Origin: Verrucomicrobiota bacterium
Lineage (GTDB): Bacteria > Verrucomicrobiota > Verrucomicrobiia > Chthoniobacterales > UBA10450
Assembly (NCBI GenBank): GCA_003221295.1
Contig: QHRA01000173.1
Location: 1-45,026 of the forward strand
Length of the DNA stretch: 45,026 nucleotides
Direction: 5' to 3'
This document shows, in pieces, positions 1-45,026 of this stretch. The notes beneath the pieces were generated by a model. That model made no database searches. It saw nothing but the letters and a program-made list of their open reading frames with translations, and was not told the origin of the DNA. How positions within the stretch are numbered: the first letter of the stretch is position 1; the number at the start of each line of letters is the position of its first letter. The position numbers and the translations under genes were made by a program.

Positions 1-610
1 CTCCGCCTTTTCCACGGAAGCGGAAGCGCAACTTCATTCCTCGCACTTTCACATGGTGATCCTTCATCGTCGTCAGACCGAAAGACTTGTTTTGCCTGGC
101 ATACTCTTGGTTGCCGACACGAATGAAGGTGCGTTGGAGCAACTGCACCACTGTCGCCAATACCTTCTCCCGCTTGAGCCCCGGCAACTTTAAATCAGCC
201 TGGAGCCGCCGCCGAATCTTGGGCAGGGCCGCAGCAAAGACCAGGATGCGATCGTATTTGTTCTCATCGCGAATAGCCCGCCAACGTTCATGATACCGAT
301 ATTGTTTTCGTCCGCGGTCATCGCGTCCGGTTGCCTGAATATGACCATTGGGCAGAGGGCAAATCCAAACCTGGCGATAAGCTGGTGGAATAGCGAGGCG
401 TCGGATTCGAAGCAAGCGCGCTTCATCGCGGATCAACTTCCCCTCCGTATCGAAGTACTGAAATGATTTGCCCTTACGTTTTCGAGTGTAACCGGGTTGC
501 TCATCGCTGACGTAGCGAAGTCCGGCTTCTTCCGCCACTTCCACCGTACCGGCGGCAATCTGCCCCAGCTCGCGGTTGTCTTGTTTTCGTTTGCGAGGTT
601 GAGCCGCCAC
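1..610 (-). CDS. DNA topoisomerase IB, N-terminal part (runs off window)
   Basis: Relaxes supercoiled DNA by transient nicking through a tyrosine (type IB, eukaryote/poxvirus-like family). Reading the minus strand from a GTG at 610 gives about 203 residues with no stop before the window edge. The reading holds the family's conserved stretches: LRYVSDEQPGYTRKRKG near residue 30, RRLAIPPAYRQVWICP near 70, HIQATGRDDRGRKQYRYH near 90, and RTFIRVGNQEYARQNKSFGL near 165. The C-terminal part with the catalytic Tyr lies beyond base 1. The start is uncertain because no good ribosome binding site precedes the GTG and the frame stays open a little further upstream. Family assignment is firm; substrate details are family knowledge. 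Confidence 0.9.
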   Translation of the reverse strand, partial: MAAQPRKRKQDNRELGQIAAGTVEVAEEAGLRYVSDEQPGYTRKRKGKSFQYFDTEGKLIRDEARLLRIRRLAIPPAYRQVWICPLPNGHIQATGRDDRGRKQYRYHERWRAIRDENKYDRILVFAAALPKIRRRLQADLKLPGLKREKVLATVVQLLQRTFIRVGNQEYARQNKSFGLTTMKDHHVKVRGMKLRFRFRGKGG

Positions 611-676
611 CCTTGTAATACGAATGCCGCCCAGAAAAAGGGCGCACCGCGACGGGGCGGTAATCAGGCGGCGCGA

Positions 677-1090
677 TTATGCTCCGTAGCTTTTCGTAAA
701 CTTCTTGCGCGACTCCCCTTCTCCACCCGCCGCGGGAGGTTCCGGAGTAACCGGTTCGTCAGGAGGCGCGGTCTCGGGAGCTTTTTTTTCGGAGGGGACA
801 GCAGCAGAACTTCCGCGCGCAACTTCAACATAAGCGAGCTGCAAATTAGAAAGTGCGTTCCGCAACACTGTCGATTCTTCATTGCTCAAGTTGCCGCGCG
901 TCTTTTCCTGAATCATCGCCAATTGATCGATAAACATTTTCGCAACCTCGAGGTTTACCTCCCCCTTTCCGGTCTGCGGATTGGGAATTTGGCCAAGAAA
1001 AAGCGCGGCGTTTTGCGCCTGCATCATGACAAATTCGATGAATCGCTGGGCCAATTCCCCGGAATTCGTGCTGGTTTGAACCTCGGCCAT
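677..1090 (-). CDS. DUF1844 family protein
   Basis: A 137-residue protein of unknown function. Its central segment (QAQNAALFLGQIPNPQTGKG, then NLEVAKMFIDQLAMIQEKT and a helical stretch ending YVEVARG) is the DUF1844 signature found in many Acidobacteria, Planctomycetes and Verrucomicrobia. The last 45 residues are a Pro/Glu/Ala-rich low-complexity tail ending in basic residues. ATG at 1088-1090 was chosen because it lies one base beyond the M16 peptidase stop (1092-1094), which suggests translational coupling; the longer reading to 1135 only overlaps that peptidase. Function is unknown. Confidence 0.85.
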   Translation of the reverse strand: MAEVQTSTNSGELAQRFIEFVMMQAQNAALFLGQIPNPQTGKGEVNLEVAKMFIDQLAMIQEKTRGNLSNEESTVLRNALSNLQLAYVEVARGSSAAVPSEKKAPETAPPDEPVTPEPPAAGGEGESRKKFTKSYGA

Positions 1091-1091
1091 G

Positions 1092-3692
1092 CTACTTGGA
1101 TTTCGCTGTTGAGGGCGTTCCTGGCGGTCGCACAATTGCGAGCACGTAAGCTTGCTTCCCGAAATACTTCGCCGCTACCCGCTTGATCTCGTTGAGCGTC
1201 ACTGCGTTCACTTTGGCTTCCAGTTCCCGATAGTGATTAAAGCCGAGTCCATAAAGCTCGTCGAGTGCCGTCATATAGGCAAATACGTCGTTACTCTGGT
1301 TTTGGATTTGTTGCTGACCGATCAGTTTCTTCTTCGCCCGCGCCAGCTCGCTCGCAGTCAAGCCGTCGCGAGAGAGTTTTTGAATCTCATCCAGAAATGC
1401 CTGCTTCACTGGTTCTATTTTCTCCGGATCAGTGCCGAGATAAAACGCGAACAACCCTGGGACCAAGGCCTGGATTTGCGCGGCGCCAACATAATAGGCG
1501 AGACCCATTTGCTCGCGGATGCGAATGAACAGAGGCGAGCCGAGGTCGCTGCTCGCTTCATCTATTAGTTCAAGCGTATAACGATCAGGGCTGAAGACAT
1601 CAGCGCCACGGAAACCGGCGACCAAAACCGCTTGCGCCTTCTCGCGTTCTGTTTCCACAATCTTCGTCTCCGTGAGTTGCGGCGACGGTGGCGGATTAGT
1701 TAAAGCAAGTTCCCCCGAAGGTAAGGCGCCCAGCTTTTGCTCAAATAAATCTCTTACTTCGTTCGCTTTTACGTTTCCGAAGACGGCGATCACACCATTT
1801 CGCGCCACGACGTAACGATCGCGAAAAGCTAGAAGATCTTTTGAATTCAGACGCGAAACCGATTCCGGCGTGCCTTCCGGGCGAAGCGCGAGTGGATGTC
1901 CCGGAAAAAGCGCGCGCTTAATAAGATTGCGCGCCACCGAAGTCGGTTTTTCCTCCTCATCTTTGATCTTGGCCAACTGAATCTCTTTTTCGCGTGCGAC
2001 CGCTGTCGCGGGCATGGTCGCGTTCAGTAACACATCGGCCAAAATGTCGGTGCCGAGCGCGAGATCCGGTTGAGTAATATCGAGGTTGACGGCAAAACTG
2101 TTGTTGCCCGCCTGGGCCGTGATTTCGCCGCCGACTGCTTCCAGTTGATCGGCAATCTGCTCGGCCGATCGCGTTTTCGTACCCTTCAGTAGTGTCTTGG
2201 CCGCTAACCGGGTAATTCCATTATTCGCTTCCGTCTCAGACAGTAATCCGCATCGAAATATCGCCGACATCGCAACCAACGGCAGTCGCGCATCCTCTCG
2301 AACCAGAATGCGCAGCCCATTGGACAACTCGAACTTTTGTATCTCGCCGATGGCGACAGGTGCGGAGAGGGCGCTCTTCGAGACCAACGACCCTTTTGGA
2401 TTAAGAGAAACGACGGTCAGATTTTCTTCGCTGAGATATTGAATCGCGACACGCTTAATGTCATCAAGCGTTACCTTCTGAACCTTTTCGAGGTATTCGC
2501 GGCCAAAGTTCAGGTTGCGAGTGAGGAACCAATTCGTCCCGAGATCGGTCGCCTGGCCGCGCATGGTCCGGAGAGAAGCCAATTCCTGAGATAGTGCGAT
2601 TTTCTTACCCTTGGCCAGTTCTTCAGCACTCACGCCGTCGCGCCGGATATCTTCGATGATCTGCAAAATCAGGCTCTGGGCCGCGCTCCGATTTTTCGGA
2701 TCCAATATCGCGTCAACTCCGAGAATTCCGGGATCGCCCGGGGTATAGGAAAATGCGGAAATGGAAAAGGCCAGTCCCGATTCTTCGCGCACCTTGCGAT
2801 AAAGACGCGAGCTGTGGCCTTCCCCGAGAATTACCGACAAAAGATCGAGCGCGGGAACATCGGGATGGGCGATTTCTGGAACGTGCCAGGCCATGGCGAA
2901 ATGGGTCAATTCAGTGGCGAACTCCTGGTGGACTTCACGTAGTCCAAGTTGGGGCGGCTCCGCCGGGATATAGATTGGCGCCAGAGATTTTGCTGGTTGA
3001 TCCTTGAACAAATTTTCCAGCTTCTCCCGCACTTCCGCGAGGACGATGTCGCCGACCACGATAAAGGTGAGATTGTTCGGGACGTAACGCCTCTTGTAAT
3101 ATTCCATCACCTGTTCCTGCGTCAGCTGATTATAGATATCGATTAACCCGATTACCGGCAGTCGATAGGGATGTCGCTGATAGGCGGTCGCGAAAAGCAG
3201 GTGCGTCATCGTGCGATCGGGATCGTCCATCCCCATCGCGAACTCACGCCGGATAACCTCCTGTTCTTTGACATACTCCTGCGGTGGCAGAGTCGAGTTC
3301 ATCATCGCGTCCGCCAGAATATCAAGCGCGGTCAGCGCGCCCTCCTTCGGCACATCGATCCAGAAAACGGTGCGATCGAATGAAGTGTAGGCGTTGATGT
3401 AACCGCCGACGTCCTGAATTTTTTGCGCAATCTCGTTAGTCGAGCGCGTCTTGGTTCCTTTAAAAAGCATGTGCTCGAGGATGTGAGAAAGGCCGGCGCC
3501 CAGATGTTTATCCTCCGTCGTGCTACCGGCTGCGCACCATGCCTGCACACTGGCCACCGGCGCGCTCCGATCTTCCTGCGCGATGAGGGTCAGGCCGTTC
3601 GCGAGCGTCCACTTTTGCGCCGTGTTTGGCGGGAAACTGATTACCGGCGACGCCATCGTCGCGGCAGTCTTGAGGTTTGCGCGGTTAAGCAT
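1092..3692 (-). CDS. M16 family zinc metallopeptidase, two-domain
   Basis: 866 residues holding two M16 (pitrilysin/processing-peptidase-like) halves. The N-terminal half carries the inverted zinc motif HILEH (H70, E73, H74) within AGLSHILEHMLFKGTKTRS and the downstream acidic region around EVIRREFAMGMDDPDRT. The second half starts near FELSNGLRILVREDARLP; at the equivalent site it reads GITRLAAKTLLKGT, so the zinc ligands are absent and it is probably a non-catalytic partner domain, as is common in this family. No signal peptide is evident. A GGAG stretch lies about 10 bases before the ATG. It is followed at once by the DUF1844 gene. It probably degrades peptides; cytosolic or envelope location is not resolved. 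Confidence 0.9.
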   Translation of the reverse strand: MLNRANLKTAATMASPVISFPPNTAQKWTLANGLTLIAQEDRSAPVASVQAWCAAGSTTEDKHLGAGLSHILEHMLFKGTKTRSTNEIAQKIQDVGGYINAYTSFDRTVFWIDVPKEGALTALDILADAMMNSTLPPQEYVKEQEVIRREFAMGMDDPDRTMTHLLFATAYQRHPYRLPVIGLIDIYNQLTQEQVMEYYKRRYVPNNLTFIVVGDIVLAEVREKLENLFKDQPAKSLAPIYIPAEPPQLGLREVHQEFATELTHFAMAWHVPEIAHPDVPALDLLSVILGEGHSSRLYRKVREESGLAFSISAFSYTPGDPGILGVDAILDPKNRSAAQSLILQIIEDIRRDGVSAEELAKGKKIALSQELASLRTMRGQATDLGTNWFLTRNLNFGREYLEKVQKVTLDDIKRVAIQYLSEENLTVVSLNPKGSLVSKSALSAPVAIGEIQKFELSNGLRILVREDARLPLVAMSAIFRCGLLSETEANNGITRLAAKTLLKGTKTRSAEQIADQLEAVGGEITAQAGNNSFAVNLDITQPDLALGTDILADVLLNATMPATAVAREKEIQLAKIKDEEEKPTSVARNLIKRALFPGHPLALRPEGTPESVSRLNSKDLLAFRDRYVVARNGVIAVFGNVKANEVRDLFEQKLGALPSGELALTNPPPSPQLTETKIVETEREKAQAVLVAGFRGADVFSPDRYTLELIDEASSDLGSPLFIRIREQMGLAYYVGAAQIQALVPGLFAFYLGTDPEKIEPVKQAFLDEIQKLSRDGLTASELARAKKKLIGQQQIQNQSNDVFAYMTALDELYGLGFNHYRELEAKVNAVTLNEIKRVAAKYFGKQAYVLAIVRPPGTPSTAKSK

Positions 3693-3725
3693 GAATTAAA
3701 AACTCCGCTTCGCAGCGACGACCGC

Positions 3726-4163
3726 TCAGCTGGCCTTTGGTGCGGGAAGACCCAATGATAATTTCTTGCCGGCGACGGTAGGCTCGGGCTGAAATGGTTT
3801 CACAAATGCATCGCGGAAATCATAGACCGCTTTGAAATCATCCATCGAATCTTCATCGGTTTTTCCGAAAATCCCAGCGCCGATGAGATTAAAGACCATG
3901 TACCCAATATCCTCGCAGCGATTGACGCCCCAATGGGAAAGAACACTCAATGCCAGCGGGCCAAATTCCTTGAGCGCGTACTGCCGGACGCCTTCGAGTA
4001 ATTCCGGGCCAGCGACATGACGAATCGCTGCGCCTTTGAGCTTCTTCTGTTGCTTCGTCGTAAAATCGAGTGCGTCTCGCAGAAAAATATAGGCTTCGCG
4101 CTGGTAGCGTGGGTCGCTCGCCACAATCGAATCGAGCGCTTCGGTAAATCCAATCTTTTGCAT
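3726..4163 (-). CDS. Minf_1886 / Verruc_Plancto-restricted family protein
   Basis: 145 residues starting at MQKIGFTEALDSIV; the upstream in-frame start at 4205 looks spurious. It contains AYIFLRDALDFTTKQQ, ALKEFGPLALSVLSHWGV and EDIGYMVFNLIGAGIFGKTDED, which match what I remember of the Minf_1886 family (a conserved hypothetical limited to Verrucomicrobia and Planctomycetes). No catalytic motif, membrane segment or signal is visible. It lies between the exported protein gene (4239-5555) and the M16 peptidase gene on the same strand, possibly in one transcript. Function is unknown; its value here is mainly taxonomic. Confidence 0.8.
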   Translation of the reverse strand: MQKIGFTEALDSIVASDPRYQREAYIFLRDALDFTTKQQKKLKGAAIRHVAGPELLEGVRQYALKEFGPLALSVLSHWGVNRCEDIGYMVFNLIGAGIFGKTDEDSMDDFKAVYDFRDAFVKPFQPEPTVAGKKLSLGLPAPKAS

Positions 4164-4238
4164 ATGTGATATTGCGCCCAAGCGCCTTAACAGGATAACG
4201 GCCAAGCCTCAGTCGAGCAAATCACGCGCCGGAATTTA

Positions 4239-5555
4239 TCACTGGAGCTGCGTTTCGAGAGCGTCCAGATAAACCGAAAGCGCGTCGCGCCGACGCGGGG
4301 TCTCTTCGCTACTGTCCGCCGCGTGCAGGTAATCGCGAAAAGCTCCACTCGTCGTCTTTGCCTGTGTCGCCTCATACCAATTCATGAAATCATCAACCTC
4401 GCTCATGCGAGCCGCGATCTTTTGGCGCAATGCTGCGCTGCCCGCGAGTCGCCTAGCCAGGCTATGTCTCTTCTTACGGGCCACCAATTCCGCGGCCAGT
4501 TGATAATCAACAACCACTGGGCGCAACAACGGATGGGCACGAGCGGCCAAGAGGGTCAAACGCTGGCCCAATTCGGTTGCGGCCTTGGTATCGATATTTG
4601 GCCGACTGACGCGGACCGTCTCTTCCAGAGTGAGCGAATTCTTTTTCTCCCGGTCCTGTGCGATTTTCGTCCGCAAACATTCGTCGAGCTGCTCCGATGT
4701 GGCGGCAAACGTAACAAGCGCAAATCGACGTTCCTGGGCCACACGGGCAATGTGTTCGCTCCAATTTTTTTCCATCGCACCTGACTCCGTTCCCAGCCAC
4801 GGAAAATGCGCCTGCAAATCGGAAAGCGCATCGGCTGACGCGCGCGGCAAGTCGGCAATGTAACGGGTGAGCTGAGCGTGCCCATTCTCATGCTCGAGCA
4901 AAATTCTCACCAGGGCACTGGCGCAAGCACGGTAAAGAGCGCGCGACTGGGAATCGAGCAACCCGGGATGTTGAGCCAGAAAAGTTCCTAACGTCGGCGG
5001 ATGCGAGGCAACGCTATCAAGGCCCTCAAATACTTCCGGGCTCTCGTTATCCAAAGTGAGAATCCCATCAACGAGCCAATCTGGGGGCGCGACATAGGGC
5101 GTGCCTGCCGGCAGCGAAGGCAAAGCGCGATAGCTCAGTTCCAGCAGAAGAGCGCGCAAAACTTCACGCCGCAAAACTGCCGGCTGGAAATCGCGGTCGA
5201 CCAAAAGATCGAGTTGAATTTTCAGACCGGCGCCGGTTTGGCTAAAGTTGAGCAGAACGGGTGGGACTTCGGGTGCGTTCGCCTGCGGTCGTTGCAGGTT
5301 GAGCAAAATAGGAACCGACCATTGGTCGCGCAATTGCAGGAGCCCGAGCACCTTTGATTTCACTTGCTCGGCGCCATCAGAAACGGCGCTACGCAAGATC
5401 CTGTTGCCGCCGAAAATAATGAATTGCCGGGAGGGGCTGATGCTTCGTTCGAGCGGCGCGGCCGGAAGGCTGCCGCATATCAGGACAAAACCCAGCACTA
5501 TCAGGCGACGCGCTGCGGCTAGCCTGTGGGTAGACCGGGCGTTTTGTCGGGTCAC
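4239..5555 (-). CDS. Exported protein of unknown function (possible degenerate peptidase-MA fold)
   Basis: The reading frame is open up to 5708, but bases 5571-5690 are palindromic repeat sequence, so the start is more likely the GTG at 5553-5555. This yields a 438-residue protein with a basic N terminus, a hydrophobic core (RRLIVLGFVLICGSLPAAP) and a plausible signal cleavage site. The middle, REVLRALLLELSYRALPSLP followed by PPDWLVDGILTLD, resembles the layout of gluzincin peptidase-MA proteins (catalytic helix, then a PPxWLVEG-like turn), but no HExxH is present. I infer a catalytically dead or unrelated periplasmic protein. No better assignment is possible by eye. Confidence 0.65.
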   Translation of the reverse strand: MTRQNARSTHRLAAARRLIVLGFVLICGSLPAAPLERSISPSRQFIIFGGNRILRSAVSDGAEQVKSKVLGLLQLRDQWSVPILLNLQRPQANAPEVPPVLLNFSQTGAGLKIQLDLLVDRDFQPAVLRREVLRALLLELSYRALPSLPAGTPYVAPPDWLVDGILTLDNESPEVFEGLDSVASHPPTLGTFLAQHPGLLDSQSRALYRACASALVRILLEHENGHAQLTRYIADLPRASADALSDLQAHFPWLGTESGAMEKNWSEHIARVAQERRFALVTFAATSEQLDECLRTKIAQDREKKNSLTLEETVRVSRPNIDTKAATELGQRLTLLAARAHPLLRPVVVDYQLAAELVARKKRHSLARRLAGSAALRQKIAARMSEVDDFMNWYEATQAKTTSGAFRDYLHAADSSEETPRRRDALSVYLDALETQLQ

Positions 5556-5570
5556 GATGCTTCTGCAATC

Positions 5571-5690
5571 AGCCCCGAAAGCTTTCGGGGTTGGCCCCAC
5601 AGCCTCGCCACGGCGAGTCCGTCCCGCGGCGGACAAGATGGCTGTGCTACGACTCCGGGCTCGCAGGAGCTCGTCCTTCCATGCTCTTAT
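5571..5690. repeat. Composite palindromic repeat (families F and B, partial)
   Basis: The first part is a perfect small hairpin (AGCCCCGAAAGCTTTCGGGG, 5571-5590). It continues as CCCCACAGCC..., then GTCCGTCCCGCGGCGGACAA and GATGGCTGTGCTACGA, sharing these words with the elements at 8272-8413 and 42732-42841. The last part, about 5660-5690 (GGGCTCGCAGGAGCTCGTCC), matches one half of the element embedded in mfd at 9221-9272. It lies in the divergent space before two exported-protein genes and accounts for the spurious upstream extension of the minus-strand frame. Confidence 0.75.
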
Positions 5691-5825
5691 GGGATGGGCT
5701 CTAGACACGATTAGGTAAGTTTATCCCCTGAGGAAACCGATAACCAGCACACACAAAGGTAGTTCCGAAGTTTGCGGAAAAATTGAAAGATTTCCATCCG
5801 CTGCCCGTCTAATTCTATAACGGAT

Positions 5826-6374
5826 ATGAAGGCAAAATTACTAATTCTAAGTGCCATTGTCGCGATTTCGCTGACGACGCCCGCGTTCGCCAAGCGACAC
5901 GTTGTCCAAACGCGGAATGGCCAGGCAGTTGTAACGAACAGTGGCAATCACAGAAATCATTGGCGCGGTGATCACTGGCGCAGTGGTAGCAGCGTATTTT
6001 GGAACGTCGGGATAGGCGTGCCGTTTTACGGAGGTTACTACGGTGGATACCCTTACTACGGCAATTCCTATTATGGGGGATATCCATACGGTTCGTATGG
6101 GTACGGGTATTCCCCTTACGGATACAGCGGTAACTATTACTACGGCTCGAGCTATCCGTACTACTCGAACCGCACGGGCTATCGCGGTTACAACGGATCG
6201 GTTGTTGCGCGCGTACAGGAACGGCTCGCCCGCGCTGGATATTATCGCGGCCCGATCGATGGCCTAATGGGTCCACGCACTCATTATGCGATCCGGGTCT
6301 ACGAGCGCAGCCATGGTCTGCCAGCTGATGGAATCATCGATCGCCGTCTTCTGGCGACAATGGGCATCGCTTAA
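5826..6374 (+). CDS. Exported Gly/Tyr-rich protein with C-terminal peptidoglycan-binding domain
   Basis: 182 residues. Residues 1-22 (MKAKLLILSAIVAISLTTPA plus FA) are a clear signal peptide. Residues about 55-120 are a low-complexity Gly/Tyr/Pro/Ser-rich stretch (GGYYGGYPYYGNSYYGGYPY type), probably an extended surface or wall-spanning spacer. Residues about 127-182 form a PG_binding_1 domain: VARVQERLARAGYYRGPIDG, then MGPRTHYAIRVYERSHGLPA and DGIIDRRLLATMG. It is likely a periplasmic or envelope-anchored protein that binds peptidoglycan non-covalently. A strong intrinsic terminator follows directly. Confidence 0.88.
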   Translation: MKAKLLILSAIVAISLTTPAFAKRHVVQTRNGQAVVTNSGNHRNHWRGDHWRSGSSVFWNVGIGVPFYGGYYGGYPYYGNSYYGGYPYGSYGYGYSPYGYSGNYYYGSSYPYYSNRTGYRGYNGSVVARVQERLARAGYYRGPIDGLMGPRTHYAIRVYERSHGLPADGIIDRRLLATMGIA

Positions 6375-6393
6375 GAAAAACTAACAATCAAAC

Positions 6394-6432
6394 AGCCGGC
6401 GGTATTGGCGCAAGCAGGCCGCCGGCTTTTTA
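6394..6432. terminator. Bidirectional intrinsic terminator
   Basis: A 9-bp GC-rich stem (AGCCGGCGG at 6394-6402 with CCGCCGGCT at 6419-6427) encloses a 16-base loop and runs into TTTTTATT. It lies between the convergent genes 5826-6374 (plus) and 6430-7188 (minus). The last bases overlap the stop region of the minus-strand gene, so it may serve both directions. Confidence 0.85.
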
Positions 6433-7188
6433 TTGCGCCGAGGTAACCGCGATCTCTTTCTCGCGCAGCTGGATCGAACCGACCTTATTAAGCAGCTTGT
6501 GTTCGCGATCCATCGCCGCCACCGCATCGCTGAATAGAAAACCAGCGTATGGCATCACGCCGGGATCAATTGGCATCCGTCCGATTGCTCCGCTCCTCGG
6601 CGACGCCGTAACTTTCCCGCTCGCGATCTGAACGGCATAATCGCCGGAAGTAAAAATCGAGTAACCAAAAATAGATCTCTCAATGGTGACACGGCAATTC
6701 CCTTCCGTGAACGCCACTATCGCCCGCTCGAAATCGATCAGCGGATGATTGAGCTTCTCCTTTTTGCGCTTCATGGCGCTGGCCAGGTAAGCGTTGACAC
6801 CTTCCTCGGAGAATTGCATCGACTGGGGCTGGCGCGATTCCGTCAGCTTTTCCAAGCTCAGATTGATTTGCGCTGGGAACCCTTCGAACTTCACCGTCGG
6901 GGGCACATCGGGCGGAATTAAGATCACCACCGCCGCCGCAGCGGCACCCGCGAGCAAGATCACTTTGGCGGTCTTAAAGAAAAGCAACCGCGCTTTGACC
7001 CCGCGTTGACTAAACATCCCGCGCATTCGCTTGTGCAATTCCTCCGAGGTTTCCTTCTTCCCCGTCGTGTAGCCCGCAAGCGCGGAACGGTCGAGCCGGG
7101 CCCCGCAATCGTGGCAATAGATGCGTTCGGCTTCATTATCACGCCGGCATTCCGGGCATGTTAGTTGAACTGGGGTTGCTGTCTTCAT
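6430..7188 (-). CDS. Zinc-ribbon membrane protein, function unknown
   Basis: 252 residues. The N terminus carries a double-cysteine zinc ribbon, CPECRRDNEAERIYCHDCGA (C11, C14, C25, C28). A single membrane segment follows at about residues 73-90 (AKVILLAGAAAAAVVILIPP). The C-terminal ~150 residues are presumably periplasmic, with FSEEGVNAYLASAMKRKKEK and a beta-rich end. Its start codon overlaps the stop of the FmdB-type gene upstream (ATGA at 7185-7188), so the two zinc-ribbon proteins are translationally coupled. No enzyme motif is seen. The arrangement suggests an anchored sensor or assembly factor, but that is inference. Confidence 0.8.
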   Translation of the reverse strand: MKTATPVQLTCPECRRDNEAERIYCHDCGARLDRSALAGYTTGKKETSEELHKRMRGMFSQRGVKARLLFFKTAKVILLAGAAAAAVVILIPPDVPPTVKFEGFPAQINLSLEKLTESRQPQSMQFSEEGVNAYLASAMKRKKEKLNHPLIDFERAIVAFTEGNCRVTIERSIFGYSIFTSGDYAVQIASGKVTASPRSGAIGRMPIDPGVMPYAGFLFSDAVAAMDREHKLLNKVGSIQLREKEIAVTSAQ

Positions 7189-7508
7189 TCGCTCTTTTTC
7201 TCCGGCTTTGCGGCTGCGGGTTTTGACTCACCTTCTGCCTTTGTCTCAGTCTTCGGCTTTTCCGAAGCCGGCGTTTCCTTTTTCGCCGCTTCTTTATAGG
7301 AGTTGCTGCGATAGTCGGTGGTATAGAAACCCGAGCCTTTAAAGATAATTCCGGCACCCGTGCCTGGCAGCCTTTTCACCTTGCCGTGACCCCATTTTTC
7401 CAGCCGGCAAAGATGTTTGGGACATTCACGAAAGGGTTCGTCCCGCATCGATTGAAAAGCATCAAAATTTTGCCCGCATTTGGCGCAGGCATATTCGTAG
7501 GTTGGCAT
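7185..7508 (-). CDS. FmdB family zinc-ribbon protein
   Basis: 107 residues beginning MPTYEYACAKCGQNFDAFQS, the typical FmdB/CxxC_CXXC_SSSS start, with a second Cys pair region FRECPKHLCRLEKWGHGKVK and the GTGAGIIFKGSGFYTTDYR motif of the family. The Lys/Glu/Pro/Ala-rich tail (about residues 75-107) is usual. The longer frame to 7550 was rejected because MPTYEYxC is the conserved beginning. FmdB proteins are annotated as putative regulators, but the molecular role is not established. The gene overlaps the next one by 4 bases and faces the L,D-transpeptidase gene divergently. Confidence 0.9.
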   Translation of the reverse strand: MPTYEYACAKCGQNFDAFQSMRDEPFRECPKHLCRLEKWGHGKVKRLPGTGAGIIFKGSGFYTTDYRSNSYKEAAKKETPASEKPKTETKAEGESKPAAAKPEKKSE

Positions 7509-7653
7509 TGGAAGATCGCGGAGTTGCAAAGTAGATGCGTTCAAAAGCAAAATTCAAGCCCACCAGCTTATTGTTGGCATCGACATTTGCCGACTGCCCG
7601 AACCGGGCATTCCTTGACTTTAAACGTCCGCTACGGAACGTCCTCTGCGATTG

Positions 7654-8268
7654 ATGAAACGGGGGAGCAGAGCGGCAATTGCGGGCCTTGTTGGGACGGT
7701 TTGCACGATCTTTGTGGTCGGCTGCGGAGAGGACCCCCGCTTTTCCACCCAAACCCAGTATCTCGGCGGGGTTTATGGCCCGGGTCCGGTTTCGGCCAGC
7801 GCCCCACAGGACAACGTTTCCTATTGGGACGGCGACGATATAGACGGGAAACCGAGCGTGAAAATCAGCCTCGGTGAGCAACGTGCCTATTTTTATAAGA
7901 GCGGAAAATTGGCAGGCATCTCCCAGCTATCAACCGGGCGCGAGGGATTGAACACCCCAATTGGACATTTCGCGATTCAGCAAAAGGATGTGAACCATGT
8001 TTCGACCAAATACGGTGATTACGTAGATGCCGCTGATAACGTGGTAAAGCCAAATGTAGAGCTGGGGGTCGATCCGAAGCCGCCCGGCACTCATTTCAAA
8101 GGCGCACCCATGCCTTATTTTATGCGCATTCATGGAGGAGTTGGAATGCATGCCGGCTATCTCCCTGGCTATCCCGCTTCCCACGGGTGCATCCGGATGC
8201 CGGAGTTCATGGCGGAGAATTTCTTTAAGTCGGTCAGCGTCGGCACGCCAATCACGATCACTAACTAG
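7654..8268 (+). CDS. L,D-transpeptidase (YkuD) lipoprotein
   Basis: 204 residues; a hydrophobic N-terminal segment ends in FVVGC, a lipobox-like site, so it is probably lipid-anchored in the envelope. The YkuD domain covers about residues 70-204: it opens with VKISLGEQRAYFYKSGKLAG, has TGREGLNTPIGHFAI, and carries the catalytic signature HAGYLPGYPASHGCIRMPEF with the nucleophilic Cys and the SHGCIR motif. Such enzymes make 3-3 peptidoglycan cross-links or attach proteins to the wall. ATG at 7654 is preceded by an in-frame TTG at 7651, so the start is uncertain by one codon. A palindromic repeat begins 3 bases after the stop. Confidence 0.92.
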   Translation: MKRGSRAAIAGLVGTVCTIFVVGCGEDPRFSTQTQYLGGVYGPGPVSASAPQDNVSYWDGDDIDGKPSVKISLGEQRAYFYKSGKLAGISQLSTGREGLNTPIGHFAIQQKDVNHVSTKYGDYVDAADNVVKPNVELGVDPKPPGTHFKGAPMPYFMRIHGGVGMHAGYLPGYPASHGCIRMPEFMAENFFKSVSVGTPITITN

Positions 8269-8271
8269 TTA

Positions 8272-8413
8272 GTAGCACAGGCACCTTGTCCGCCACGGGA
8301 CGGACTCGCGGTGGCGAGCCTGTGGGGCCAATGGGCATCTTGCCCGTTGATCACAACGAATAAGGAGCCAGGCAAGATGCCCGGCCTGCCCACAGCCAGG
8401 ATGGCTGTGCTAC
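8272..8413. repeat. Palindromic repeat, family F
   Basis: 142 bases bounded by GTAGCACAG and CTGTGCTAC. Inside are nested inverted pairs: GCCTGTGGGG with CCCACAGCC, and GGGCATCTTGCCCG with GGCAAGATGCCC around a non-repeated loop. An extra inverted word, GTCCGCCACGGGACGGAC, occupies the left arm and also occurs inverted at 5571-5650. The full element recurs at 42732-42841. It fills most of the space between the transpeptidase gene and mfd. Confidence 0.85.
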
Positions 8414-8458
8414 GAGCCGCCTCATTGAAGTTCACACACTTTTCGGCGACAACTTCTA

Positions 8459-11400
8459 GTGGAAAAAAACAGCGCGGAATTCCTGCGGCTGGCTGCGGAA
8501 GCTGAACCGATCCAACGCAAGCTGCGCCAGATCGCAGCGGGCGATTTTCCAGTTTCCTTCTCCCATGTGATCGAGAGCGCACAGCCGTTTGTTGTCGCAA
8601 CCATTGCGGAACATGATCGCCGCAGTATTTGGGTTATCTGCCCGACGGTGCGCGCGCAGGAGCTTTTTTTCGAAAGCCTGTCGAATTGGAATTCGAATGC
8701 CTCGTTCTTACCGGAAGCGGAGTTCGCGGCGGTCGAGAACATTTTGCCGGATCCCGAAATTGCAGCGGAGCGGCTGGCGCTGCTGTCCCAAATCGAAAAG
8801 GAGAACGCCGCCAAAGTAGTCGTCACGACCCGAGCGGCACTGGATCAGCCCGCCCCAAGCCGTGGCACATTGCGCTCGGCTTCGCTTGAAATTCAGCGCG
8901 GGCCGAACATGGCAATGCCTGCGTTGTTGAGCGCATTGTCCGGTGCCGGCTACGAACGCGTCGCCCAGGTTACGACCCGGGGTCAGTTCGCGGTCCGCGG
9001 CGGTATTGTCGATATTTTTTCATGGCAAACCGCCCTGCCGCTGCGGATTGAATTCTACGGCGACGAAATTGAATCGCTGCGTGAATTTGACCTCGATACT
9101 CAAACGTCCGTCCACACTCGCGAGCAGGCGAGTGTGCTTCTGAGCGCGGCCGACGATACCAGCGGTCGCGTCCGGGATTACATCACCCAGGACACCCTCG
9201 TGATCGAGCTCGAACCCGCATTGGAGGGCGGAGCTCCTGCGACGCAGGGCTCGCTGGAGCTCGCCCCTCCAAGCCACATTCAAATTAGCGAAAGCTGGAT
9301 CGAAAATGTTGAGGCAGGGCCGGAGGATTTTTCCGGTGCATTTGTCGAATGCGACATCGGCGAATTCGCCGTTGGCGATTTCGTGCTCGCGGAAACGAAA
9401 CGCGCGCAATTCATCGCGCGGCTCAAGCGATGGCGCGACGAACACGCAACCGTTGCGATCTATTTTCAAACCGAGGGCGAGATCGAGCGTTTTCGCGAGA
9501 TCATTTCGGTCGACGCACTGGCCGGCATAAATCTGCTCGAAGGAACATTGAGCCGCGGGTTTTGTTTTCCCGCCGCCAATCTGGTCATTCTCTCGGCCAA
9601 CGAACTGCTCGGGCGTTTTCCCATCCATGGCCGTCGACGTTTGCGCCGCGCAGAACGACGCAATCGCGCGCAAATTGATTTCAGCGAGCTCAACGAAGGC
9701 GACCTTGTCGTCCACCTCGAGCACGGCATCGGAAGATTTCTCGGGCTAATCGAAATGCCGGCAATAGAGGAGCGAGCTCCGGCGAGCCCGGCGTCGCTGG
9801 AGCTCCGCCCTCCAAAACGAGCGTCGGGGGCGAGACAGGAAGTCCTCGTTTTGGAGTTCGCCGACGAAGCGAAACTCTATGTTCCGCTGGAGCAAGCCTA
9901 TTTGGTTTCCCGTTACGTTGGCGTCGGGAAAAAATCGCCGCCGCTCAGCTCGCTGGCGGACGCGAAATGGGCGCGGGCGAAGAAAAACGCGACCGCCTCT
10001 ATTTTTGATTACGCCGGAAAAATGCTCGCACTTCAGGCCGAGCGCCAGACCAACCCGGGCCACGCCTTTGGCGCCGACACCAAATGGCAGGCGGAGTTCG
10101 AACACTCCTTTCCGTACCGCGAAACCCCCGATCAACTAACCGCGATCATCGATACCAAGACCGACATGGAACAGGCCCAGCCCATGGATCGCCTGATTTG
10201 CGGCGACGTCGGTTTCGGCAAAACCGAGGTCGCCATCCGGGCCGCCTTCAAGGCCGTGATGGACGGCAAACAAGTCGCAGTCCTCGCGCCTACCACCGTG
10301 CTCGCACAACAGCATTTCGAAACTTTTCGGCAACGAATGTTGGATTACCCGATCCGGATCGAGATGCTAAGCCGGTTCCGCTCGCTGGCCGAGCAGAAGA
10401 AAGTCCTACAACTATTGCGCGAAGGTGGGGTCGACATTATCATTGGGACGCACCGCCTCATTTCCGACGATGTGAGTTTCAGAGACCTCGGTCTGGTCGT
10501 GATCGACGAAGAACAGCGCTTCGGAGTTCTGCATAAGGAAAAATTCAAAGAACTGTTCAAGCTTGTCGATCTCCTCACTCTTTCGGCCACACCGATTCCG
10601 CGCACTCTCTATCTCTCGTTAGTCGGCGTCAAAGACATGTCGACCATCGAAACGCCGCCGCAAAATCGGCTTCCGGTCGAAACGGCGGTCTGTGGTTATG
10701 ACGAGCGAATTATTCGCGATGCCATTAATCGCGAGCTGGAGCGCCAGGGGCAGGTTTTTTTTCTGCATAATCGCGTGCAATCGATCGAGAAAGTGCGCGA
10801 TCGCGTTGCTGAACTTTGCCCGGATGCGCGAGTTGAGTTTGGTCACGGCCAGATGGGCTCCGAGGAATTGGAAGCGGTGATGCATCGCTTTGTCATGGGC
10901 ATAATCGATGTGCTGGTCTGCACCACCATCATCGAAAGCGGCCTGGACATTCCAAATGCCAACACCATTATCATTGATCGCGCCGATCGTTTCGGCCTGG
11001 CCGATTTGTATCAACTGCGCGGGCGGGTCGGGCGTGCCGAGCACAAAGCGTACGCTTACCTTTTGCTGCCGCGCGAGCTCATGATGGTCGGCGCCGCGCG
11101 CAAACGAGTCGACGCCATCAAACAATACAGCTCGCTCGGCGCCGGTTTTCGGGTTGCCATGCGCGATCTCGAGATTCGCGGCGCCGGCAGTATTCTCGGC
11201 ACCGCTCAAAGTGGACACATCATGGCAGTGGGTTTCGATCTATATTGCCAATTGCTCAAGCAAGCCGTCGCCCAAATTAAAGGCCAAAAACCGCGCTGGC
11301 GCCTCGAAGTAGAGGTGCGGCTCGATTTCGTCGCCACTAACGAAGCCGAGTTTGTCCACGGCGACGCTGTCGTCTCCGCTTTTCTCCCCCGCAGCTATAT

Positions 11401-11719
11401 CAACGATACCACCCTGCGCATTCAGGCTTATCGGCGGATCGCGGAAATCACCACTGCGGATCACTTGGATCGGCTGATCAATGAATGGCGCGATCGCTTT
11501 GGCGCGTTCCCTGAGGCCGTGGAAAATCTCGTTACCCTGGCCCGAATCAAACTCGCCGCCGCCAAACAGGAAATCACCAGGATCGAAACGCGGGAGGACA
11601 AATTGATGTTGACGAGGCGCGGGGATTTTATACTTGTCGCGGGCAAATTCCCTCGTTTAGTTGCCCCGGAAATCAAAAAGCGGCTGCAGGAAATTCTCGG
11701 GCTGCTTGGCAAACTCTGA
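8459..11719 (+). CDS. mfd: Transcription-repair coupling factor Mfd
   Basis: 1086 residues; releases RNA polymerase stalled at lesions and recruits UvrA. The UvrB-homology N-terminal region spans about 1-330 (RGQFAVRGGIVDIFSW near 180), and the CarD-like polymerase-interaction domain starts near 405 (LNEGDLVVHLEHGIGRFLGL). The helicase motor has GDVGFGKTE (Walker A, near 580), the DEEQ box in VIDEEQRFGV (near 683) and the QLRGRVGRA motif. The TRCF C-terminal domain begins about 955. GTG start at 8459 with no clear ribosome binding site. Two stretches, near 255-272 and 436-452, are encoded by palindromic repeats and look like in-frame insertions. SurA-like follows after 4 bases. Confidence 0.96.
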   Translation: MEKNSAEFLRLAAEAEPIQRKLRQIAAGDFPVSFSHVIESAQPFVVATIAEHDRRSIWVICPTVRAQELFFESLSNWNSNASFLPEAEFAAVENILPDPEIAAERLALLSQIEKENAAKVVVTTRAALDQPAPSRGTLRSASLEIQRGPNMAMPALLSALSGAGYERVAQVTTRGQFAVRGGIVDIFSWQTALPLRIEFYGDEIESLREFDLDTQTSVHTREQASVLLSAADDTSGRVRDYITQDTLVIELEPALEGGAPATQGSLELAPPSHIQISESWIENVEAGPEDFSGAFVECDIGEFAVGDFVLAETKRAQFIARLKRWRDEHATVAIYFQTEGEIERFREIISVDALAGINLLEGTLSRGFCFPAANLVILSANELLGRFPIHGRRRLRRAERRNRAQIDFSELNEGDLVVHLEHGIGRFLGLIEMPAIEERAPASPASLELRPPKRASGARQEVLVLEFADEAKLYVPLEQAYLVSRYVGVGKKSPPLSSLADAKWARAKKNATASIFDYAGKMLALQAERQTNPGHAFGADTKWQAEFEHSFPYRETPDQLTAIIDTKTDMEQAQPMDRLICGDVGFGKTEVAIRAAFKAVMDGKQVAVLAPTTVLAQQHFETFRQRMLDYPIRIEMLSRFRSLAEQKKVLQLLREGGVDIIIGTHRLISDDVSFRDLGLVVIDEEQRFGVLHKEKFKELFKLVDLLTLSATPIPRTLYLSLVGVKDMSTIETPPQNRLPVETAVCGYDERIIRDAINRELERQGQVFFLHNRVQSIEKVRDRVAELCPDARVEFGHGQMGSEELEAVMHRFVMGIIDVLVCTTIIESGLDIPNANTIIIDRADRFGLADLYQLRGRVGRAEHKAYAYLLLPRELMMVGAARKRVDAIKQYSSLGAGFRVAMRDLEIRGAGSILGTAQSGHIMAVGFDLYCQLLKQAVAQIKGQKPRWRLEVEVRLDFVATNEAEFVHGDAVVSAFLPRSYINDTTLRIQAYRRIAEITTADHLDRLINEWRDRFGAFPEAVENLVTLARIKLAAAKQEITRIETREDKLMLTRRGDFILVAGKFPRLVAPEIKKRLQEILGLLGKL
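9221..9272. repeat. Palindromic repeat family B inside mfd (site 1)
   Basis: Inverted arms TTGGAGGGCGGAGCTCC (9221-9237) and GGAGCTCGCCCCTCCAA (9256-9272) match at 15 of 17 positions around an 18-base spacer. It encodes about residues 255-272 of Mfd (LEGGAPATQGSLELAPP). The same words occur at 9765-9814 and, half-length, at about 5660-5690 outside any gene. The frame is kept open through it. Confidence 0.8.
9765..9814. repeat. Palindromic repeat family B inside mfd (site 2)
   Basis: Arms TAGAGGAGCGAGCTCC (9765-9780) and GGAGCTCCGCCCTCCA (9799-9814) are inverted copies (12 of 16 pairs). It encodes about residues 436-452 (IEERAPASPASLELRPP), between GRFLGL and the conserved VLEFADEAKLYVPLEQ of the polymerase-interaction domain, where other Mfd proteins have a much shorter linker (from memory). 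Confidence 0.8.
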
Positions 11720-11723
11720 AACT

Positions 11724-12710
11724 ATGGTTCGTCCCCTCCTTGTTATATTGTTCACGGCAGCACTGCTGTCGTTGTCATCGCTCTGTCGCGGAGCATTGGC
11801 AGCTGAACCCGAAGTGATTAATGGCATCGCTGCCGTCGTCAAAAGCAATGACACCACCGATGTCATTACCTATTCGGAAGTGCGGGTGTTGTCCGCCCCC
11901 AAAGAAAAGCTATTACGCCAGCAATTCCAGGGCGAGGAGTTGCTTACGAAAATGAAAGAGGCCCGCGCCGCTGCTCTCAAGGATCTAGTCGATCGCCAGC
12001 TCATCATTCAGGCATTCAAAAAAGAGGGCTACCAGATTCCTGATCACTACCTCGATCAACGCGTTCAGGACATCATCCGGGAGAACTTCAATGGCGATCG
12101 CAACACCTTCATCAAGACCCTCCAGGCGCAAAACTACACTATCGGAGAATTCAAAAAAATGGAGAGCGACAGGATGATGGTGCAGGCGATGCGGCACAAG
12201 AAGGTGGAACTCAATACCATCATCTCACCTAACCGGATTCAGGATTACTATCGCAAGCATGCCTCCGAGTTCACCAGCAAGGAGCAGGTTAAATTGCGCA
12301 TGATCATGATCCCAGCCGGCACTTCCGATCCGGCGGGACAGAAGGCAATGGCGGAGGAGATTCTCGGCAAGCTGGTTAACGGCGCCGAATTCGAGCGCAT
12401 GGCACAAATTTATTCCGAAGACAGCACCCGTGATCTTGGCGGCGATTGGGGCTGGGTCGACCGCGGCACCTTGACGGCGCCGCTCGAGAAAGTCGCGTTC
12501 AACTTGCGACCCGGAAAAGTCAGCAACATCATCCAGCTCGGCGGCAATTATTACATTCTCAAAGTCGAAGATAAACGCGGCGGCGTCACGCGCTCCTTCG
12601 CCGAAGTACGCGAAGAGATTGAGAAAAAATTGGTCACGGAAGAAGCGCAGGCCAAGCAGGAACGCTGGCTGACTAGCCTGCGCCAGAAAGCCTACATCAA
12701 GATGTACTGA
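11724..12710 (+). CDS. surA: SurA-like periplasmic chaperone / parvulin peptidyl-prolyl isomerase
   Basis: 328 residues from ATG 11724, four bases after the mfd stop. Residues 1-27 form a signal peptide (MVRPLLVILFTAALLSLSSL, then CRGALAAEP). A SurA_N-like helical domain follows (about 28-190; GIAAVVKSNDTTDVITYSEV, LKDLVDRQLIIQAFKKEGYQ). One parvulin (PpiC) domain lies at about 190-290: VKLRMIMIPAG, FERMAQIYSEDSTRDLGGDW, GWVDRGTLTAPLEKVAFNL. E. coli SurA has two isomerase domains, so this is a single-domain form. It likely escorts outer-membrane proteins. The mfd-surA-pdxA order suggests one transcript, though a 166-base gap precedes pdxA. Confidence 0.88.
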   Translation: MVRPLLVILFTAALLSLSSLCRGALAAEPEVINGIAAVVKSNDTTDVITYSEVRVLSAPKEKLLRQQFQGEELLTKMKEARAAALKDLVDRQLIIQAFKKEGYQIPDHYLDQRVQDIIRENFNGDRNTFIKTLQAQNYTIGEFKKMESDRMMVQAMRHKKVELNTIISPNRIQDYYRKHASEFTSKEQVKLRMIMIPAGTSDPAGQKAMAEEILGKLVNGAEFERMAQIYSEDSTRDLGGDWGWVDRGTLTAPLEKVAFNLRPGKVSNIIQLGGNYYILKVEDKRGGVTRSFAEVREEIEKKLVTEEAQAKQERWLTSLRQKAYIKMY

Positions 12711-12714
12711 AGTT

Positions 12715-12826
12715 TGATGTTTGGCGTTGAGGTTTGATGTAAAGCGTCGCGCGTTAGCACTTCGGCGTTGGATGTTGAGTGTTCGATGTTGGATGTTCAC
12801 GATTCTCGATTCTCGGATCGCGATCC
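12715..12826. repeat. Degenerate tandem-word repeat between surA and pdxA
   Basis: Overlapping copies of short words (TTTGATGTTTGGCGTTGAGG, GTTGGATGTTGAGTGTTCGA, TGTTGGATGTT) are followed by GATTCTCGATTCTCGGATCG. Units of 6-8 bases are irregularly repeated, like the stretches at about 23127-23157 and within the thiL end. No gene or clear hairpin is visible. Confidence 0.6.
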
Positions 12827-12876
12827 CATAATCACTGCTCCATTGCACAGAGCGGGAACTTCCGAGACAATGCCCG

Positions 12877-13764
12877 ATGCCTCTTCGTATCGGAATTACA
12901 CTCGGTGATCCCGCCGGAATCGGACCCGAGATTATTCGGTCGGCGCTCGAGTCGGGCAAGCTAACGACTGATATCGACTATAAAGTAATCGGCCAGGTCG
13001 GGACTTTAGGTGCGGGAAGCCCATCGCCCGATTCCGCCCGCGCCGCATTCGCCGCCATGGAAGAAGCGGCTGGCCTCGCCAATTCCGGTGAAATCGACGC
13101 CATCGTTACCGGCCCGATCCACAAAGCGCGGATGGCCGAAATTGGATTTGAATTTCCGGGGCAGACCGAATTTTTCGCGGCGCGCTCTGGCACAACCAAC
13201 TACGCAATGCTCCTGACTGGAGGCACCATCACCGTCGCGCTCGTCACAACTCACGTACCGCTGCGCGACGTTCCCGCCTCGCTCAAGACCTCTGAAATCG
13301 TCCGGGTCGGCCGGCTACTCGACAATTTCTTGCGCCGTCGCGGCAAAGCCGCTTCCGGCATTGCGGTCGCCGGTTTGAATCCGCACGCGGGCGAATCCGG
13401 AAAAATCGGCTGCGAAGAAATCGAAATCATCGCTCCTGCCATCGCCGAATTAAACCAATCCCTTCTCACTTCTCAGCAATCACCTTCTCGTTTTACCGGC
13501 CCCCACCCCCCCGACACGCTCTTTTTCCATCTCGCTAACGAGGAATGGGATGCCGCCCTCTGCATGTACCACGACCAAGGTCTGATTCCATTAAAGTTAC
13601 ATGCCTTTCATTCCGGGGTGAACGTCACCCTGGGTTTGCCATTTCCGCGAACCAGCCCCGACCACGGCACCGCTTTCGATATCGCCGGCAAAAATGTCGC
13701 GCGACCAGATAGCATGATCGCGGCGATCAATCTGGCCGCGGAGCTCGCGCAGAAAAACACCTAG
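12877..13764 (+). CDS. pdxA: 4-hydroxythreonine-4-phosphate dehydrogenase PdxA
   Basis: 295 residues. Oxidises 4-phosphohydroxy-L-threonine in the DXP-dependent pyridoxal phosphate pathway; cytosolic. The start IGITLGDPAGIGPEIIRSAL is diagnostic. Metal-binding histidines are seen in TTHVPLRDVP, in MYHDQGLIPLK and in SPDHGTAFDIAGK, and VTGPIHKARMAEIGFEFPGQ is conserved. It is shorter than E. coli PdxA (329 residues), missing some 35 residues between about 38 and 50 where the second alpha/beta unit lies. A non-conserved stretch, NQSLLTSQQSPSRF, sits near residue 195. Neither change touches the visible metal ligands, so it is probably active. Confidence 0.93.
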   Translation: MPLRIGITLGDPAGIGPEIIRSALESGKLTTDIDYKVIGQVGTLGAGSPSPDSARAAFAAMEEAAGLANSGEIDAIVTGPIHKARMAEIGFEFPGQTEFFAARSGTTNYAMLLTGGTITVALVTTHVPLRDVPASLKTSEIVRVGRLLDNFLRRRGKAASGIAVAGLNPHAGESGKIGCEEIEIIAPAIAELNQSLLTSQQSPSRFTGPHPPDTLFFHLANEEWDAALCMYHDQGLIPLKLHAFHSGVNVTLGLPFPRTSPDHGTAFDIAGKNVARPDSMIAAINLAAELAQKNT

Positions 13765-13816
13765 TCATGTTTGCCGCGAAACACACGAACCAAACGAAAA
13801 ACGGAACAAGCGATAA

Positions 13817-14437
13817 ATGAAGAAAATTCCCCCCTCGCATTTCATCTTGCTCGGCGCTGTCGCTATCGTCCTGGGGTGGTCGGCATGGCAGCCGTACGAT
13901 CGCTTGACCTGGTGGCTGGAAGTTTTCCCGGCACTCGCCGTCTTGGTGGTTCTATTCGCGACTTACCGGCGCTTTGAATTCACGACTTTGACCTACACCC
14001 TCATTGCCCTGCACATGTGCGTGCTTTTTGTCGGCGGTCACTATACCTATGCCCGCGTCCCGTTATTCGATTGGCTTCGACCAATTTTCGGCTGGCATCG
14101 CAACCACTACGATCGGTTCGGTCATATCATGCAAGGCTTTGTCCCCGCCATCGTCACGCGCGAAGTTTTCATTCGCCTCCAGGTGTTGAAGCAAACACGC
14201 TGGCAACCGTTTCTTATTGTCTGCGTTTGCCTTGCCATCAGTGCCTTTTACGAGCTCATCGAATGGTGGACAGCGCTGGCCAGCGGCGACGCCGCCATTA
14301 GCTTTCTCGGCACCCAGGGCGACCCATGGGATACCCAGGAAGATATGTTTTGCGCCCTGCTCAGCGCTATTGCCGCCATCGTTCTCTTGTCGCGAGTTCA
14401 GGACCGCGCGATTAGCCGCTTGGCCGCTCGCAGTTGA
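13817..14437 (+). CDS. DUF2238 (YjdF-like) inner-membrane protein
   Basis: 206 residues with about five to six hydrophobic segments, starting at SHFILLGAVAIVLGWSAW. It carries the family's marks: GGHYTYARVPLFDWLR, the NHYDRFGHIMQGFVPAI stretch, FYELIEWWTAL and the GDPWDTQEDM motif. The polar residues Tyr-Asp-Arg and His-Gln within membrane segments are typical of DUF2238, but no activity is known to me. It is followed after 2 bases by the ABC-2 permease gene, so co-expression is likely. Confidence 0.87.
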   Translation: MKKIPPSHFILLGAVAIVLGWSAWQPYDRLTWWLEVFPALAVLVVLFATYRRFEFTTLTYTLIALHMCVLFVGGHYTYARVPLFDWLRPIFGWHRNHYDRFGHIMQGFVPAIVTREVFIRLQVLKQTRWQPFLIVCVCLAISAFYELIEWWTALASGDAAISFLGTQGDPWDTQEDMFCALLSAIAAIVLLSRVQDRAISRLAARS

Positions 14438-14439
14438 TC

Positions 14440-15249
14440 ATGAACCTTGCCAAGTACGGTAGCGTTTTTAACATCGGTTTGCAGAATACCTTCGTCTATC
14501 GCTGGAACTACTTTCTGCGCGCACTTTTCGGTTTGATCCCACTTGCCGGCACGGTCTTTCTCTGGCGCGCCATCTTTCGAGAGCCGGGCGGCAAAGGTTT
14601 CGGCGGCTACGATTACGGCTCGATGATTTACTATTATTTATTAACGATTCTGGTCTCTAACCTGGTCACCCCAACGGAGGACGACTGGCAGATCGCAGCC
14701 GACATTCGCGAAGGCCAGATCAATTCCTTCCTGACCAAACCCCTAAGCTATCTCGGCTATCGGACCGGTATCTTCCTCGCTGGCCGGCTGGTCTATACGG
14801 CCGTCACGATTATCCCAATCGCGCTGATCTTCTTCTACTTCCGAGACTACCTTCAACTGCCATCAAGCGCAGCTACCTACTTGCTGTCGATTACTTCGCT
14901 CATCATGGCCGCGTTCATTCAGTTTTTCATTACCTACTCACTGGCGATGATGGCGTTCTGGGTACTCGAAATTTCAACGATTGTTTTCATTGTCTACTCA
15001 TTCGAATACTTTCTAGGCGGCCAGATGTTTCCGGTCGATATTATGCCAATTGGCGTGCAAGCAGTCATGAAATGGCTGCCGTTCTACTACGAGCTATTTT
15101 GCCCGATCGCGATTTTTCTCGGCCGCCTGCAAGGCGCCGAGCTGGTTCAGGCACTGGCTATCCAGTCCTGTTGGCTAGTTCTCACCTGGGCCGTCGCCCA
15201 ACTCATGTGGAAGCGGGGCCTCGGCCATTACCAGGCCGTTGGTGGATAG
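14440..15249 (+). CDS. ABC-2 type transporter permease (COG4587-like)
   Basis: 269 residues, six probable membrane segments. TEDDWQIAADIREGQINSFL and KPLSYLGYRTGIFLAGRLVY match the ABC2_membrane_6 class of export permeases, which normally work as a pair of unlike permeases with one ATPase. ATG at 14440 was taken instead of the TTG at 14434, which overlaps the preceding stop. The likely partner permease is at 19265-20068, beyond the rhodanese and MacAB genes, and no matching ATPase is in the window. Substrate unknown. Confidence 0.85.
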   Translation: MNLAKYGSVFNIGLQNTFVYRWNYFLRALFGLIPLAGTVFLWRAIFREPGGKGFGGYDYGSMIYYYLLTILVSNLVTPTEDDWQIAADIREGQINSFLTKPLSYLGYRTGIFLAGRLVYTAVTIIPIALIFFYFRDYLQLPSSAATYLLSITSLIMAAFIQFFITYSLAMMAFWVLEISTIVFIVYSFEYFLGGQMFPVDIMPIGVQAVMKWLPFYYELFCPIAIFLGRLQGAELVQALAIQSCWLVLTWAVAQLMWKRGLGHYQAVGG

Positions 15250-15300
15250 CTTGGATTCGCTATTGGCTTCAGCGGTTAATTCGACGTGACCATGCTCTGG

Positions 15301-15666
15301 TTATTTTGTCACAGGTAAGCCTGCGGCCTTCCAAGCTTTGAAGCCGCCGGCCATTGATTGCACGTTCTTGTAGCCCATTCGCTGCAAACTTTCGGCGGCC
15401 AGGGCGGAGCGGCCACCGCCGCCACAATGGGTAATGATCGGCGTTGAAAGATCGGGTACGGCTTCTTCGATCTCCAACTCGACTGTTCCGCGACTGAAAT
15501 TTTTCGCGCCAGGAATGTGACCTTCCCTCCATTCATCGGCGTCGCGGACATCGATGAGCAAAGTGTGGCCACGTTTCAGGGCCGCTGCGGTTTCTTGCGG
15601 GGAAATCTCCTGAATGCTCTTCTTCGCGTCAGAGACCAGTTTTTCGAATCGAGCGTGCTCAGCCAT
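15301..15666 (-). CDS. Single-domain rhodanese (sulfurtransferase)
   Basis: 121 residues, one rhodanese domain. LLIDVRDADEWREGHIPGAK is the conserved entry, and the active-site loop is HCGGGGRSA with Cys81 and Arg86 in the CxxxxR arrangement of a catalytically competent enzyme. The end (MAGGFKAWKAAGLPV) is typical. It transfers sulfane sulfur from thiosulfate or a persulfide to an acceptor in the cytosol. It stands alone between a plus-strand permease and the MacAB genes, so the physiological partner is not indicated. Confidence 0.93.
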   Translation of the reverse strand: MAEHARFEKLVSDAKKSIQEISPQETAAALKRGHTLLIDVRDADEWREGHIPGAKNFSRGTVELEIEEAVPDLSTPIITHCGGGGRSALAAESLQRMGYKNVQSMAGGFKAWKAAGLPVTK

Positions 15667-15917
15667 AACCTAAGTTTGTCCCGCAGCAACAAGACCGCTA
15701 CAGATTATTCAGCCGCGACACGGGAAATAGACGACGAAGCACGAATGACGAAGCGCCCACGACAGTTGGATTTTGGTCTAATCCCAGGTTTCCGTCCGTT
15801 TTTTGTGAAACTTAAATGCCCTCTCCCCAAAGGAGAGGCGGACGCGTTAGCGACTTCGGTCATTTGAGCATTAGGGCTTCCTTGTCATTCGTCCTTCGTC
15901 ATTTTTTCCAACGTTCA
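15667..15917. other. Non-coding spacer with a short hairpin repeat
   Basis: No credible gene. It contains words such as GACGAAGCACGAATGACGAA and TTCGTCCTTCGTCATT, plus a hairpin CTCTCCCCAAAGGAGAG (about 15821-15837). That hairpin shares its stem type with the element at 43456-43588. It probably carries the 3' end of the macB transcript. Confidence 0.6.
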
Positions 15918-17135
15918 TCATTCGTAGCGCAATGCTTCAATCGGATCGAGCGCGGCGGCCTTTCGCGCTGGATAAAAGCCGAAGAAAATTCCCACGGCGG
16001 CACTGAAAAGGAACGCCAGCACGATCGACCCGGGCGAAATCAGCGAAGGCCAATGCTTGATCGCCGAAAGAATCTTCGAGGCCAGAATGCCGAGAATAAT
16101 GCCGAGCAATCCGCCAATGGAACTGAGCGAAACCGCTTCGATCAAGAACTGGGTGAGAATATCGCGGCCGTGCGCGCCCACTGCCATCCGCGTCCCGATT
16201 TCTCGGGTTCGTTCCGTTACGCTTACCAACATGATATTCATGATGCCGATGCCGCCAACCACGAGGGACACGCCCGCAATCGCGCCCAGCAATCCAGCCA
16301 TGACGTCCGCGGTCGCCGTTGCCGCCTCCGCGATTTCCTGCTGATTGCGCACGCTAAAGTCGTCATCGCGACCGGCCCGGATGTTGTGTCGCTGCCGTAA
16401 CAAGGAGGTGATTTGCTGCTGCGCCGGCGCAAGGTCGCTCGCATTTGCCACCTGCACATTAATGTTCCGCAACGTCGTGCCGCCCGCGACGCGCTTCATC
16501 GCGCTGGTGTAAGGCATGACGACGACATCGTCCTGGTCGGTCCCTTGAATGCTGAGGCCTTTCGGAGTGAGCACGCCGCTAACGATAAATGGTACGTTCT
16601 TAATCCGCAGGGTTTGGCCAACGGGATCATCGTTGCCGAAGACTTGCGTGGCGGTTGTTTGTCCGATAACACACACCTTATTGGCGCTGCGCACATCCTG
16701 CGCGGTGAACGGAGCGCCCTCGGCCAGCGGCCACTGCCGAATGTCGAAATAATCCGGTGATTCGCCCATCACGCGGGTGAACCAGTTCTGGTTGCCAGCG
16801 GCGACCTGCGCGGTGGACGGAACTTCTTCACTGACCGCGGTCACGCTCGGTACTTCACGCCGGATGGCTTCGGCATCTTCGATTTTCAAAGTTCCGGCCC
16901 CGCCCCAACCGGTGCGAATGCCGCTGGAAGTCGTGCTTCCGGTCGAAATGACAATGACGTTCTGCCCCAGGCTGGCAATCTGCGCTTCCACCTGGGCTTT
17001 CGCGCCCGAGCCAATCCCAACCATGGCGATGACCGCGCCGACGCCGATGATAATGCCGAGCGCGGTGAGCGCGGAACGAAGCTTGTTTCGCCGCAGGGCG
17101 CGAAACGCGACGTTGATTGTCGATCCAATTCTCAT
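15918..17135 (-). CDS. macB: MacB-type ABC transporter permease (FtsX/MacB_PCD)
   Basis: 405 residues. One N-terminal membrane helix (NKLRSALTALGIIIGVGAVI) is followed by a periplasmic core domain (about 45-270; GQNVIVISTGSTTSSGIRTG) and three C-terminal helices carrying the FtsX signature (GGIGIMNIMLVSVTERTREI, GTRMAVGAHGRDILTQFLIE, end YPARKAAALDPIEALRYE). This is the permease half of MacB; the ATPase is a separate gene just upstream. With MacA (18034-19227) it should form a tripartite-type exporter using an outer-membrane channel not seen here. A palindromic element lies only 7 bases upstream of the ATG, so no normal ribosome binding site is visible. Confidence 0.92.
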   Translation of the reverse strand: MRIGSTINVAFRALRRNKLRSALTALGIIIGVGAVIAMVGIGSGAKAQVEAQIASLGQNVIVISTGSTTSSGIRTGWGGAGTLKIEDAEAIRREVPSVTAVSEEVPSTAQVAAGNQNWFTRVMGESPDYFDIRQWPLAEGAPFTAQDVRSANKVCVIGQTTATQVFGNDDPVGQTLRIKNVPFIVSGVLTPKGLSIQGTDQDDVVVMPYTSAMKRVAGGTTLRNINVQVANASDLAPAQQQITSLLRQRHNIRAGRDDDFSVRNQQEIAEAATATADVMAGLLGAIAGVSLVVGGIGIMNIMLVSVTERTREIGTRMAVGAHGRDILTQFLIEAVSLSSIGGLLGIILGILASKILSAIKHWPSLISPGSIVLAFLFSAAVGIFFGFYPARKAAALDPIEALRYE

Positions 17136-17142
17136 CTTTTGC

Positions 17143-17204
17143 TGTAGCGGCGGTCTATGACCGCCGAAAGTATCCGAAATCGGCGGTCATAGACCGCCGC
17201 TACA
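17143..17204. repeat. Palindromic repeat family A (double hairpin)
   Basis: Two inverted arms of 24 bases, TGTAGCGGCGGTCTATGACC... (17143-17166) and its exact complement (17181-17204), are separated by 14 bases. Each arm is itself a hairpin (CGGCGGTC, loop TAT or ATA, GACCGCCG). It separates the ATPase and permease genes of MacB. The stop codon of the ATPase (17187-17189) lies inside the right arm, and the permease start lies 7 bases from the left arm. Confidence 0.92.
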
Positions 17205-17975
17205 AAGTTTGTTTCGTTCGCGCTCATCCCTTGCCGATGTTGCAACTCGTTCCATTTCGACTACCGCGCTACGACGTTCTCCCACGGCACCATCATTTAA
17301 GACGAGACCATCGCGCAGGACAACATTGCGTCGTGCATAAGCGGCGATGTCCGACTCGTGGGTGACCATGACGATCGTAATGCCTCGCTCGTTCAGTTGC
17401 TGGAAGATTCCCATGATCTCAATGCTGGTTCGGCTGTCGAGGTTTCCGGTCGGCTCATCCGCGAGCAAGACCTCGGGATCATTGATCAGCGCCCGCGCAA
17501 TGGCGACGCGTTGCTGCTGCCCACCAGAAAGCTGACTGGGATGATGACCCTCGCGCCCCTGCAAACCAACTGAAGCAAGAATGCGGTCGGCCCGCTCGCG
17601 CAGTTGCTGATTGCTGAGGTGATGCCGTCCGTAGAGCAACGGCAGCTCGACATTTTCGCGCGCGGAAGTACGCGGCAGGAGATTAAAGCTTTGGAAAACA
17701 AATCCGAGCTTGCCGTTGCGAATATCGGCCAGTTGGTCGCGATTCAAATGCGAGACATCGGTGTTATCGAGCAGATATTGTCCGCGGGTGGGCCGATCAA
17801 GACAGCCAAGGATATTCATAAGGGTCGATTTTCCCGAGCCGCTCGCGCCCATCAGGGCAACGAATTCGCCGCGCTGAATCTCGAGCGACACTCCGCGCAC
17901 GGCCTGCACTTCTACTTCGCCGGTGCGATAGGTTTTGTGAACGTCGATTAATTTAACAACGGAGCCGTTGTTCAT
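17187..17975 (-). CDS. MacB/LolD-type ABC transporter ATP-binding protein
   Basis: 262 residues. VVKLIDVHKTYRTGEVEVQA opens the domain; Walker A is GASGSGKST (about 43-51), the Q-loop is FVFQSFNLLPRTSA, the signature is LSGGQQQRVAIARAL, Walker B is VLLADEPTGNLDS and the H-loop is VMVTHESDIA. The ATG at 17975 has AGGAG five bases ahead and is preferred to a GTG at 17987. The last residues (KLCSGGL) and the stop are encoded by the palindromic repeat 17143-17204, so the natural C terminus was replaced or extended. It powers the adjacent MacB permease. Confidence 0.93.
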   Translation of the reverse strand: MNNGSVVKLIDVHKTYRTGEVEVQAVRGVSLEIQRGEFVALMGASGSGKSTLMNILGCLDRPTRGQYLLDNTDVSHLNRDQLADIRNGKLGFVFQSFNLLPRTSARENVELPLLYGRHHLSNQQLRERADRILASVGLQGREGHHPSQLSGGQQQRVAIARALINDPEVLLADEPTGNLDSRTSIEIMGIFQQLNERGITIVMVTHESDIAAYARRNVVLRDGLVLNDGAVGERRSAVVEMERVATSARDERERNKLCSGGL

Positions 17976-18033
17976 ATCGCTCCTCACACGCTTGGACGAT
18001 ACGGAAATCGTCCGTCCACCACGTCAATGGAGA

Positions 18034-19227
18034 TCATGGGAAGCGCCGTGGTCCGCCGAACGGATTTCCCTGCTGCGGCGGGCTGGCGGCATTGGGCGCG
18101 TTGAGTTGCCCGGTGATCACTCGATCTTTGTCTGCTAATCCTTCCAACACCTCGGTGGTCGTTCCATCGCTGATGCCAGTTTTGATTTGGACTGGCTGGG
18201 CCTCGCCCCCGCGTAAAACATAAACCGTGCGACCCGTCGCCCGCGGACCGGCCGATCCGGCACCGCCAGCTCCGCCGCGATTTTGACCGGACGGCGAACG
18301 CTCCGGAGTCGGCGCATTCGCCGGACGATAACGCAACGCCGCATTGGAAATTTTCAGCACATCATCCCTGTGCGCGATGACGATCGAGACGTTCGCTGTC
18401 ATCCCCGGTTTGAGTTTGAGATCGGCATTATTCACGCCGATGACCGTGTCGTAAGTGACTACGTTCTGAACCGTGATCGGGGCGTTACGCACTTGCACGA
18501 CCTTGCCGTGAAAGGTGCGGTTCGGGAACGCATCAACGCTGAAGTCAACATTCTGATCAACTGTTACCACACCGACGTCAGCTTCGGCGACGTTGGCGTC
18601 GATTTGCATTTTCGTCAGATCATTCGCGATCGTAAAAATCACCGGCGCCTGCAAACTGGCGGCAACGGTTTGCCCGACATCGACGCTGCGGGAGATCACC
18701 TCTCCATCTACCGGCGATGTAATCGTGCAATGATCGAGATCGGCTTTCGCTTTATCGAGCGCGCCTTGTTTGATTTTCACATTCGCTTCCGCCTGATGCA
18801 GATTTGCCATCGCTTGATCGACGTCGGCCTGCGATGAATTTTTCTTGGCGAACAATTCCTGGGTACGTGTCGCATTCACTTTCGCCAGTTCCAAGCCTGC
18901 TTGCGCACTCGCCAAATCGCCCTCGGCCTGCGTCACCGTCGCCTGAAACAACACCGGATCGATCTGTGCGACAATGTCACCTGCCTTCACTTTGGAATTA
19001 AAATCGGCGAAAAGTTTTTGGATATTCCCCGAAACCTGACTGCCCACCTGCACGTTTACGACCGGGTTCAATGTGCCCGTGGCGGTAACCGTTTGCGTGA
19101 TCGGACCGCGCGTCACCGTCGCGGTCTGAAACTGAGCAGCGTTCGACCTTCCCAATCGGCTAAAAAGGAAAAACGCGGCGATCAAAAGGACGGCTGCCGC
19201 GATAATAAGATTGCGGCGATTCGTCAT
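18034..19227 (-). CDS. macA: MacA-type periplasmic adaptor (HlyD/RND membrane-fusion family)
   Basis: 397 residues from ATG 19227; a GTG at 19248 is an alternative. An N-terminal membrane anchor (NLIIAAAVLLIAAFFLFSRL) is followed by the biotinyl-lipoyl half-motif (GTLNPVVNVQVGSQVSGNIQ). A coiled-coil hairpin covers about 95-165 (QAEGDLASAQAGLELAKVNA, LHQAEANVKIKQGALDKAKA), then the second lipoyl half (CTITSPVDGEVISRSVDVGQ) and a beta-barrel. A Gly/Ala/Arg-rich insert lies near residue 310, and the tail is Pro/Gly-rich. It bridges the MacB inner-membrane complex to an outer-membrane channel. First gene of the macA-ATPase-permease set; 37 bases separate it from a divergent permease gene. Confidence 0.93.
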   Translation of the reverse strand: MTNRRNLIIAAAVLLIAAFFLFSRLGRSNAAQFQTATVTRGPITQTVTATGTLNPVVNVQVGSQVSGNIQKLFADFNSKVKAGDIVAQIDPVLFQATVTQAEGDLASAQAGLELAKVNATRTQELFAKKNSSQADVDQAMANLHQAEANVKIKQGALDKAKADLDHCTITSPVDGEVISRSVDVGQTVAASLQAPVIFTIANDLTKMQIDANVAEADVGVVTVDQNVDFSVDAFPNRTFHGKVVQVRNAPITVQNVVTYDTVIGVNNADLKLKPGMTANVSIVIAHRDDVLKISNAALRYRPANAPTPERSPSGQNRGGAGGAGSAGPRATGRTVYVLRGGEAQPVQIKTGISDGTTTEVLEGLADKDRVITGQLNAPNAASPPQQGNPFGGPRRFP

Positions 19228-19264
19228 TTTGCTTCGAGGCGTGGGCACATCTTTATTATGACAA

Positions 19265-20068
19265 GTGAAAGGCCTGCGACGTTACATCGAAATCTACTCC
19301 ATCATGCTGCGCAACTCGCTCATTCGCGAGATGAGTTTCAAGGCCAATTTCATTCTTTGGATGCTGGTGGAAGTGCTTTGGTTCCTCGGTCAGATTGTCT
19401 TTTTCAGCATCATCTTTGGCTCGATCAATCAGATCGGTGACTGGTCAAAATGGGAAGTCGTTCTGCTCGTAGGCACTCACCAGATAATTGCCCAGCTCTT
19501 CCAGGCGTTCTTTTTCGTCAATGTCGCCAACATTCCTGAATTGGTACGCACCGGAAGACTCGATTCACTTCTTGTCCTTCCGATCGACAGCCAGTTCGCG
19601 GTTTCCTCAAAACAATTCGGACTCGACAGCGTGGTTAACGCCGCGCTCGGCGGGGTGGTGGTTGTCGTATCGCTCACCCGTCTTGGAGTTGTGCCGGAGC
19701 CATTGCACATTCTTCTCTACTTGGTGGCGATCGGTTTCGGGATCGCCATTCATTACTCCATCATGTTGAATCTGGCGGCGGTAAGCTTTTGGATCGTACG
19801 CGCACAGGGACTCGTTTCCGGTTATTTCAACTTCCTCAATATCGCGCGTTATCCCGATGTCATTTATCCGCGCCTTTTCCGTCTGATTTTTAGCTGGATC
19901 ATTCCGGTGGTGATTGTTGCGAATATTCCGGCGCGGGTTTTGATCAAATCGCTGGGCCAACCACTGCCGTTGATGCTGCAAATGATCGCTGCATCGTTGA
20001 TCATCTTCTGGTCTTCACGTCTGTTTTGGCGGTTTGCTTTGAAGCGCTATTCCAGCGCAAGTTCCTAA
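19265..20068 (+). CDS. ABC-2 type transporter permease (COG3694-like)
   Basis: 267 residues, about six membrane segments, GTG start. QFGLDSVVNAALGGVVVVVS, SGYFNFLNIARYPDVIYPRL, IPVVIVANIPARVLIKSL and the terminal WRFALKRYSSASS are marks of the COG3694 permease family, which pairs with a COG4587 permease and a COG4586 ATPase. The likely partner is the gene at 14440-15249. The rhodanese and the MacAB genes lie between them on the opposite strand, an unusual separation. The ATPase is not in the window. Confidence 0.87.
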   Translation: MKGLRRYIEIYSIMLRNSLIREMSFKANFILWMLVEVLWFLGQIVFFSIIFGSINQIGDWSKWEVVLLVGTHQIIAQLFQAFFFVNVANIPELVRTGRLDSLLVLPIDSQFAVSSKQFGLDSVVNAALGGVVVVVSLTRLGVVPEPLHILLYLVAIGFGIAIHYSIMLNLAAVSFWIVRAQGLVSGYFNFLNIARYPDVIYPRLFRLIFSWIIPVVIVANIPARVLIKSLGQPLPLMLQMIAASLIIFWSSRLFWRFALKRYSSASS

Positions 20069-20092
20069 GTGAAAACGGCTTTGCCGGGGAGT

Positions 20093-20130
20093 AAATCTCC
20101 GCTTGCGCCACTGGAGATTTGTTCTTAATT
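20093..20130 (+). terminator. Possible terminator after the ABC-2 permease gene
   Basis: AAATCTCC (20093-20100) and GGAGATTT (20113-20120) form an 8-bp stem with a 12-base loop, followed by GTTCTTAATT. The stem is AT-rich at its base and the U-run is interrupted, so this is a weak candidate. Confidence 0.4.
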
Positions 20131-20140
20131 AAGCGCTCTC

Positions 20141-20176
20141 CTCGCGCCGTGAACCTCGGCGCGAGATTTGATTTTT
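20141..20176 (+). promoter_or_regulatory. Terminator-like hairpin abutting the start of the DksA-like gene
   Basis: CTCGCGCC (20141-20148) pairs with GGCGCGAG (20158-20165); the 3' side runs into ATTTGATTTTT and then directly into the ATG at 20177. It looks like an intrinsic terminator placed in the leader of the dksA-like/rpmG/rpsR genes, which could act as an attenuator or end the upstream transcript. No Shine-Dalgarno sequence is visible between stem and ATG. Confidence 0.45.
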
Positions 20177-20860
20177 ATGGCGAAGTCGAAGAAAAAAGCC
20201 GCTTCTCACAAGGCGAAAAAGCCTGCTGCGCGTAACTCTGCCAAGGCGACGAAGAAGGCAGTTAAGCGTCCGTCCGCGAGCAAGGCCAAACCGAAACACA
20301 GTAGATCAGCGCGCCCAAAGGCAGGTCGTGCGCGTACGTCGGAGTCGCCCGCCGAGATTTTCCGGGACAATAACAAACCGCGACGGCTTGATCCTTTCAC
20401 CAAGGCGCAAAAACAAAAGCTGCTGCAATTGCGCGATGCCATGGTCGATTCCATGGCCGGGGTCGCACAGGACACCTTGCGCTCGCGCGCGGAAGGAAGC
20501 GAAGCCTCCGCGTTCGGGATGCACCAGGCCGACGCTGGTTCGGACGCCTACGATCGCGATTTCGCGCTCAGTCTGCTTTCGCAGGAACAGGACGCCCTTT
20601 ACGAGATCGATCAGGCGCTCAAGCGAATTGAGCTCGGCACCTACGGCATTTGCGAAATGTCGGGCAAACAAATTCCACGGGCGCGCCTGGAAGCGATTCC
20701 ATTTGCGCGTTTCACCGTCGAATGCCAATCGCAGCTGGAGAAACAAAATAAAGCCTCGCGCGTGCGGCAATCCGTCACCTCGCTTTTCGGTTTAACCGAA
20801 GAGGAAGAAGCGCCCGAGACCGAAGAAGAACAACCGGCGCCGGCGGCGGAGAAGGAGTAA
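20177..20860 (+). CDS. DksA/TraR-like protein with Lys-rich N-terminal tail
   Basis: 227 residues. Residues 1-55 are a histone-like Lys/Ala/Arg/Ser-rich tail (KKKAASHKAKKPAARNSAKA type). Residues about 70-205 resemble DksA: a coiled coil, DAGSDAYDRDFALSLLSQEQ, LGTYGICEMSGKQIPRARLE and IPFARFTVECQSQLEKQ. Only one Cys of each expected CxxC pair remains (CEMS and CQSQ), so a normal four-Cys zinc finger cannot form. The end is acidic (EEEEAPETEEEQPAPAAEKE). DksA proteins bind the RNA polymerase secondary channel; here it lies 3 bases before rpmG. The TTG at 20168 is a less likely start. Confidence 0.85.
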   Translation: MAKSKKKAASHKAKKPAARNSAKATKKAVKRPSASKAKPKHSRSARPKAGRARTSESPAEIFRDNNKPRRLDPFTKAQKQKLLQLRDAMVDSMAGVAQDTLRSRAEGSEASAFGMHQADAGSDAYDRDFALSLLSQEQDALYEIDQALKRIELGTYGICEMSGKQIPRARLEAIPFARFTVECQSQLEKQNKASRVRQSVTSLFGLTEEEEAPETEEEQPAPAAEKE

Positions 20861-20863
20861 CGA

Positions 20864-21037
20864 ATGGCGCAGGAAATTATCACATTGGAATGCACCGAGG
20901 CTAAGGCTTTGGGTAAACCCGTTTCACGTTACATGTCGACGCGAAACAAGAAGAGCCCGCGCACGCCCAACCGGTTGGAAAAGAAAAAATACAACCCGTT
21001 TTTAAAAAGGCATACGCTTCATCGCGAGACCCGCTGA
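20864..21037 (+). CDS. rpmG: Ribosomal protein bL33, cysteine-poor form
   Basis: 57 residues, too short for a length-filtered gene list but clear. [20 protein letters not shown] leads into the core [20 protein letters not shown], ending [13 protein letters not shown]. The CxxC pair that binds zinc in C+ paralogs is replaced (KYNPFLKRH), so this is a C- type L33. A good ribosome binding site (GGAG, six bases before ATG) is formed by the end of the dksA-like gene. rpsR follows after 4 bases. Part of the large ribosomal subunit. Confidence 0.95.
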
Positions 21038-21041
21038 CCTC

Positions 21042-21281
21042 ATGCAACCAAAGACCGCCAAACGCCGCTCCGCTTTTCGACGCGCTAATCGGACCATGCC
21101 GCGCCGCCGCATTGATATCGCGGCCGAAGCAATCGATTACAAGAATCCCGATTTGTTGAAAAAGTTCGTGACCGAAAGCGGCAAAATTTTGCCGCGGCGA
21201 ATCACCGGCATGCCGGCGCATATGCACCGGAAAATCACGCGCGAAATCAAACGCAGCCGTTCCGTGCTGCTGATGAAATGA
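21042..21281 (+). CDS. rpsR: Ribosomal protein bS18
   Basis: 79 residues. [20 protein letters not shown] and [20 protein letters not shown] are the universal S18 core; it binds the small-subunit platform next to S6. The N-terminal 25 residues are basic. The familiar rpsF-(ssb)-rpsR-rplI order is not kept; here it follows a DksA-like gene and rpmG. A GC-rich palindromic repeat starts at the stop codon. Confidence 0.96.
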
Positions 21282-21479
21282 TGTAGCCGCCGCCGTCTCC
21301 GGCGGCAGAATTGAGCCGGCGCCACCTGCGTTGCTTTAGCCGCCCGCCGCAACCGACCATTTGACGGAACACAGACTTTCCAGTCTGTGCGCCCAGCGGA
21401 GTTTTACGCTGCTCACGCCCGCGTGAACAACAGCGGGGAGAATCCCCGCTGGGCGCACAGGCCACCGGCCTGTGTTCCG
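21282..21479. repeat. Palindromic repeats families C and E after rpsR
   Basis: Two adjoining units. The first, TGTAGCCGCCGCCGTCTCCG... (21282-21307), is a self-complementary hairpin resembling the left arm of the element inside the acyl-CoA synthetase gene (36283-36353). The second (21365-21479) is bounded by CGGAACACAG and CTGTGTTCCG, with inner hairpins CACAGACTTTCCAGTCTGTG, CAGCGGGGAGAATCCCCGCT and CACAGGCCACCGGCCTGTG. It recurs at 38278-38380. The rest of the gap to 21557 shows no gene. Confidence 0.85.
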
Positions 21480-21557
21480 CCGCCTCGTCGAACTGCCCCA
21501 CTGATGGTTGAGGCAAGGATGCCAGCTAGCGAGGAGGCGGCACTCGGCCCAAACGCC

Positions 21558-22718
21558 CTACGGTTGTGCGTGGTTCAACAACTCCGCTACTTGTTCCATT
21601 TCCGCCAAGGTGTTGTAGAAATGCGGGCTTACCCGCAACCAACTGCGGCTCGCGCGATCAACGCGAAGTGAAACAACGACATCATTCTCAGCCAGCGTGT
21701 TAGCTAATTTCTCGGCGGCAATACGACGAGAGCGAAAAGTTATAAAACTGGACCGGCCCAACTCTTCCTTAGGACTGAGGAATTCAAAGTCGACCGGCGC
21801 AAGTTTGTTTTTCAACGTGGCCACGAGCGATAAAATTCGCTCAGAGATTTTCGCCAACCCGACCTCACCAAGAAGCGCGATCGCCGCCTGCATTCCGGCA
21901 ATCGGGACATTATTGTAACCACCCGGTTCAAACTTTCGACCGCCCTTCGCGTATTCAATCGCGCGCTGCGCAATAAAATTTGGCGATTCCACATTCCATC
22001 CGCCGATGATCATGGGTCGCAGCAACTCGTGCCGGCTGTTTTTGACAAAAAGAATTCCCGCACCCGATGGACCGAGCATCCATTTTTGTGCGCCGGCGCT
22101 GAGAAAATCGACGTGCTTTACCGGAATCGGAAAGGCGCCGAGCGTCTGGATCGCGTCGAGTGAAAACAAGACGCCGCGCTCTGCGCAGAGCGCGCCAATC
22201 GCTTCTACATCAATTCGAAAACCACTGATGTAATTCGCGCTCGCTAGCGCAACCAGACGGGTCCGTTTCGTCAGCGCGCGGTCAACAATTTCCGAAGTAA
22301 TCTCACCGATTCGATCGGTTTGAAGCAACACCGGCTTGACGCCGTGTCGCTCCAGGTCGAGCCACGGATAAACGTCAGCCGGGTAATCGTCCAAGTAACA
22401 CACGACATCGTCCCCGGCTCTCCAATCGAGACCATTGGCAACTGCATTGAGACCGCTCGAAGTCGGACCGATCAGCGAAATTTCTTCGGTCTCCGTTCCT
22501 AGAAAACTCGCCACCAACTGCCGAGTATCGGCGATGAAGTTGAGCGCTTTGTCGAATTGTTTCTCGTTAGTCGACGCGTCCTCAATCGCGTCGCGCATCG
22601 CTTCAGCCACGCGACGCGGCAACGGCGCATCCGCGGCATGAGCACAATAAATCTTGCGCGCACAAATCGGAAATTCGTGCCGGCGAAATTCCTCATTCGC
22701 CTCCAGCTCGGCGATCAC
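21558..22718 (-). CDS. Class V aminotransferase (PLP-dependent, cysteine desulfurase-like fold)
   Basis: 386 residues from the GTG at 22718, which overlaps the TGA of the preceding gene as GTGA; the longer frame to 22760 would overlap 46 bases. PLP fold type I marks: SLIGPTSSGLNAVANGLDWR, the Asp loop FSLDAIQTLGAFPI, and the Lys Schiff-base site SAGAQKWMLGPSGAGILFV. C-terminal RVSPHFYNTLAEMEQVAELL is typical of the isopenicillin-N-epimerase/desulfurase-like branch. No conserved desulfurase Cys loop is obvious, so the reaction (epimerase, lyase or transaminase) is unknown. Translationally coupled to the RelE-like gene. Confidence 0.88.
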   Translation of the reverse strand: MIAELEANEEFRRHEFPICARKIYCAHAADAPLPRRVAEAMRDAIEDASTNEKQFDKALNFIADTRQLVASFLGTETEEISLIGPTSSGLNAVANGLDWRAGDDVVCYLDDYPADVYPWLDLERHGVKPVLLQTDRIGEITSEIVDRALTKRTRLVALASANYISGFRIDVEAIGALCAERGVLFSLDAIQTLGAFPIPVKHVDFLSAGAQKWMLGPSGAGILFVKNSRHELLRPMIIGGWNVESPNFIAQRAIEYAKGGRKFEPGGYNNVPIAGMQAAIALLGEVGLAKISERILSLVATLKNKLAPVDFEFLSPKEELGRSSFITFRSRRIAAEKLANTLAENDVVVSLRVDRASRSWLRVSPHFYNTLAEMEQVAELLNHAQP

Positions 22719-23080
22719 GTCTTCTTCCGCGTCCGCTCGCCTTGCTCGATCAATTTCCAAAACTCGCGCCTCTCCTTCAGTTGCTCGTCCTCGCCCGTGG
22801 GCAGTTTGGTGCGGAAAAGAAAATCGCGCAGCGTGTTCTTATGCAGCACCCGATGAACGGTGATGCCCTCCGGGCTCTTTTCGAAATAAATCCGGTAATC
22901 TTTGGCCCGATAACGATAAAGTTTTTTCCCGTCGCGCTCGAGCAAACCAAATCGGCTGCTATCGAGACGATCGAGTTCCTCCGGCAAAATCTGAAATTCA
23001 GCGAGCAGATCCAGCTGCAAAGTTTTTGGTAAAGCGGACATCTCCGCTGCGCTCAGTTCGTTGAAGATGATCTGGAACAT
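22715..23080 (-). CDS. RelE/ParE-like conserved protein
   Basis: 121 residues. The core SRFGLLERDGKKLYRYRAKD, YRIYFEKSPEGITVHRVLHK and NTLRDFLFR resembles the beta-sheet core of RelE-type ribonuclease toxins (basic residues, YRIYF strand, VHRVLHR strand). The N terminus (MFQIIFNELSAAEMSALPKT) is a helix-turn unique to a group I associate with Verrucomicrobia. No antitoxin gene adjoins: downstream is an aminotransferase coupled by GTGA, upstream is alr's 3' end. It may be a housekeeping member that is no longer a toxin. The tail is basic and charged. Confidence 0.7.
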   Translation of the reverse strand: MFQIIFNELSAAEMSALPKTLQLDLLAEFQILPEELDRLDSSRFGLLERDGKKLYRYRAKDYRIYFEKSPEGITVHRVLHKNTLRDFLFRTKLPTGEDEQLKERREFWKLIEQGERTRKKT

Positions 23081-23157
23081 AGTGGGTCCCGTTTGAATCG
23101 TTACATGGTTACATCGATCGCCCTACGATTCACGATTCACGAATCTCGATTCTCGTG
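23081..23157. repeat. Tandem-word repeat between alr and the RelE-like gene
   Basis: Short direct words, ACGATTCACGATTCACGAAT then CTCGATTCTCG (about 23124-23155), reuse the ATTCTCG word of 12815-12826. It appears to be simple-sequence filler; no promoter-like motif stands out. Confidence 0.5.
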
Positions 23158-24261
23158 TCACACATAGACCCGCCGCACCCGAGCGCCAATTCGCGTTGTG
23201 ATTTCCCAGGTAATGGTCTCCGCGCGTTCCGCCAATTCTGCGCAACACATTTCCTCGTCTCCCTGCCGGCCCATCAGCACAACTTCATCGCCCACCTTTG
23301 CGTCGGCCAGATGCGAAATGTCGATCATTATCAAATCCATTGTTACTCGCCCAAGCAGCGCGCAGCGTTGACCACGGACCAGGACCGAAATTCCCCGATT
23401 GGAAAGATGGCGTGGATAACCATCGGCGTAACCACAGGAAAGCGTGGCCACGCGCATTCTCCTGGGCGTGATGAAAGTGCGGCCATAGCTGATTCCGTGT
23501 CCGCCCGGCATCGCACGTATGAGCGCGATGCGCGTTTTCCAAGTCATTGCCGGACGAAGAACGGTCTGGAATTCCGGTAGTGGCGATATGCCGTAGATCA
23601 ACATTCCGGGACGCACGATTTCGAAGGGCTCCTCCGCAAAGGCTAGCACGCCGGCTGTTTGCAATACGTGCGCTTTGTAATCGCCCGGGACCTCCGCGCG
23701 CAGTTGCTTGGTCAGTTTTCCAAAGGTGCGCAGTTCCTCGCGGGTGAATTTTTCATCCTCGTTCGAAACCGGGAGGTGCGTTGAAACGCTGTGGACTTTG
23801 ATGTTCGGCAACGCACTTACGTCCTTGAAAACAGCCAGAGCTTCCTCTGCCAAAACGCCCATCCGTCCCATGCCGGTATCGATTTTGAAATTGATTGCGA
23901 CCTTTTGCCCGCGTCCGACGCGATCGAAATCGCGCGCTTCTTCCAAAGTTGAGATCGATGGAATGAATCCGCGCTCAGCGATTGCGGCTCGCTCTTCCGG
24001 CAGGGCTGGCCCGAGAATAGTAATTGGATGACGCACCGCCACGCGCAACGCGGTTGCCTCTTCCAGGTTGGCGACCCCGAAGATGTTCGCCTGGTCGGCG
24101 ATGGTTTGGGCAACCTCGATCATGCCGTGGCCATAGGCGTTCGCTTTGACGACTGCGAGAAGCTCGATATTCGGCCCAAATTTTTCGCCTACAAACGCTA
24201 GATTATGACGCAGTGCGCTCCGATCGATCTCAGCCCAACAGCGGTAATGTTTTTCCATCAT
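23158..24261 (-). CDS. alr: Alanine racemase
   Basis: 367 residues, the family's usual length, when started at ATG 24261 (overlapping the tsaB stop as ATGA). Makes D-alanine for peptidoglycan with PLP. K39 in LLAVVKANAYGHGMIEVAQT is the cofactor lysine, and the second catalytic base Tyr lies near residue 260 in HGISYGRTFITPRR. Also visible are NFKIDTGMGRMG, VRPGMLIYGISPLP, CGYADGYPRHLSNRG and LLGRVTMDLIMIDIS. The frame is open to 24363, but that part overlaps tsaB and has no family similarity. Last in the sppA-CPBP-thiL-tsaE-tsaB-alr set. Confidence 0.96.
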   Translation of the reverse strand: MMEKHYRCWAEIDRSALRHNLAFVGEKFGPNIELLAVVKANAYGHGMIEVAQTIADQANIFGVANLEEATALRVAVRHPITILGPALPEERAAIAERGFIPSISTLEEARDFDRVGRGQKVAINFKIDTGMGRMGVLAEEALAVFKDVSALPNIKVHSVSTHLPVSNEDEKFTREELRTFGKLTKQLRAEVPGDYKAHVLQTAGVLAFAEEPFEIVRPGMLIYGISPLPEFQTVLRPAMTWKTRIALIRAMPGGHGISYGRTFITPRRMRVATLSCGYADGYPRHLSNRGISVLVRGQRCALLGRVTMDLIMIDISHLADAKVGDEVVLMGRQGDEEMCCAELAERAETITWEITTRIGARVRRVYV

Positions 24262-24866
24262 TTTTGTGCACTTCGCGGCGTTGTGATGTGTGGTTCGCGA
24301 AGGTAGAGCGGCGCGAGCGGCGCGCGAGCAAGATTCTGCGGGGCAGTTTGTGCCCGTAGACAAAGCAATTTCGCTGAAGGAAACCGTCGCTTCACCGATG
24401 TGAACTGAGGCAATTCGTCAGACGTGTAAATCGGAATTGTTCTGACCGACGAAATGCGCTTGTTCATTTCGTCCTCGGAGAGCAACTCAGGGTCGCTCTT
24501 CAACAACCCGCCGCTGATTCTCGCGAAGAAAAACGACGCGCGTTTGGCGTCGCCAATCACACAAAAGTCGTTTTCATCCGAGAGGGCGAAGAGCGAGGAA
24601 ATTCCAGCCAGTCCTGCGCCGGTCGTCGCCTCGAGGCCGATGGCCGCGGAAATGGCAATGCGCGTTCCAGTATAGGAACCGGGGCCAAGACCAACCACGA
24701 TTGTTTCCGGCCTGCCATGTTCGCTAATGATTTCATCAAGCGCTTCAAAAAATGGAGCGGAACTTCGGCGATCGTTCGGCCAATCGCGCGCGCCCAAAAT
24801 TTCTTTTTCGTTGGCCAGCGCGATCGTGCCGCGGCGAGTGGACAAATCGAAGGCGAGCAATTTCAT
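24258..24866 (-). CDS. tsaB: tRNA t6A37 biosynthesis protein TsaB
   Basis: 202 residues of ASKHA fold. MKLLAFDLSTRRGTIALANE and VGLGPGSYTGTRIAISAAIG are diagnostic. TsaB is the non-catalytic partner of TsaD in making N6-threonylcarbamoyladenosine on tRNAs reading ANN codons. Its ATG overlaps the tsaE stop (ATGA, 24863-24866), and its own stop overlaps the alr start. TsaD and TsaC are not in the window. Residues from about 95 onward are less conserved, as usual. Confidence 0.94.
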   Translation of the reverse strand: MKLLAFDLSTRRGTIALANEKEILGARDWPNDRRSSAPFFEALDEIISEHGRPETIVVGLGPGSYTGTRIAISAAIGLEATTGAGLAGISSLFALSDENDFCVIGDAKRASFFFARISGGLLKSDPELLSEDEMNKRISSVRTIPIYTSDELPQFTSVKRRFPSAKLLCLRAQTAPQNLARAPLAPLYLREPHITTPRSAQK

Positions 24867-25279
24867 CCAAAATTGGAGAGATCGATGCGACGTTGATCTT
24901 CTGACGCCATCTCAAACGTGATCCAGCGCGCTTGCGGCGGAATCGCCTCGGCAAATCGATCGGCCCACTCGATCACGCTTACCCCGTTGCCAAAAACAAT
25001 TTCGTCGAAACCAATCGCCCGCAGTGCTGCCAGACTTTCAATTCGATAAAAATCGAAATGATAGATCGGCAGTCGGCTGCCCTGATATTCATGCACGAGG
25101 GTAAATGTCGGGCTTGTCACCACTTCCGTGGAACCCAAACCTTTCGCCAATCCTTTGACGAATTGGGTTTTGCCCGCGCCGAGATCTCCGACCAATGCAA
25201 GCACGTCTCCGGGCTGGATTGTTCCGGCAAGGCGCGCTCCGGCTGCTTCCGTTTCAGCGGCGCTGGCGGAAATGAACAT
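24863..25279 (-). CDS. tsaE: tRNA t6A37 biosynthesis ATPase TsaE
   Basis: 138 residues from ATG 25279. P-loop: ALVGDLGAGKTQFVKGLAKG (about 28-47); then TSPTFTLVHEYQG and IYHFDFYRIESL, and VIEWADRFAEAIPP, all conserved in the TsaE family. It hydrolyses ATP to recycle the TsaB-TsaD complex. The frame is open to 25549, but that region is antisense-like noise within thiL. The gene starts 26 bases inside the thiL 3' end, a longer overlap than elsewhere in this operon, near the tandem-word repeat that alters the ThiL C terminus. Confidence 0.93.
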   Translation of the reverse strand: MFISASAAETEAAGARLAGTIQPGDVLALVGDLGAGKTQFVKGLAKGLGSTEVVTSPTFTLVHEYQGSRLPIYHFDFYRIESLAALRAIGFDEIVFGNGVSVIEWADRFAEAIPPQARWITFEMASEDQRRIDLSNFG

Positions 25280-26159
25280 AGCCGCGGGGCAATTGCTGAT
25301 CGCTGATTGCTGATTGCCGATCGAGTTTTCCGATGCGGGTGAGCGGGAGTTTTGGAAATTTCTTGCGCCACAATTTTTCCAGGCGCGTCCGATTACGCGG
25401 CGAAATGGCGAAGAGGAGTTCGTAATCTTCGCCGTCGGAAATTGCCTGTTGAATGCTGCAAGCGCGAGAAAGAGGCAGAGCGCGCTGGTCAATGGAGAAA
25501 CCAAGTTTGCTCGCGCGCGCCAGGCGCGGCACGTCCGTGCCAAGACCATCGCTCAGATCCATCATGGCGTGCACTTTGAAATTTGCCGTCAACCAGCGCG
25601 CTTCGTCGATTCGCGCGACAAACCTCAAATGCCGGCCACGAATTGAACCACCCAATTCTCCGGTAACGAAAAGATCGTCGTTCGCTTTTCCACCGCTGCG
25701 CAAAATGCAGCGATCGCGTTCGACAACCCCCGCCACACTAACGACGATCACGACCGGACCAGCTGTCTCGCTGGTTTCGCCGCCAACGATGGCAACATCA
25801 AAACGGGTCGCGGCGCGATTGAGACCGCGATAGAGCTCGCCCACCCATGATGCTTTTTTTTTTGCAGGGACCGCGAGAGTAATGAGTGCAAACTCCGGAA
25901 TCCCCGACATGGCGGCGAAATCACTGAGCGCCCGCATCATCGCTTTCCAGCCGACAGCGCGCGCATTCGTTTCCTTGGTAAAATGAACCTCTTCAACAAC
26001 ACAATCGGTTTTCAACAGTAACCAATCCTTCGCGCCGCGAAATTTGACCACCGCGCAATCGTCCCCGGCTCCAATCACGACCCGCGAATTACGATTAAGC
26101 CTGGGAAAAACCTGCGCGAGCAGTTTATCTTCACCGAGTTCGCGCAACGCCCGCGTCAT
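25254..26159 (-). CDS. thiL: Thiamine-monophosphate kinase ThiL
   Basis: 301 residues. Phosphorylates thiamine phosphate to the diphosphate using ATP. N-terminal VVIGAGDDCAVVKF, LLLKTDCVVEEVHFTK, GWKAMMRALSDFAAMSGIPE, VGGETSETAGPVVIVVSVAG, HAMMDLSDGLGTDVPRLARA and DGEDYELLFAISP are the expected AIRS-fold motifs with metal-binding Asp residues. Near the C terminus, residues about 279-290 (DRQSAISDQQL) are encoded by a tandem-word repeat lying between IGKL and GYVHF, where a GYDHF-like end is usual. Start ATG overlaps the CPBP protease stop by 4 bases. Confidence 0.94.
   Translation of the reverse strand: MTRALRELGEDKLLAQVFPRLNRNSRVVIGAGDDCAVVKFRGAKDWLLLKTDCVVEEVHFTKETNARAVGWKAMMRALSDFAAMSGIPEFALITLAVPAKKKASWVGELYRGLNRAATRFDVAIVGGETSETAGPVVIVVSVAGVVERDRCILRSGGKANDDLFVTGELGGSIRGRHLRFVARIDEARWLTANFKVHAMMDLSDGLGTDVPRLARASKLGFSIDQRALPLSRACSIQQAISDGEDYELLFAISPRNRTRLEKLWRKKFPKLPLTRIGKLDRQSAISDQQLPRGYVHFRQRR
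25288..25322. repeat. Tandem-word repeat inside the thiL 3' end
   Basis: On the minus strand the words ATCGGC, AATCAGC, AATCAGC, GATCAGC and AATTGC run in series of about 6-7 bases (25288-25322). The frame stays open and adds about ten residues (RQSAISDQQ) before the conserved GYVHF-like end. Similar simple words fill non-coding gaps at 12715-12826 and 23124-23155. Confidence 0.7.
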
Positions 26160-26965
26160 GGTTGCAATGTGTCGGGAAAAGCGAGCGCGAGAAGCGTGGC
26201 GGCGTTAAAAATGGCGTGCATCGTCATCGAGACCAACAACGATCCGCTCCACTCGTAGGCAAGAGTAAAACAGATTCCGAGAGCAAAGAGGGGCGCGAAC
26301 GACGGCAAGTGCACGTGAACCGCAGCAAAAAGAAGCGCAGAAACGATGAGTCCAATGCTACGACCGAGATAACGCCGTATGACCCCGTAAAGAAAGAAGC
26401 GGAAGATGAATTCCTCGGCCACGGGGGCGACCACGGTAGCCAGTAAAATGATGATGACGCGTTGCTCCATTGATTGCGAGCCGCTGAATAACTCGATGAT
26501 TCCCTGGCGGCTCGAGCCGGTGCCGAGCAAGCGCGCCGTCAGCCAGTCAGCAAAGATAATGAGGGGGTAGGCGAAAATGAGGAGAACAAGTCCAGTGACA
26601 AAGGCTCTGGTAAAACTGAGCCGGGCCAGCCCGGTCAGGTCGCTGATGTTGAAGCGGCGCAGCTTCAAGAACGCGGCCACAAACAGAACCATTCCGATAG
26701 CAACAATGGCGTTGAGTATAAGATCGGGCGTACGCAGCCGAACGATTTGGGCCGAGCTCGCGCCCAGGCTGCTGAACGCAAACACGGCGATGAGAAAAAC
26801 GGCCAGCGCTACTTCGGCGGCACCGAATCCGTGATCGGTTGCAACTAGGTCGCGATCCCGACGGTTAATCTGGCGCAGGAGTGCAATATAAATGTAAATG
26901 CTCGCGATCAGGAAAAGCGCATTCGCGATCGAACCGAGCGCGCTGAGAAAATCTTCGCCGCCCAT
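26156..26965 (-). CDS. CPBP family intramembrane metalloprotease
   Basis: 269 residues with about eight hydrophobic segments. The Abi/CPBP (Rce1-like) motifs are present: VVAPVAEEFIFRFFLYGVIR (motif 1, EExxxR), LLFAAVHVHLPSFAPLFALG (motif 2, with His) and MTMHAIFNAATLL (motif 3, HxxxN). These residues form the metal-dependent active site in the membrane. Natural substrates of bacterial members are mostly unknown. It begins 6 bases after the sppA stop and overlaps the thiL start by 4 bases, so it is part of the same transcript. Confidence 0.9.
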   Translation of the reverse strand: MGGEDFLSALGSIANALFLIASIYIYIALLRQINRRDRDLVATDHGFGAAEVALAVFLIAVFAFSSLGASSAQIVRLRTPDLILNAIVAIGMVLFVAAFLKLRRFNISDLTGLARLSFTRAFVTGLVLLIFAYPLIIFADWLTARLLGTGSSRQGIIELFSGSQSMEQRVIIILLATVVAPVAEEFIFRFFLYGVIRRYLGRSIGLIVSALLFAAVHVHLPSFAPLFALGICFTLAYEWSGSLLVSMTMHAIFNAATLLALAFPDTLQP

Positions 26966-26971
26966 GCCGGG

Positions 26972-27979
26972 CTAGGGAGCGTAGTAGCTCGGCAGGAAAT
27001 ATGCGCGACCGCTCTCGAGCTGCGGGAGGAGTTGTTTGGGTAATTCGATTTGCAGCTTCGATTGGTTTGTTTCGCCCAGCGCCCGAAAGAAACGACCAAG
27101 ACTGAACGGCGCCGCATACTTCACCACCGTCGCTTCGGGCGCGCCACCCAATTGTTTCGCCTTAGCATAGGCGTCTTCGATCTGGCCCACGCCATCAATC
27201 AATTTATTTTCCAGCGCTTCTTTTCCGGAAAAAATCCGCCCATCCGCGATGGAATTGCGCAAGCCGTCGGCTGGCAGGTTGCGCTCTTTTGCCACGATGC
27301 CGAGAAATTTATCGTACGTTTTCATGACAAAATTCTGCACAAATTCGCGCTCCTCCGGCGTCATCGGGCGGGCGCCGTTGAGCAGGTCTTTAAACTTTCC
27401 ACTTTTGAAAACGACGGCGGCGAGTCCCACTTTGTTGAAAAGCTGTTCATAATTGAGGGTTTGAATGATCACACCAATGCTGCCGGTGATCGTCGTCTCG
27501 TTAGCCATGAGATATTTGCCGCCGCACGAGACATAGTAGCCACCAGACGCGGCCAGCGAATCCATGTATACCACCACTGGTTTCCGCGCCCGCGTTTTGA
27601 CCACGGCGTTGTAAATCATATCCGAGGCCGTTACTTCACCACCGGGCGAATCGACTTCCAGAACAACACCCTTGACCCGATCGTCATCGCGCGCCTGCTG
27701 CAAAGCCATGCGCAGATCGTCAACCATGTTGTCGCTGGCGGCCCCGGGAATGGAACTGCTGATCAAACCGCGCATGACGATGACCGCTACGCGATCGGAA
27801 ACGCCGCGTCCGCCGCGTTGCACTACTATCTCGTGGAATTTTGTCAGCGGCTCTTCGCGGACCACGCCGGTGCCGACGCGCCCGAGGACAGCAATGGCGA
27901 GGAAAACATTAATGATCACACTCGCGCAAAGCGCCAGGAACAGAAAGAGCGTGAGACAACCGAGCCTACGATTTGCCAT
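26972..27979 (-). CDS. sppA: Signal peptide peptidase SppA (S49, short form)
   Basis: 335 residues from ATG 27979; an in-frame start at 28042 is less likely. One N-terminal membrane segment (LGCLTLFLFLALCASVIINV), then a single S49 domain. VVLEVDSPGGEVTASDMIYN is the family's entry, the nucleophilic Ser lies in VYMDSLAASGGYYVSCGG, and the general-base Lys in FKSGKFKDLLNGARPMTPEE. It cleaves leftover signal peptides in the membrane, working as an oligomer. It is the first gene of the six-gene minus-strand set ending in alr. Confidence 0.94.
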   Translation of the reverse strand: MANRRLGCLTLFLFLALCASVIINVFLAIAVLGRVGTGVVREEPLTKFHEIVVQRGGRGVSDRVAVIVMRGLISSSIPGAASDNMVDDLRMALQQARDDDRVKGVVLEVDSPGGEVTASDMIYNAVVKTRARKPVVVYMDSLAASGGYYVSCGGKYLMANETTITGSIGVIIQTLNYEQLFNKVGLAAVVFKSGKFKDLLNGARPMTPEEREFVQNFVMKTYDKFLGIVAKERNLPADGLRNSIADGRIFSGKEALENKLIDGVGQIEDAYAKAKQLGGAPEATVVKYAAPFSLGRFFRALGETNQSKLQIELPKQLLPQLESGRAYFLPSYYAP

Positions 27980-28657
27980 GATCCGCCGTGAAACTGGAGG
28001 AAAAGTGCGTTGCGAACAAGCGCTTTTCGTCTTCGGCATCAAAACCGAGCAATCCAGCAGCCACCGCGACGGTCATCCCCAGCGAAGTCGAGGATCACGA
28101 GGGAGGAGTAGGTAATCCAGGAAGGACAAAAGACTGTTTTGCCGCTAGGCACGCCAAAAAACGCGAAAATTGACCAAAGCGCGGCGACCTGATCGCGAAT
28201 CATTCGAAGTTTCGCAAATCGCCTGTTAGTAGTCGACGGCCTGGCAGCCGCCGCCCCAATGGGGGTCACTGCGTTTCTTGACCGCCATGCTAAGGAGAAG
28301 CTCCGATGCGACGGGCCATGCCAAGTCGTCCATCGAGAGACTCACTTTCTAGTGTCGCCTGGCCTGTTCGGCGGACAAACAATCCCTATCTTGCCAAGGC
28401 TCTCCGGTCGTCGTTTTGAGCTCGAAGACTTCGGCAAACGCGGACCTGCCCCGGCTGGAATGACGATATGTCCGAGAAATGTCCAGTTTGCTAGATTTAT
28501 TAGAATTATTGGATATATTATGCGATATTCGAGTTTATTAGAAGCCCATAATCGGAACCATTGCGCAAGTTAAACAGCTTCAGCTGAGCCGGTTGCGTTC
28601 GGAGCGGCTTTTACCGCCGCCAGATACTGGCTTGGAAGCTGCTTGGAAAACAGGGTC
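27980..28657. other. Gene-poor region upstream of sppA
   Basis: About 680 bases without a gene I can support. Bases 28070-28105 (GGTCATCCCCAGCGAAGTCG, then AGGATCACGAGGG) are a half copy of repeat family D. Bases 28488-28556 are markedly AT-rich with the word TTTATTAGAA twice (about 28496-28505 and 28532-28541) and TATATTATGCGATATT between. The short open frames on both strands here show no recognisable domain or biased composition. Promoters for sppA (minus) and for the downstream plus-strand frame may lie here, but none is clear. Confidence 0.5.
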
Positions 28658-28888
28658 ATGAATAGCAGCGGACATTTAACGGTCAGCGAGACGGCAACTA
28701 AACGGATGCGCAAAACCAAAGCGAGCCGCAAGCCCAAAGGACGTTCGCGCAATGGCTCGACTTCGCGCAATGGCTCGACAAAACCTAATTCCTCCGATCT
28801 CCCAGCTGCCGGCACGCTTGCCCGCACCAAAGCTTTACTGCTCGCTGCTCTCCGGGTGTGGGAGCTAAAACACCGCGTTGGCGATTAA
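28658..28888 (+). CDS. Doubtful small basic protein
   Basis: A possible 76-residue protein beginning MNSSGHLTVSETATKRMRKT. The first half is rich in Lys, Arg, Ser and Thr (KASRKPKGRSRNGSTSRNGS), with an exact tandem duplication of an 18-base unit (TTCGCGCAATGGCTCGAC, about 28743-28779) giving RNGST twice. The second half may be a helix (LARTKALLLAALRVWELKHR). It resembles nothing I know, and the region has weak ribosome-binding signals; a minus-strand frame of similar length overlaps it. Treat as a candidate only. Confidence 0.3.
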   Translation: MNSSGHLTVSETATKRMRKTKASRKPKGRSRNGSTSRNGSTKPNSSDLPAAGTLARTKALLLAALRVWELKHRVGD

Positions 28889-29331
28889 TCCCGACTTCGC
28901 GGCTCGACCTTCACGTAAATCTCTCGCGGCGCACTTTTGAAATATTTAAACAACGCTGGGCACAGCCAGCCTTCTTGGTTAAATTCGGGACTATAATACC
29001 AGTTTCCGCCGGATTCCGCGCGACGCCATTCCAGTTTAAAGTTCGCGCCCGGAAATTCCGTGCCGCTAAAGATCGCGCGAAAGCCGTTCTGCGCGTCCGG
29101 AATGTTCGCGGTTGCCCTATCAATAAGCGTGTCAATTCCCGCAATGAAAGGCTCCTTGCTCAGTCCAACCGCTGCATCATTAAAGACCCACAGGCCTTCG
29201 TACTTGTAAGGCACGATCACCATCAAAGCATTCATCGTGTCGTTCTCTTTTCGATTTTCCGTGCGCAACAAGCCAAAGGCAACGACCAGCACAATCACCA
29301 CCAGTCCGATGACAAGCATGATCGATTTCAT
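28885..29331 (-). CDS. DUF6717 family membrane-anchored protein
   Basis: 148 residues from ATG 29331. One N-terminal helix (MKSIMLVIGLVVIVLVVAFG), then a soluble domain with MVIVPYKYEGLWVFNDAAVG, LSKEPFIAGIDTLIDRATAN and GNWYYSPEFNQEGWLCPALF, ending FKYFKSAPREIYVKVEP. I recall this pattern as DUF6717 (no known function). The conserved Trp/Tyr/Cys block suggests a folded compact domain exposed on one face of the membrane. It ends near the tail of the doubtful small plus-strand frame and has the tRNA-Arg gene upstream in the opposite direction. Confidence 0.75.
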   Translation of the reverse strand: MKSIMLVIGLVVIVLVVAFGLLRTENRKENDTMNALMVIVPYKYEGLWVFNDAAVGLSKEPFIAGIDTLIDRATANIPDAQNGFRAIFSGTEFPGANFKLEWRRAESGGNWYYSPEFNQEGWLCPALFKYFKSAPREIYVKVEPRSRD

Positions 29332-29392
29332 CGCACCTCTGCCGGGAAAAGTTGCACCTTTCACTCGCTGACGGCAACTTCGCTGCGCAACT

Positions 29393-29466
29393 GCGCCCGT
29401 AGCTCAGCCGGATAGAGCAACGGATTTCTAATCCGTCGGTCGGGTGTTCGAGTCACCCCGGGCGCG
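29393..29466 (+). tRNA. tRNA-Arg (anticodon UCU)
   Basis: The acceptor stem GCGCCCG (29393-29399) pairs with CGGGCGC (29459-29465); the D arm is GCTCAGCCGGATAGAGC. The anticodon stem CGGAT/ATCCG encloses the loop TTCTA with anticodon TCT, and the T arm is GGGTGTTCGAGTCACCC. CCA is not encoded. All arms fold cleanly. It reads AGA/AGG codons. It lies between two short protein genes with a 30-base gap to the DUF5329 gene. Confidence 0.95.
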
Positions 29467-29496
29467 CAGCTTCGCTTTGGGGCACGATTCAGAAGC

Positions 29497-29862
29497 GTGC
29501 GGCGTTGGTTGGTTCGCGTCTTTGTTTTGTTAGCGATTTGCAGCGCGGTCCCGGCTCGCGCCGCTGAATCGCTCGAGCAAACGATCGCCTTCCTCCTTCA
29601 TCGAATCGAGACCGCCGATGCCACTTTCATTCGCAACGGCCAAACCCACACGCCCCAAGAGGCCGTTGCGCATGTCCGCGCTAAGTACGAACATTTCAAA
29701 GGGCAGATCAAAACGCCCGAGGATTTTATCCGACTGGCTGCGACGAAGAGTTTACTCACCGGTCAGCCCTATCACGTCCGCACCCGCAATGGCGAGGAGA
29801 TGTCGCTCAACACCTGGTTGAGCAACGCACTCCGGGAACACCGGGAAAAAGAAGTCAAGTGA
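29497..29862 (+). CDS. DUF5329 family exported protein
   Basis: 121 residues, GTG start. Signal peptide at 1-23 (VRVFVLLAICSAVPARAAES). The mature part (QTIAFLLHRIETADATFIRN, EAVAHVRAKYEHFKGQIKTP, FIRLAATKSLLTGQPYHVRT, LNTWLSNALREH) matches DUF5329, a small periplasmic domain of unknown function. It lies 60 bases before the phospholipase-D lipoprotein gene on the same strand, so they may be co-transcribed. Confidence 0.82.
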   Translation: MRRWLVRVFVLLAICSAVPARAAESLEQTIAFLLHRIETADATFIRNGQTHTPQEAVAHVRAKYEHFKGQIKTPEDFIRLAATKSLLTGQPYHVRTRNGEEMSLNTWLSNALREHREKEVK

Positions 29863-29922
29863 TCTTCAGTCCCGCTGCCGAAGTCCGTCTTGGGAACGAA
29901 GTTAGCTACAAGCATCACAGGA

Positions 29923-31191
29923 ATGAACCTTAACAATTCGTGGGGGCGAATTTTTGCGCTTGCGACCGCTGGCGGATTTTTGCTCTTCGGCGGTTGCGCT
30001 CTCAAGATGGGCAAGCAGCCGCGCCAGGAAATCGCGCCGCTTTATTCGGTGCACTCGCCCGAGTTTCGACAGGCTGCCGGATCATTGCTCGGACCAAATT
30101 TTGTCCCTGGCAACAACATCACCACTCTGGTTAACGGGAATCAGATTTTCCCGGCTATGCTCGGCGCAATTCGATCGGCCAAACATTCGATTAACTTCGA
30201 GACTTATACATTCTGGGACGGCGAAATCGCGCATCAGTTCACCGAGGCGCTGGCCGAGCGCGCCCAGGCCGGAGTAAAAGTGAACGCCATTCTCGATGCG
30301 CAAGGCACCCAAAAAATGGGCCGGCAAAATCTGGAGCGATTACGCAACGCCGGAGTCGAGGTTGCGAAATATCACTCAGTTCTCTGGCCCGATCCACGTC
30401 GCTACAACAACCGCACTCACCGTAAGCTACTAATCATTGATGGGAAAATCGGCTTTGTCGGTGGGGCCGGAATTGCCGACCTATGGACTGGCAATGCCGA
30501 TTCGCCGCAACATTGGCGCGACAATCATTACAAGATCACCGGGCCGGTCGTTGCGCAGCTCCAGGGGAGCTTTGCAATCAGCTGGTTAAAAATAGGCGGC
30601 GAAGTGCTGCACGGTCCGAATTACTTCCCGCCGCTGGCAAACACTGGTCCGTACCTGGCGCAGGCAATCCGAGGCGGCGCCCATTATGAAAATCTCGACT
30701 TGATGTATCTACTTGCGATTGCTTCCGCCCAAAAAACTTTGCGAATTGAGAACGCTTACTTCCTCCCGGACGATCTGGTGCGTAAGGAACTAATCGAAGC
30801 GGCAAAGCGGGGCGTGAAAGTTGAAATCGTTGTTCCGGGAAAAAAGATCGATCAAAAACTGGTGCGCCTGGCATCGAGACGGCAGTGGCCGGAATTGGTC
30901 CGCGCCGGGGTCAGGATTTTCGAATATCAACCGACGATGGTGCACGTGAAGTTGATGATCGTGGATGATATTTTCGTCTCGGTCGGCTCAGGTAATTTCG
31001 ATAACCGCTCGATTCGTTTGAATGACGAAGCCAATCTCGATGTCTTGGATCGCAATTTCGCCGCGCAACAGATTCGTCTTTTTGAAAGTGACAAGAAGCA
31101 ATGCCGGGAAGTGACACTCGACAAAACGGGCGGATTGCTTTTCGCCAATCCGATTCAACAGGCGGCCGGAGTGGTTGCTCCGCAATTGTAG
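29923..31191 (+). CDS. Phospholipase D / cardiolipin synthase-like lipoprotein
   Basis: 422 residues from ATG 29923; an upstream TTG at 29890 is possible. A hydrophobic start ends in LLFGGCALK, a lipobox, so it is probably lipid-anchored. Two HKD motifs of the PLD superfamily: RTHRKLLIIDGKIGFVGGAG (about residue 165) and HVKLMIVDDIFVSVGSGNFD (about 345), the latter ending in NRSIRLNDEANLDV as in cardiolipin synthases. Catalysis by the paired His residues would condense phosphatidylglycerol or hydrolyse phosphodiesters. The lack of the usual two N-terminal helices of ClsA makes it ClsB/ClsC-like. Confidence 0.9.
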   Translation: MNLNNSWGRIFALATAGGFLLFGGCALKMGKQPRQEIAPLYSVHSPEFRQAAGSLLGPNFVPGNNITTLVNGNQIFPAMLGAIRSAKHSINFETYTFWDGEIAHQFTEALAERAQAGVKVNAILDAQGTQKMGRQNLERLRNAGVEVAKYHSVLWPDPRRYNNRTHRKLLIIDGKIGFVGGAGIADLWTGNADSPQHWRDNHYKITGPVVAQLQGSFAISWLKIGGEVLHGPNYFPPLANTGPYLAQAIRGGAHYENLDLMYLLAIASAQKTLRIENAYFLPDDLVRKELIEAAKRGVKVEIVVPGKKIDQKLVRLASRRQWPELVRAGVRIFEYQPTMVHVKLMIVDDIFVSVGSGNFDNRSIRLNDEANLDVLDRNFAAQQIRLFESDKKQCREVTLDKTGGLLFANPIQQAAGVVAPQL

Positions 31192-31220
31192 AGGCGCTTA
31201 GGACAGCGCTGCTACTTTGA

Positions 31221-31682
31221 CTACCAGCGATGGAAGGCGGGATGACCTTCCTTCACTGCGACGAAGGTGCCACGGCAGGTCGCGCAAACTTTTCCCTTGG
31301 CGCTCAAGGTGCCGTCGACCGTTGCTCGATCATCGGTTAAATCGACAACTTTCGCTGATAAAGAAACCGGTCCGTTTGATGGTGTCGGCCGTAACAGTTT
31401 GATCGCGTAATCTGCAGTAACGGTACAGGGGGGATGGTCTGCGCCAGCTTTGTTCATCAAGTGCCAGGCCGCCATCCAATTGCAGTGGCAGTCGAGCAGC
31501 GTACCGATGATTCCGCCGTTCAAAACGCCAGGGAATGCCTCGTATTTCGGCTGCGGCATCCATTCCGCAACGACTTCTTCTCCTTTCGGAAAACTGCGAA
31601 TGCGCAAGCCTTCGGCGTTGGCCGGTCCGCAACCCCAGCATGAATTGTTCGGCGCGTACTTTTCCTGGAGTGATTTATTCAT
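31221..31682 (-). CDS. PaaI-like hotdog-fold thioesterase
   Basis: 153 residues. CWGCGPANAEGLRIRSFPKG is the N-terminal signature of a PaaI/hotdog subgroup; FPGVLNGGIIGTLLDCHCNW is the hot-dog helix with the catalytic acidic residue, followed by TADYAIKLLRPTP and VSLSAKVVDLTDDRATVDGT. It likely hydrolyses short acyl-CoAs. The ATG (31680-31682) directly touches palindromic repeat 31683-31744, so there is no room for a conventional ribosome binding site. It is separated from the citrate synthase gene by this repeat only and may share its transcript. Confidence 0.87.
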   Translation of the reverse strand: MNKSLQEKYAPNNSCWGCGPANAEGLRIRSFPKGEEVVAEWMPQPKYEAFPGVLNGGIIGTLLDCHCNWMAAWHLMNKAGADHPPCTVTADYAIKLLRPTPSNGPVSLSAKVVDLTDDRATVDGTLSAKGKVCATCRGTFVAVKEGHPAFHRW

Positions 31683-31744
31683 TGTCGCGGCGCTCTATGA
31701 GCGCCGAAAGTAACAAAGCTCGGCGGTCATAGACCGCCGCTACA
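31683..31744. repeat. Palindromic repeat family A (mixed stems)
   Basis: Left arm GTCGCGGCGCTCTATGAGCG... (31683-31706) and right arm CGGCGGTCATAGACCGCCGC... (31721-31744). Each arm folds on itself (GCTC-TAT-GAGC and GGTC-ATA-GACC stems), but the two arms no longer pair perfectly with each other. It lies between the thioesterase ATG and the citrate synthase stop. Confidence 0.9.
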
Positions 31745-31753
31745 GATTCAAAT

Positions 31754-32896
31754 TCACGCGCCGTTTTTTGATCCGCCAGCGTAAGCGCGCGGCGCTGGCC
31801 CAGTGTAAAGTGATAACGGCCGGATCAACCGATTATTGTCCTGTTGCTCGACCACATGCGCGCACCAGCCAGCAACACGCGAGGCGGCGAAGATCGGCGT
31901 ATTCAGCGCCGGATCGAATCCCAACATTGTTAACACCGGCGCGGCGTAAAGATCGACATTCGCGCACAAATGTTTTTCGCGCTCCATCGTTTGCTCGAGC
32001 TTCTCGCAAATCGGAATCCAATTTTCTTTGCCAGTGCGTTTGCCCAGGTCGCGCCCGATTTCGCGCATCGTCGGCACTCGCGAGTCGCCTTTTTTGTAAA
32101 CGCGATGACCGAATCCCATGATCTTGGCTTTCTTTGCCAGTTGGTCTTTCAACCAATCTTCGGCGCGTTCGGGGGTTTTAATTTCATCGAGCATTCGCAT
32201 CGATTGTTCATTCGCGCCGCCGTGCAACGGTCCTTTTAAGGCGGCGCACGCGCTCGTCACCGCTGCGTAAATATCCGCCAGGGTCGATGCCGTCACCCGC
32301 GCGGCAAAGGTCGAGGCATTGAACTCGTGATCCGCGTACAAAATGAAAATCGTGTCCATCATTTGGATCTGCCAGTCCTGCGGAACTTCACCGCGCAATT
32401 TGTAGAAAAGACTTCCCGCCAGGGTCAGATCCTCGCGCTCTGGTAGTGGCTGTTCGCCGTGCGCGATACGATAGCCATCGGTGATCAAGGTCGAAACCTT
32501 CGCGATTAATCGAATCGATTTGCGAATGTTGGCCGCGTGCGAATGATCGTTCAGTTCCGGATCGAACGCCCCCAGCATCGACACGCCCGTGCGCAGCATG
32601 TCCATCGGATGCGTCTCTTTCGGCATCAATCGCAGCGCATCCAGCACCTGCTTCGGCAGCGTCCGGGCCAAAGCGATTTCGGACGTAAACTTGTTGAGCT
32701 GCTCCACATCCGGCAGCTCGCCGCTAAGCAAAAGATACGCTACCTCCTCGAAGCTCGCTTTCTCCGCCATCTCGTGGATGTCGTAGCCGCGATACATCAG
32801 GCCCGCGTTCGGATCGACCCAGCAGATTTGCGTCTCCCCCGCGATCACGCCGGCGAGGCCAGGGCTGTAAGCCGGTTTGGATTCTTTAGCCGCCAT
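31754..32896 (-). CDS. Citrate / 2-methylcitrate synthase
   Basis: 380 residues, the short type I-like citrate synthase length. SPGLAGVIAGETQICWVDPN and LMYRGYDIHEMAEKASFEEV open the fold. Catalytic residues are seen in CAALKGPLHGGANEQSMRML (His), KIMGFGHRVYKKGDSRVPTM (His) and ANVDLYAAPVLTMLGFDP (Asp). Short enzymes of this type may use acetyl-CoA or propionyl-CoA. Lying beside prpB, prpD and an acyl-CoA synthetase gene, it is probably methylcitrate synthase (PrpC) or dual-function, but the sequence alone does not prove it. Confidence 0.93.
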   Translation of the reverse strand: MAAKESKPAYSPGLAGVIAGETQICWVDPNAGLMYRGYDIHEMAEKASFEEVAYLLLSGELPDVEQLNKFTSEIALARTLPKQVLDALRLMPKETHPMDMLRTGVSMLGAFDPELNDHSHAANIRKSIRLIAKVSTLITDGYRIAHGEQPLPEREDLTLAGSLFYKLRGEVPQDWQIQMMDTIFILYADHEFNASTFAARVTASTLADIYAAVTSACAALKGPLHGGANEQSMRMLDEIKTPERAEDWLKDQLAKKAKIMGFGHRVYKKGDSRVPTMREIGRDLGKRTGKENWIPICEKLEQTMEREKHLCANVDLYAAPVLTMLGFDPALNTPIFAASRVAGWCAHVVEQQDNNRLIRPLSLYTGPAPRAYAGGSKNGA

Positions 32897-33046
32897 TGAG
32901 GTGTTTCTTTACTCGCGAATGGCCAACGTTCAACGGCCAAGATCGACGTTGGCGATTGGAGGGACGCGCGCTGTCATGTCCCAAATTTTGGGGGCCGACC
33001 CGCCATCGCATTGCTATGGCGTAGCAGGCAGCGCGGCGCTCTCCAT

Positions 33047-33910
33047 TTACAGATTACGCGCTCCGGACCAACTTGCCGCCTTTGGATCGTAATCGAGCAA
33101 TTGATAAAGTTCCTCTCGCGTCTGCATTTTCTCCAGCCAATCGCTCTGACTCTCGCGCGTTTTCAAGTCGCGCAAAAATTCCGACGTCGATTTCATGGAA
33201 ACGCGAAATGCACTTTGCGGAAAGATGACCATCCGATAACCCAGCTCACGCAACTCATCGAATGAGAGCAGGGGCGATTTCCCGAATTCCGTCATGTTCG
33301 CCAGCAGCGGAACCTCCACTTCCTTCGTGAAATCGCGAAATTCCTCTTTCGTCTGCAGTGCCTCCGGGAAAATTGCGTCGGCGCCGGCAGCGACGTAAGC
33401 CTGCGCTCGCTTTACCGCGCCGTCGAAACTTTCAATCGCCCGTGCATCCGTTCGCGCGATCACCAAAAAATCTTTATCGCGTTTCGCCGCTACCGCCGCA
33501 GCAATCTTCTCCTCCATGTCGGCTGACGGGATCAGCGATTTTCCCGCGAGATGTCCGCACCGTTTGGGAAATTCCTGATCCTCCAGATGACAGCCGGCCA
33601 AACCCGCGCTTTCCAATTCGCAGATCGTGCGCGCTGCGTTTTCCGCGCCACCAAATCCTGTGTCGGCATCGACAATCGCTGGAATTTTTACCGCCTTGGC
33701 GACAAAACCGGCAAGTAACGCGACCTCGCTTAGAGTTAGCAACCCGATGTCCGGTAATCCCGCGGTGCAATTCGCCAGTCCAGCGCCACTTATATAAACC
33801 GCATTAAATCCGGCACGCTCCACCTGCCGCGCGATCGAAGCGTTTGGCACACCAGGCATCGCCACGCAATCCTTCGCGATCAACTCCCGCAATCGGACTG
33901 CTTTTGTCAT
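33047..33910 (-). CDS. prpB: 2-methylisocitrate lyase PrpB
   Basis: 287 residues from ATG 33910 (MTKAVRLRELIAKDCVAMPG). ICL/PEP mutase superfamily: FNAVYISGAGLANCTAGLPD, IVDADTGFGGAENAARTICE, the catalytic loop FPKRCGHLAGKSLIP with Cys, FLVIARTDARAIESFDGAVK and FPEALQTKEEF. It splits 2-methylisocitrate into pyruvate and succinate. The frame is open upstream; an ATG at 34021 overlapping the prpD stop (TAATG) would add 37 residues encoded almost wholly by palindromic repeat family D. The shorter start already begins where the family begins. Confidence 0.94.
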   Translation of the reverse strand: MTKAVRLRELIAKDCVAMPGVPNASIARQVERAGFNAVYISGAGLANCTAGLPDIGLLTLSEVALLAGFVAKAVKIPAIVDADTGFGGAENAARTICELESAGLAGCHLEDQEFPKRCGHLAGKSLIPSADMEEKIAAAVAAKRDKDFLVIARTDARAIESFDGAVKRAQAYVAAGADAIFPEALQTKEEFRDFTKEVEVPLLANMTEFGKSPLLSFDELRELGYRMVIFPQSAFRVSMKSTSEFLRDLKTRESQSDWLEKMQTREELYQLLDYDPKAASWSGARNL

Positions 33911-34014
33911 TCCGAGCGAAAATGCCACTCCGGCTCGGAGCGAGGAATCCCGTTGCGAAACCTTTAAGGTAACGTCCGCGGAATCCCTCAACTTCGCTCG
34001 GGATGACGGGCTCT
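33908..34014. repeat. Palindromic repeat family D, copy 1
   Basis: Ends TGTCATTCCGAGCGAA and TTCGCTCGGGATGACGGG are inverted; inner words CACTCCGGCTCGGAGCGAGG and AACCTTTAAGGTAACGTCCG recur in copies at 35459-35565 and 37548-37693. It lies between prpD and prpB and contributes the start region of prpB. Confidence 0.88.
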
Positions 34015-34020
34015 TTTTCA

Positions 34021-35409
34021 TTAGGGCATCCGCAGCAGCTTCATCAAATGATGCACGCCACTCTCCTCCTCGAGCGCCCAGGCACATTGCAGAATTTTCG
34101 CGCAATGATCCCGTCCCAGTGCCGGCGCGACCAGATGCAGAAATTTTCGCTCCAGCTCGACGTCCGACACCGGATTTTTCGCGTTGCCCAGCGGATAATC
34201 GACACGCTTTGTCAACATGCGGCCATCTTTCAGTGTGACATGCACGATGTTCGCTACGGCACCTGGATAAAGCGCACTTAGCTCGGCGTTGCGCGTCACT
34301 TTCACGTTTTCCAAAAATTTCCAAATCGTCGGATCGGTAAATCGCGAGGACTGAAATTGTTTGTCGCTTACTTGGCCATCGATCAACGCGATCGCGGTAA
34401 TGTATGGCAGGCTGTGGTCGGCGGTCTCGCGCGTTTCCGGTCTCCATTTTTCCGGCTCGCTTCCGATAATATCGACCGACGCCTCGTGCGATTCGATGTT
34501 AACTGAGGCGACCTGCGAAATGTCGTTGATTTGTTCGCGCAAAAACAACGCCGCCTCGATCGCGCTCTGGCTATGATATTCGGCCGGCCAATATTTGATA
34601 CTCGTGTTCAAAATCATCGACGCTGGTCCCTGCGGATTTTGTGGAAACGGCACCGCGAATTTTTCACCAACGTTACCAAGCGAAACCCCAAGTTCTTTCT
34701 CGAATCCCATTTGCCCTTCAAAAATCGGAGCCGGCCCGGTCATTCCCGCACGCGCGAGCAGCGCCGAGTAAACTCCATGCCGCGCTGCGTTCGCGAATGC
34801 CACCCCTTTCCAATGCGAGAGTTCGCCGACGCGTGCCTGTCGCATTGCTGCGCAGGCCACGCCCGCGATATTGACCGCGTGGCGCATTTTCTCCCGATCA
34901 AGTTTCATCAACTTCGCCGACGCTAGCGCGGTCGAGAACGCCCCGTAGGTCACATGGTCCCAGCCCCGCGAACGAATGCTGGCCGCATCGCACAAACGGC
35001 ATTGCACTTCATAGGCTAGCGCGATCGCGGTAATGGCGTCGCGTCCATTCGCGCCCACGCTCTCCGCCACCGCTAGCACCGCGGAAATATTGTCGCTCGG
35101 ATGCGCCGGTTCCTTCGACAGATAGGTATCGTTGTAATCGAAATAACGGATACAACAGCCAGTCGCGAACGCCGCCCAATCCGGCGGTGCCTGGTGGTGC
35201 GTGCCGACAATGGTCGCACCATGTTTCGCAGAAAATTCCGACGCGACTTCCCGCGCAATCCGGCAGGGCTCTTCGTTCCATGCGCCCAGCGCACAACCTA
35301 TGGAATCGATTACTCGCCGTCTCACTTCGTGCACAGTTTCGCGCGAGAGATCTTCGAAACGCAGGGCCCAAGCGTATTCGGCAAATTGATGGGCGAGCGA
35401 TTTGGTCAT
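34021..35409 (-). CDS. prpD: MmgE/PrpD family 2-methylcitrate dehydratase
   Basis: 462 residues. LRFEDLSRETVHEVRRRVID and SIGCALGAWNEEPCRIAREV open the family; FATGCCIRYFDYNDTYLSKE, AHPSDNISAVLAVAESVG and SIKYWPAEYHSQSAIEAALF carry the conserved Asp, His and Lys positions. The all-helical then alpha/beta layout fits the length. It dehydrates 2-methylcitrate to 2-methyl-cis-aconitate without an iron-sulfur cluster. The stop overlaps an upstream ATG of prpB in the form TAATG. A hydratase/isomerase (AcnD or AcnB) needed for the next step is not in the window. Confidence 0.94.
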   Translation of the reverse strand: MTKSLAHQFAEYAWALRFEDLSRETVHEVRRRVIDSIGCALGAWNEEPCRIAREVASEFSAKHGATIVGTHHQAPPDWAAFATGCCIRYFDYNDTYLSKEPAHPSDNISAVLAVAESVGANGRDAITAIALAYEVQCRLCDAASIRSRGWDHVTYGAFSTALASAKLMKLDREKMRHAVNIAGVACAAMRQARVGELSHWKGVAFANAARHGVYSALLARAGMTGPAPIFEGQMGFEKELGVSLGNVGEKFAVPFPQNPQGPASMILNTSIKYWPAEYHSQSAIEAALFLREQINDISQVASVNIESHEASVDIIGSEPEKWRPETRETADHSLPYITAIALIDGQVSDKQFQSSRFTDPTIWKFLENVKVTRNAELSALYPGAVANIVHVTLKDGRMLTKRVDYPLGNAKNPVSDVELERKFLHLVAPALGRDHCAKILQCAWALEEESGVHHLMKLLRMP

Positions 35410-35458
35410 GAAAAAATTGGAAGCTGCAATGTGACGATGAATGGCGGCTAAGCAACAT

Positions 35459-35565
35459 CGGCATCCCGAGTGGAACTGCCACTCCGGCTCGGACCGAAGG
35501 ATCCTGTGACGTTACCCTTAAAGTCACATTGCGGGATTCCTCGACTTCGTTCGAAATGACGGGAA
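35459..35565. repeat. Palindromic repeat family D, copy 2
   Basis: Between divergent prpD and the acyl-CoA synthetase gene. It starts GGCATCCCGAGTGGAACTGC and ends TTCGTTCGAAATGACGGG; the inner CCACTCCGGCTCGGACCGAA and GACGTTACCCTTAAAG match copy 1. It ends 9 bases before the GTG start of the synthetase and occupies most of the shared promoter region. Confidence 0.87.
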
Positions 35566-35574
35566 AATGTAATC

Positions 35575-37557
35575 GTGAGCGAATTTCAATTCGGTGGCGA
35601 ATTCGTATGGCATCCCTCGCCCGAGCTCATCGCGCAATCGAACCTGCAATCGTTCATCAATCGGCACGACCTCGGTTCATTCGATGAATTAATGCGGCGT
35701 TCCACCAGCGATATCTCCTGGTTCTGGGATACGGTCCTGCGGGACCTCGGCATCGAATTCTACAAGCCCCACGAAAAAGTCGTCGACCTTTCAAAGGGAA
35801 AAGCGACGCCGCAATGGTGCGTTGGCGGCGAAATGAACATCGTCCACAGCCTGCTCGATAAATATGCCGGCACGGCTATCGACAAAAAAATCGCCATCAC
35901 ATCGGAGACGGAGGATGGCAAGTCGCGCCGGCTGACTTACGCTGAGCTTCGCGCCGAAGTAAATAAAATGGCGGGAGCGTTGCATTCGCTCGGTCTGGGC
36001 AAAGACGATGCCATTGGTGTCTTCATGCCAATGGTGCCGGAAATCGTGATCGCGATGCTCGCGATCATCAAGATCGGTGGGATTTTCTTGCCGCTCTTTT
36101 CCGGATTTGGCGTGTCCGCCATCGTGTCGCGCCTAAAAGACGCCGACGGTAAAGCGCTCTTCACTGCGGACGGAACCTTTCGCCGCGGGAAATTTTGCGC
36201 AATGCGACCAATCGCGGAAGAAGCGGCCGCACAAGTTCCGACGCTGAAACATTTGATCGTGCTAACGAAAAACAGCGAGTGGGTTGTAGCTGCCGCCATC
36301 GCTGGCGGCAGGACCGAGGAACCTCTGCCGCTGAGGACAGCAGCAGCCACAACAAACACCGAGAAAACGAGCGCCGAGGATGTGATGATGCTCATCTACA
36401 CCTCAGGCACAACCGGCCGGCCGAAGGGCGCGGTACATACTCACTGCGGGTTCCCGATTAAGGCCGCGCAAGACATGTGGCATGGACTTGATCTTCATGG
36501 TGACGAGACACTCTTCTGGCTTACCGATATGGGGTGGATGATGGGTCCATGGCTCGTTTTTGGGACGCTGGTGCTAGGTGCTACCATGATGCTTTACGAT
36601 GGCGCCCCCGATTTTCCAGGACCCGATCGCGTTTGGAAATTGTGCACCGATCACAAGGTCACCGTGCTGGGCGTTTCGCCCACGCTGATCCGCGCGCTCC
36701 GAAAATATGGCGACGAAATTGTTAATCGGCACGATCTAACGAAACTTAGGAAATTCGCCTCAACCGGCGAACCGTGGAACCCGGATCCCTGGCTCTGGCT
36801 CTTTCGCGTCGTCGGGCGCGGAAAACTGCCGATCATCAATTACTCTGGCGGCACTGAAATTTCCGGCGGCATTCTGATGGGGAATGTGCTGACGCCGATG
36901 AAGCCGTGCGCGTTCTCCGGACCGTTGCCTGGGATGGCGGCCGATGTCGTCGACGAAAATGGAAACTCGATTCGCGGGAAAGTTGGCGAGCTCGTCATTC
37001 GCGAACCCTGGATCGGCATGACGCGCGGATTTTGGCGGGATCCGCAGCGTTATCTCGATACCTATTGGTCGCGCTGGTCTGACGTTTGGGTGCACGGCGA
37101 TTGGGCCGCAATTGATGATGAAGGACTTTGGTACATTCTCGGCCGGAGCGACGACACGATTAAAATTGCCGGGAAACGCGTCGGGCCGGCGGAAGTCGAA
37201 TCGATTCTGGTCGCGCACGCGCACGTCAGCGAAGCAGCGGCGGTCGGCGTGCCGGATTCGATCAAAGGCGAAGCATTGGTTTGCTTTTGCGTCCTGAAAA
37301 ATGGCGACAACGCATCGGCTGACATTGCCCAGGAGTTGAAACAAAGCGTCGCGCGTGACCTCGGCAAAGCGCTGGCGCCGCGCGAGATTATTTTCGTGAC
37401 CGACATTCCGAAAACACGAAATGCAAAAGTGATGCGTCGCATCGTGCGTGCCGCTTATCTCGGCGAAAAACTCGGCGACACTTCGGCGTTGGAAAATCCC
37501 TCGGCAATCGAAGCAATTACTAGTGCGAGAGGAAGTAAGAAAATCTCGTCATCCTGA
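35575..37557 (+). CDS. Acyl-CoA synthetase (acetyl-/propionyl-CoA synthetase type)
   Basis: 660 residues, GTG start. ANL superfamily, AcsA-like: N-terminal SISWFWDTVLRDLGIEFYKP-like segment, P-loop MLIYTSGTTGRPKGAVHTHC (about 272-291), TDMGWMMGPWLVFGTLVLGA, INYSGGTEISGGIL, the hinge WYILGRSDDTIKIAGKRVGP and the acetylatable Lys region PKTRNAKVMRRIVR. It forms acyl-AMP then acyl-CoA; beside prp genes, propionate is the likely substrate. Residues about 237-260 are encoded by a palindromic repeat (36283-36353) and look inserted. The stop TGA lies in repeat family D that follows. Confidence 0.92.
   Translation: MSEFQFGGEFVWHPSPELIAQSNLQSFINRHDLGSFDELMRRSTSDISWFWDTVLRDLGIEFYKPHEKVVDLSKGKATPQWCVGGEMNIVHSLLDKYAGTAIDKKIAITSETEDGKSRRLTYAELRAEVNKMAGALHSLGLGKDDAIGVFMPMVPEIVIAMLAIIKIGGIFLPLFSGFGVSAIVSRLKDADGKALFTADGTFRRGKFCAMRPIAEEAAAQVPTLKHLIVLTKNSEWVVAAAIAGGRTEEPLPLRTAAATTNTEKTSAEDVMMLIYTSGTTGRPKGAVHTHCGFPIKAAQDMWHGLDLHGDETLFWLTDMGWMMGPWLVFGTLVLGATMMLYDGAPDFPGPDRVWKLCTDHKVTVLGVSPTLIRALRKYGDEIVNRHDLTKLRKFASTGEPWNPDPWLWLFRVVGRGKLPIINYSGGTEISGGILMGNVLTPMKPCAFSGPLPGMAADVVDENGNSIRGKVGELVIREPWIGMTRGFWRDPQRYLDTYWSRWSDVWVHGDWAAIDDEGLWYILGRSDDTIKIAGKRVGPAEVESILVAHAHVSEAAAVGVPDSIKGEALVCFCVLKNGDNASADIAQELKQSVARDLGKALAPREIIFVTDIPKTRNAKVMRRIVRAAYLGEKLGDTSALENPSAIEAITSARGSKKISSS
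36283..36353. repeat. Palindromic repeat family C inside the acyl-CoA synthetase gene
   Basis: Arms at 36283-36311 (GTTGTAGCTGCCGCCATCGC...) and 36325-36353 (CTGCCGCTGAGGACAGCAGC...) are inverted with 21 of 29 pairs kept. The left arm resembles TGTAGCCGCCGCCGTCTCCG after rpsR. It encodes VVAAAIAGGRTEEPLPLRTA and a few more residues, between LKHLIVLTKNSEW and the P-loop segment, a site that is variable in the family. Confidence 0.75.
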
Positions 37558-37693
37558 GCGGAGCGGAGCGAAGTCGCCTGCCGCGCCGTAGCTTTTATGC
37601 GAAGGCTGGGAAGGATTCCGGTGTGAAAGCCTAAAGGTTACGCGGCGGGATCCCTCGGTCCGAGCCGGACTGGCATTTTCGCTCGGGATGACG
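37548..37693. repeat. Palindromic repeat family D, copy 3 (inverted, longer)
   Basis: Starts CGTCATCCTGAGCGGAGCGG and ends CATTTTCGCTCGGGATGACG. Read on the minus strand it begins like copy 1 (GAGCGAAAATGCCAGTCCGG, then CTCGGACCGAGGGATCCCG and AACCTTTAG). A non-shared block near 37575-37615 makes it longer. The TGA stop of the synthetase (37555-37557) lies inside it. Confidence 0.87.
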
Positions 37694-37755
37694 ACGCCAC
37701 CCAAACATCACGATTTCATCGATTTTTTTGAAGCAACCTGTTTGAATCTTCGCTT

Positions 37756-38169
37756 ATGAAAAAACACTCATTTCCTTTCGCGATGATTGCTTTGGCCACG
37801 ATCGGGATCGTCATGGCCGCCGGACCGGCGAAATTTGATGGCGAATTTGTGGACAAGAAATTTCTGAATGGACAAGGGGTGTTTGAGTTCAGCATTCATC
37901 AGATTGGCAGCGCGCTCGAGATTGCATTTGATGCGGCCTACTCCGATGGCCACGGCGCCACGCCTGATGCGACTGGCGCAGGCAAAGTCAACGGAAATGC
38001 GGCGCAGTTCGCCTGGAAGGACAGTTTCGGTAATACTGGGACGGGCACGATCAATCTCGCTGGCGACGATATCGTCGTCTCAATGAAAACGGTGCACGTC
38101 ACCGACCCGCGCTGTCTCGCGTTTTATCGTGACAACATGAAGCTAAAGCGCGTCGGGAAGAAATCGTAG
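37756..38169 (+). CDS. Small exported protein of unknown function
   Basis: 137 residues. Signal peptide at 1-21 (SFPFAMIALATIGIVMAAGP). The mature part is beta-rich with many Gly, Asn and Thr (GEFVDKKFLNGQGVFEFSIH, GAGKVNGNAAQFAWKDSFGN, TGTGTINLAGDDIVVSMKTV), ending in a single Cys segment DPRCLAFYRDNMKLKRV. The pattern suggests a lipocalin- or barrel-like small domain, but no family is recognised. It stands between two repeat clusters and has no evident operon partner. Confidence 0.75.
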   Translation: MKKHSFPFAMIALATIGIVMAAGPAKFDGEFVDKKFLNGQGVFEFSIHQIGSALEIAFDAAYSDGHGATPDATGAGKVNGNAAQFAWKDSFGNTGTGTINLAGDDIVVSMKTVHVTDPRCLAFYRDNMKLKRVGKKS

Positions 38170-38183
38170 CGTGGCTAAGTCTC

Positions 38184-38380
38184 CTTGGTGGGGCGACGCT
38201 CTGCGGTGCCGCACTCGTTGATTCGACGGCTCGACGGAGTCTCGCCCTACCAATCGGTTGCGTTCGGGGTAGAGAGAAACACAGGATTCCTGCCTGTACG
38301 CCCAGCGGACATTCTGTCCGCTGTTACAGAGTCAGCGGAGTTCAAGTCCGCTGCGCGCACAGACTGTAAGTCTGTGTTCC
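38184..38380. repeat. Two palindromic repeats between the exported protein gene and the mutase
   Basis: Unit 1 (38184-38253): TTGGTGGGGCGACGCTC and GGAGTCTCGCCCTACCAA are inverted arms, a family seen once here. Unit 2 (38278-38380): family E, with AACACAGGATTCCTGCCTGT, CAGCGGACATTCTGTCCGCT, CAGCGGAGTTCAAGTCCGCT and CACAGACTGTAAGTCTGTG hairpins, matching 21365-21479. The mutase stop (38387-38389) lies just beyond. Confidence 0.85.
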
Positions 38381-38386
38381 TTTTCG

Positions 38387-40219
38387 CTACACCATCGGAC
38401 GAAAACGCCCGACGATTTCCTGCAAGCGGCCGGTGATTTGACCGAGCGAACAAACTTCCACCGCTTCTAACAACGCAGGAAAGCAGTTTTCGCCGCGTTC
38501 AACGACCGCGCCCAGTTTATCGAGCGCGCGCTTTGATTTCTCCGCGTTTTTCTTTTTGAACTTCTTCAACCGCTCGACTTGCAATTTTTGTTTCGCTCGG
38601 GGAGTCCTCGCCAACTCGACCTCAGGCATCTCATCCGCGCCGTTGCGATAGCGATTTAATCCGACGATCGGACGCGTTCCGTCATAAATTTGTTGTTCGT
38701 AACGGTGGGCGGCATTTTGGATCTGACTGCGCTGATAACGATTCTCCACCGCCGCGAGCACACCGCCGAGCGATTCGATCTCACGAAATTCATCGAGAAT
38801 CGCTTTCTCAACCGCGCGCTCGACTGCTTTCATCCCGGGCGAGCCGCTCAAGATGTTCATGGTGTGCTTAAAGATTCCGGATTCTTCGAGCAGAATTGCC
38901 TGTCCATGCGCGGCAAGACGAATCCATTCCTCGCTTGGCGTGGTAAACGGTTCGTCGGCGCTGTTTGAATGACACGAGTTGGTGCCGTTCATGTAAGCCA
39001 GCATCAATTCGGCCGCGGTGCGGGTGAGGTTATTTTTGAACTCGGCGGCGATGAGCGACCGCCCGCTCGTTTGCGTGTGCAGTTTGAACATCTGTCCGCG
39101 TGCGTTCGCGCCAAAGACGTCGCGCATTCCGATCGCCCAGATTTTTCGCGAAACACGCGCGAGCGCGATGTATTCGACGTCGAGTCCGCAATCGAGGAAG
39201 AAAGAAAGCCGTGGTGCAAACTGATCGACCGGCACGCCCCGCGCACTTAGCATTTCGGCGTAAGCGAAACCATTGGAGAGGGTATAGGCCGCTTGTTGCA
39301 CCGGCGTCGATCCCGCTTCGCCGATGTGATAACCACTGATCGAAACCGGATACCAGCGCGGCATGTTCGCCGTTGTCCATTCAATCATGTCGCAAAGAAA
39401 ACGCAGCGACGCTTCCGTCGGAAAGATCGTTTCATTCTGCGCCTGGACTTCCTTGAAAATGTCGGCCTGAATCGTGCCGCGCAGATTCGGCACCACCTTC
39501 GCACCGAAGCGACGTTTTGCCGCCGCGATGTACATCGCCATGATAATCGGCGCCGGACCGCTGATTGTCATCGAGGCGGAAAAATTTGGAGCGCCGAGCT
39601 CAAAGCCATCGTAGAGCCGTACCATGTCTTCCACCGTGTCGACCGCGACTCCACCCTCGCCAATCTTGCCGAAGACACCGTCGGCATCGGAATCGATTCC
39701 GTAGAGGGTTGGGCCATCGAACGCGGTACTGAGACGTTTCGAGCGCTGATGCGCGCTCAAGAAATGGAAACGCTTGTTCGTGTCCTCAGCCAGCATCAGG
39801 CCGGAAAACAAACGAGTCGGTTCCTCCTGTAGCGGCGGCCGTGTCGGCCGCTCCGCGGGTTTTGCACGCGACACGCGCGCCGCTACAGCTTCGCCGTTTT
39901 TCTGGAAGCTCTCGATCTCGCGCAACGGCTCGAGATACATCTCGCGATAAGCGCCGTTCAGATACGGGAATTCACCCGGCAAACCATCGCCAAAAAGGTA
40001 GCGCGCGATTTCGCCCGGCTCGTCAATCTCGGGCAAAGCCAGGCGCGGCAAAGGCAATCCAGTCGGCGCTTTTGAAATTGGGATTTCCGCTTTGACCTTG
40101 TTCCAGCGGTCGGTCACTGCCTGCGCGAATTTTTCATCACTCCGCGCCCGCTTGACTTGTTCAAGCACAAAACGCCCGTGCTTTTCGACTGCTTCAACGA
40201 CTGCTCCAAGTTTGCTCAT
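38387..40219 (-). CDS. IcmF-type acyl-CoA mutase catalytic subunit (stand-alone)
   Basis: 610 residues; the B12-dependent mutase barrel without its own B12-binding domain. Marks: FPYLNGAYREMY, TNKRFHFLSAHQRSKRLSTA, NLRGTIQADIFKEVQAQNET, PVSISGYHIGEAGSTPVQQA, KLHTQTSGRSL and NSCHSNSADEPFTTPSEEWI. The tail (RLKKFKKKNAEKSKRALDKL, EVCSLGQITGRLQEIVGRFR) is that of IcmF, not of methylmalonyl-CoA mutase. Gln replaces the methylmalonyl-type Arg in VQAQNET. Residues 111-131 come from an in-frame palindromic repeat. Start overlaps the B12/GTPase gene stop by 4 bases. Probably isomerises isobutyryl-, butyryl- or a related acyl-CoA. Confidence 0.9.
   Translation of the reverse strand: MSKLGAVVEAVEKHGRFVLEQVKRARSDEKFAQAVTDRWNKVKAEIPISKAPTGLPLPRLALPEIDEPGEIARYLFGDGLPGEFPYLNGAYREMYLEPLREIESFQKNGEAVAARVSRAKPAERPTRPPLQEEPTRLFSGLMLAEDTNKRFHFLSAHQRSKRLSTAFDGPTLYGIDSDADGVFGKIGEGGVAVDTVEDMVRLYDGFELGAPNFSASMTISGPAPIIMAMYIAAAKRRFGAKVVPNLRGTIQADIFKEVQAQNETIFPTEASLRFLCDMIEWTTANMPRWYPVSISGYHIGEAGSTPVQQAAYTLSNGFAYAEMLSARGVPVDQFAPRLSFFLDCGLDVEYIALARVSRKIWAIGMRDVFGANARGQMFKLHTQTSGRSLIAAEFKNNLTRTAAELMLAYMNGTNSCHSNSADEPFTTPSEEWIRLAAHGQAILLEESGIFKHTMNILSGSPGMKAVERAVEKAILDEFREIESLGGVLAAVENRYQRSQIQNAAHRYEQQIYDGTRPIVGLNRYRNGADEMPEVELARTPRAKQKLQVERLKKFKKKNAEKSKRALDKLGAVVERGENCFPALLEAVEVCSLGQITGRLQEIVGRFRPMV
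39828..39887. repeat. Palindromic repeat family A inside the mutase gene
   Basis: Exactly 60 bases. Outer arms TGTAGCGGCGGCCGTGTCG (39828-39846) and CGACACGCGCGCCGCTACA (39869-39887) pair at 17 of 19 positions. Each half also folds alone (GCGGCCG-TGT-CGGCCGC and CGCG-ACA-CGCG), the double-hairpin plan of 17143-17204. It encodes residues about 111-131 (VAARVSRAKPAERPTRPPL), between EMYLEPLREI and the conserved EEPTRLFSG. Confidence 0.9.
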
Positions 40220-41361
40220 TTGTTCCTCTTTCGCTTCGTAATTAACTCGAACAATTCATCCACGCCAGGATCACGATGGCGTTTGGCAACCGTGGCAACG
40301 ATTTCCTGTTTGCGCTTGTTCTGCGTCAATCGGTGTTCGATTTCGGCCAACGCGGCCTTTGCCCGCTCCAGATCAGTCTTGTTCACCACCACGACGTCGG
40401 CGACATCGAGCATGACAATCTTTTGCAACTGCAAGCGCGCCCCGTAATCGGGATTCATGACCAATACGGTTTGATCGACCAGTTTGTTGCGAAACGGCAG
40501 CGCCTCCTGGCCGGTGCCGACCGTTTCGATGATGACGTAATCGAATCCAGAACGTGCCAGCAGCGCGAGACAGCTTTCGGTCGCTGGCGAAAGTCCTCCA
40601 GCCTGCCCGCGCGTGGCCATGCTGCGCATAAACACCCGATCGTCCTGCGAGTTGATCATCGTGGCACGATCGCCGAGCAACGCGCCTTCGCCGATCACGC
40701 TCGGGTCGTGCGATAAAATTGCGATGCGCGTTTTGCTGTCGCGCTGAAGAAAACGCAAAACCAGCTCATCGATCAACGTCGTTTTGCCTGCGCCACCCGG
40801 ACCGGTAAAACCAATCACTTTAGATGTTCGATCTTTGGTTCGAGCCGCACTGGCATCATTTGATGGTTGATGTTTTCCTCCTCTCGAAGCCGCCTCTTCA
40901 AGTTCGGTCAATTTCCGCGCCAGCGCGAGGTCGGGCTTTGATTTAACGCGGCGCTTTTTCCTTTTGCCGTAATGCTTTTTCACATAGTCGGCCATCTCGG
41001 TGAGCGACGTGCCGGCAAAGAAAATTTCCTCGACGCCTTTGCGCTTCATTTGCCGGGCGTCGTCGTGCGTGATCGTGCCCCCGCCCCCGCCGAAAACTGC
41101 TATGTCATTCGCGCCGTTCTTCTTCAATTGGCTAACGACATCGGCAAAAAAATCGATGTGCCCGCCGTTGTAACTGGAAATCCCGATCGCGGCCACATCC
41201 TCTTGGATAGCCGCGCGCACAATATCGCCGACATAACGATGAAATCCGAGGTAAACGACTTCGATTCCATGCCGGATAAATTCGAGATTAATGGTGTTAA
41301 TGGCGCTGTCGTGTCCATCGCAGATCGGAACCGCAGTAAGAATGCGAATCGGTAAAGCCAT
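40216..41361 (-). CDS. Fused B12-binding domain and MeaI/ArgK-type GTPase chaperone (IcmF N-terminal half)
   Basis: 381 residues. Residues 1-130: B12-binding domain with ICDGHDSAINTINLEFIRHG (base-off His), GISSYNGGHIDFFADVV and VFGGGGGTITHDDARQM, all IcmF-like. Residues 130-180 are a Lys/Arg-rich linker. Residues 183-381: G3E GTPase with IGFTGPGGAGKTTLIDELVL (P-loop), LSHDPSVIGEGALLGDRATM, VFMRSMATRGQAGGLS, IIETVGTGQ and VVVNKTDLERAKAAL (NKxD). It delivers and protects adenosylcobalamin for the mutase coded by the next gene (ATGA overlap). In known IcmF this segment is fused to the mutase. A family A repeat lies 9 bases before its ATG. Confidence 0.93.
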   Translation of the reverse strand: MALPIRILTAVPICDGHDSAINTINLEFIRHGIEVVYLGFHRYVGDIVRAAIQEDVAAIGISSYNGGHIDFFADVVSQLKKNGANDIAVFGGGGGTITHDDARQMKRKGVEEIFFAGTSLTEMADYVKKHYGKRKKRRVKSKPDLALARKLTELEEAASRGGKHQPSNDASAARTKDRTSKVIGFTGPGGAGKTTLIDELVLRFLQRDSKTRIAILSHDPSVIGEGALLGDRATMINSQDDRVFMRSMATRGQAGGLSPATESCLALLARSGFDYVIIETVGTGQEALPFRNKLVDQTVLVMNPDYGARLQLQKIVMLDVADVVVVNKTDLERAKAALAEIEHRLTQNKRKQEIVATVAKRHRDPGVDELFELITKRKRNK

Positions 41362-41370
41362 TTAAGTATT

Positions 41371-41432
41371 TGTAGCGGCGGTCTATGACCGCCGTTTTCC
41401 TTCGACCACGGCGCTCATAGAGCGCCGCTACA
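41371..41432. repeat. Palindromic repeat family A (mixed stems, opposite order)
   Basis: Left arm TGTAGCGGCGGTCTATGACC... (41371-41394) and right arm CGGCGCTCATAGAGCGCCGC... (41409-41432). The GGTC/GACC stem is on the left and the GCTC/GAGC stem on the right, the reverse of 31683-31744. It lies in the divergent space between the B12/GTPase gene and the plus-strand membrane protein gene. Confidence 0.9.
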
Positions 41433-41502
41433 GAAAGCGCCGAAATCTTAACGGTAATCGTTTGACGGGCAATGGCATTCTAGCCTAGTAGCGGGGCCTT
41501 AC

Positions 41503-41976
41503 ATGAACGCATCGCAGGCAAAATCATGGGCCATTCCGGCAATCGCGATAGCCGGCTTGATTGCGGGAATTTTGGATATCGCCTCCGCGTTTGTAATCGC
41601 AGAGCTCAAAGGCACGGGATCAATTCGAATGTTACAGGGTATCGCAAGCGGTTTGCTCGGTTCCCAATCATTCGAAGGAGGAATGGCGACGGCTGGGTTG
41701 GGTCTCGCCATTCATTTCTCGATCGCGTTTACGGCGGCATCGGTGTTTTACGTGGGCAGTCGACAATTCAGTTTTCTAACCCAGCATGCCGTTGCGTCGG
41801 GATTGCTTTATGGAATTGCGGTCTACGTTTTCATGTATTGGTTGGTCGTGCCGCTCGCGTTCGTTAACGCACACCATTCCATTTCGAGAGACGTGACCGC
41901 CGTGATCGTTCACATGGTTTTGATTGGCCTGCCGATTGCGCTCGTGATTCGTCGTTTTTCGCAGAAACAATCGTAA
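41503..41976 (+). CDS. Small four-helix membrane protein, function unknown
   Basis: 157 residues with four hydrophobic segments (AIPAIAIAGLIAGILDIASA, AGLGLAIHFSIAFTAASVFY, HAVASGLLYGIAVYVFMYWL, VIVHMVLIGLPIALVIRRF). His, Asp and Ser are placed within or near the helices (GILD, HFSIAF, NAHHSISRD). I associate similar layouts with uncharacterised YagU/DUF1440-like proteins, but that is not certain. Its stop abuts the FabG-like ATG directly (41976/41977), so the two are almost certainly one transcript. Confidence 0.75.
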   Translation: MNASQAKSWAIPAIAIAGLIAGILDIASAFVIAELKGTGSIRMLQGIASGLLGSQSFEGGMATAGLGLAIHFSIAFTAASVFYVGSRQFSFLTQHAVASGLLYGIAVYVFMYWLVVPLAFVNAHHSISRDVTAVIVHMVLIGLPIALVIRRFSQKQS

Positions 41977-42735
41977 ATGAAAGATCCTTTGGATTTTAGT
42001 GGAAAAGTGATGCTGGTGACCGGCAGCTCGCGCGGTATCGGCGCCGCAACAATCAAAGCGTTTGGGGAGTGCAACGCGAAGTGTGTGGTCAATTACGTCG
42101 CCGACCCCGATGGAAAAAATAAAGCAGATGCTCAGAAGGTCGCAGATACGCTGGCTGATCCTCTCATCATCGAATGTGACGTCAGTGACCCGGCCCAAGT
42201 CGAATCCATGATGATGGAGATCGGCGACAAGCGCGGTGGCCTGGACGTGCTTGTCAATAACTCTGGAATCATTCGGGATCGCACCATCAAAAAAATGACG
42301 CTCGGGGAATTTGAAAGCGTCCTGCGCGTGAACCTGGTTGGCACCTTCAATGTCACTCAAAAAGCCGGTGCTGTTTTGCACAACGGTGGACGCGTCATCA
42401 ATCTCTCATCCGTTAGCGGACAGATGGGATTGTTCGGCCAGGCTAACTACTCTTCGAGCAAAGCTGGCATCATCGCGCTGACTAAGGTCTCGGCTCGTGA
42501 GCTGGCCCGGAACCAAATTACCGTTAACGCCGTCGCACCCGGCTTCATCGACGTCGGAATGAGCAAGGGCATGCCGGAGGAAGTGACCCAGAACTTCATT
42601 AAACAAATTCCATTGGGCCGTCTCGGTGAGGCCAATGAGATCGTGAACGCCATTCTTTTCCTGGCTTCACCTATGGCTTCTTATATCACCGGTCATGTCT
42701 TGAACGTGAACGGGGGCTACTACATGGGGTCGTAG
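41977..42735 (+). CDS. FabG-like short-chain dehydrogenase/reductase
   Basis: 252 residues, classical SDR. Cofactor loop VMLVTGSSRGIGAATIKAFG (TGxxxGIG), the NNSG motif in DVLVNNSGIIRDRTIKKMTL, the catalytic Ser in INLSSVSGQMGLFGQ, and YSSSK for Tyr and Lys, then VNAVAPGFIDVGM. It resembles 3-oxoacyl-ACP reductases, which use NADPH in fatty-acid synthesis, but a different substrate is possible outside a fab cluster. The stop TAG (42733-42735) is part of the GTAGCAC end of repeat 42732-42841, next to a normal NVNGGYYMG end. Confidence 0.92.
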   Translation: MKDPLDFSGKVMLVTGSSRGIGAATIKAFGECNAKCVVNYVADPDGKNKADAQKVADTLADPLIIECDVSDPAQVESMMMEIGDKRGGLDVLVNNSGIIRDRTIKKMTLGEFESVLRVNLVGTFNVTQKAGAVLHNGGRVINLSSVSGQMGLFGQANYSSSKAGIIALTKVSARELARNQITVNAVAPGFIDVGMSKGMPEEVTQNFIKQIPLGRLGEANEIVNAILFLASPMASYITGHVLNVNGGYYMGS

Positions 42736-42841
42736 CACGGGCTTCCAGCCTGTGGGGCAACCGGGCATCTTGCCCGGTTAGTATATATCCCAGCAACGGG
42801 CAAGATGCCCGTTGGCCTCACAGCCAAGATGGCTGTGCTAC
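42732..42841. repeat. Palindromic repeat family F (complete)
   Basis: 110 bases bounded by GTAGCACGGGC and GGCTGTGCTAC. Nested arms: CCAGCCTGTGGGG with CCTCACAGCC, and CGGGCATCTTGCCCG with CGGGCAAGATGCCCG. The short loop reads TTAGTATATATCCCAGCAA. It spans the space between fabG and the convergent cupin gene and gives fabG its stop codon. Same family as 8272-8413. Confidence 0.92.
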
Positions 42842-42847
42842 GGCGAA

Positions 42848-43327
42848 CTACTCTTCGCCGTCGAAGTAATCGAGCGGGTCGGATCGAAGGATAGCGCGCT
42901 CAGGGCAGCGAACGAGCCATTTCTTACTATCGGGATAATAAGCCGACTCGGAGATAGGATTGTCGGCGACCACGTACATTACCAGGTCTTGATCACCCTC
43001 ATTAATTAGCTGATGCGGCTCGTTCGGACCGAAGATAAAGGCGTCGCCCGGTTCGATCGATGTCTTCCCATCTTTATGGCGCGCAATTCCGTGACCGGAG
43101 ATGATGTGATAGAACTCCCACTGGGCGCTGTGGGTATGATAGGGGTAAGCCGCTTTCCCCGGAGGAATCCGGCAAATCTCGACGTCGAAGGGATGACGTT
43201 CCATTAAGTCGGTCGACAGTGGTTTCCGGCCAAGCGCCTCGGAAACTTGTTTGCCCGCGCCGACGAATTTGCCCTTAGGTGACGACCAGACCAGTTCCTC
43301 CATGTTGTTGGTATTTACTTTGCGCAT
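42848..43327 (-). CDS. Cupin domain protein
   Basis: 159 residues from ATG 43327; the longer frame to 43399 reads as noise. One cupin barrel with motif 1 PYHTHSAQWEFYHIISGHGI (two His and a Glu, metal site) and motif 2 PGDAFIFGPNEPHQLINEGD (His). The N terminus contains LVWSSPKGKFVGAGKQVSEA and the C terminus YYPDSKKWLVRCPERAI. Cupins of this type bind a metal and may be isomerases, dioxygenases or sensors; nothing here decides which. It is convergent with the FabG gene. Confidence 0.85.
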   Translation of the reverse strand: MRKVNTNNMEELVWSSPKGKFVGAGKQVSEALGRKPLSTDLMERHPFDVEICRIPPGKAAYPYHTHSAQWEFYHIISGHGIARHKDGKTSIEPGDAFIFGPNEPHQLINEGDQDLVMYVVADNPISESAYYPDSKKWLVRCPERAILRSDPLDYFDGEE

Positions 43328-43455
43328 AGTAGTCGGACGCAACAAACGCAGGTCCGTGCGAATCGCAAACGAACGTCGGAATAGCCGCAATGATACCAAG
43401 ATTGTAGCATCGACATCCTGCCGAGTATCTCTTTAGCGTTCGCCGCAGGATGCTT

Positions 43456-43588
43456 TTACCTCTCCCTTTGCCAAAGGGAGAGGATGAAGGTGAGGGATTT
43501 CTTTTCAAAGGTGCTCATTCGACGATGGGGGATCGCATCTTTCGACTCCTCACCCTAGCCCTCTCCTCGTTCGAGGAGGAGAGGTGAC
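43456..43588. repeat. Hairpin repeat pair, family H
   Basis: CCTCTCCCTTTGCCAAAGGGAGAGG (43459-43483) and CCTCTCCTCGTTCGAGGAGGAGAGG are two hairpins with complementary stems. Between them, AAGGTGAGGG and CTCACCCTAG pair as well, giving a three-stem unit. The rest of the 43328-43653 gap shows no gene. A shorter version is at about 15821-15837. Confidence 0.75.
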
Positions 43589-43653
43589 CATTTCAGCGGA
43601 CTCCGGTGCCTAAACAGCGCTAAACACGCACGATGCCGATGCCACGACTCAAG

Positions 43654-44712
43654 CTATAATAGCGGCAGTTGGGCGACTTCCTGTTCTATCTCGGCGAAAC
43701 GAACGCCGATACCGATCAAGCGAATCTTCTTCCCGGTCCGGGCAAAGGCTTCTTCAAGTAGTTGGCGATAGCTGCCGAGGTTGGGGAGGAGCCCGGCTCT
43801 TTCGACGGTAGTTCGGGTGAAATCCGAGAACTTCAATTTCAGAAAAATCTTGGTGATCCGTCTGGTCGGCTCTTTTTGTGCCAGTTCCGCCGCTAGTTCT
43901 TCAAACAGCTCGCCCACTTTCTCTTCACATTGCTCAAGAGTTGTTAGATCACTGCCAAAGGTCTCTTCAGTGCTTAATGATTTCCTCTCTCGATTTGGCT
44001 CGACCGGGCGGTCATCGATGCCGCGGCAAAGATCGTAGAGTTCGCTGCCGAACTTCCCAAAAAGCTCATGCAACTCCGGCCGCGATAACCGTTGCATCTC
44101 GCCACACGTGGTTACGCCAGCGCGCGCCAGTCTTTCTTCTGCAACCGCACCAATCCCCCAAAGTTTTCGCACCGGCAGCGGTTGCATGAACTCCGGAACC
44201 TTCTCCGGTTTCACTTCGTACTGTCCATTGGGCTTGTTGATTTCGCTGGCGATTTTCGCCACCAGTTTGTTTGGTCCGACGCCCGCGGAAGCAGTTAACC
44301 TTGTTTCCTTAAAAATTAGATCGCGAATTTCCCTGCCTAGCGGGCCTGGGGGGCGTGGGCTGCCGGTAACATCCAGATAAGCTTCGTCGAGCGAGAGTGT
44401 TTCCACGAGGGGCGTAAAGCGATGCATGATTTCCCGGACGACTCCTGCCTCCTTCCGATAAACATCAAAGCGCGTTGGCAACACGATCAGGTTCGGGCAA
44501 CGTTGCAGCGCCATGAAAGTGGGCATGGCAGAGCGAACACCGAAGGCGCGCGCTTCATAGTTACAGGTAGTGAGAACGCCGCGTCGATCGCGCGCGCCCC
44601 CTACCCCAACAGGCTTGCCTCGCAGCGATGGCCGGTCGCGCACCTCGATCGCGGCATAGAAACAATCCATGTCGAGATGGATGATCGCGCGCGGTTGTGA
44701 TGGGCCCGGCAT
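43654..44712 (-). CDS. dinB: DNA polymerase IV (Y family)
   Basis: 352 residues from ATG 44712, the usual length; the open frame to 44931 has no homology. Error-prone lesion-bypass polymerase. IIHLDMDCFYAAIEVRDRPS holds the first metal-binding Asp, YEARAFGVRSAMPTFMALQR the dNTP-binding finger, and ETLSLDEAYLDVT the catalytic DE. LTASAGVGPNKLVAKIASEI, LWGIGAVAEERLARAGVTT (HhH) and the little-finger KSLSTEETFGSDL follow. The end AEIEQEVAQLPLL is a plausible beta-clamp motif (QLPLL). No LexA-like box was identified by eye. A half copy of repeat family A lies 41 bases upstream. Confidence 0.96.
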   Translation of the reverse strand: MPGPSQPRAIIHLDMDCFYAAIEVRDRPSLRGKPVGVGGARDRRGVLTTCNYEARAFGVRSAMPTFMALQRCPNLIVLPTRFDVYRKEAGVVREIMHRFTPLVETLSLDEAYLDVTGSPRPPGPLGREIRDLIFKETRLTASAGVGPNKLVAKIASEINKPNGQYEVKPEKVPEFMQPLPVRKLWGIGAVAEERLARAGVTTCGEMQRLSRPELHELFGKFGSELYDLCRGIDDRPVEPNRERKSLSTEETFGSDLTTLEQCEEKVGELFEELAAELAQKEPTRRITKIFLKLKFSDFTRTTVERAGLLPNLGSYRQLLEEAFARTGKKIRLIGIGVRFAEIEQEVAQLPLL

Positions 44713-44753
44713 AAACAGAATTTCGCGCGAAACCCGGCTCCGCTCAAAGGTAT

Positions 44754-44777
44754 ATAGCGGCGGTCTATGACCGCGCG
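44754..44777. repeat. Half copy of repeat family A upstream of dinB
   Basis: ATAGCGGCGGTCTATGACCG (44754 onward) then CGCG: one hairpin (GCGGTC-TAT-GACCGC) of the usual double unit, with no second arm within 100 bases. It lies in the dinB leader or promoter region. Confidence 0.75.
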
Positions 44778-44803
44778 CTGACAAGCCTAATCTAGGGGCT
44801 GAC

Positions 44804-45026
44804 TTAGCTGGCGACTGCGCCGCCCGGTTCGGCAATCCCCTCCGGGAAGTTCTGAGGAAAAACAAGCTTGCGTTGCAGTTCGCGTCGGAGCAGCAGAAGA
44901 TTGCAGCAGGCCTGAAAAATGATCGAGCCAACTGAGAGATACCAGACGTGCCTGATTTGAAATCCGGGGTGGAACGAAAGCAATGTAGCCGGCAGGGCGA
45001 AGAGGATTAAACGCGTCATCGAGCTA
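44804..45026 (-). CDS. C-terminal fragment of a membrane protein (runs off window)
   Basis: The frame is open to the right window edge, and about 73 C-terminal residues are visible. Two hydrophobic segments (RLILFALPATLLSFHPGF and HVWYLSVGSIIFQACCNLLL) are followed by LLRRELQRKLVFPQNFPEG. The helix-then-RRELQRKL ending recalls polysaccharide flippase-type transporters, but this is a weak resemblance. It lies upstream of dinB on the same strand, 91 bases away. Confidence 0.45.
   Translation of the reverse strand, partial: SSMTRLILFALPATLLSFHPGFQIRHVWYLSVGSIIFQACCNLLLLRRELQRKLVFPQNFPEGIAEPGGAVAS

Follow-up and report, generated by a model that had tools for sequence, protein, structure and literature searches.

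Probable REP-type palindromes and RAYT transposase genes in frame within conserved proteins of Verrucomicrobiota

Bacterial transposons usually lie between genes or disrupt them, and inteins are mobile-enzyme domains carried in frame in conserved enzymes, at recurrent sites that are empty in relatives. Short palindromes can also reside within genes: Rickettsia palindromic elements (RPEs) are described, in the accessible parts of two sources, in frame in unrelated conserved genes (PMC3733652; PMC10969869). The accessible text of Di Nocera (2013; PMC3733652) also reports intragenic GTAG REPs in Verrucomicrobia, Opitutus terrae having the highest number of intragenic GTAG repeats and both of its uvrA genes being hit; a recB site that, at nearly the same position, is occupied by different REPs in two Xanthomonas; CGTC-tagged repeats, which it equates with RPE-4/RPE-6; and TIRtrons, RAYT relatives flanked by non-GTAG inverted repeats. 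Because intragenic GTAG REPs had already been reported in Verrucomicrobia by Di Nocera (2013), the original prediction was wrong to state that there was no description for this phylum, and its claim to novelty fails. A search of PMC6006769 by term gave neither Verrucomicrobia nor 'in-frame', and a limited literature search found no earlier description of RAYTs nested in frame.

Here we analyse a stretch of 45,026 nucleotides (the window; Table 1) from a soil Verrucomicrobiota bacterium, together with its relatives, in which mobile hairpins and similar transposase genes are found in everyday enzymes. The data are sequences, many from metagenome bins. Palindromes reside in frame in host genes, their sites are empty in relatives, and whole RAYTs lie between recognisable halves of host proteins. 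The overall explanation that we consider very probable on these sequences is that REP/REPIN palindromes and RAYTs enter host proteins in frame, at slots that are reused. Slot reuse in Mfd and whole RAYTs in frame both go beyond the known intragenic REPs.

Table 1. Host genes and palindromic elements of the window, by position.
Feature	Position	Strand	Remarks
Family B half-element, gene edge	5650..5682	.	alone a weak hairpin (z -1.5)
mfd gene	8459..11719	+	two in-frame elements; NCBIfam Mfd, 959 bits (cut-off 800)
Mfd slot 1 element, family B	9221..9272	+	peptide LEGGAPATQGSLELAPP
Mfd slot 2 element, family B	9765..9814	+	opposite orientation to slot 1; peptide EERAPASPASLELRPP
Family A doublet, gene edge	17143..17204	.	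25-bp perfect arms
Family C single REP	21282..21307	+	GTAG + hairpin; directly after weakly called ORF ending 21281
GGAACACAGAC...CTGTGTTCC family	21369..21476	.	ends resemble those of MqnA-nested RAYT
Family A doublet, intergenic	31683..31744	.	
Acyl/acetyl-CoA synthetase-like gene	35575..37557	+	one element; NCBIfam acetate--CoA-ligase-like, best 565 bits, under cut-offs
Family C doublet, in frame in CoA synthetase gene	36283..36353	+	TGTAGCTGCCGCC...GCCACAAC
GGAACACAGAC...CTGTGTTCC family, second copy, intergenic	38275..38381	.	
Acyl-CoA mutase gene	38387..40219	-	one element; NCBIfam mutase N-terminal domain, 407.6 bits (cut-off 303.8)
GTAG...CTAC doublet in mutase linker	39828..39887	-	
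Family A doublet, intergenic	41371..41432	.	

The four elements within genes (52 and 50 nt in Mfd, 71 nt in the CoA synthetase, 60 nt in the mutase) were placed correctly to within a few bases by the original prediction, and all lie inside open frames. Only one of the four lengths is divisible by three, and the claim that they keep the frame holds because occupied and empty Mfd alleles differ by whole codons (84 versus 45 nt and 90 versus 33 nt). The expected recurrence was borne out: genome-wide searches, which covered families A and B, located the family A arm at 78 sites and family B at 27 sites in the 2.98 Mb genome, with none for the reversed-pattern control in either case. Distinct family A copies were intergenic in 18 of 25 cases and at gene edges in three, a placement that covers 30 of the 78 sites and includes some weak in-gene assignments (L015, score 6; L028, close to the end of a contig). 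The mutase element has only the outer TGTAGCGGCG/CGCCGCTACA in common with family A.

The window elements are best read as REP-type (REPIN-like), since GTAG is among the two top tetramers just before hairpins (TGTA first at 5.7x, GTAG second at 5.3x, over 605 kb of genomic sequence) and the genome encodes RAYTs. Families A and C and the mutase element start with TGTAG, the tag standing beside a short-loop hairpin as in GTAG REP/REPIN; family B starts with GGAG, and the GTAG (GTRG) tag is absent from it. GTRG doublets were head-to-head in 22 cases and tail-to-tail in none (threshold 16/22 or better), an excess that is modest because control tag pairs reached 9, 14 and 17 doublets; the strict element detector behind these counts caught one of the four window elements (the mutase one), making them lower bounds. 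The elements that this detector picked in UbiD and glycosyltransferase genes are not REP-like in appearance. Seven Y1_Tnp ORFs are present in the bacterium's own genome, four of them above the 80-bit cut-off of the RAYT model NF047646 (117.1, 98, 94.6 and 82.7 bits), the others being one at 77.9 bits, a fragment at 47.1 bits and an IS200. For families A, B and C we found no cognate RAYT bracketed by copies of their own repeats; for the GGAACACAGAC family one was found, the RAYT nested in MqnA.

As far as the accessible descriptions go, the GTAG tag, hairpin, head-to-head doublets and genomic RAYTs are shared with GTAG REP/REPIN, with REPtrons (a RAYT plus flanking REPs) and with the Opitutus REPs, and, like the GTAG REPs of PMC3733652, the present elements are carried in frame by repair genes and others, Verrucomicrobia included. 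The likeness to RPEs that was originally drawn survives in part: the palindromes look mobile, have been copied into unrelated genes in frame and are tolerated as short loop peptides, but the family is REP/REPIN with RAYTs. On tag and published description we reject membership of the RPEs; the tag is GTAG and not the CGTC given for RPE-4/RPE-6, CGTC ranks only 147th among pre-hairpin tetramers, and RAYTs are present.

Whole RAYTs are found in frame inside RecG, AlaRS, LeuRS, ValRS, CarB, MetH, HypF and other proteins throughout the phylum, with HsdR and PglX as further hosts. The RecG site may be empty, hold a repeat remnant (G017, G021) or hold a whole RAYT (13 genomes), and the RecG halves are jointly above the family cut-off in nine of these 13; nested frames of MetH, CarB, AlaRS, ValRS and LeuRS also pass theirs. 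Host-family matches flank the RAYT on both sides in at least 11 of the 24 nested frames scanned; the family scans gave no host match for L398 or L400 and matched nothing in L390. Against NF047646, 23 of 24 nested frames matched, at 56.5-86.6 bits, straddling the cut-off. Of 37 nested RAYTs, in frames picked by a pattern requiring HUH, 36 retain this motif, the exception being L344 (MetH of G009), in which PDYVH replaces PDHVH and the HUH His is lost; the pattern gave no frame in L344, L348, L354, L357, L360-L363, L378, L389, L392 or L401. A loose pattern finds the Tyr motif, which we take to include the catalytic Tyr, in all 20 nested RAYTs examined. Inverted-repeat ends were better than 50 shuffles in 29 of 34 nested RAYTs and not above chance in the other five, and GTRG stands near the arm start in only nine of the 34. 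In the bacterium's own genome, the MqnA-nested RAYT puts the two MqnA halves in different frames.

In a 62-row tree the nested clade forms a single group of 37, and the clade also has stand-alone members. The clade profile gave 26 matches in 39 genomes, 24 of them in open frames 600 aa or longer; of the 16 that had not gone into the profile, 14 were in such frames, as were all five new matches in 288 genomes. The nearness to nested copies is partly built in, profiles A1 and A2 each having been made from ten of them. Because the RAYT frame in this clade is stop-free through both ends, the whole transposase would be carried as an internal domain of the host, and it may be made, and work, as part of the host protein. 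TIRtrons are similar in being RAYT relatives whose flanking inverted repeats are not GTAG REPs, but the accessible text describes them as genes with flanking repeats and not as in-frame domains. Inteins resemble nested RAYTs in being in-frame mobile-enzyme domains with recurrent sites and empty alleles, whereas the residues of a nested RAYT should remain part of the mature protein. An intein identity was rejected, no Hint or intein domain having appeared within the E-value limits applied (Pfam, five nested proteins; NCBIfam, 24). On balance we favour, from these comparisons, a RAYT-transposon clade with an intein-like, non-splicing life, in frame in essential enzymes at a small number of loop sites that recur throughout the Verrucomicrobiota, swappable in place and with short REPIN derivatives turning over in like slots. 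Such residence of a transposase family and similar short elements within essential-enzyme coding sequence would tie their expression and survival to the host gene.

It is unlikely, to our minds, that the nested RAYTs are instead domesticated domains kept for a host function and not selfish passengers. The low non-synonymous change of RecG-nested RAYTs would fit domestication (dN/dS was computable for six of 28 pairs, five of them at dS >1.6), as would the retention of HUH and the fact that several hosts act in repair or translation, but presence at each site is patchy, different RAYT types occupy one site, hosts such as CarB, LeuRS, HsdR, HypF and PglX are unrelated, and the same clade has stand-alone copies.

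The Mfd sites are reused slots, with turnover of element types at one site. Mfd inserts are absent from many Chthoniobacterales, four Verrucomicrobiales-type loci (L108-L111), L106 and Tritonobacter (L117); in two of the PDB alignments, the Mycobacterium smegmatis protein has a 20-residue gap at site 2, and the gaps of M. tuberculosis Mfd are spread differently. Distant Mfd orthologs thus lack these residues, as the original prediction had required, and alignment with element-free orthologs succeeded for Mfd but not for the CoA synthetase, for which we found no empty close ortholog, the same element being present in four orthologs and a different sequence in L183. The mutase linker of relatives holds other GTAG-containing inserts (L222, L223, L226, L228) or is plain. 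In a 78-row Mfd tree, made without L117 and rows of <600 residues, slot 2 could not be accounted for with fewer than 23 changes between the empty state and five types of element, which were labelled by eye. Partial or unclear sites were set as unknown (slot 1: L040, L081, L082, L092, L099, L103, L105, L107; slot 2: L107), and L077 looks chimeric. Relative to the GTAG REPs in the accessible text of PMC3733652, the differences here are at least five element types at one site across an order, and the RAYT itself in frame inside a host protein. Slot reuse by different families and in-frame whole transposase genes had both been missed by the original prediction.

Old vertical inheritance and divergence of one ancestral insert, with no repeated insertion or replacement, is an improbable source of this pattern. 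It could accommodate the mere eight gains or losses that presence/absence alone requires at slot 2, the family B element common to 14 rows at slot 1, and the nested RAYT of G009 and G002, whose identity follows that of RecG. However, one slot holds different hairpin families, Mfd pairs 92-96% identical elsewhere differ in their inserts (L082 and L099, 96.2% identical outside the slots, have different families in slot 2), and the RAYT has been swapped in RecG between G004 and G010, whose RecG proteins are 93% identical and nested RAYTs 56%. For reuse by REP-type elements, we suggest that these are non-autonomous mobile palindromes moved by HUH-tyrosine RAYTs, and that an in-frame landing in a surface turn or linker would let the host gene survive and gain a peptide of some 13-40 residues, presumably through purifying selection on random insertions. 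An occupied site could then become a slot where a later element replaces an earlier one, owing perhaps to structural tolerance and to resident repeats that serve as targets or as substrates for recombination. Slots reused across an order make it testable what decides where inserts are tolerated, and offer a way to study how proteins gain new loops or domains and the question of whether RAYTs really move REPs.

Very unlikely, in our view, is the proposal of ordinary lineage-specific linker expansion, according to which the inserts would be low-complexity or disordered loops whose GC-richness and good folding are a matter of chance. They do lie in loops of low predicted confidence: slot 1 falls between predicted strands 247-251 and 274-276 (pLDDT <50 at residues 256-268), and slot 2 in the turn that joins predicted strands 423-434 and 459-467 (pLDDT <50 at residues 438-457); at the corresponding position, several relatives of the mutase have a plain linker that is not palindromic. 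The recurrence of the same sequences between genes genome-wide largely contradicts this, and inverted repeats scoring at least 15 numbered 53 against one in a Markov control, with the GTAG tag enriched; inverted-repeat scoring was taken in place of a fold-energy scan of 40,003 windows, which discriminated poorly between real and control sequence in a genome this rich in GC. Hairpin energies (RNA folding of the + strand against 500 dinucleotide shuffles) gave z of -4.8 and -4.3 for the Mfd elements, -3.1 for the CoA synthetase and -2.3 for the mutase, and equally stable same-length pieces of the three host genes numbered 0/861, 0/863, 5/842 and 0/852 for the four elements. The less palindromic mutase element is the only one still open to linker expansion.

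An origin of the nested frames in assembly or frame errors of GC-rich bins is hardly credible, for although metagenome bins are involved and some copies end at contig ends (the bacterium's own RecG, L268, L345, L385), the same arrangement occurs in many separate bins, including G020 (10 contigs, 98% complete), and the joined RecG halves (nine of 13 nested genomes) and the nested frames of MetH, CarB, AlaRS, ValRS and LeuRS pass their family cut-offs. Elsewhere in the bacterium's genome, a FadB-like gene (G000:C39) carries a peptide similar to that of Mfd slot 1.

The original prediction placed four palindromes in frame in conserved genes, and hairpins were indeed found in the open frames of Mfd, the CoA synthetase and the mutase. 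Their folding energies gave z-scores of -4.8, -4.3, -3.1 and -2.3 relative to dinucleotide shuffles, and were better than those of almost every equal-length piece of the three genes. The further copies expected in and outside genes were recovered in a search of the full genome (2.98 Mb), with 78 sites for palindrome family A and 27 for family B, and no matches to reversed control patterns. Distinct copies with an assignable position numbered 25 for family A (18 intergenic, three at gene edges and four within genes) and 22 for family B (13, two and seven respectively); the placement of family A rests on loci for 30 of the 78 sites, and some of the in-gene calls are weak. A FadB-like gene contains one family B copy, whose encoded peptide approximates that of slot 1, the first of two insert sites in Mfd.

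Positions of palindromic features
Feature	Locus	Positions
In-frame hairpins, Mfd	window	9221-9272; 9765-9814
In-frame hairpin, CoA synthetase	window	36283-36353
In-frame hairpin, mutase	window	39828-39887
Family CATTCCGAGCGAA...GGAATCC	window	33906-33987; 35458-35543; 37632-37694
Similar type, in frame in ResB-like gene	L137	9823-9888
Mosaic GTAG doublets around genes	window	5591-5650 and 8272-8331; 8322-8393; 42732-42841
Family beginning GGAACACAGAC	window	21369-21476; 38275-38381
CCCCGAA.GCTTTCGGGG-type palindrome	window	5573-5590

Tetramer statistics were drawn from 605 kb of the genome (61 stretches including the window). The tetramers most enriched 0-2 bases ahead of a 7-9 bp hairpin were TGTA (80/1551, 5.7 times the mean) and GTAG (101/2099, 5.3 times), and GTAG in this position is the tag of GTAG REPs, which are short mobile hairpins. 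Family B starts with GGAG and falls outside that definition. Inverted repeats scoring at least 15 numbered 53 vs 1 in a Markov control. A strict detector, which overlooked three of the four in-frame hairpins, returned 63 elements: 38 between genes, 14 at their edges and 11 within called genes (the mutase, YchF, an IleRS-like gene twice, a 2-oxoacid dehydrogenase fusion twice, FadB-like, ResB-like, an FAD-linked oxidase, UbiD and a glycosyltransferase, the ResB-like and glycosyltransferase names being our own assignments). Doublets tagged GTRG numbered 22 vs 9, 14 and 17 for control tags, so that the doublet count by itself is weak evidence; none was in tail-to-tail order. Two of the mosaic GTAG doublets of the window are 92% inverted copies of one another.

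In Mfd aligned from 80 loci, both insert sites were empty in many relatives, supplying the element-free orthologues that the prediction had called for. Slot 2 holds five element types (assigned by eye, as at slot 1), several with GTAG...CTAC ends. In a structure model with a mean pLDDT of only 70.7, this slot is the predicted turn that joins a long strand at residues 423-434 to another at 459-467, with pLDDT under 50 at residues 438-457. On a 78-row Mfd tree, built with the insert columns left out, the six states of slot 2 require at least 23 changes (shuffled mean 38.8), and its presence or absence requires eight; slot 1 requires 10 changes. Slot 2 contents differ even between pairs whose identity away from the slots is 96.2% (L082/L099), 94.9% (window/L039) and 91.6% (L077/L078), and the mutase linker of relatives shows a similar pattern. 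Other inserts in Mfd include an in-frame palindrome without the GTAG tag at site 1 (AACTTGACGGCTTTAAGCCGTCAAGTT and a variant; L096, L083), a CCCCGAA.GCTTTCGGGG palindrome within a REPIN-like insert at slot 2 (L066, L075), and a type similar to CATTCCGAGCGAA...GGAATCC read as HSERSEAE-like peptides (L056, L090).

Insertion of REPs into genes has precedent: Di Nocera (2013; PMC3733652) describes GTAG REPs within genes, most in Opitutus terrae and with repair genes frequently affected, and reports that two Xanthomonas carry different REPs at roughly one position in recB. Rickettsia palindromic elements (RPEs) are described in a MITE review (PMC10969869).

The genome has seven Y1_Tnp frames: an IS200 proper, and six for which the REP-associated tyrosine transposase (RAYT) model is the best match, four of these above its cut-off. 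Across 39 genomes (this one and relatives in the order), RAYT matches occur in 36 and exceed the cut-off in 30. Judged from sequence, these RAYTs probably mobilise the REPs and would have the corresponding catalytic roles.

Whole RAYTs also lie in frame inside host proteins. At least 37 RAYT matches, among 150 listed of 224, fall in open frames of at least 500 aa; all 37, plus 45 more RAYT regions, were inspected as sequence, mostly from metagenome bins. Hosts were read as RecG (14, own genome included), CarB (9), MetH (5, at two sites), AlaRS (3), MqnA (2), and one each of ValRS, Sua5-like, ClpB and a restriction-modification protein. In one representative each of RecG, MetH, CarB, AlaRS and ValRS, host matches passing family cut-offs flank the RAYT on both sides. 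RecG is uninterrupted in 19 of the 39 genomes (among them G017 and G021, with repeat remnants) and carries a RAYT with both halves in one frame in 13, the halves together passing the RecG cut-off in nine; in the remaining genomes, including the window's own, it is partial, absent or at contig ends. The other RecG-model matches in the 13 genomes were Mfd-like, and thus no second RecG was seen. In the MqnA-like gene of L034 (contig 280 of the window's genome), the RAYT is flanked by two copies of one repeat and the C-terminal half is in a different frame; the frames in G002 (L343) and G003 (L336) are continuous. One MetH frame (L275, G013) holds two separate RAYT matches. In listings of open-access papers, nothing relevant on such nesting was found beyond Di Nocera (2013).

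The HUH motif is intact in 36/37 nested RAYTs, frames having initially been chosen with a HUH-requiring pattern, and the Tyr motif is present in all 20 examined. One RAYT in MetH (L344, G009) lacks one HUH His; this MetH also has its second site filled by a REPIN-like insert. Among 28 pairs of RecG-nested RAYTs, dN ranged from 0.06 to 0.43, and dN/dS, computable for six (one with dS <1.6) as 22 were saturated, from 0.05 to 0.23; for RecG itself it was 0.06-0.26. Between G004 and G010 RecG is 93% identical and the RAYTs at the same site 56%, showing that one RAYT was replaced. Inverted-repeat flanks were better than 50 shuffles each in 29 of the 34 with ends tested, and nine of the 34 have GTRG close to the arm start. 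Some ends start TGGGGAGCGCAGG, also found in intergenic inverted repeats of the window's genome, and others GGAACACAGAC, a family of the window.

In a RAYT tree of 62 rows, a single group of 37 (support 98/93) took in every one of the 35 copies labelled nested, and its other two members likewise proved nested. Since sampling was skewed to long frames, and stand-alone frames outside the tree resemble members of this clade (L353, L355, L356, L358, L371), a profile of one subclade was searched without frame selection. It gave 26 matches in 18/39 genomes, of which two stood alone and the other 24 lay in frames of 600 aa or longer; apart from the 10 used to build the profile, 14 of 16 were in such frames. 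Applied to 288 genomes from the phylum, the profile gave seven matches, two counted before, each within a frame of 600 aa or longer. A second subclade profile matched in 79/288 genomes, with at least 47 matches in frames of 500 aa or longer among 150 listed (30 of the best 50, five of the last 50); hosts scanned include AlaRS, RecG, LeuRS, HsdR, PglX, HypF and a RarA-like ATPase. Among matches listed, 11 of 24 frames scanned had host matches on both sides of the RAYT (RecG, MetH, CarB, ValRS, four AlaRS, three LeuRS), and the other 13 had a host match on one side, lay at a contig edge or matched no host family. L380, in a genome belonging to a different family of the class, reads as a CarB whose RAYT occupies the same site as in the other CarB copies, and the AlaRS inserts of five genomes lie at approximately one profile position (372-378).

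Follow-up and report, generated by a model that had tools for sequence, protein, structure and literature searches.

We analysed a window of 45,026 nucleotides, which is contig C273 of a 2.98-Mb genome bin (G000, 87% complete) whose nearest named relatives are soil Verrucomicrobia (Chthoniobacterales), for example the isolates AV106, AV26, and AV12. The features of the window are collected in Table 1. An IcmF-type enzyme is split here into two overlapping genes, one for the B12-binding and GTPase subunit and one for the mutase subunit (P0001), and the partner gene overlaps the mutase start by 4 bases. The mutase subunit matched the NCBIfam IcmF model with 1.9e-157, below the cut-off of that model for the fused protein, and its closest solved chain was IcmF 4XC6 (4.9e-125). 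The enzyme core is under strong purifying selection (dN/dS 0.014-0.041), which indicates that the genes bearing the element described below work. The mutase subunit has a linker of 35 residues (residues 97-131), which is hypervariable among 68 orthologs. About 6 residues lie between the positions of 4XC6 that align to mutase residues 91 and 132, and Opitutae orthologs have only a few residues there. Thus, the proposal in the earlier note that an in-frame repeat stretch lies where IcmF proteins have a short linker was borne out. AlphaFold, run on 43 orthologs, gave a mean pLDDT of 63, and because confidence was poor over the linker and much of the core (including catalytic regions) alike, no claim on the exposure of the insert is drawn from them.

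Table 1. Features of the 45,026-nt window and the evidence for them.
Feature	Position	Strand	Evidence
mfd	8459..11719		Pfam TRCF, UvrB_inter, CarD_TRCF_RID
In-frame repeat in mfd, copy 1	9215..9272		
In-frame repeat in mfd, copy 2	9758..9815		
Composite palindromic repeat, copy 1	8317..8414		
Composite palindromic repeat, copy 2	42747..42842		
Intergenic REPIN, family A (R2)	17143..17204	.	fold, R2 covariance model
Intergenic REPIN, family A (R2)	31683..31744	.	fold, R2 covariance model
Intergenic REPIN, family A (R2), just upstream of split IcmF operon	41371..41432	.	fold, R2 covariance model
Degenerate family A REP, foot TATAG	44753..44777		
Mutase (MM_CoA_mutase) subunit P0001 of split IcmF-type enzyme, 610 aa	38387..40219	-	Pfam PF01642 4.4e-116
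Partner subunit, B12-binding and MeaB-type GTPase	40216..41361	-	Pfam B12-binding and MeaB
Hypervariable linker of mutase subunit	39827..39931	-	68 orthologs, protein alignment
REPIN, family R1, head-to-head dimer of GTAG-tagged REPs, 60 nt, in frame	39828..39887	.	sequence, fold z-scores, two-ended pattern, covariance model
REP 1, TGTAG foot and hairpin GCGGCCG-TGT-CGGCCGC, perfect 7-bp stem	39828..39851	+	42.8 bits with R1 model
Spacer between REP 1 and REP 2, 12 nt	39852..39863	.	sequence; most divergent part, G000 vs G002/G007
REP 2, TGTAG foot and hairpin, one G.T in 7 pairs	39864..39887	-	38.3 bits with R1 model

The mutase linker contains a 60-nt element whose coordinates, length, ends, and reading frame had been given earlier, and all of them were confirmed. 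Its sequence is TGTAGCGGCGGCCGTGTCGGCCGC-TCCGCGGGTTTT-GCACGCGACACGCGCGCCGCTACA, that is, two 24-nt hairpins with outward TGTAG feet around a spacer, and its termini (TGTAGCGGCG...CGCCGCTACA) form perfect 10-nt inverted ends. We found 40 of the 60 positions to be self-complementary, compared with a mean of 18.4 in 20,000 shuffles (sd 4.8, max 38). The RNA of the element folds at -35 kcal/mol (z = -2.3 and -2.8). Both halves carry GTAG at the hairpin foot, as GTAG REPs and REPINs do, and their 7-bp stems and TGT loop lie within the range of short palindromes (stem 5-13 bp, loop 2-20 nt). The inner hairpins had been described as preserved, which is nearly right: the outer ends and the plus-strand stem are perfect, but the minus-strand stem contains a G.T pair. 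The two-ended pattern of the element occurred at 11 places in the genome, and the same search with the pattern read backwards gave 0. The element differs from a classical MITE with target-site duplication in that its flanks GGCGAAGC and GGAGGAAC share no direct duplication.

The mutase gene reads the element as GC[T GTA GCG GCG ... CCG CTA CA]G, so 19 whole codons (V112-L130) are accompanied by the third base of Ala111 and by bases one and two of Gln131. The element has the length of 20 codons, as the earlier note had it, but lies one base off the codon borders. REP 2 is the half that is read first and codes VAARVSRA. The 19 whole codons give the peptide VAARVSRAKPAERPTRPPL, and peptides spanning the junctions of the insert can be taken, for example, from VSRAKPAERPTRPPLQ. 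The element had also been called the clearest in-frame insertion in the window. It is a real in-frame repeat but not the only one, for mfd has two in-frame copies of a different family, which are partly palindromic (PALEGGAPATQGSLELAPPS and PAIEERAPASPASLELRPPK).

Two covariance models were built for the repeats of the genome, namely R1 (TGT loop, stem GCGGCCG/CGGCCGC and relatives) and R2 (core TCTATGA, formerly called family A). The mutase element was the best match of the R1 model, each half scoring 38-43 bits, and about 50 further copies were found. Both halves were in the R1 training set, so the evidence for membership in R1 is these further copies. The R2 model search of the genome did not list the mutase element, whose core is GTGTC versus TCTATGA in family A copies, and the two models together ruled out its membership in family A. 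Of the tie to family A that had been proposed, the common termini remain: the TGTAGCGGCG end is shared by R1 and R2, since the R1 model finds the element and the R2 model does not, and the hairpins belong to the second REP family, R1. After merging, the genome held 40 R1 elements, of which 16 stand in groups of at least two, and 49 R2 elements, of which 18 do so; both families thus show the high copy number, with singles and head-to-head dimers, of GTAG REPs and REPINs. R1 repeats were present in 76 of 83 genomes of the family. Locus L043 has a third kind of GTAG hairpin, with a CCGCGG stem. The window also has two copies, 84-90% alike, of another composite palindromic repeat with the layout AGCCTGTGGGGC...GGGCATCTTGCCCG ... 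GGCAAGATGCCCG ... ATGGCTGTGCTACG.

We examined the bases beside the feet and found that C precedes TGTAG in 38 of 54 R1 copies (P about 1e-10) and in 53 of 68 R2 copies (P about 1e-17), which places CT next to GTAG in 91 of the 122 copies. RAYT transposases cleave REPs at CT (PMC8266576), and thus a CT at the GTAG foot is the expected scar. A RAYT-type Y1 transposase gene (Pfam Y1_Tnp) lies between two inverted R2 REPs of the same genome (C87:167-190 and 705-728), and its closest solved structure was TnpA-REP 4ER8 (8.4e-7). The seven Y1_Tnp loci of this incomplete assembly were searched for a RAYT between R1-type REPs, and none turned up.

In G000, 20 of the 89 elements are in frame inside 18 conserved genes, as confirmed by NCBIfam. 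These are the genes for a pyruvate dehydrogenase (PDH) E1/E2 fusion, queG (two copies), dnaE, ispG, pcrA/uvrD, trpE, gluQ, a VioC-like monooxygenase, mutS, pheT, a YdiJ-like oxidase, nuoN, ileS (two elements), gamma-glutamyltransferase, tgt, uvrA (two elements), and the mutase. RimO was excluded from the count, because its REP sits before the conserved start. R1 elements were inside genes more often than R2 elements (13 of 40 versus 7 of 49, P 0.046). Among 60 R1 loci from relatives, tgt, ispG, queG, uvrA, the VioC-like monooxygenase, and E2 appeared again, and further hits were rho, putA, and a family B polymerase. The REPs of E2 and PutA in relatives often fall right in an interdomain linker. 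In G000, the queuosine-pathway genes tgt, queG (two copies), and gluQ carry in-frame REPs (L208, L231, L162, L196), and tgt and queG also do so in relatives.

The reading frame of these elements was uniform. All 16 confirmed forward elements of G000 are read as (T)GTA-GCG-GCG (Val-Ala-Ala). For R2 this frame is forced, because the other frames meet TAG or TGA. The R1 repeat is also open in the frame TGT-AGC-GGC, yet this frame was avoided in 11 of 11 cases in G000 (probability 6e-5, weighted by the positions of CT dinucleotides in these genes) and in 13 of 13 Pfam-confirmed cases from relatives, which are partly orthologous and therefore not independent. The used frame gives VAAGVSPA and the avoided one gives the Cys/Arg-rich CSGGRVAR, against which selection probably acts. 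Four long ORFs without a Pfam match (L236 and L286, in other frames, and L280 and L289) were set aside as spurious.

The linker was then read in 68 orthologous sequences of the family, of which 45 were without a recognisable REP, 3 had apparent REP scars (G025, G086, and G098), and 20 had REP elements. Five genus-mates (G002, G007, G003, G010, and G008) have related REPINs in the linker, so the insertion is neither recent nor unique to G000. G001 has no REP there, and G006 has a single one. The linker of G016 holds a REP pair of a third type, and G024, from another genus, has a full 63-nt REPIN that its nearest relatives are without. Several genomes of the large genus g4 have REPINs and their sisters have a plain 36-residue segment. 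The sister pairs G088/G094, G080/G013, G072/G090, and G024/G036 each consist of one genome with the element and one without it. On a tree built without the linker, parsimony gave 12 changes for the presence and absence of REPs. The 3' junctions of linker REPs vary (EEPTR, QAEEPTR, and SRPPEEPTR). Together with the 12 changes, this indicates several insertions, some of which recombination may explain.

In REP-free relatives the linker is filled with K/N/G-rich sequence of similar total length. The exact empty site of the G000 copy was absent among the family linkers, and the G000 linker minus the element is shorter than any REP-free family linker, so sequence was also lost or replaced. The reading of the element as a clean insert of 20 additional residues therefore had to be given up, because the linker is hypervariable and the net gain is not simply 20. 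A search for a similar stretch in repeat-free relatives, suggested earlier as a test against an insertion, found no VAA...RPPLQ-like peptide in any REP-free linker, including those of all six ortholog-bearing genomes in which no R1 repeats were detected, a number too small for significance. In G092, G093, and G079 (L112, L121, and L124), what fills the mutase linker is a GC-rich element that appears to be of another kind (for example GRARPEPARRGEGAP and GRARAQHARGGEGAP). In each of the bins G024 (C223 and C273) and G073 (C5 and C186), the mutase gene is present in two versions, of which just one has a REPIN; these may be either paralogs or a mixture of strains.

We consider it very probable that the mutase element is a RAYT-mobilised REPIN that a disordered linker tolerates as a coding passenger. 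Its two head-to-head GTAG-tagged REPs would move as one non-autonomous unit through the action of a RAYT (REP-associated Y1 transposase), and an ancestor of part of the genus would have gained this unit, or a linker allele with it, at a CT dinucleotide of the mutase gene. The recipient linker probably tolerates almost any sequence. The length of the unit is a multiple of 3, and read as GTA-GCG-GCG it has no stop and gives a mild Ala/Val/Arg/Pro peptide; with such a frame and peptide the enzyme would have kept working and the element would have stayed, its 20 residues presumably exposed and neutral. Such elements would have entered the mutase linker and the linkers of other core genes repeatedly in the family.

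This tolerance could instead be usefulness, if the peptide or an mRNA hairpin tuned the enzyme or its expression and was maintained by selection. The element does persist in the five genus-mates and is shared across deep splits, and between G000 and G002 the REP arms have 2 differences in 48 bases and the spacer has 4 in 12, at a core dS of 0.35. However, arms and GTAG feet have decayed in many relatives (G083, G084, G091, G072, and G010), contrary to what one would expect if a function of the DNA or RNA were maintained, and some copies look like scars. Moreover, close sisters without the element have an equally conserved enzyme, and the element itself has nearly the same dN and dS, a comparison of six differences only. 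We regard a selected function as improbable. The mutase linkers vary greatly and consist in part of KNG repeats, so that an immobile GC-rich linker might be thought palindromic by chance or slippage, but both halves match the genome-wide family of about 50 copies, the backward pattern gives none, and the same elements occur between genes and in unrelated genes. Family membership refutes this idea, and we give it virtually no credence.

The apparent repeated insertions might also go back for the most part to one old insertion, which homologous recombination then spread and which was lost on many occasions. The 3' junction ...PLQ|EEPTR is common to g1 and several g4 genomes, and upstream of the element G000, G002, and G007 have the ESF(E/Q)KN(G/D)E of g4 and not the ETGSYG of their nearest relatives; the identical junctions suggest that recombination of the linker, and not new insertion, spread some of the copies. 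The elements of G024, G083, and G084/G072, the single REP of G006, and the different REP type of G016 are hard to derive from that insertion without new events, and we see a single origin as a real possibility that we nevertheless doubt.

A wider view may be raised tentatively, although we think it rather unlikely. R1 may now be coding-compatible in this verrucomicrobial family, stop-free and mild in the used frame, and may recurrently enter open linkers in core enzymes (IcmF mutase, IspG, Tgt, QueG, UvrA, and pyruvate dehydrogenase E2), so that it would supply the proteome with new linker sequence on a lasting basis.

Although REPs are by name extragenic, about one in five of the elements detected here is read in frame within a conserved gene. 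Dozens of related genomes make it possible to follow, for each gene, how coding REPs are gained, in which frame they are read, and how they decay. Thereby it can be tested in what way mobile hairpins contribute protein sequence, which linkers take it up, and whether the peptides are neutral. For annotation, VAAGVSPA, VEAAVSAA, AADTAAAT, and RPTRPPLQ stretches in Chthoniobacterales proteins should be taken as repeat-derived.

Bertels and Rainey reportedly described REPINs or BIMEs with RAYTs in 2011. The repeats of G000 resemble this system (TnpA-REP, PMC8266576) in the two inverted REPs as a putative mobile unit, in a RAYT gene flanked by REPs, here those of R2, and in CT next to GTAG as the expected site of cleavage. 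However, REPINs and BIMEs are mainly extragenic, in contrast to the coding share found here. Rickettsia palindromic elements (RPE), as summarised in PMC3733652, are in-frame palindromic repeats in ORFs of working proteins, and that summary classes RPE-4 and RPE-6 as CGTC repeats without a dedicated transposase. The likeness to RPE, as far as their description goes, is one of behaviour, namely in-frame palindromic insertion. RPE belong to a different phylum, and unlike RPE-4 and RPE-6 the mutase element carries GTAG and sits in a genome with RAYTs.

Di Nocera et al. (2013, PMC3733652) described intragenic GTAG REP dimers that code 20-30 residues in intact ORFs and are most numerous in the verrucomicrobium Opitutus terrae. 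Their REPs have a 6-13 bp stem and a short loop and are mostly head-to-head dimers; uvrA, polymerase, and tRNA-modification genes carry them, and flexible linkers were proposed as tolerant sites. The mutase element shares the GTAG foot, the stem and loop, the head-to-head dimer, and the position inside an intact ORF, but the host family and the REP families are different. The mutase REPIN is thus of a known kind, that of intragenic GTAG REP dimers. Beyond that work, our analysis has added the comparative history of one linker, in which the orthologs of 68 relatives show gain, variety of junctions, and decay, together with the CT flank in this family and the documented rule of a fixed frame.

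Follow-up and report, generated by a model that had tools for sequence, protein, structure and literature searches.

IcmF is described as one chain in which a B12-binding domain, a G-protein chaperone domain, a linker, and an acyl-CoA mutase domain follow one another, and the locus analyzed here raises the question of what it means when the same domains are encoded by two genes. In the window (the whole stretch of 45,026 nucleotides, from a Verrucomicrobiota bacterium, that was analyzed), an open reading frame for a B12-binding and MeaB-type GTPase protein (P0001; 381 aa) lies on the minus strand at 41361-40216 and is followed on that strand by one for an acyl-CoA mutase of the isobutyryl-CoA type (P0002; 610 aa) at 40219-38387, both assigned from Pfam, structure matches, and model alignments. 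The stop codon of the first gene and the start codon of the second share an ATGA at 40216-40219. Ahead of the mutase ATG, GAAAGAGGAACAA is a good match to a Shine-Dalgarno sequence, its GAGGA lying at 40224-40228 on the minus strand, within the end of the first gene. The adjacent genes are probably cotranscribed. Rereading of the minus strand reproduced the two separate reading frames, with these positions and lengths, and the overlap that the first-pass annotation had described; Pfam and gene order likewise agreed with its claim that the domains are of IcmF type, follow the IcmF order, and are separated behind the chaperone.

Pfam indicated a B12-binding domain at residues 6 to 117 of P0001 (E 4e-13) and a MeaB domain (PF03308) at residues 147 to 376 (E 7e-42; 143.7 bits against a cutoff of 23.1). 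Together with alignments, the matches define a cobalamin-binding Rossmann domain at residues 4 to 135 (40957-41352, minus strand) that contains a DGHD motif and a GTPase domain at residues 177 to 378 (40228-40833, minus strand) that contains a GPGGAGKTT P-loop, switch II Glu279, switch III Gln311 and Lys314, and an NKTD base loop. The DGHD motif, in which His17 is the likely cobalt ligand, was invariant in alignment A3 and present in all member rows except one, and the P-loop, the switch II Glu, the switch III Gln/Lys, and NK.D were conserved among members. Gln311 and Lys314 align with IcmF Q341 and K344, the roles of which are given in PMC10481361. The best solved-structure match was the IcmF of C. 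metallidurans (4XC6), and an AlphaFold model (pLDDT 88.7) aligned over its whole length to IcmF residues 21 to 419 (Z 46; 37% identity); rows from plasmid records were left out of the alignments used for structure prediction. P0001 ends 13 residues past an RHRDPGVD motif, directly after the last G-domain helix (residues 365 to 376), and the MeaB-type C-terminal dimerization extension is absent from it. Stand-alone MeaB-type proteins continue further, mostly by 65 to 95 residues, and some relatives of P0001 have C-terminal tails of up to ~60 residues.

The second protein, P0002, matched MM_CoA_mutase at residues 138 to 604 (E 4e-116), and its reading frame ends after the barrel, so that the contrast with classical MCM drawn earlier holds: the mutase has no B12 domain. 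Within the substrate-binding TIM barrel (residues 132 to 607; 38399-39826, minus strand; defined by Pfam, structure match, and alignment), Phe138 and Gln261 correspond to the ICM-type Phe598 and Gln742 of IcmF, positions that we take to set substrate specificity. Phe and Gln were found in 34 of 34 two-gene members, and Tyr and Arg in 17 of 17 MCM-group rows. As for P0001, 4XC6 was the best solved-structure match, and the AlphaFold model of P0002 (pLDDT 85.5) aligned over its whole length to IcmF 447 to 1093 (Z 45; 42% identity). The N terminus of the mutase is an IcmF-type linker (40031-40219, minus strand; helices at residues 3 to 27 and 29 to 45): the first ~63 residues matched the IcmF linker (profile probability 99.1%; E 8e-19), and pLDDT was 93 to 98 across residues 1 to 50. 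Such a linker was not found in stand-alone mutases, as MCM and HCM structures aligned only from P0002 residue ~64.

Because the two models cover IcmF 21 to 419 and 447 to 1093, the chain is interrupted in the loop that leads from the G-domain to the linker, and ~27 loop residues (IcmF ~420 to 446) are missing there. The structured linker of IcmF forms the dimer interface (PMC10356863), and the models predict that these helices remain on the mutase chain. For docking into cryo-EM maps, IcmF has been treated as two rigid bodies, residues 22 to 442 and 443 to 1093 (PMC10481361); judged from the models, the natural cut coincides with the boundary between them. The earlier placement of the split exactly at the chaperone-mutase boundary was therefore right in that the cut follows the chaperone and imprecise in that the break comes just past the G-domain, with the linker staying on the mutase.

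The pair resembles C. metallidurans IcmF (4XC6; NCBIfam NF045497) in its order of B12, G, linker, and mutase segments, in its linker helices and the folds of both parts, and in its Phe/Gln specificity residues and switch III Gln/Lys. It differs in being two proteins instead of one chain, in lacking the junction loop (~IcmF 420 to 446), in having a shorter mutase core and linker, and in belonging to a separate sister clade with ~42% (mutase) and 37% (B12-G) identity. Against the NF045497 cutoff of 1500 bits, P0001 scored 297 and P0002 scored 526, and no close relative scored above the cutoff. We conclude that the pair lies outside IcmF by the fusion that defines that family, by NF045497 score, and by clade placement. 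The two-subunit ICM and 2-hydroxyisobutyryl-CoA mutase (HCM; 4R3U) also keep a small B12 subunit apart from the catalytic barrel, but their small subunit has no G-domain, their chaperone is a third gene, they have no IcmF linker, and they occupy another tree branch; here the B12 domain is joined to a MeaB-type GTPase. MeaB or MMAA acting with MCM shares the G3E GTPase, its P-loop and switches I to III, and the placement of chaperone and barrel on separate chains. MCM, however, carries its B12 domain at the C terminus of the mutase and has Tyr/Arg where the pair has Phe/Gln and ends after the barrel, and MeaB has the C-terminal extension that is absent here. In the papers that the literature searches covered, no split IcmF was found and IcmF was described solely as one chain. 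Judged by its sequence, a two-gene, IcmF-like mutase of the ICM type appears to be new relative to the described one-chain IcmF.

A genome scan with one query sequence returned 80 named loci, and 82 related loci (about 80 distinct) were read. Chthoniobacterales/Spartobacteria metagenome-assembled genomes (MAGs) and Chthoniobacter flavus Ellin428 account for most of the named loci; a small number come from Opitutae and Phycisphaerales, and one comes from a Planctomycetaceae. At all 82 loci, both genes were on the contig as separate open reading frames, with gene order and shared strand unchanged, and none of the 82 was fused. The genes overlapped by 4 bases at 36 of the loci; at most others the spacing was 0 to 200 bases, and at five it was larger, up to 1778 bases. 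At L018, L054, and L068, 0.9 to 1.8 kb separates the two genes. Within the class of the window, 31 of 384 genomes had a B12-G match that was close or better, one of which (G705) is an IcmF-type fused open reading frame. Long open frames had suggested that G289 and G298, from the same genus or family, might have fused copies, but their DNA shows separate open reading frames. Across 294 Planctomycetota genomes, the one two-gene form seen was the survey's own center, and the IcmF-type matches retrieved with flanks from that phylum were all fused (10 of 10; ~1060 to 1146 aa). In two of the Planctomycetota loci (L208 and L209), a second B12-binding reading frame overlaps the upstream end of the fused IcmF gene. 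Actinomycetota, Pseudomonadota, Bacillota, Bacteroidota, and Planctomycetota yielded fused forms, as did the one genome of the window's class. We conclude that the two-gene form, carried by many related soil bacteria, is widespread among Verrucomicrobiota, with a small number of Planctomycetota MAGs having it as well. Its spread may be wider, because coverage of phyla besides Verrucomicrobiota and Planctomycetota came solely from plasmid records and the one-sequence genome scan.

Trees were built from the mutase core (77 rows), from the B12 and G-domains (59 rows), and from both joined (58 rows), with fused IcmF from Actinomycetota, Pseudomonadota, Bacillota, Bacteroidota, and Planctomycetota, and with G705 in the B12-G tree. 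All three trees agreed that the two-gene form is a single clade and the sister of all sampled fused IcmF, with support for that placement of 100/99 in the mutase core tree and 100/100 in the B12-G tree. The two-gene and fused clades together stand apart from stand-alone ICM/HCM-like mutases and from MCM, with long branches between groups. As the sister of fused IcmF, the two-gene clade is an ancient lineage and did not come about by breakage of any IcmF that exists today. The arrangement had been proposed to be either ancestral or a fission; the trees exclude a recent fission of present-day IcmF, and both an older fission and a prefusion state fit them. Because the outgroup is in three genes, fusion and fission each take one step, which does not fix the direction.

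One reading, to which we give an even chance, is that the pair preserves the state before IcmF arose by fusion across the two-gene junction, B12 domain and chaperone having joined earlier. Mutase, B12 domain, and chaperone are separate genes in the outgroups, the B12-chaperone fusion is common to both sister clades, and the 4-base overlap is common among loci. Moreover, the ~25 aa by which the fused mutase core is enlarged are absent from the two-gene clade, as is most of the ~40-aa junction loop. By alignment row lengths, the core is ~484 residues in the two-gene clade versus ~508 in the fused clade, a difference that shows no more than enlargements particular to the fused clade. Against a prefusion state, it saves no step over fission, and the two-gene form was seen in fewer phyla than fused forms were. 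The distribution of fused forms, five phyla plus one genome of the window's class, instead suits an old fission, in which a fused ancestor split at the loop joining its G-domain to its linker and left a lineage now in Verrucomicrobiota and Planctomycetota; we rate this at a little under even. Fission is also favored by the linker helices, which connect the domains in IcmF and are kept on the mutase here, but the two-gene clade is not nested within fused IcmF, and no homology between the linker and the C-terminal extension of MeaB could be detected (profile probability 2 to 10%). Had the linker contained sequence from that extension, it would have been decisive for fission. A sequencing error or frameshift at 40216-40219, which the 4-base overlap might suggest and which would leave relatives with a fused gene, is rejected as exceedingly improbable, given 82 two-gene loci with many different junctions and spacers up to 1.8 kb and a Shine-Dalgarno sequence in front of the second gene. 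In its layout, the two-gene form stands midway from three-gene mutase systems to IcmF.

The pair is very probably a two-subunit, adenosylcobalamin (AdoCbl)-dependent isobutyryl-CoA mutase with its B12 subunit fused to the chaperone. The small subunit would hold B12 and be permanently fused to its own G-protein chaperone, and the large subunit would supply the catalytic barrel. Since the mutase keeps the IcmF-type linker, its core is probably a homodimer held by the linker helices. We infer that the B12-chaperone subunit docks noncovalently, one per barrel, as does the B12 subunit of 2-hydroxyisobutyryl-CoA mutase, and that AdoCbl loading or repair would be gated by GTP binding and hydrolysis by way of switch III, in the manner of IcmF and MeaB. 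The genome of the window (87% complete) contains one mutase match, one MeaB-family domain (that of P0001), and one PduO-type adenosyltransferase; no other such mutase and no second MeaB was found in it, and the same was true of the complete genome of a relative (G122). At 87% completeness, a missing MCM or second MeaB is not proof of absence, and with G122 alike, the B12-chaperone subunit is the sole evident chaperone. Some members (G010 and G614) carry additional MeaB or MCM genes.

The assignment of isobutyryl-CoA as the putative substrate draws on the two specificity residues and on gene context. Methylcitrate cycle genes and an acyl-CoA ligase lie beside the mutase at 31221-37557, including genes for a 2-methylcitrate synthase/citrate synthase, a PrpD-like dehydratase, an acetate/propionate-CoA ligase-like protein, and a methylisocitrate lyase that scores above the TIGR02317 cutoff. 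At L061 and L062, the order is B12G-MUT-PrpD-PrpB-PrpC on one strand, and linkage to PrpD and the ligase recurs in several relatives. FadB-like and thiolase genes lie upstream of the pair in a Phycisphaerales MAG, and a thiolase and an AMP-ligase are its neighbors in C. flavus. The context would fit conversion of valine-derived isobutyryl-CoA to n-butyryl-CoA for beta-oxidation, beside propionyl-CoA disposal. That pivalyl-/isovaleryl-CoA or another acyl-CoA is instead the main substrate seems improbable: IcmF also interconverts pivalyl- and isovaleryl-CoA (PMC9974510), and there are 35 fixed differences in the mutase core between the two-gene and fused clades, but all members have the same Phe and Gln as IcmF at both specificity positions, and the context fits isobutyryl, butyryl, and propionyl metabolism.

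The G-domains of IcmF lie at opposite ends, and their dimerization requires larger assemblies (PMC10481361, PMC10356863); linear oligomers have been described (PMC10481361). We suggest, as a speculative extension, that the untethered B12-chaperone subunit might shuttle, forming a MeaB-like G-domain dimer, being loaded or repaired off the mutase, and docking ready-made without higher-order oligomers, a stage that would precede the IcmF fusion. The subunit does lack the C-terminal extension of MeaB. A natural two-chain sister of IcmF allows the benefit of the fusion to be tested directly.

Two minor features concern the mutase gene. At L019 and L083 (G013), a 96-aa open reading frame ~370 bases after the mutase has 44% identity to mutase residues 515 to 610 and is apparently a partial duplicate of the C terminus. 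In the window, a palindromic element (TGTAGCGGCGGTCTATGACCGCC...) has copies at 41371-41432, 17143-17204, and 31683-31744, and a strict pattern of it matched 34 times in the genome versus 0 times in the backwards control. A repeat-like palindrome at 39828-39887 (plus strand; hairpin z -4.3), the arms of which match the window repeat, is a diverged copy that is apparently in frame within the mutase gene; the loop in which it lies (residues ~112 to 131) varies among relatives and is predicted to be disordered. L022 and L030 are among the relatives whose mutases have similar VAA.VSPAK..RPPLQ insertions.
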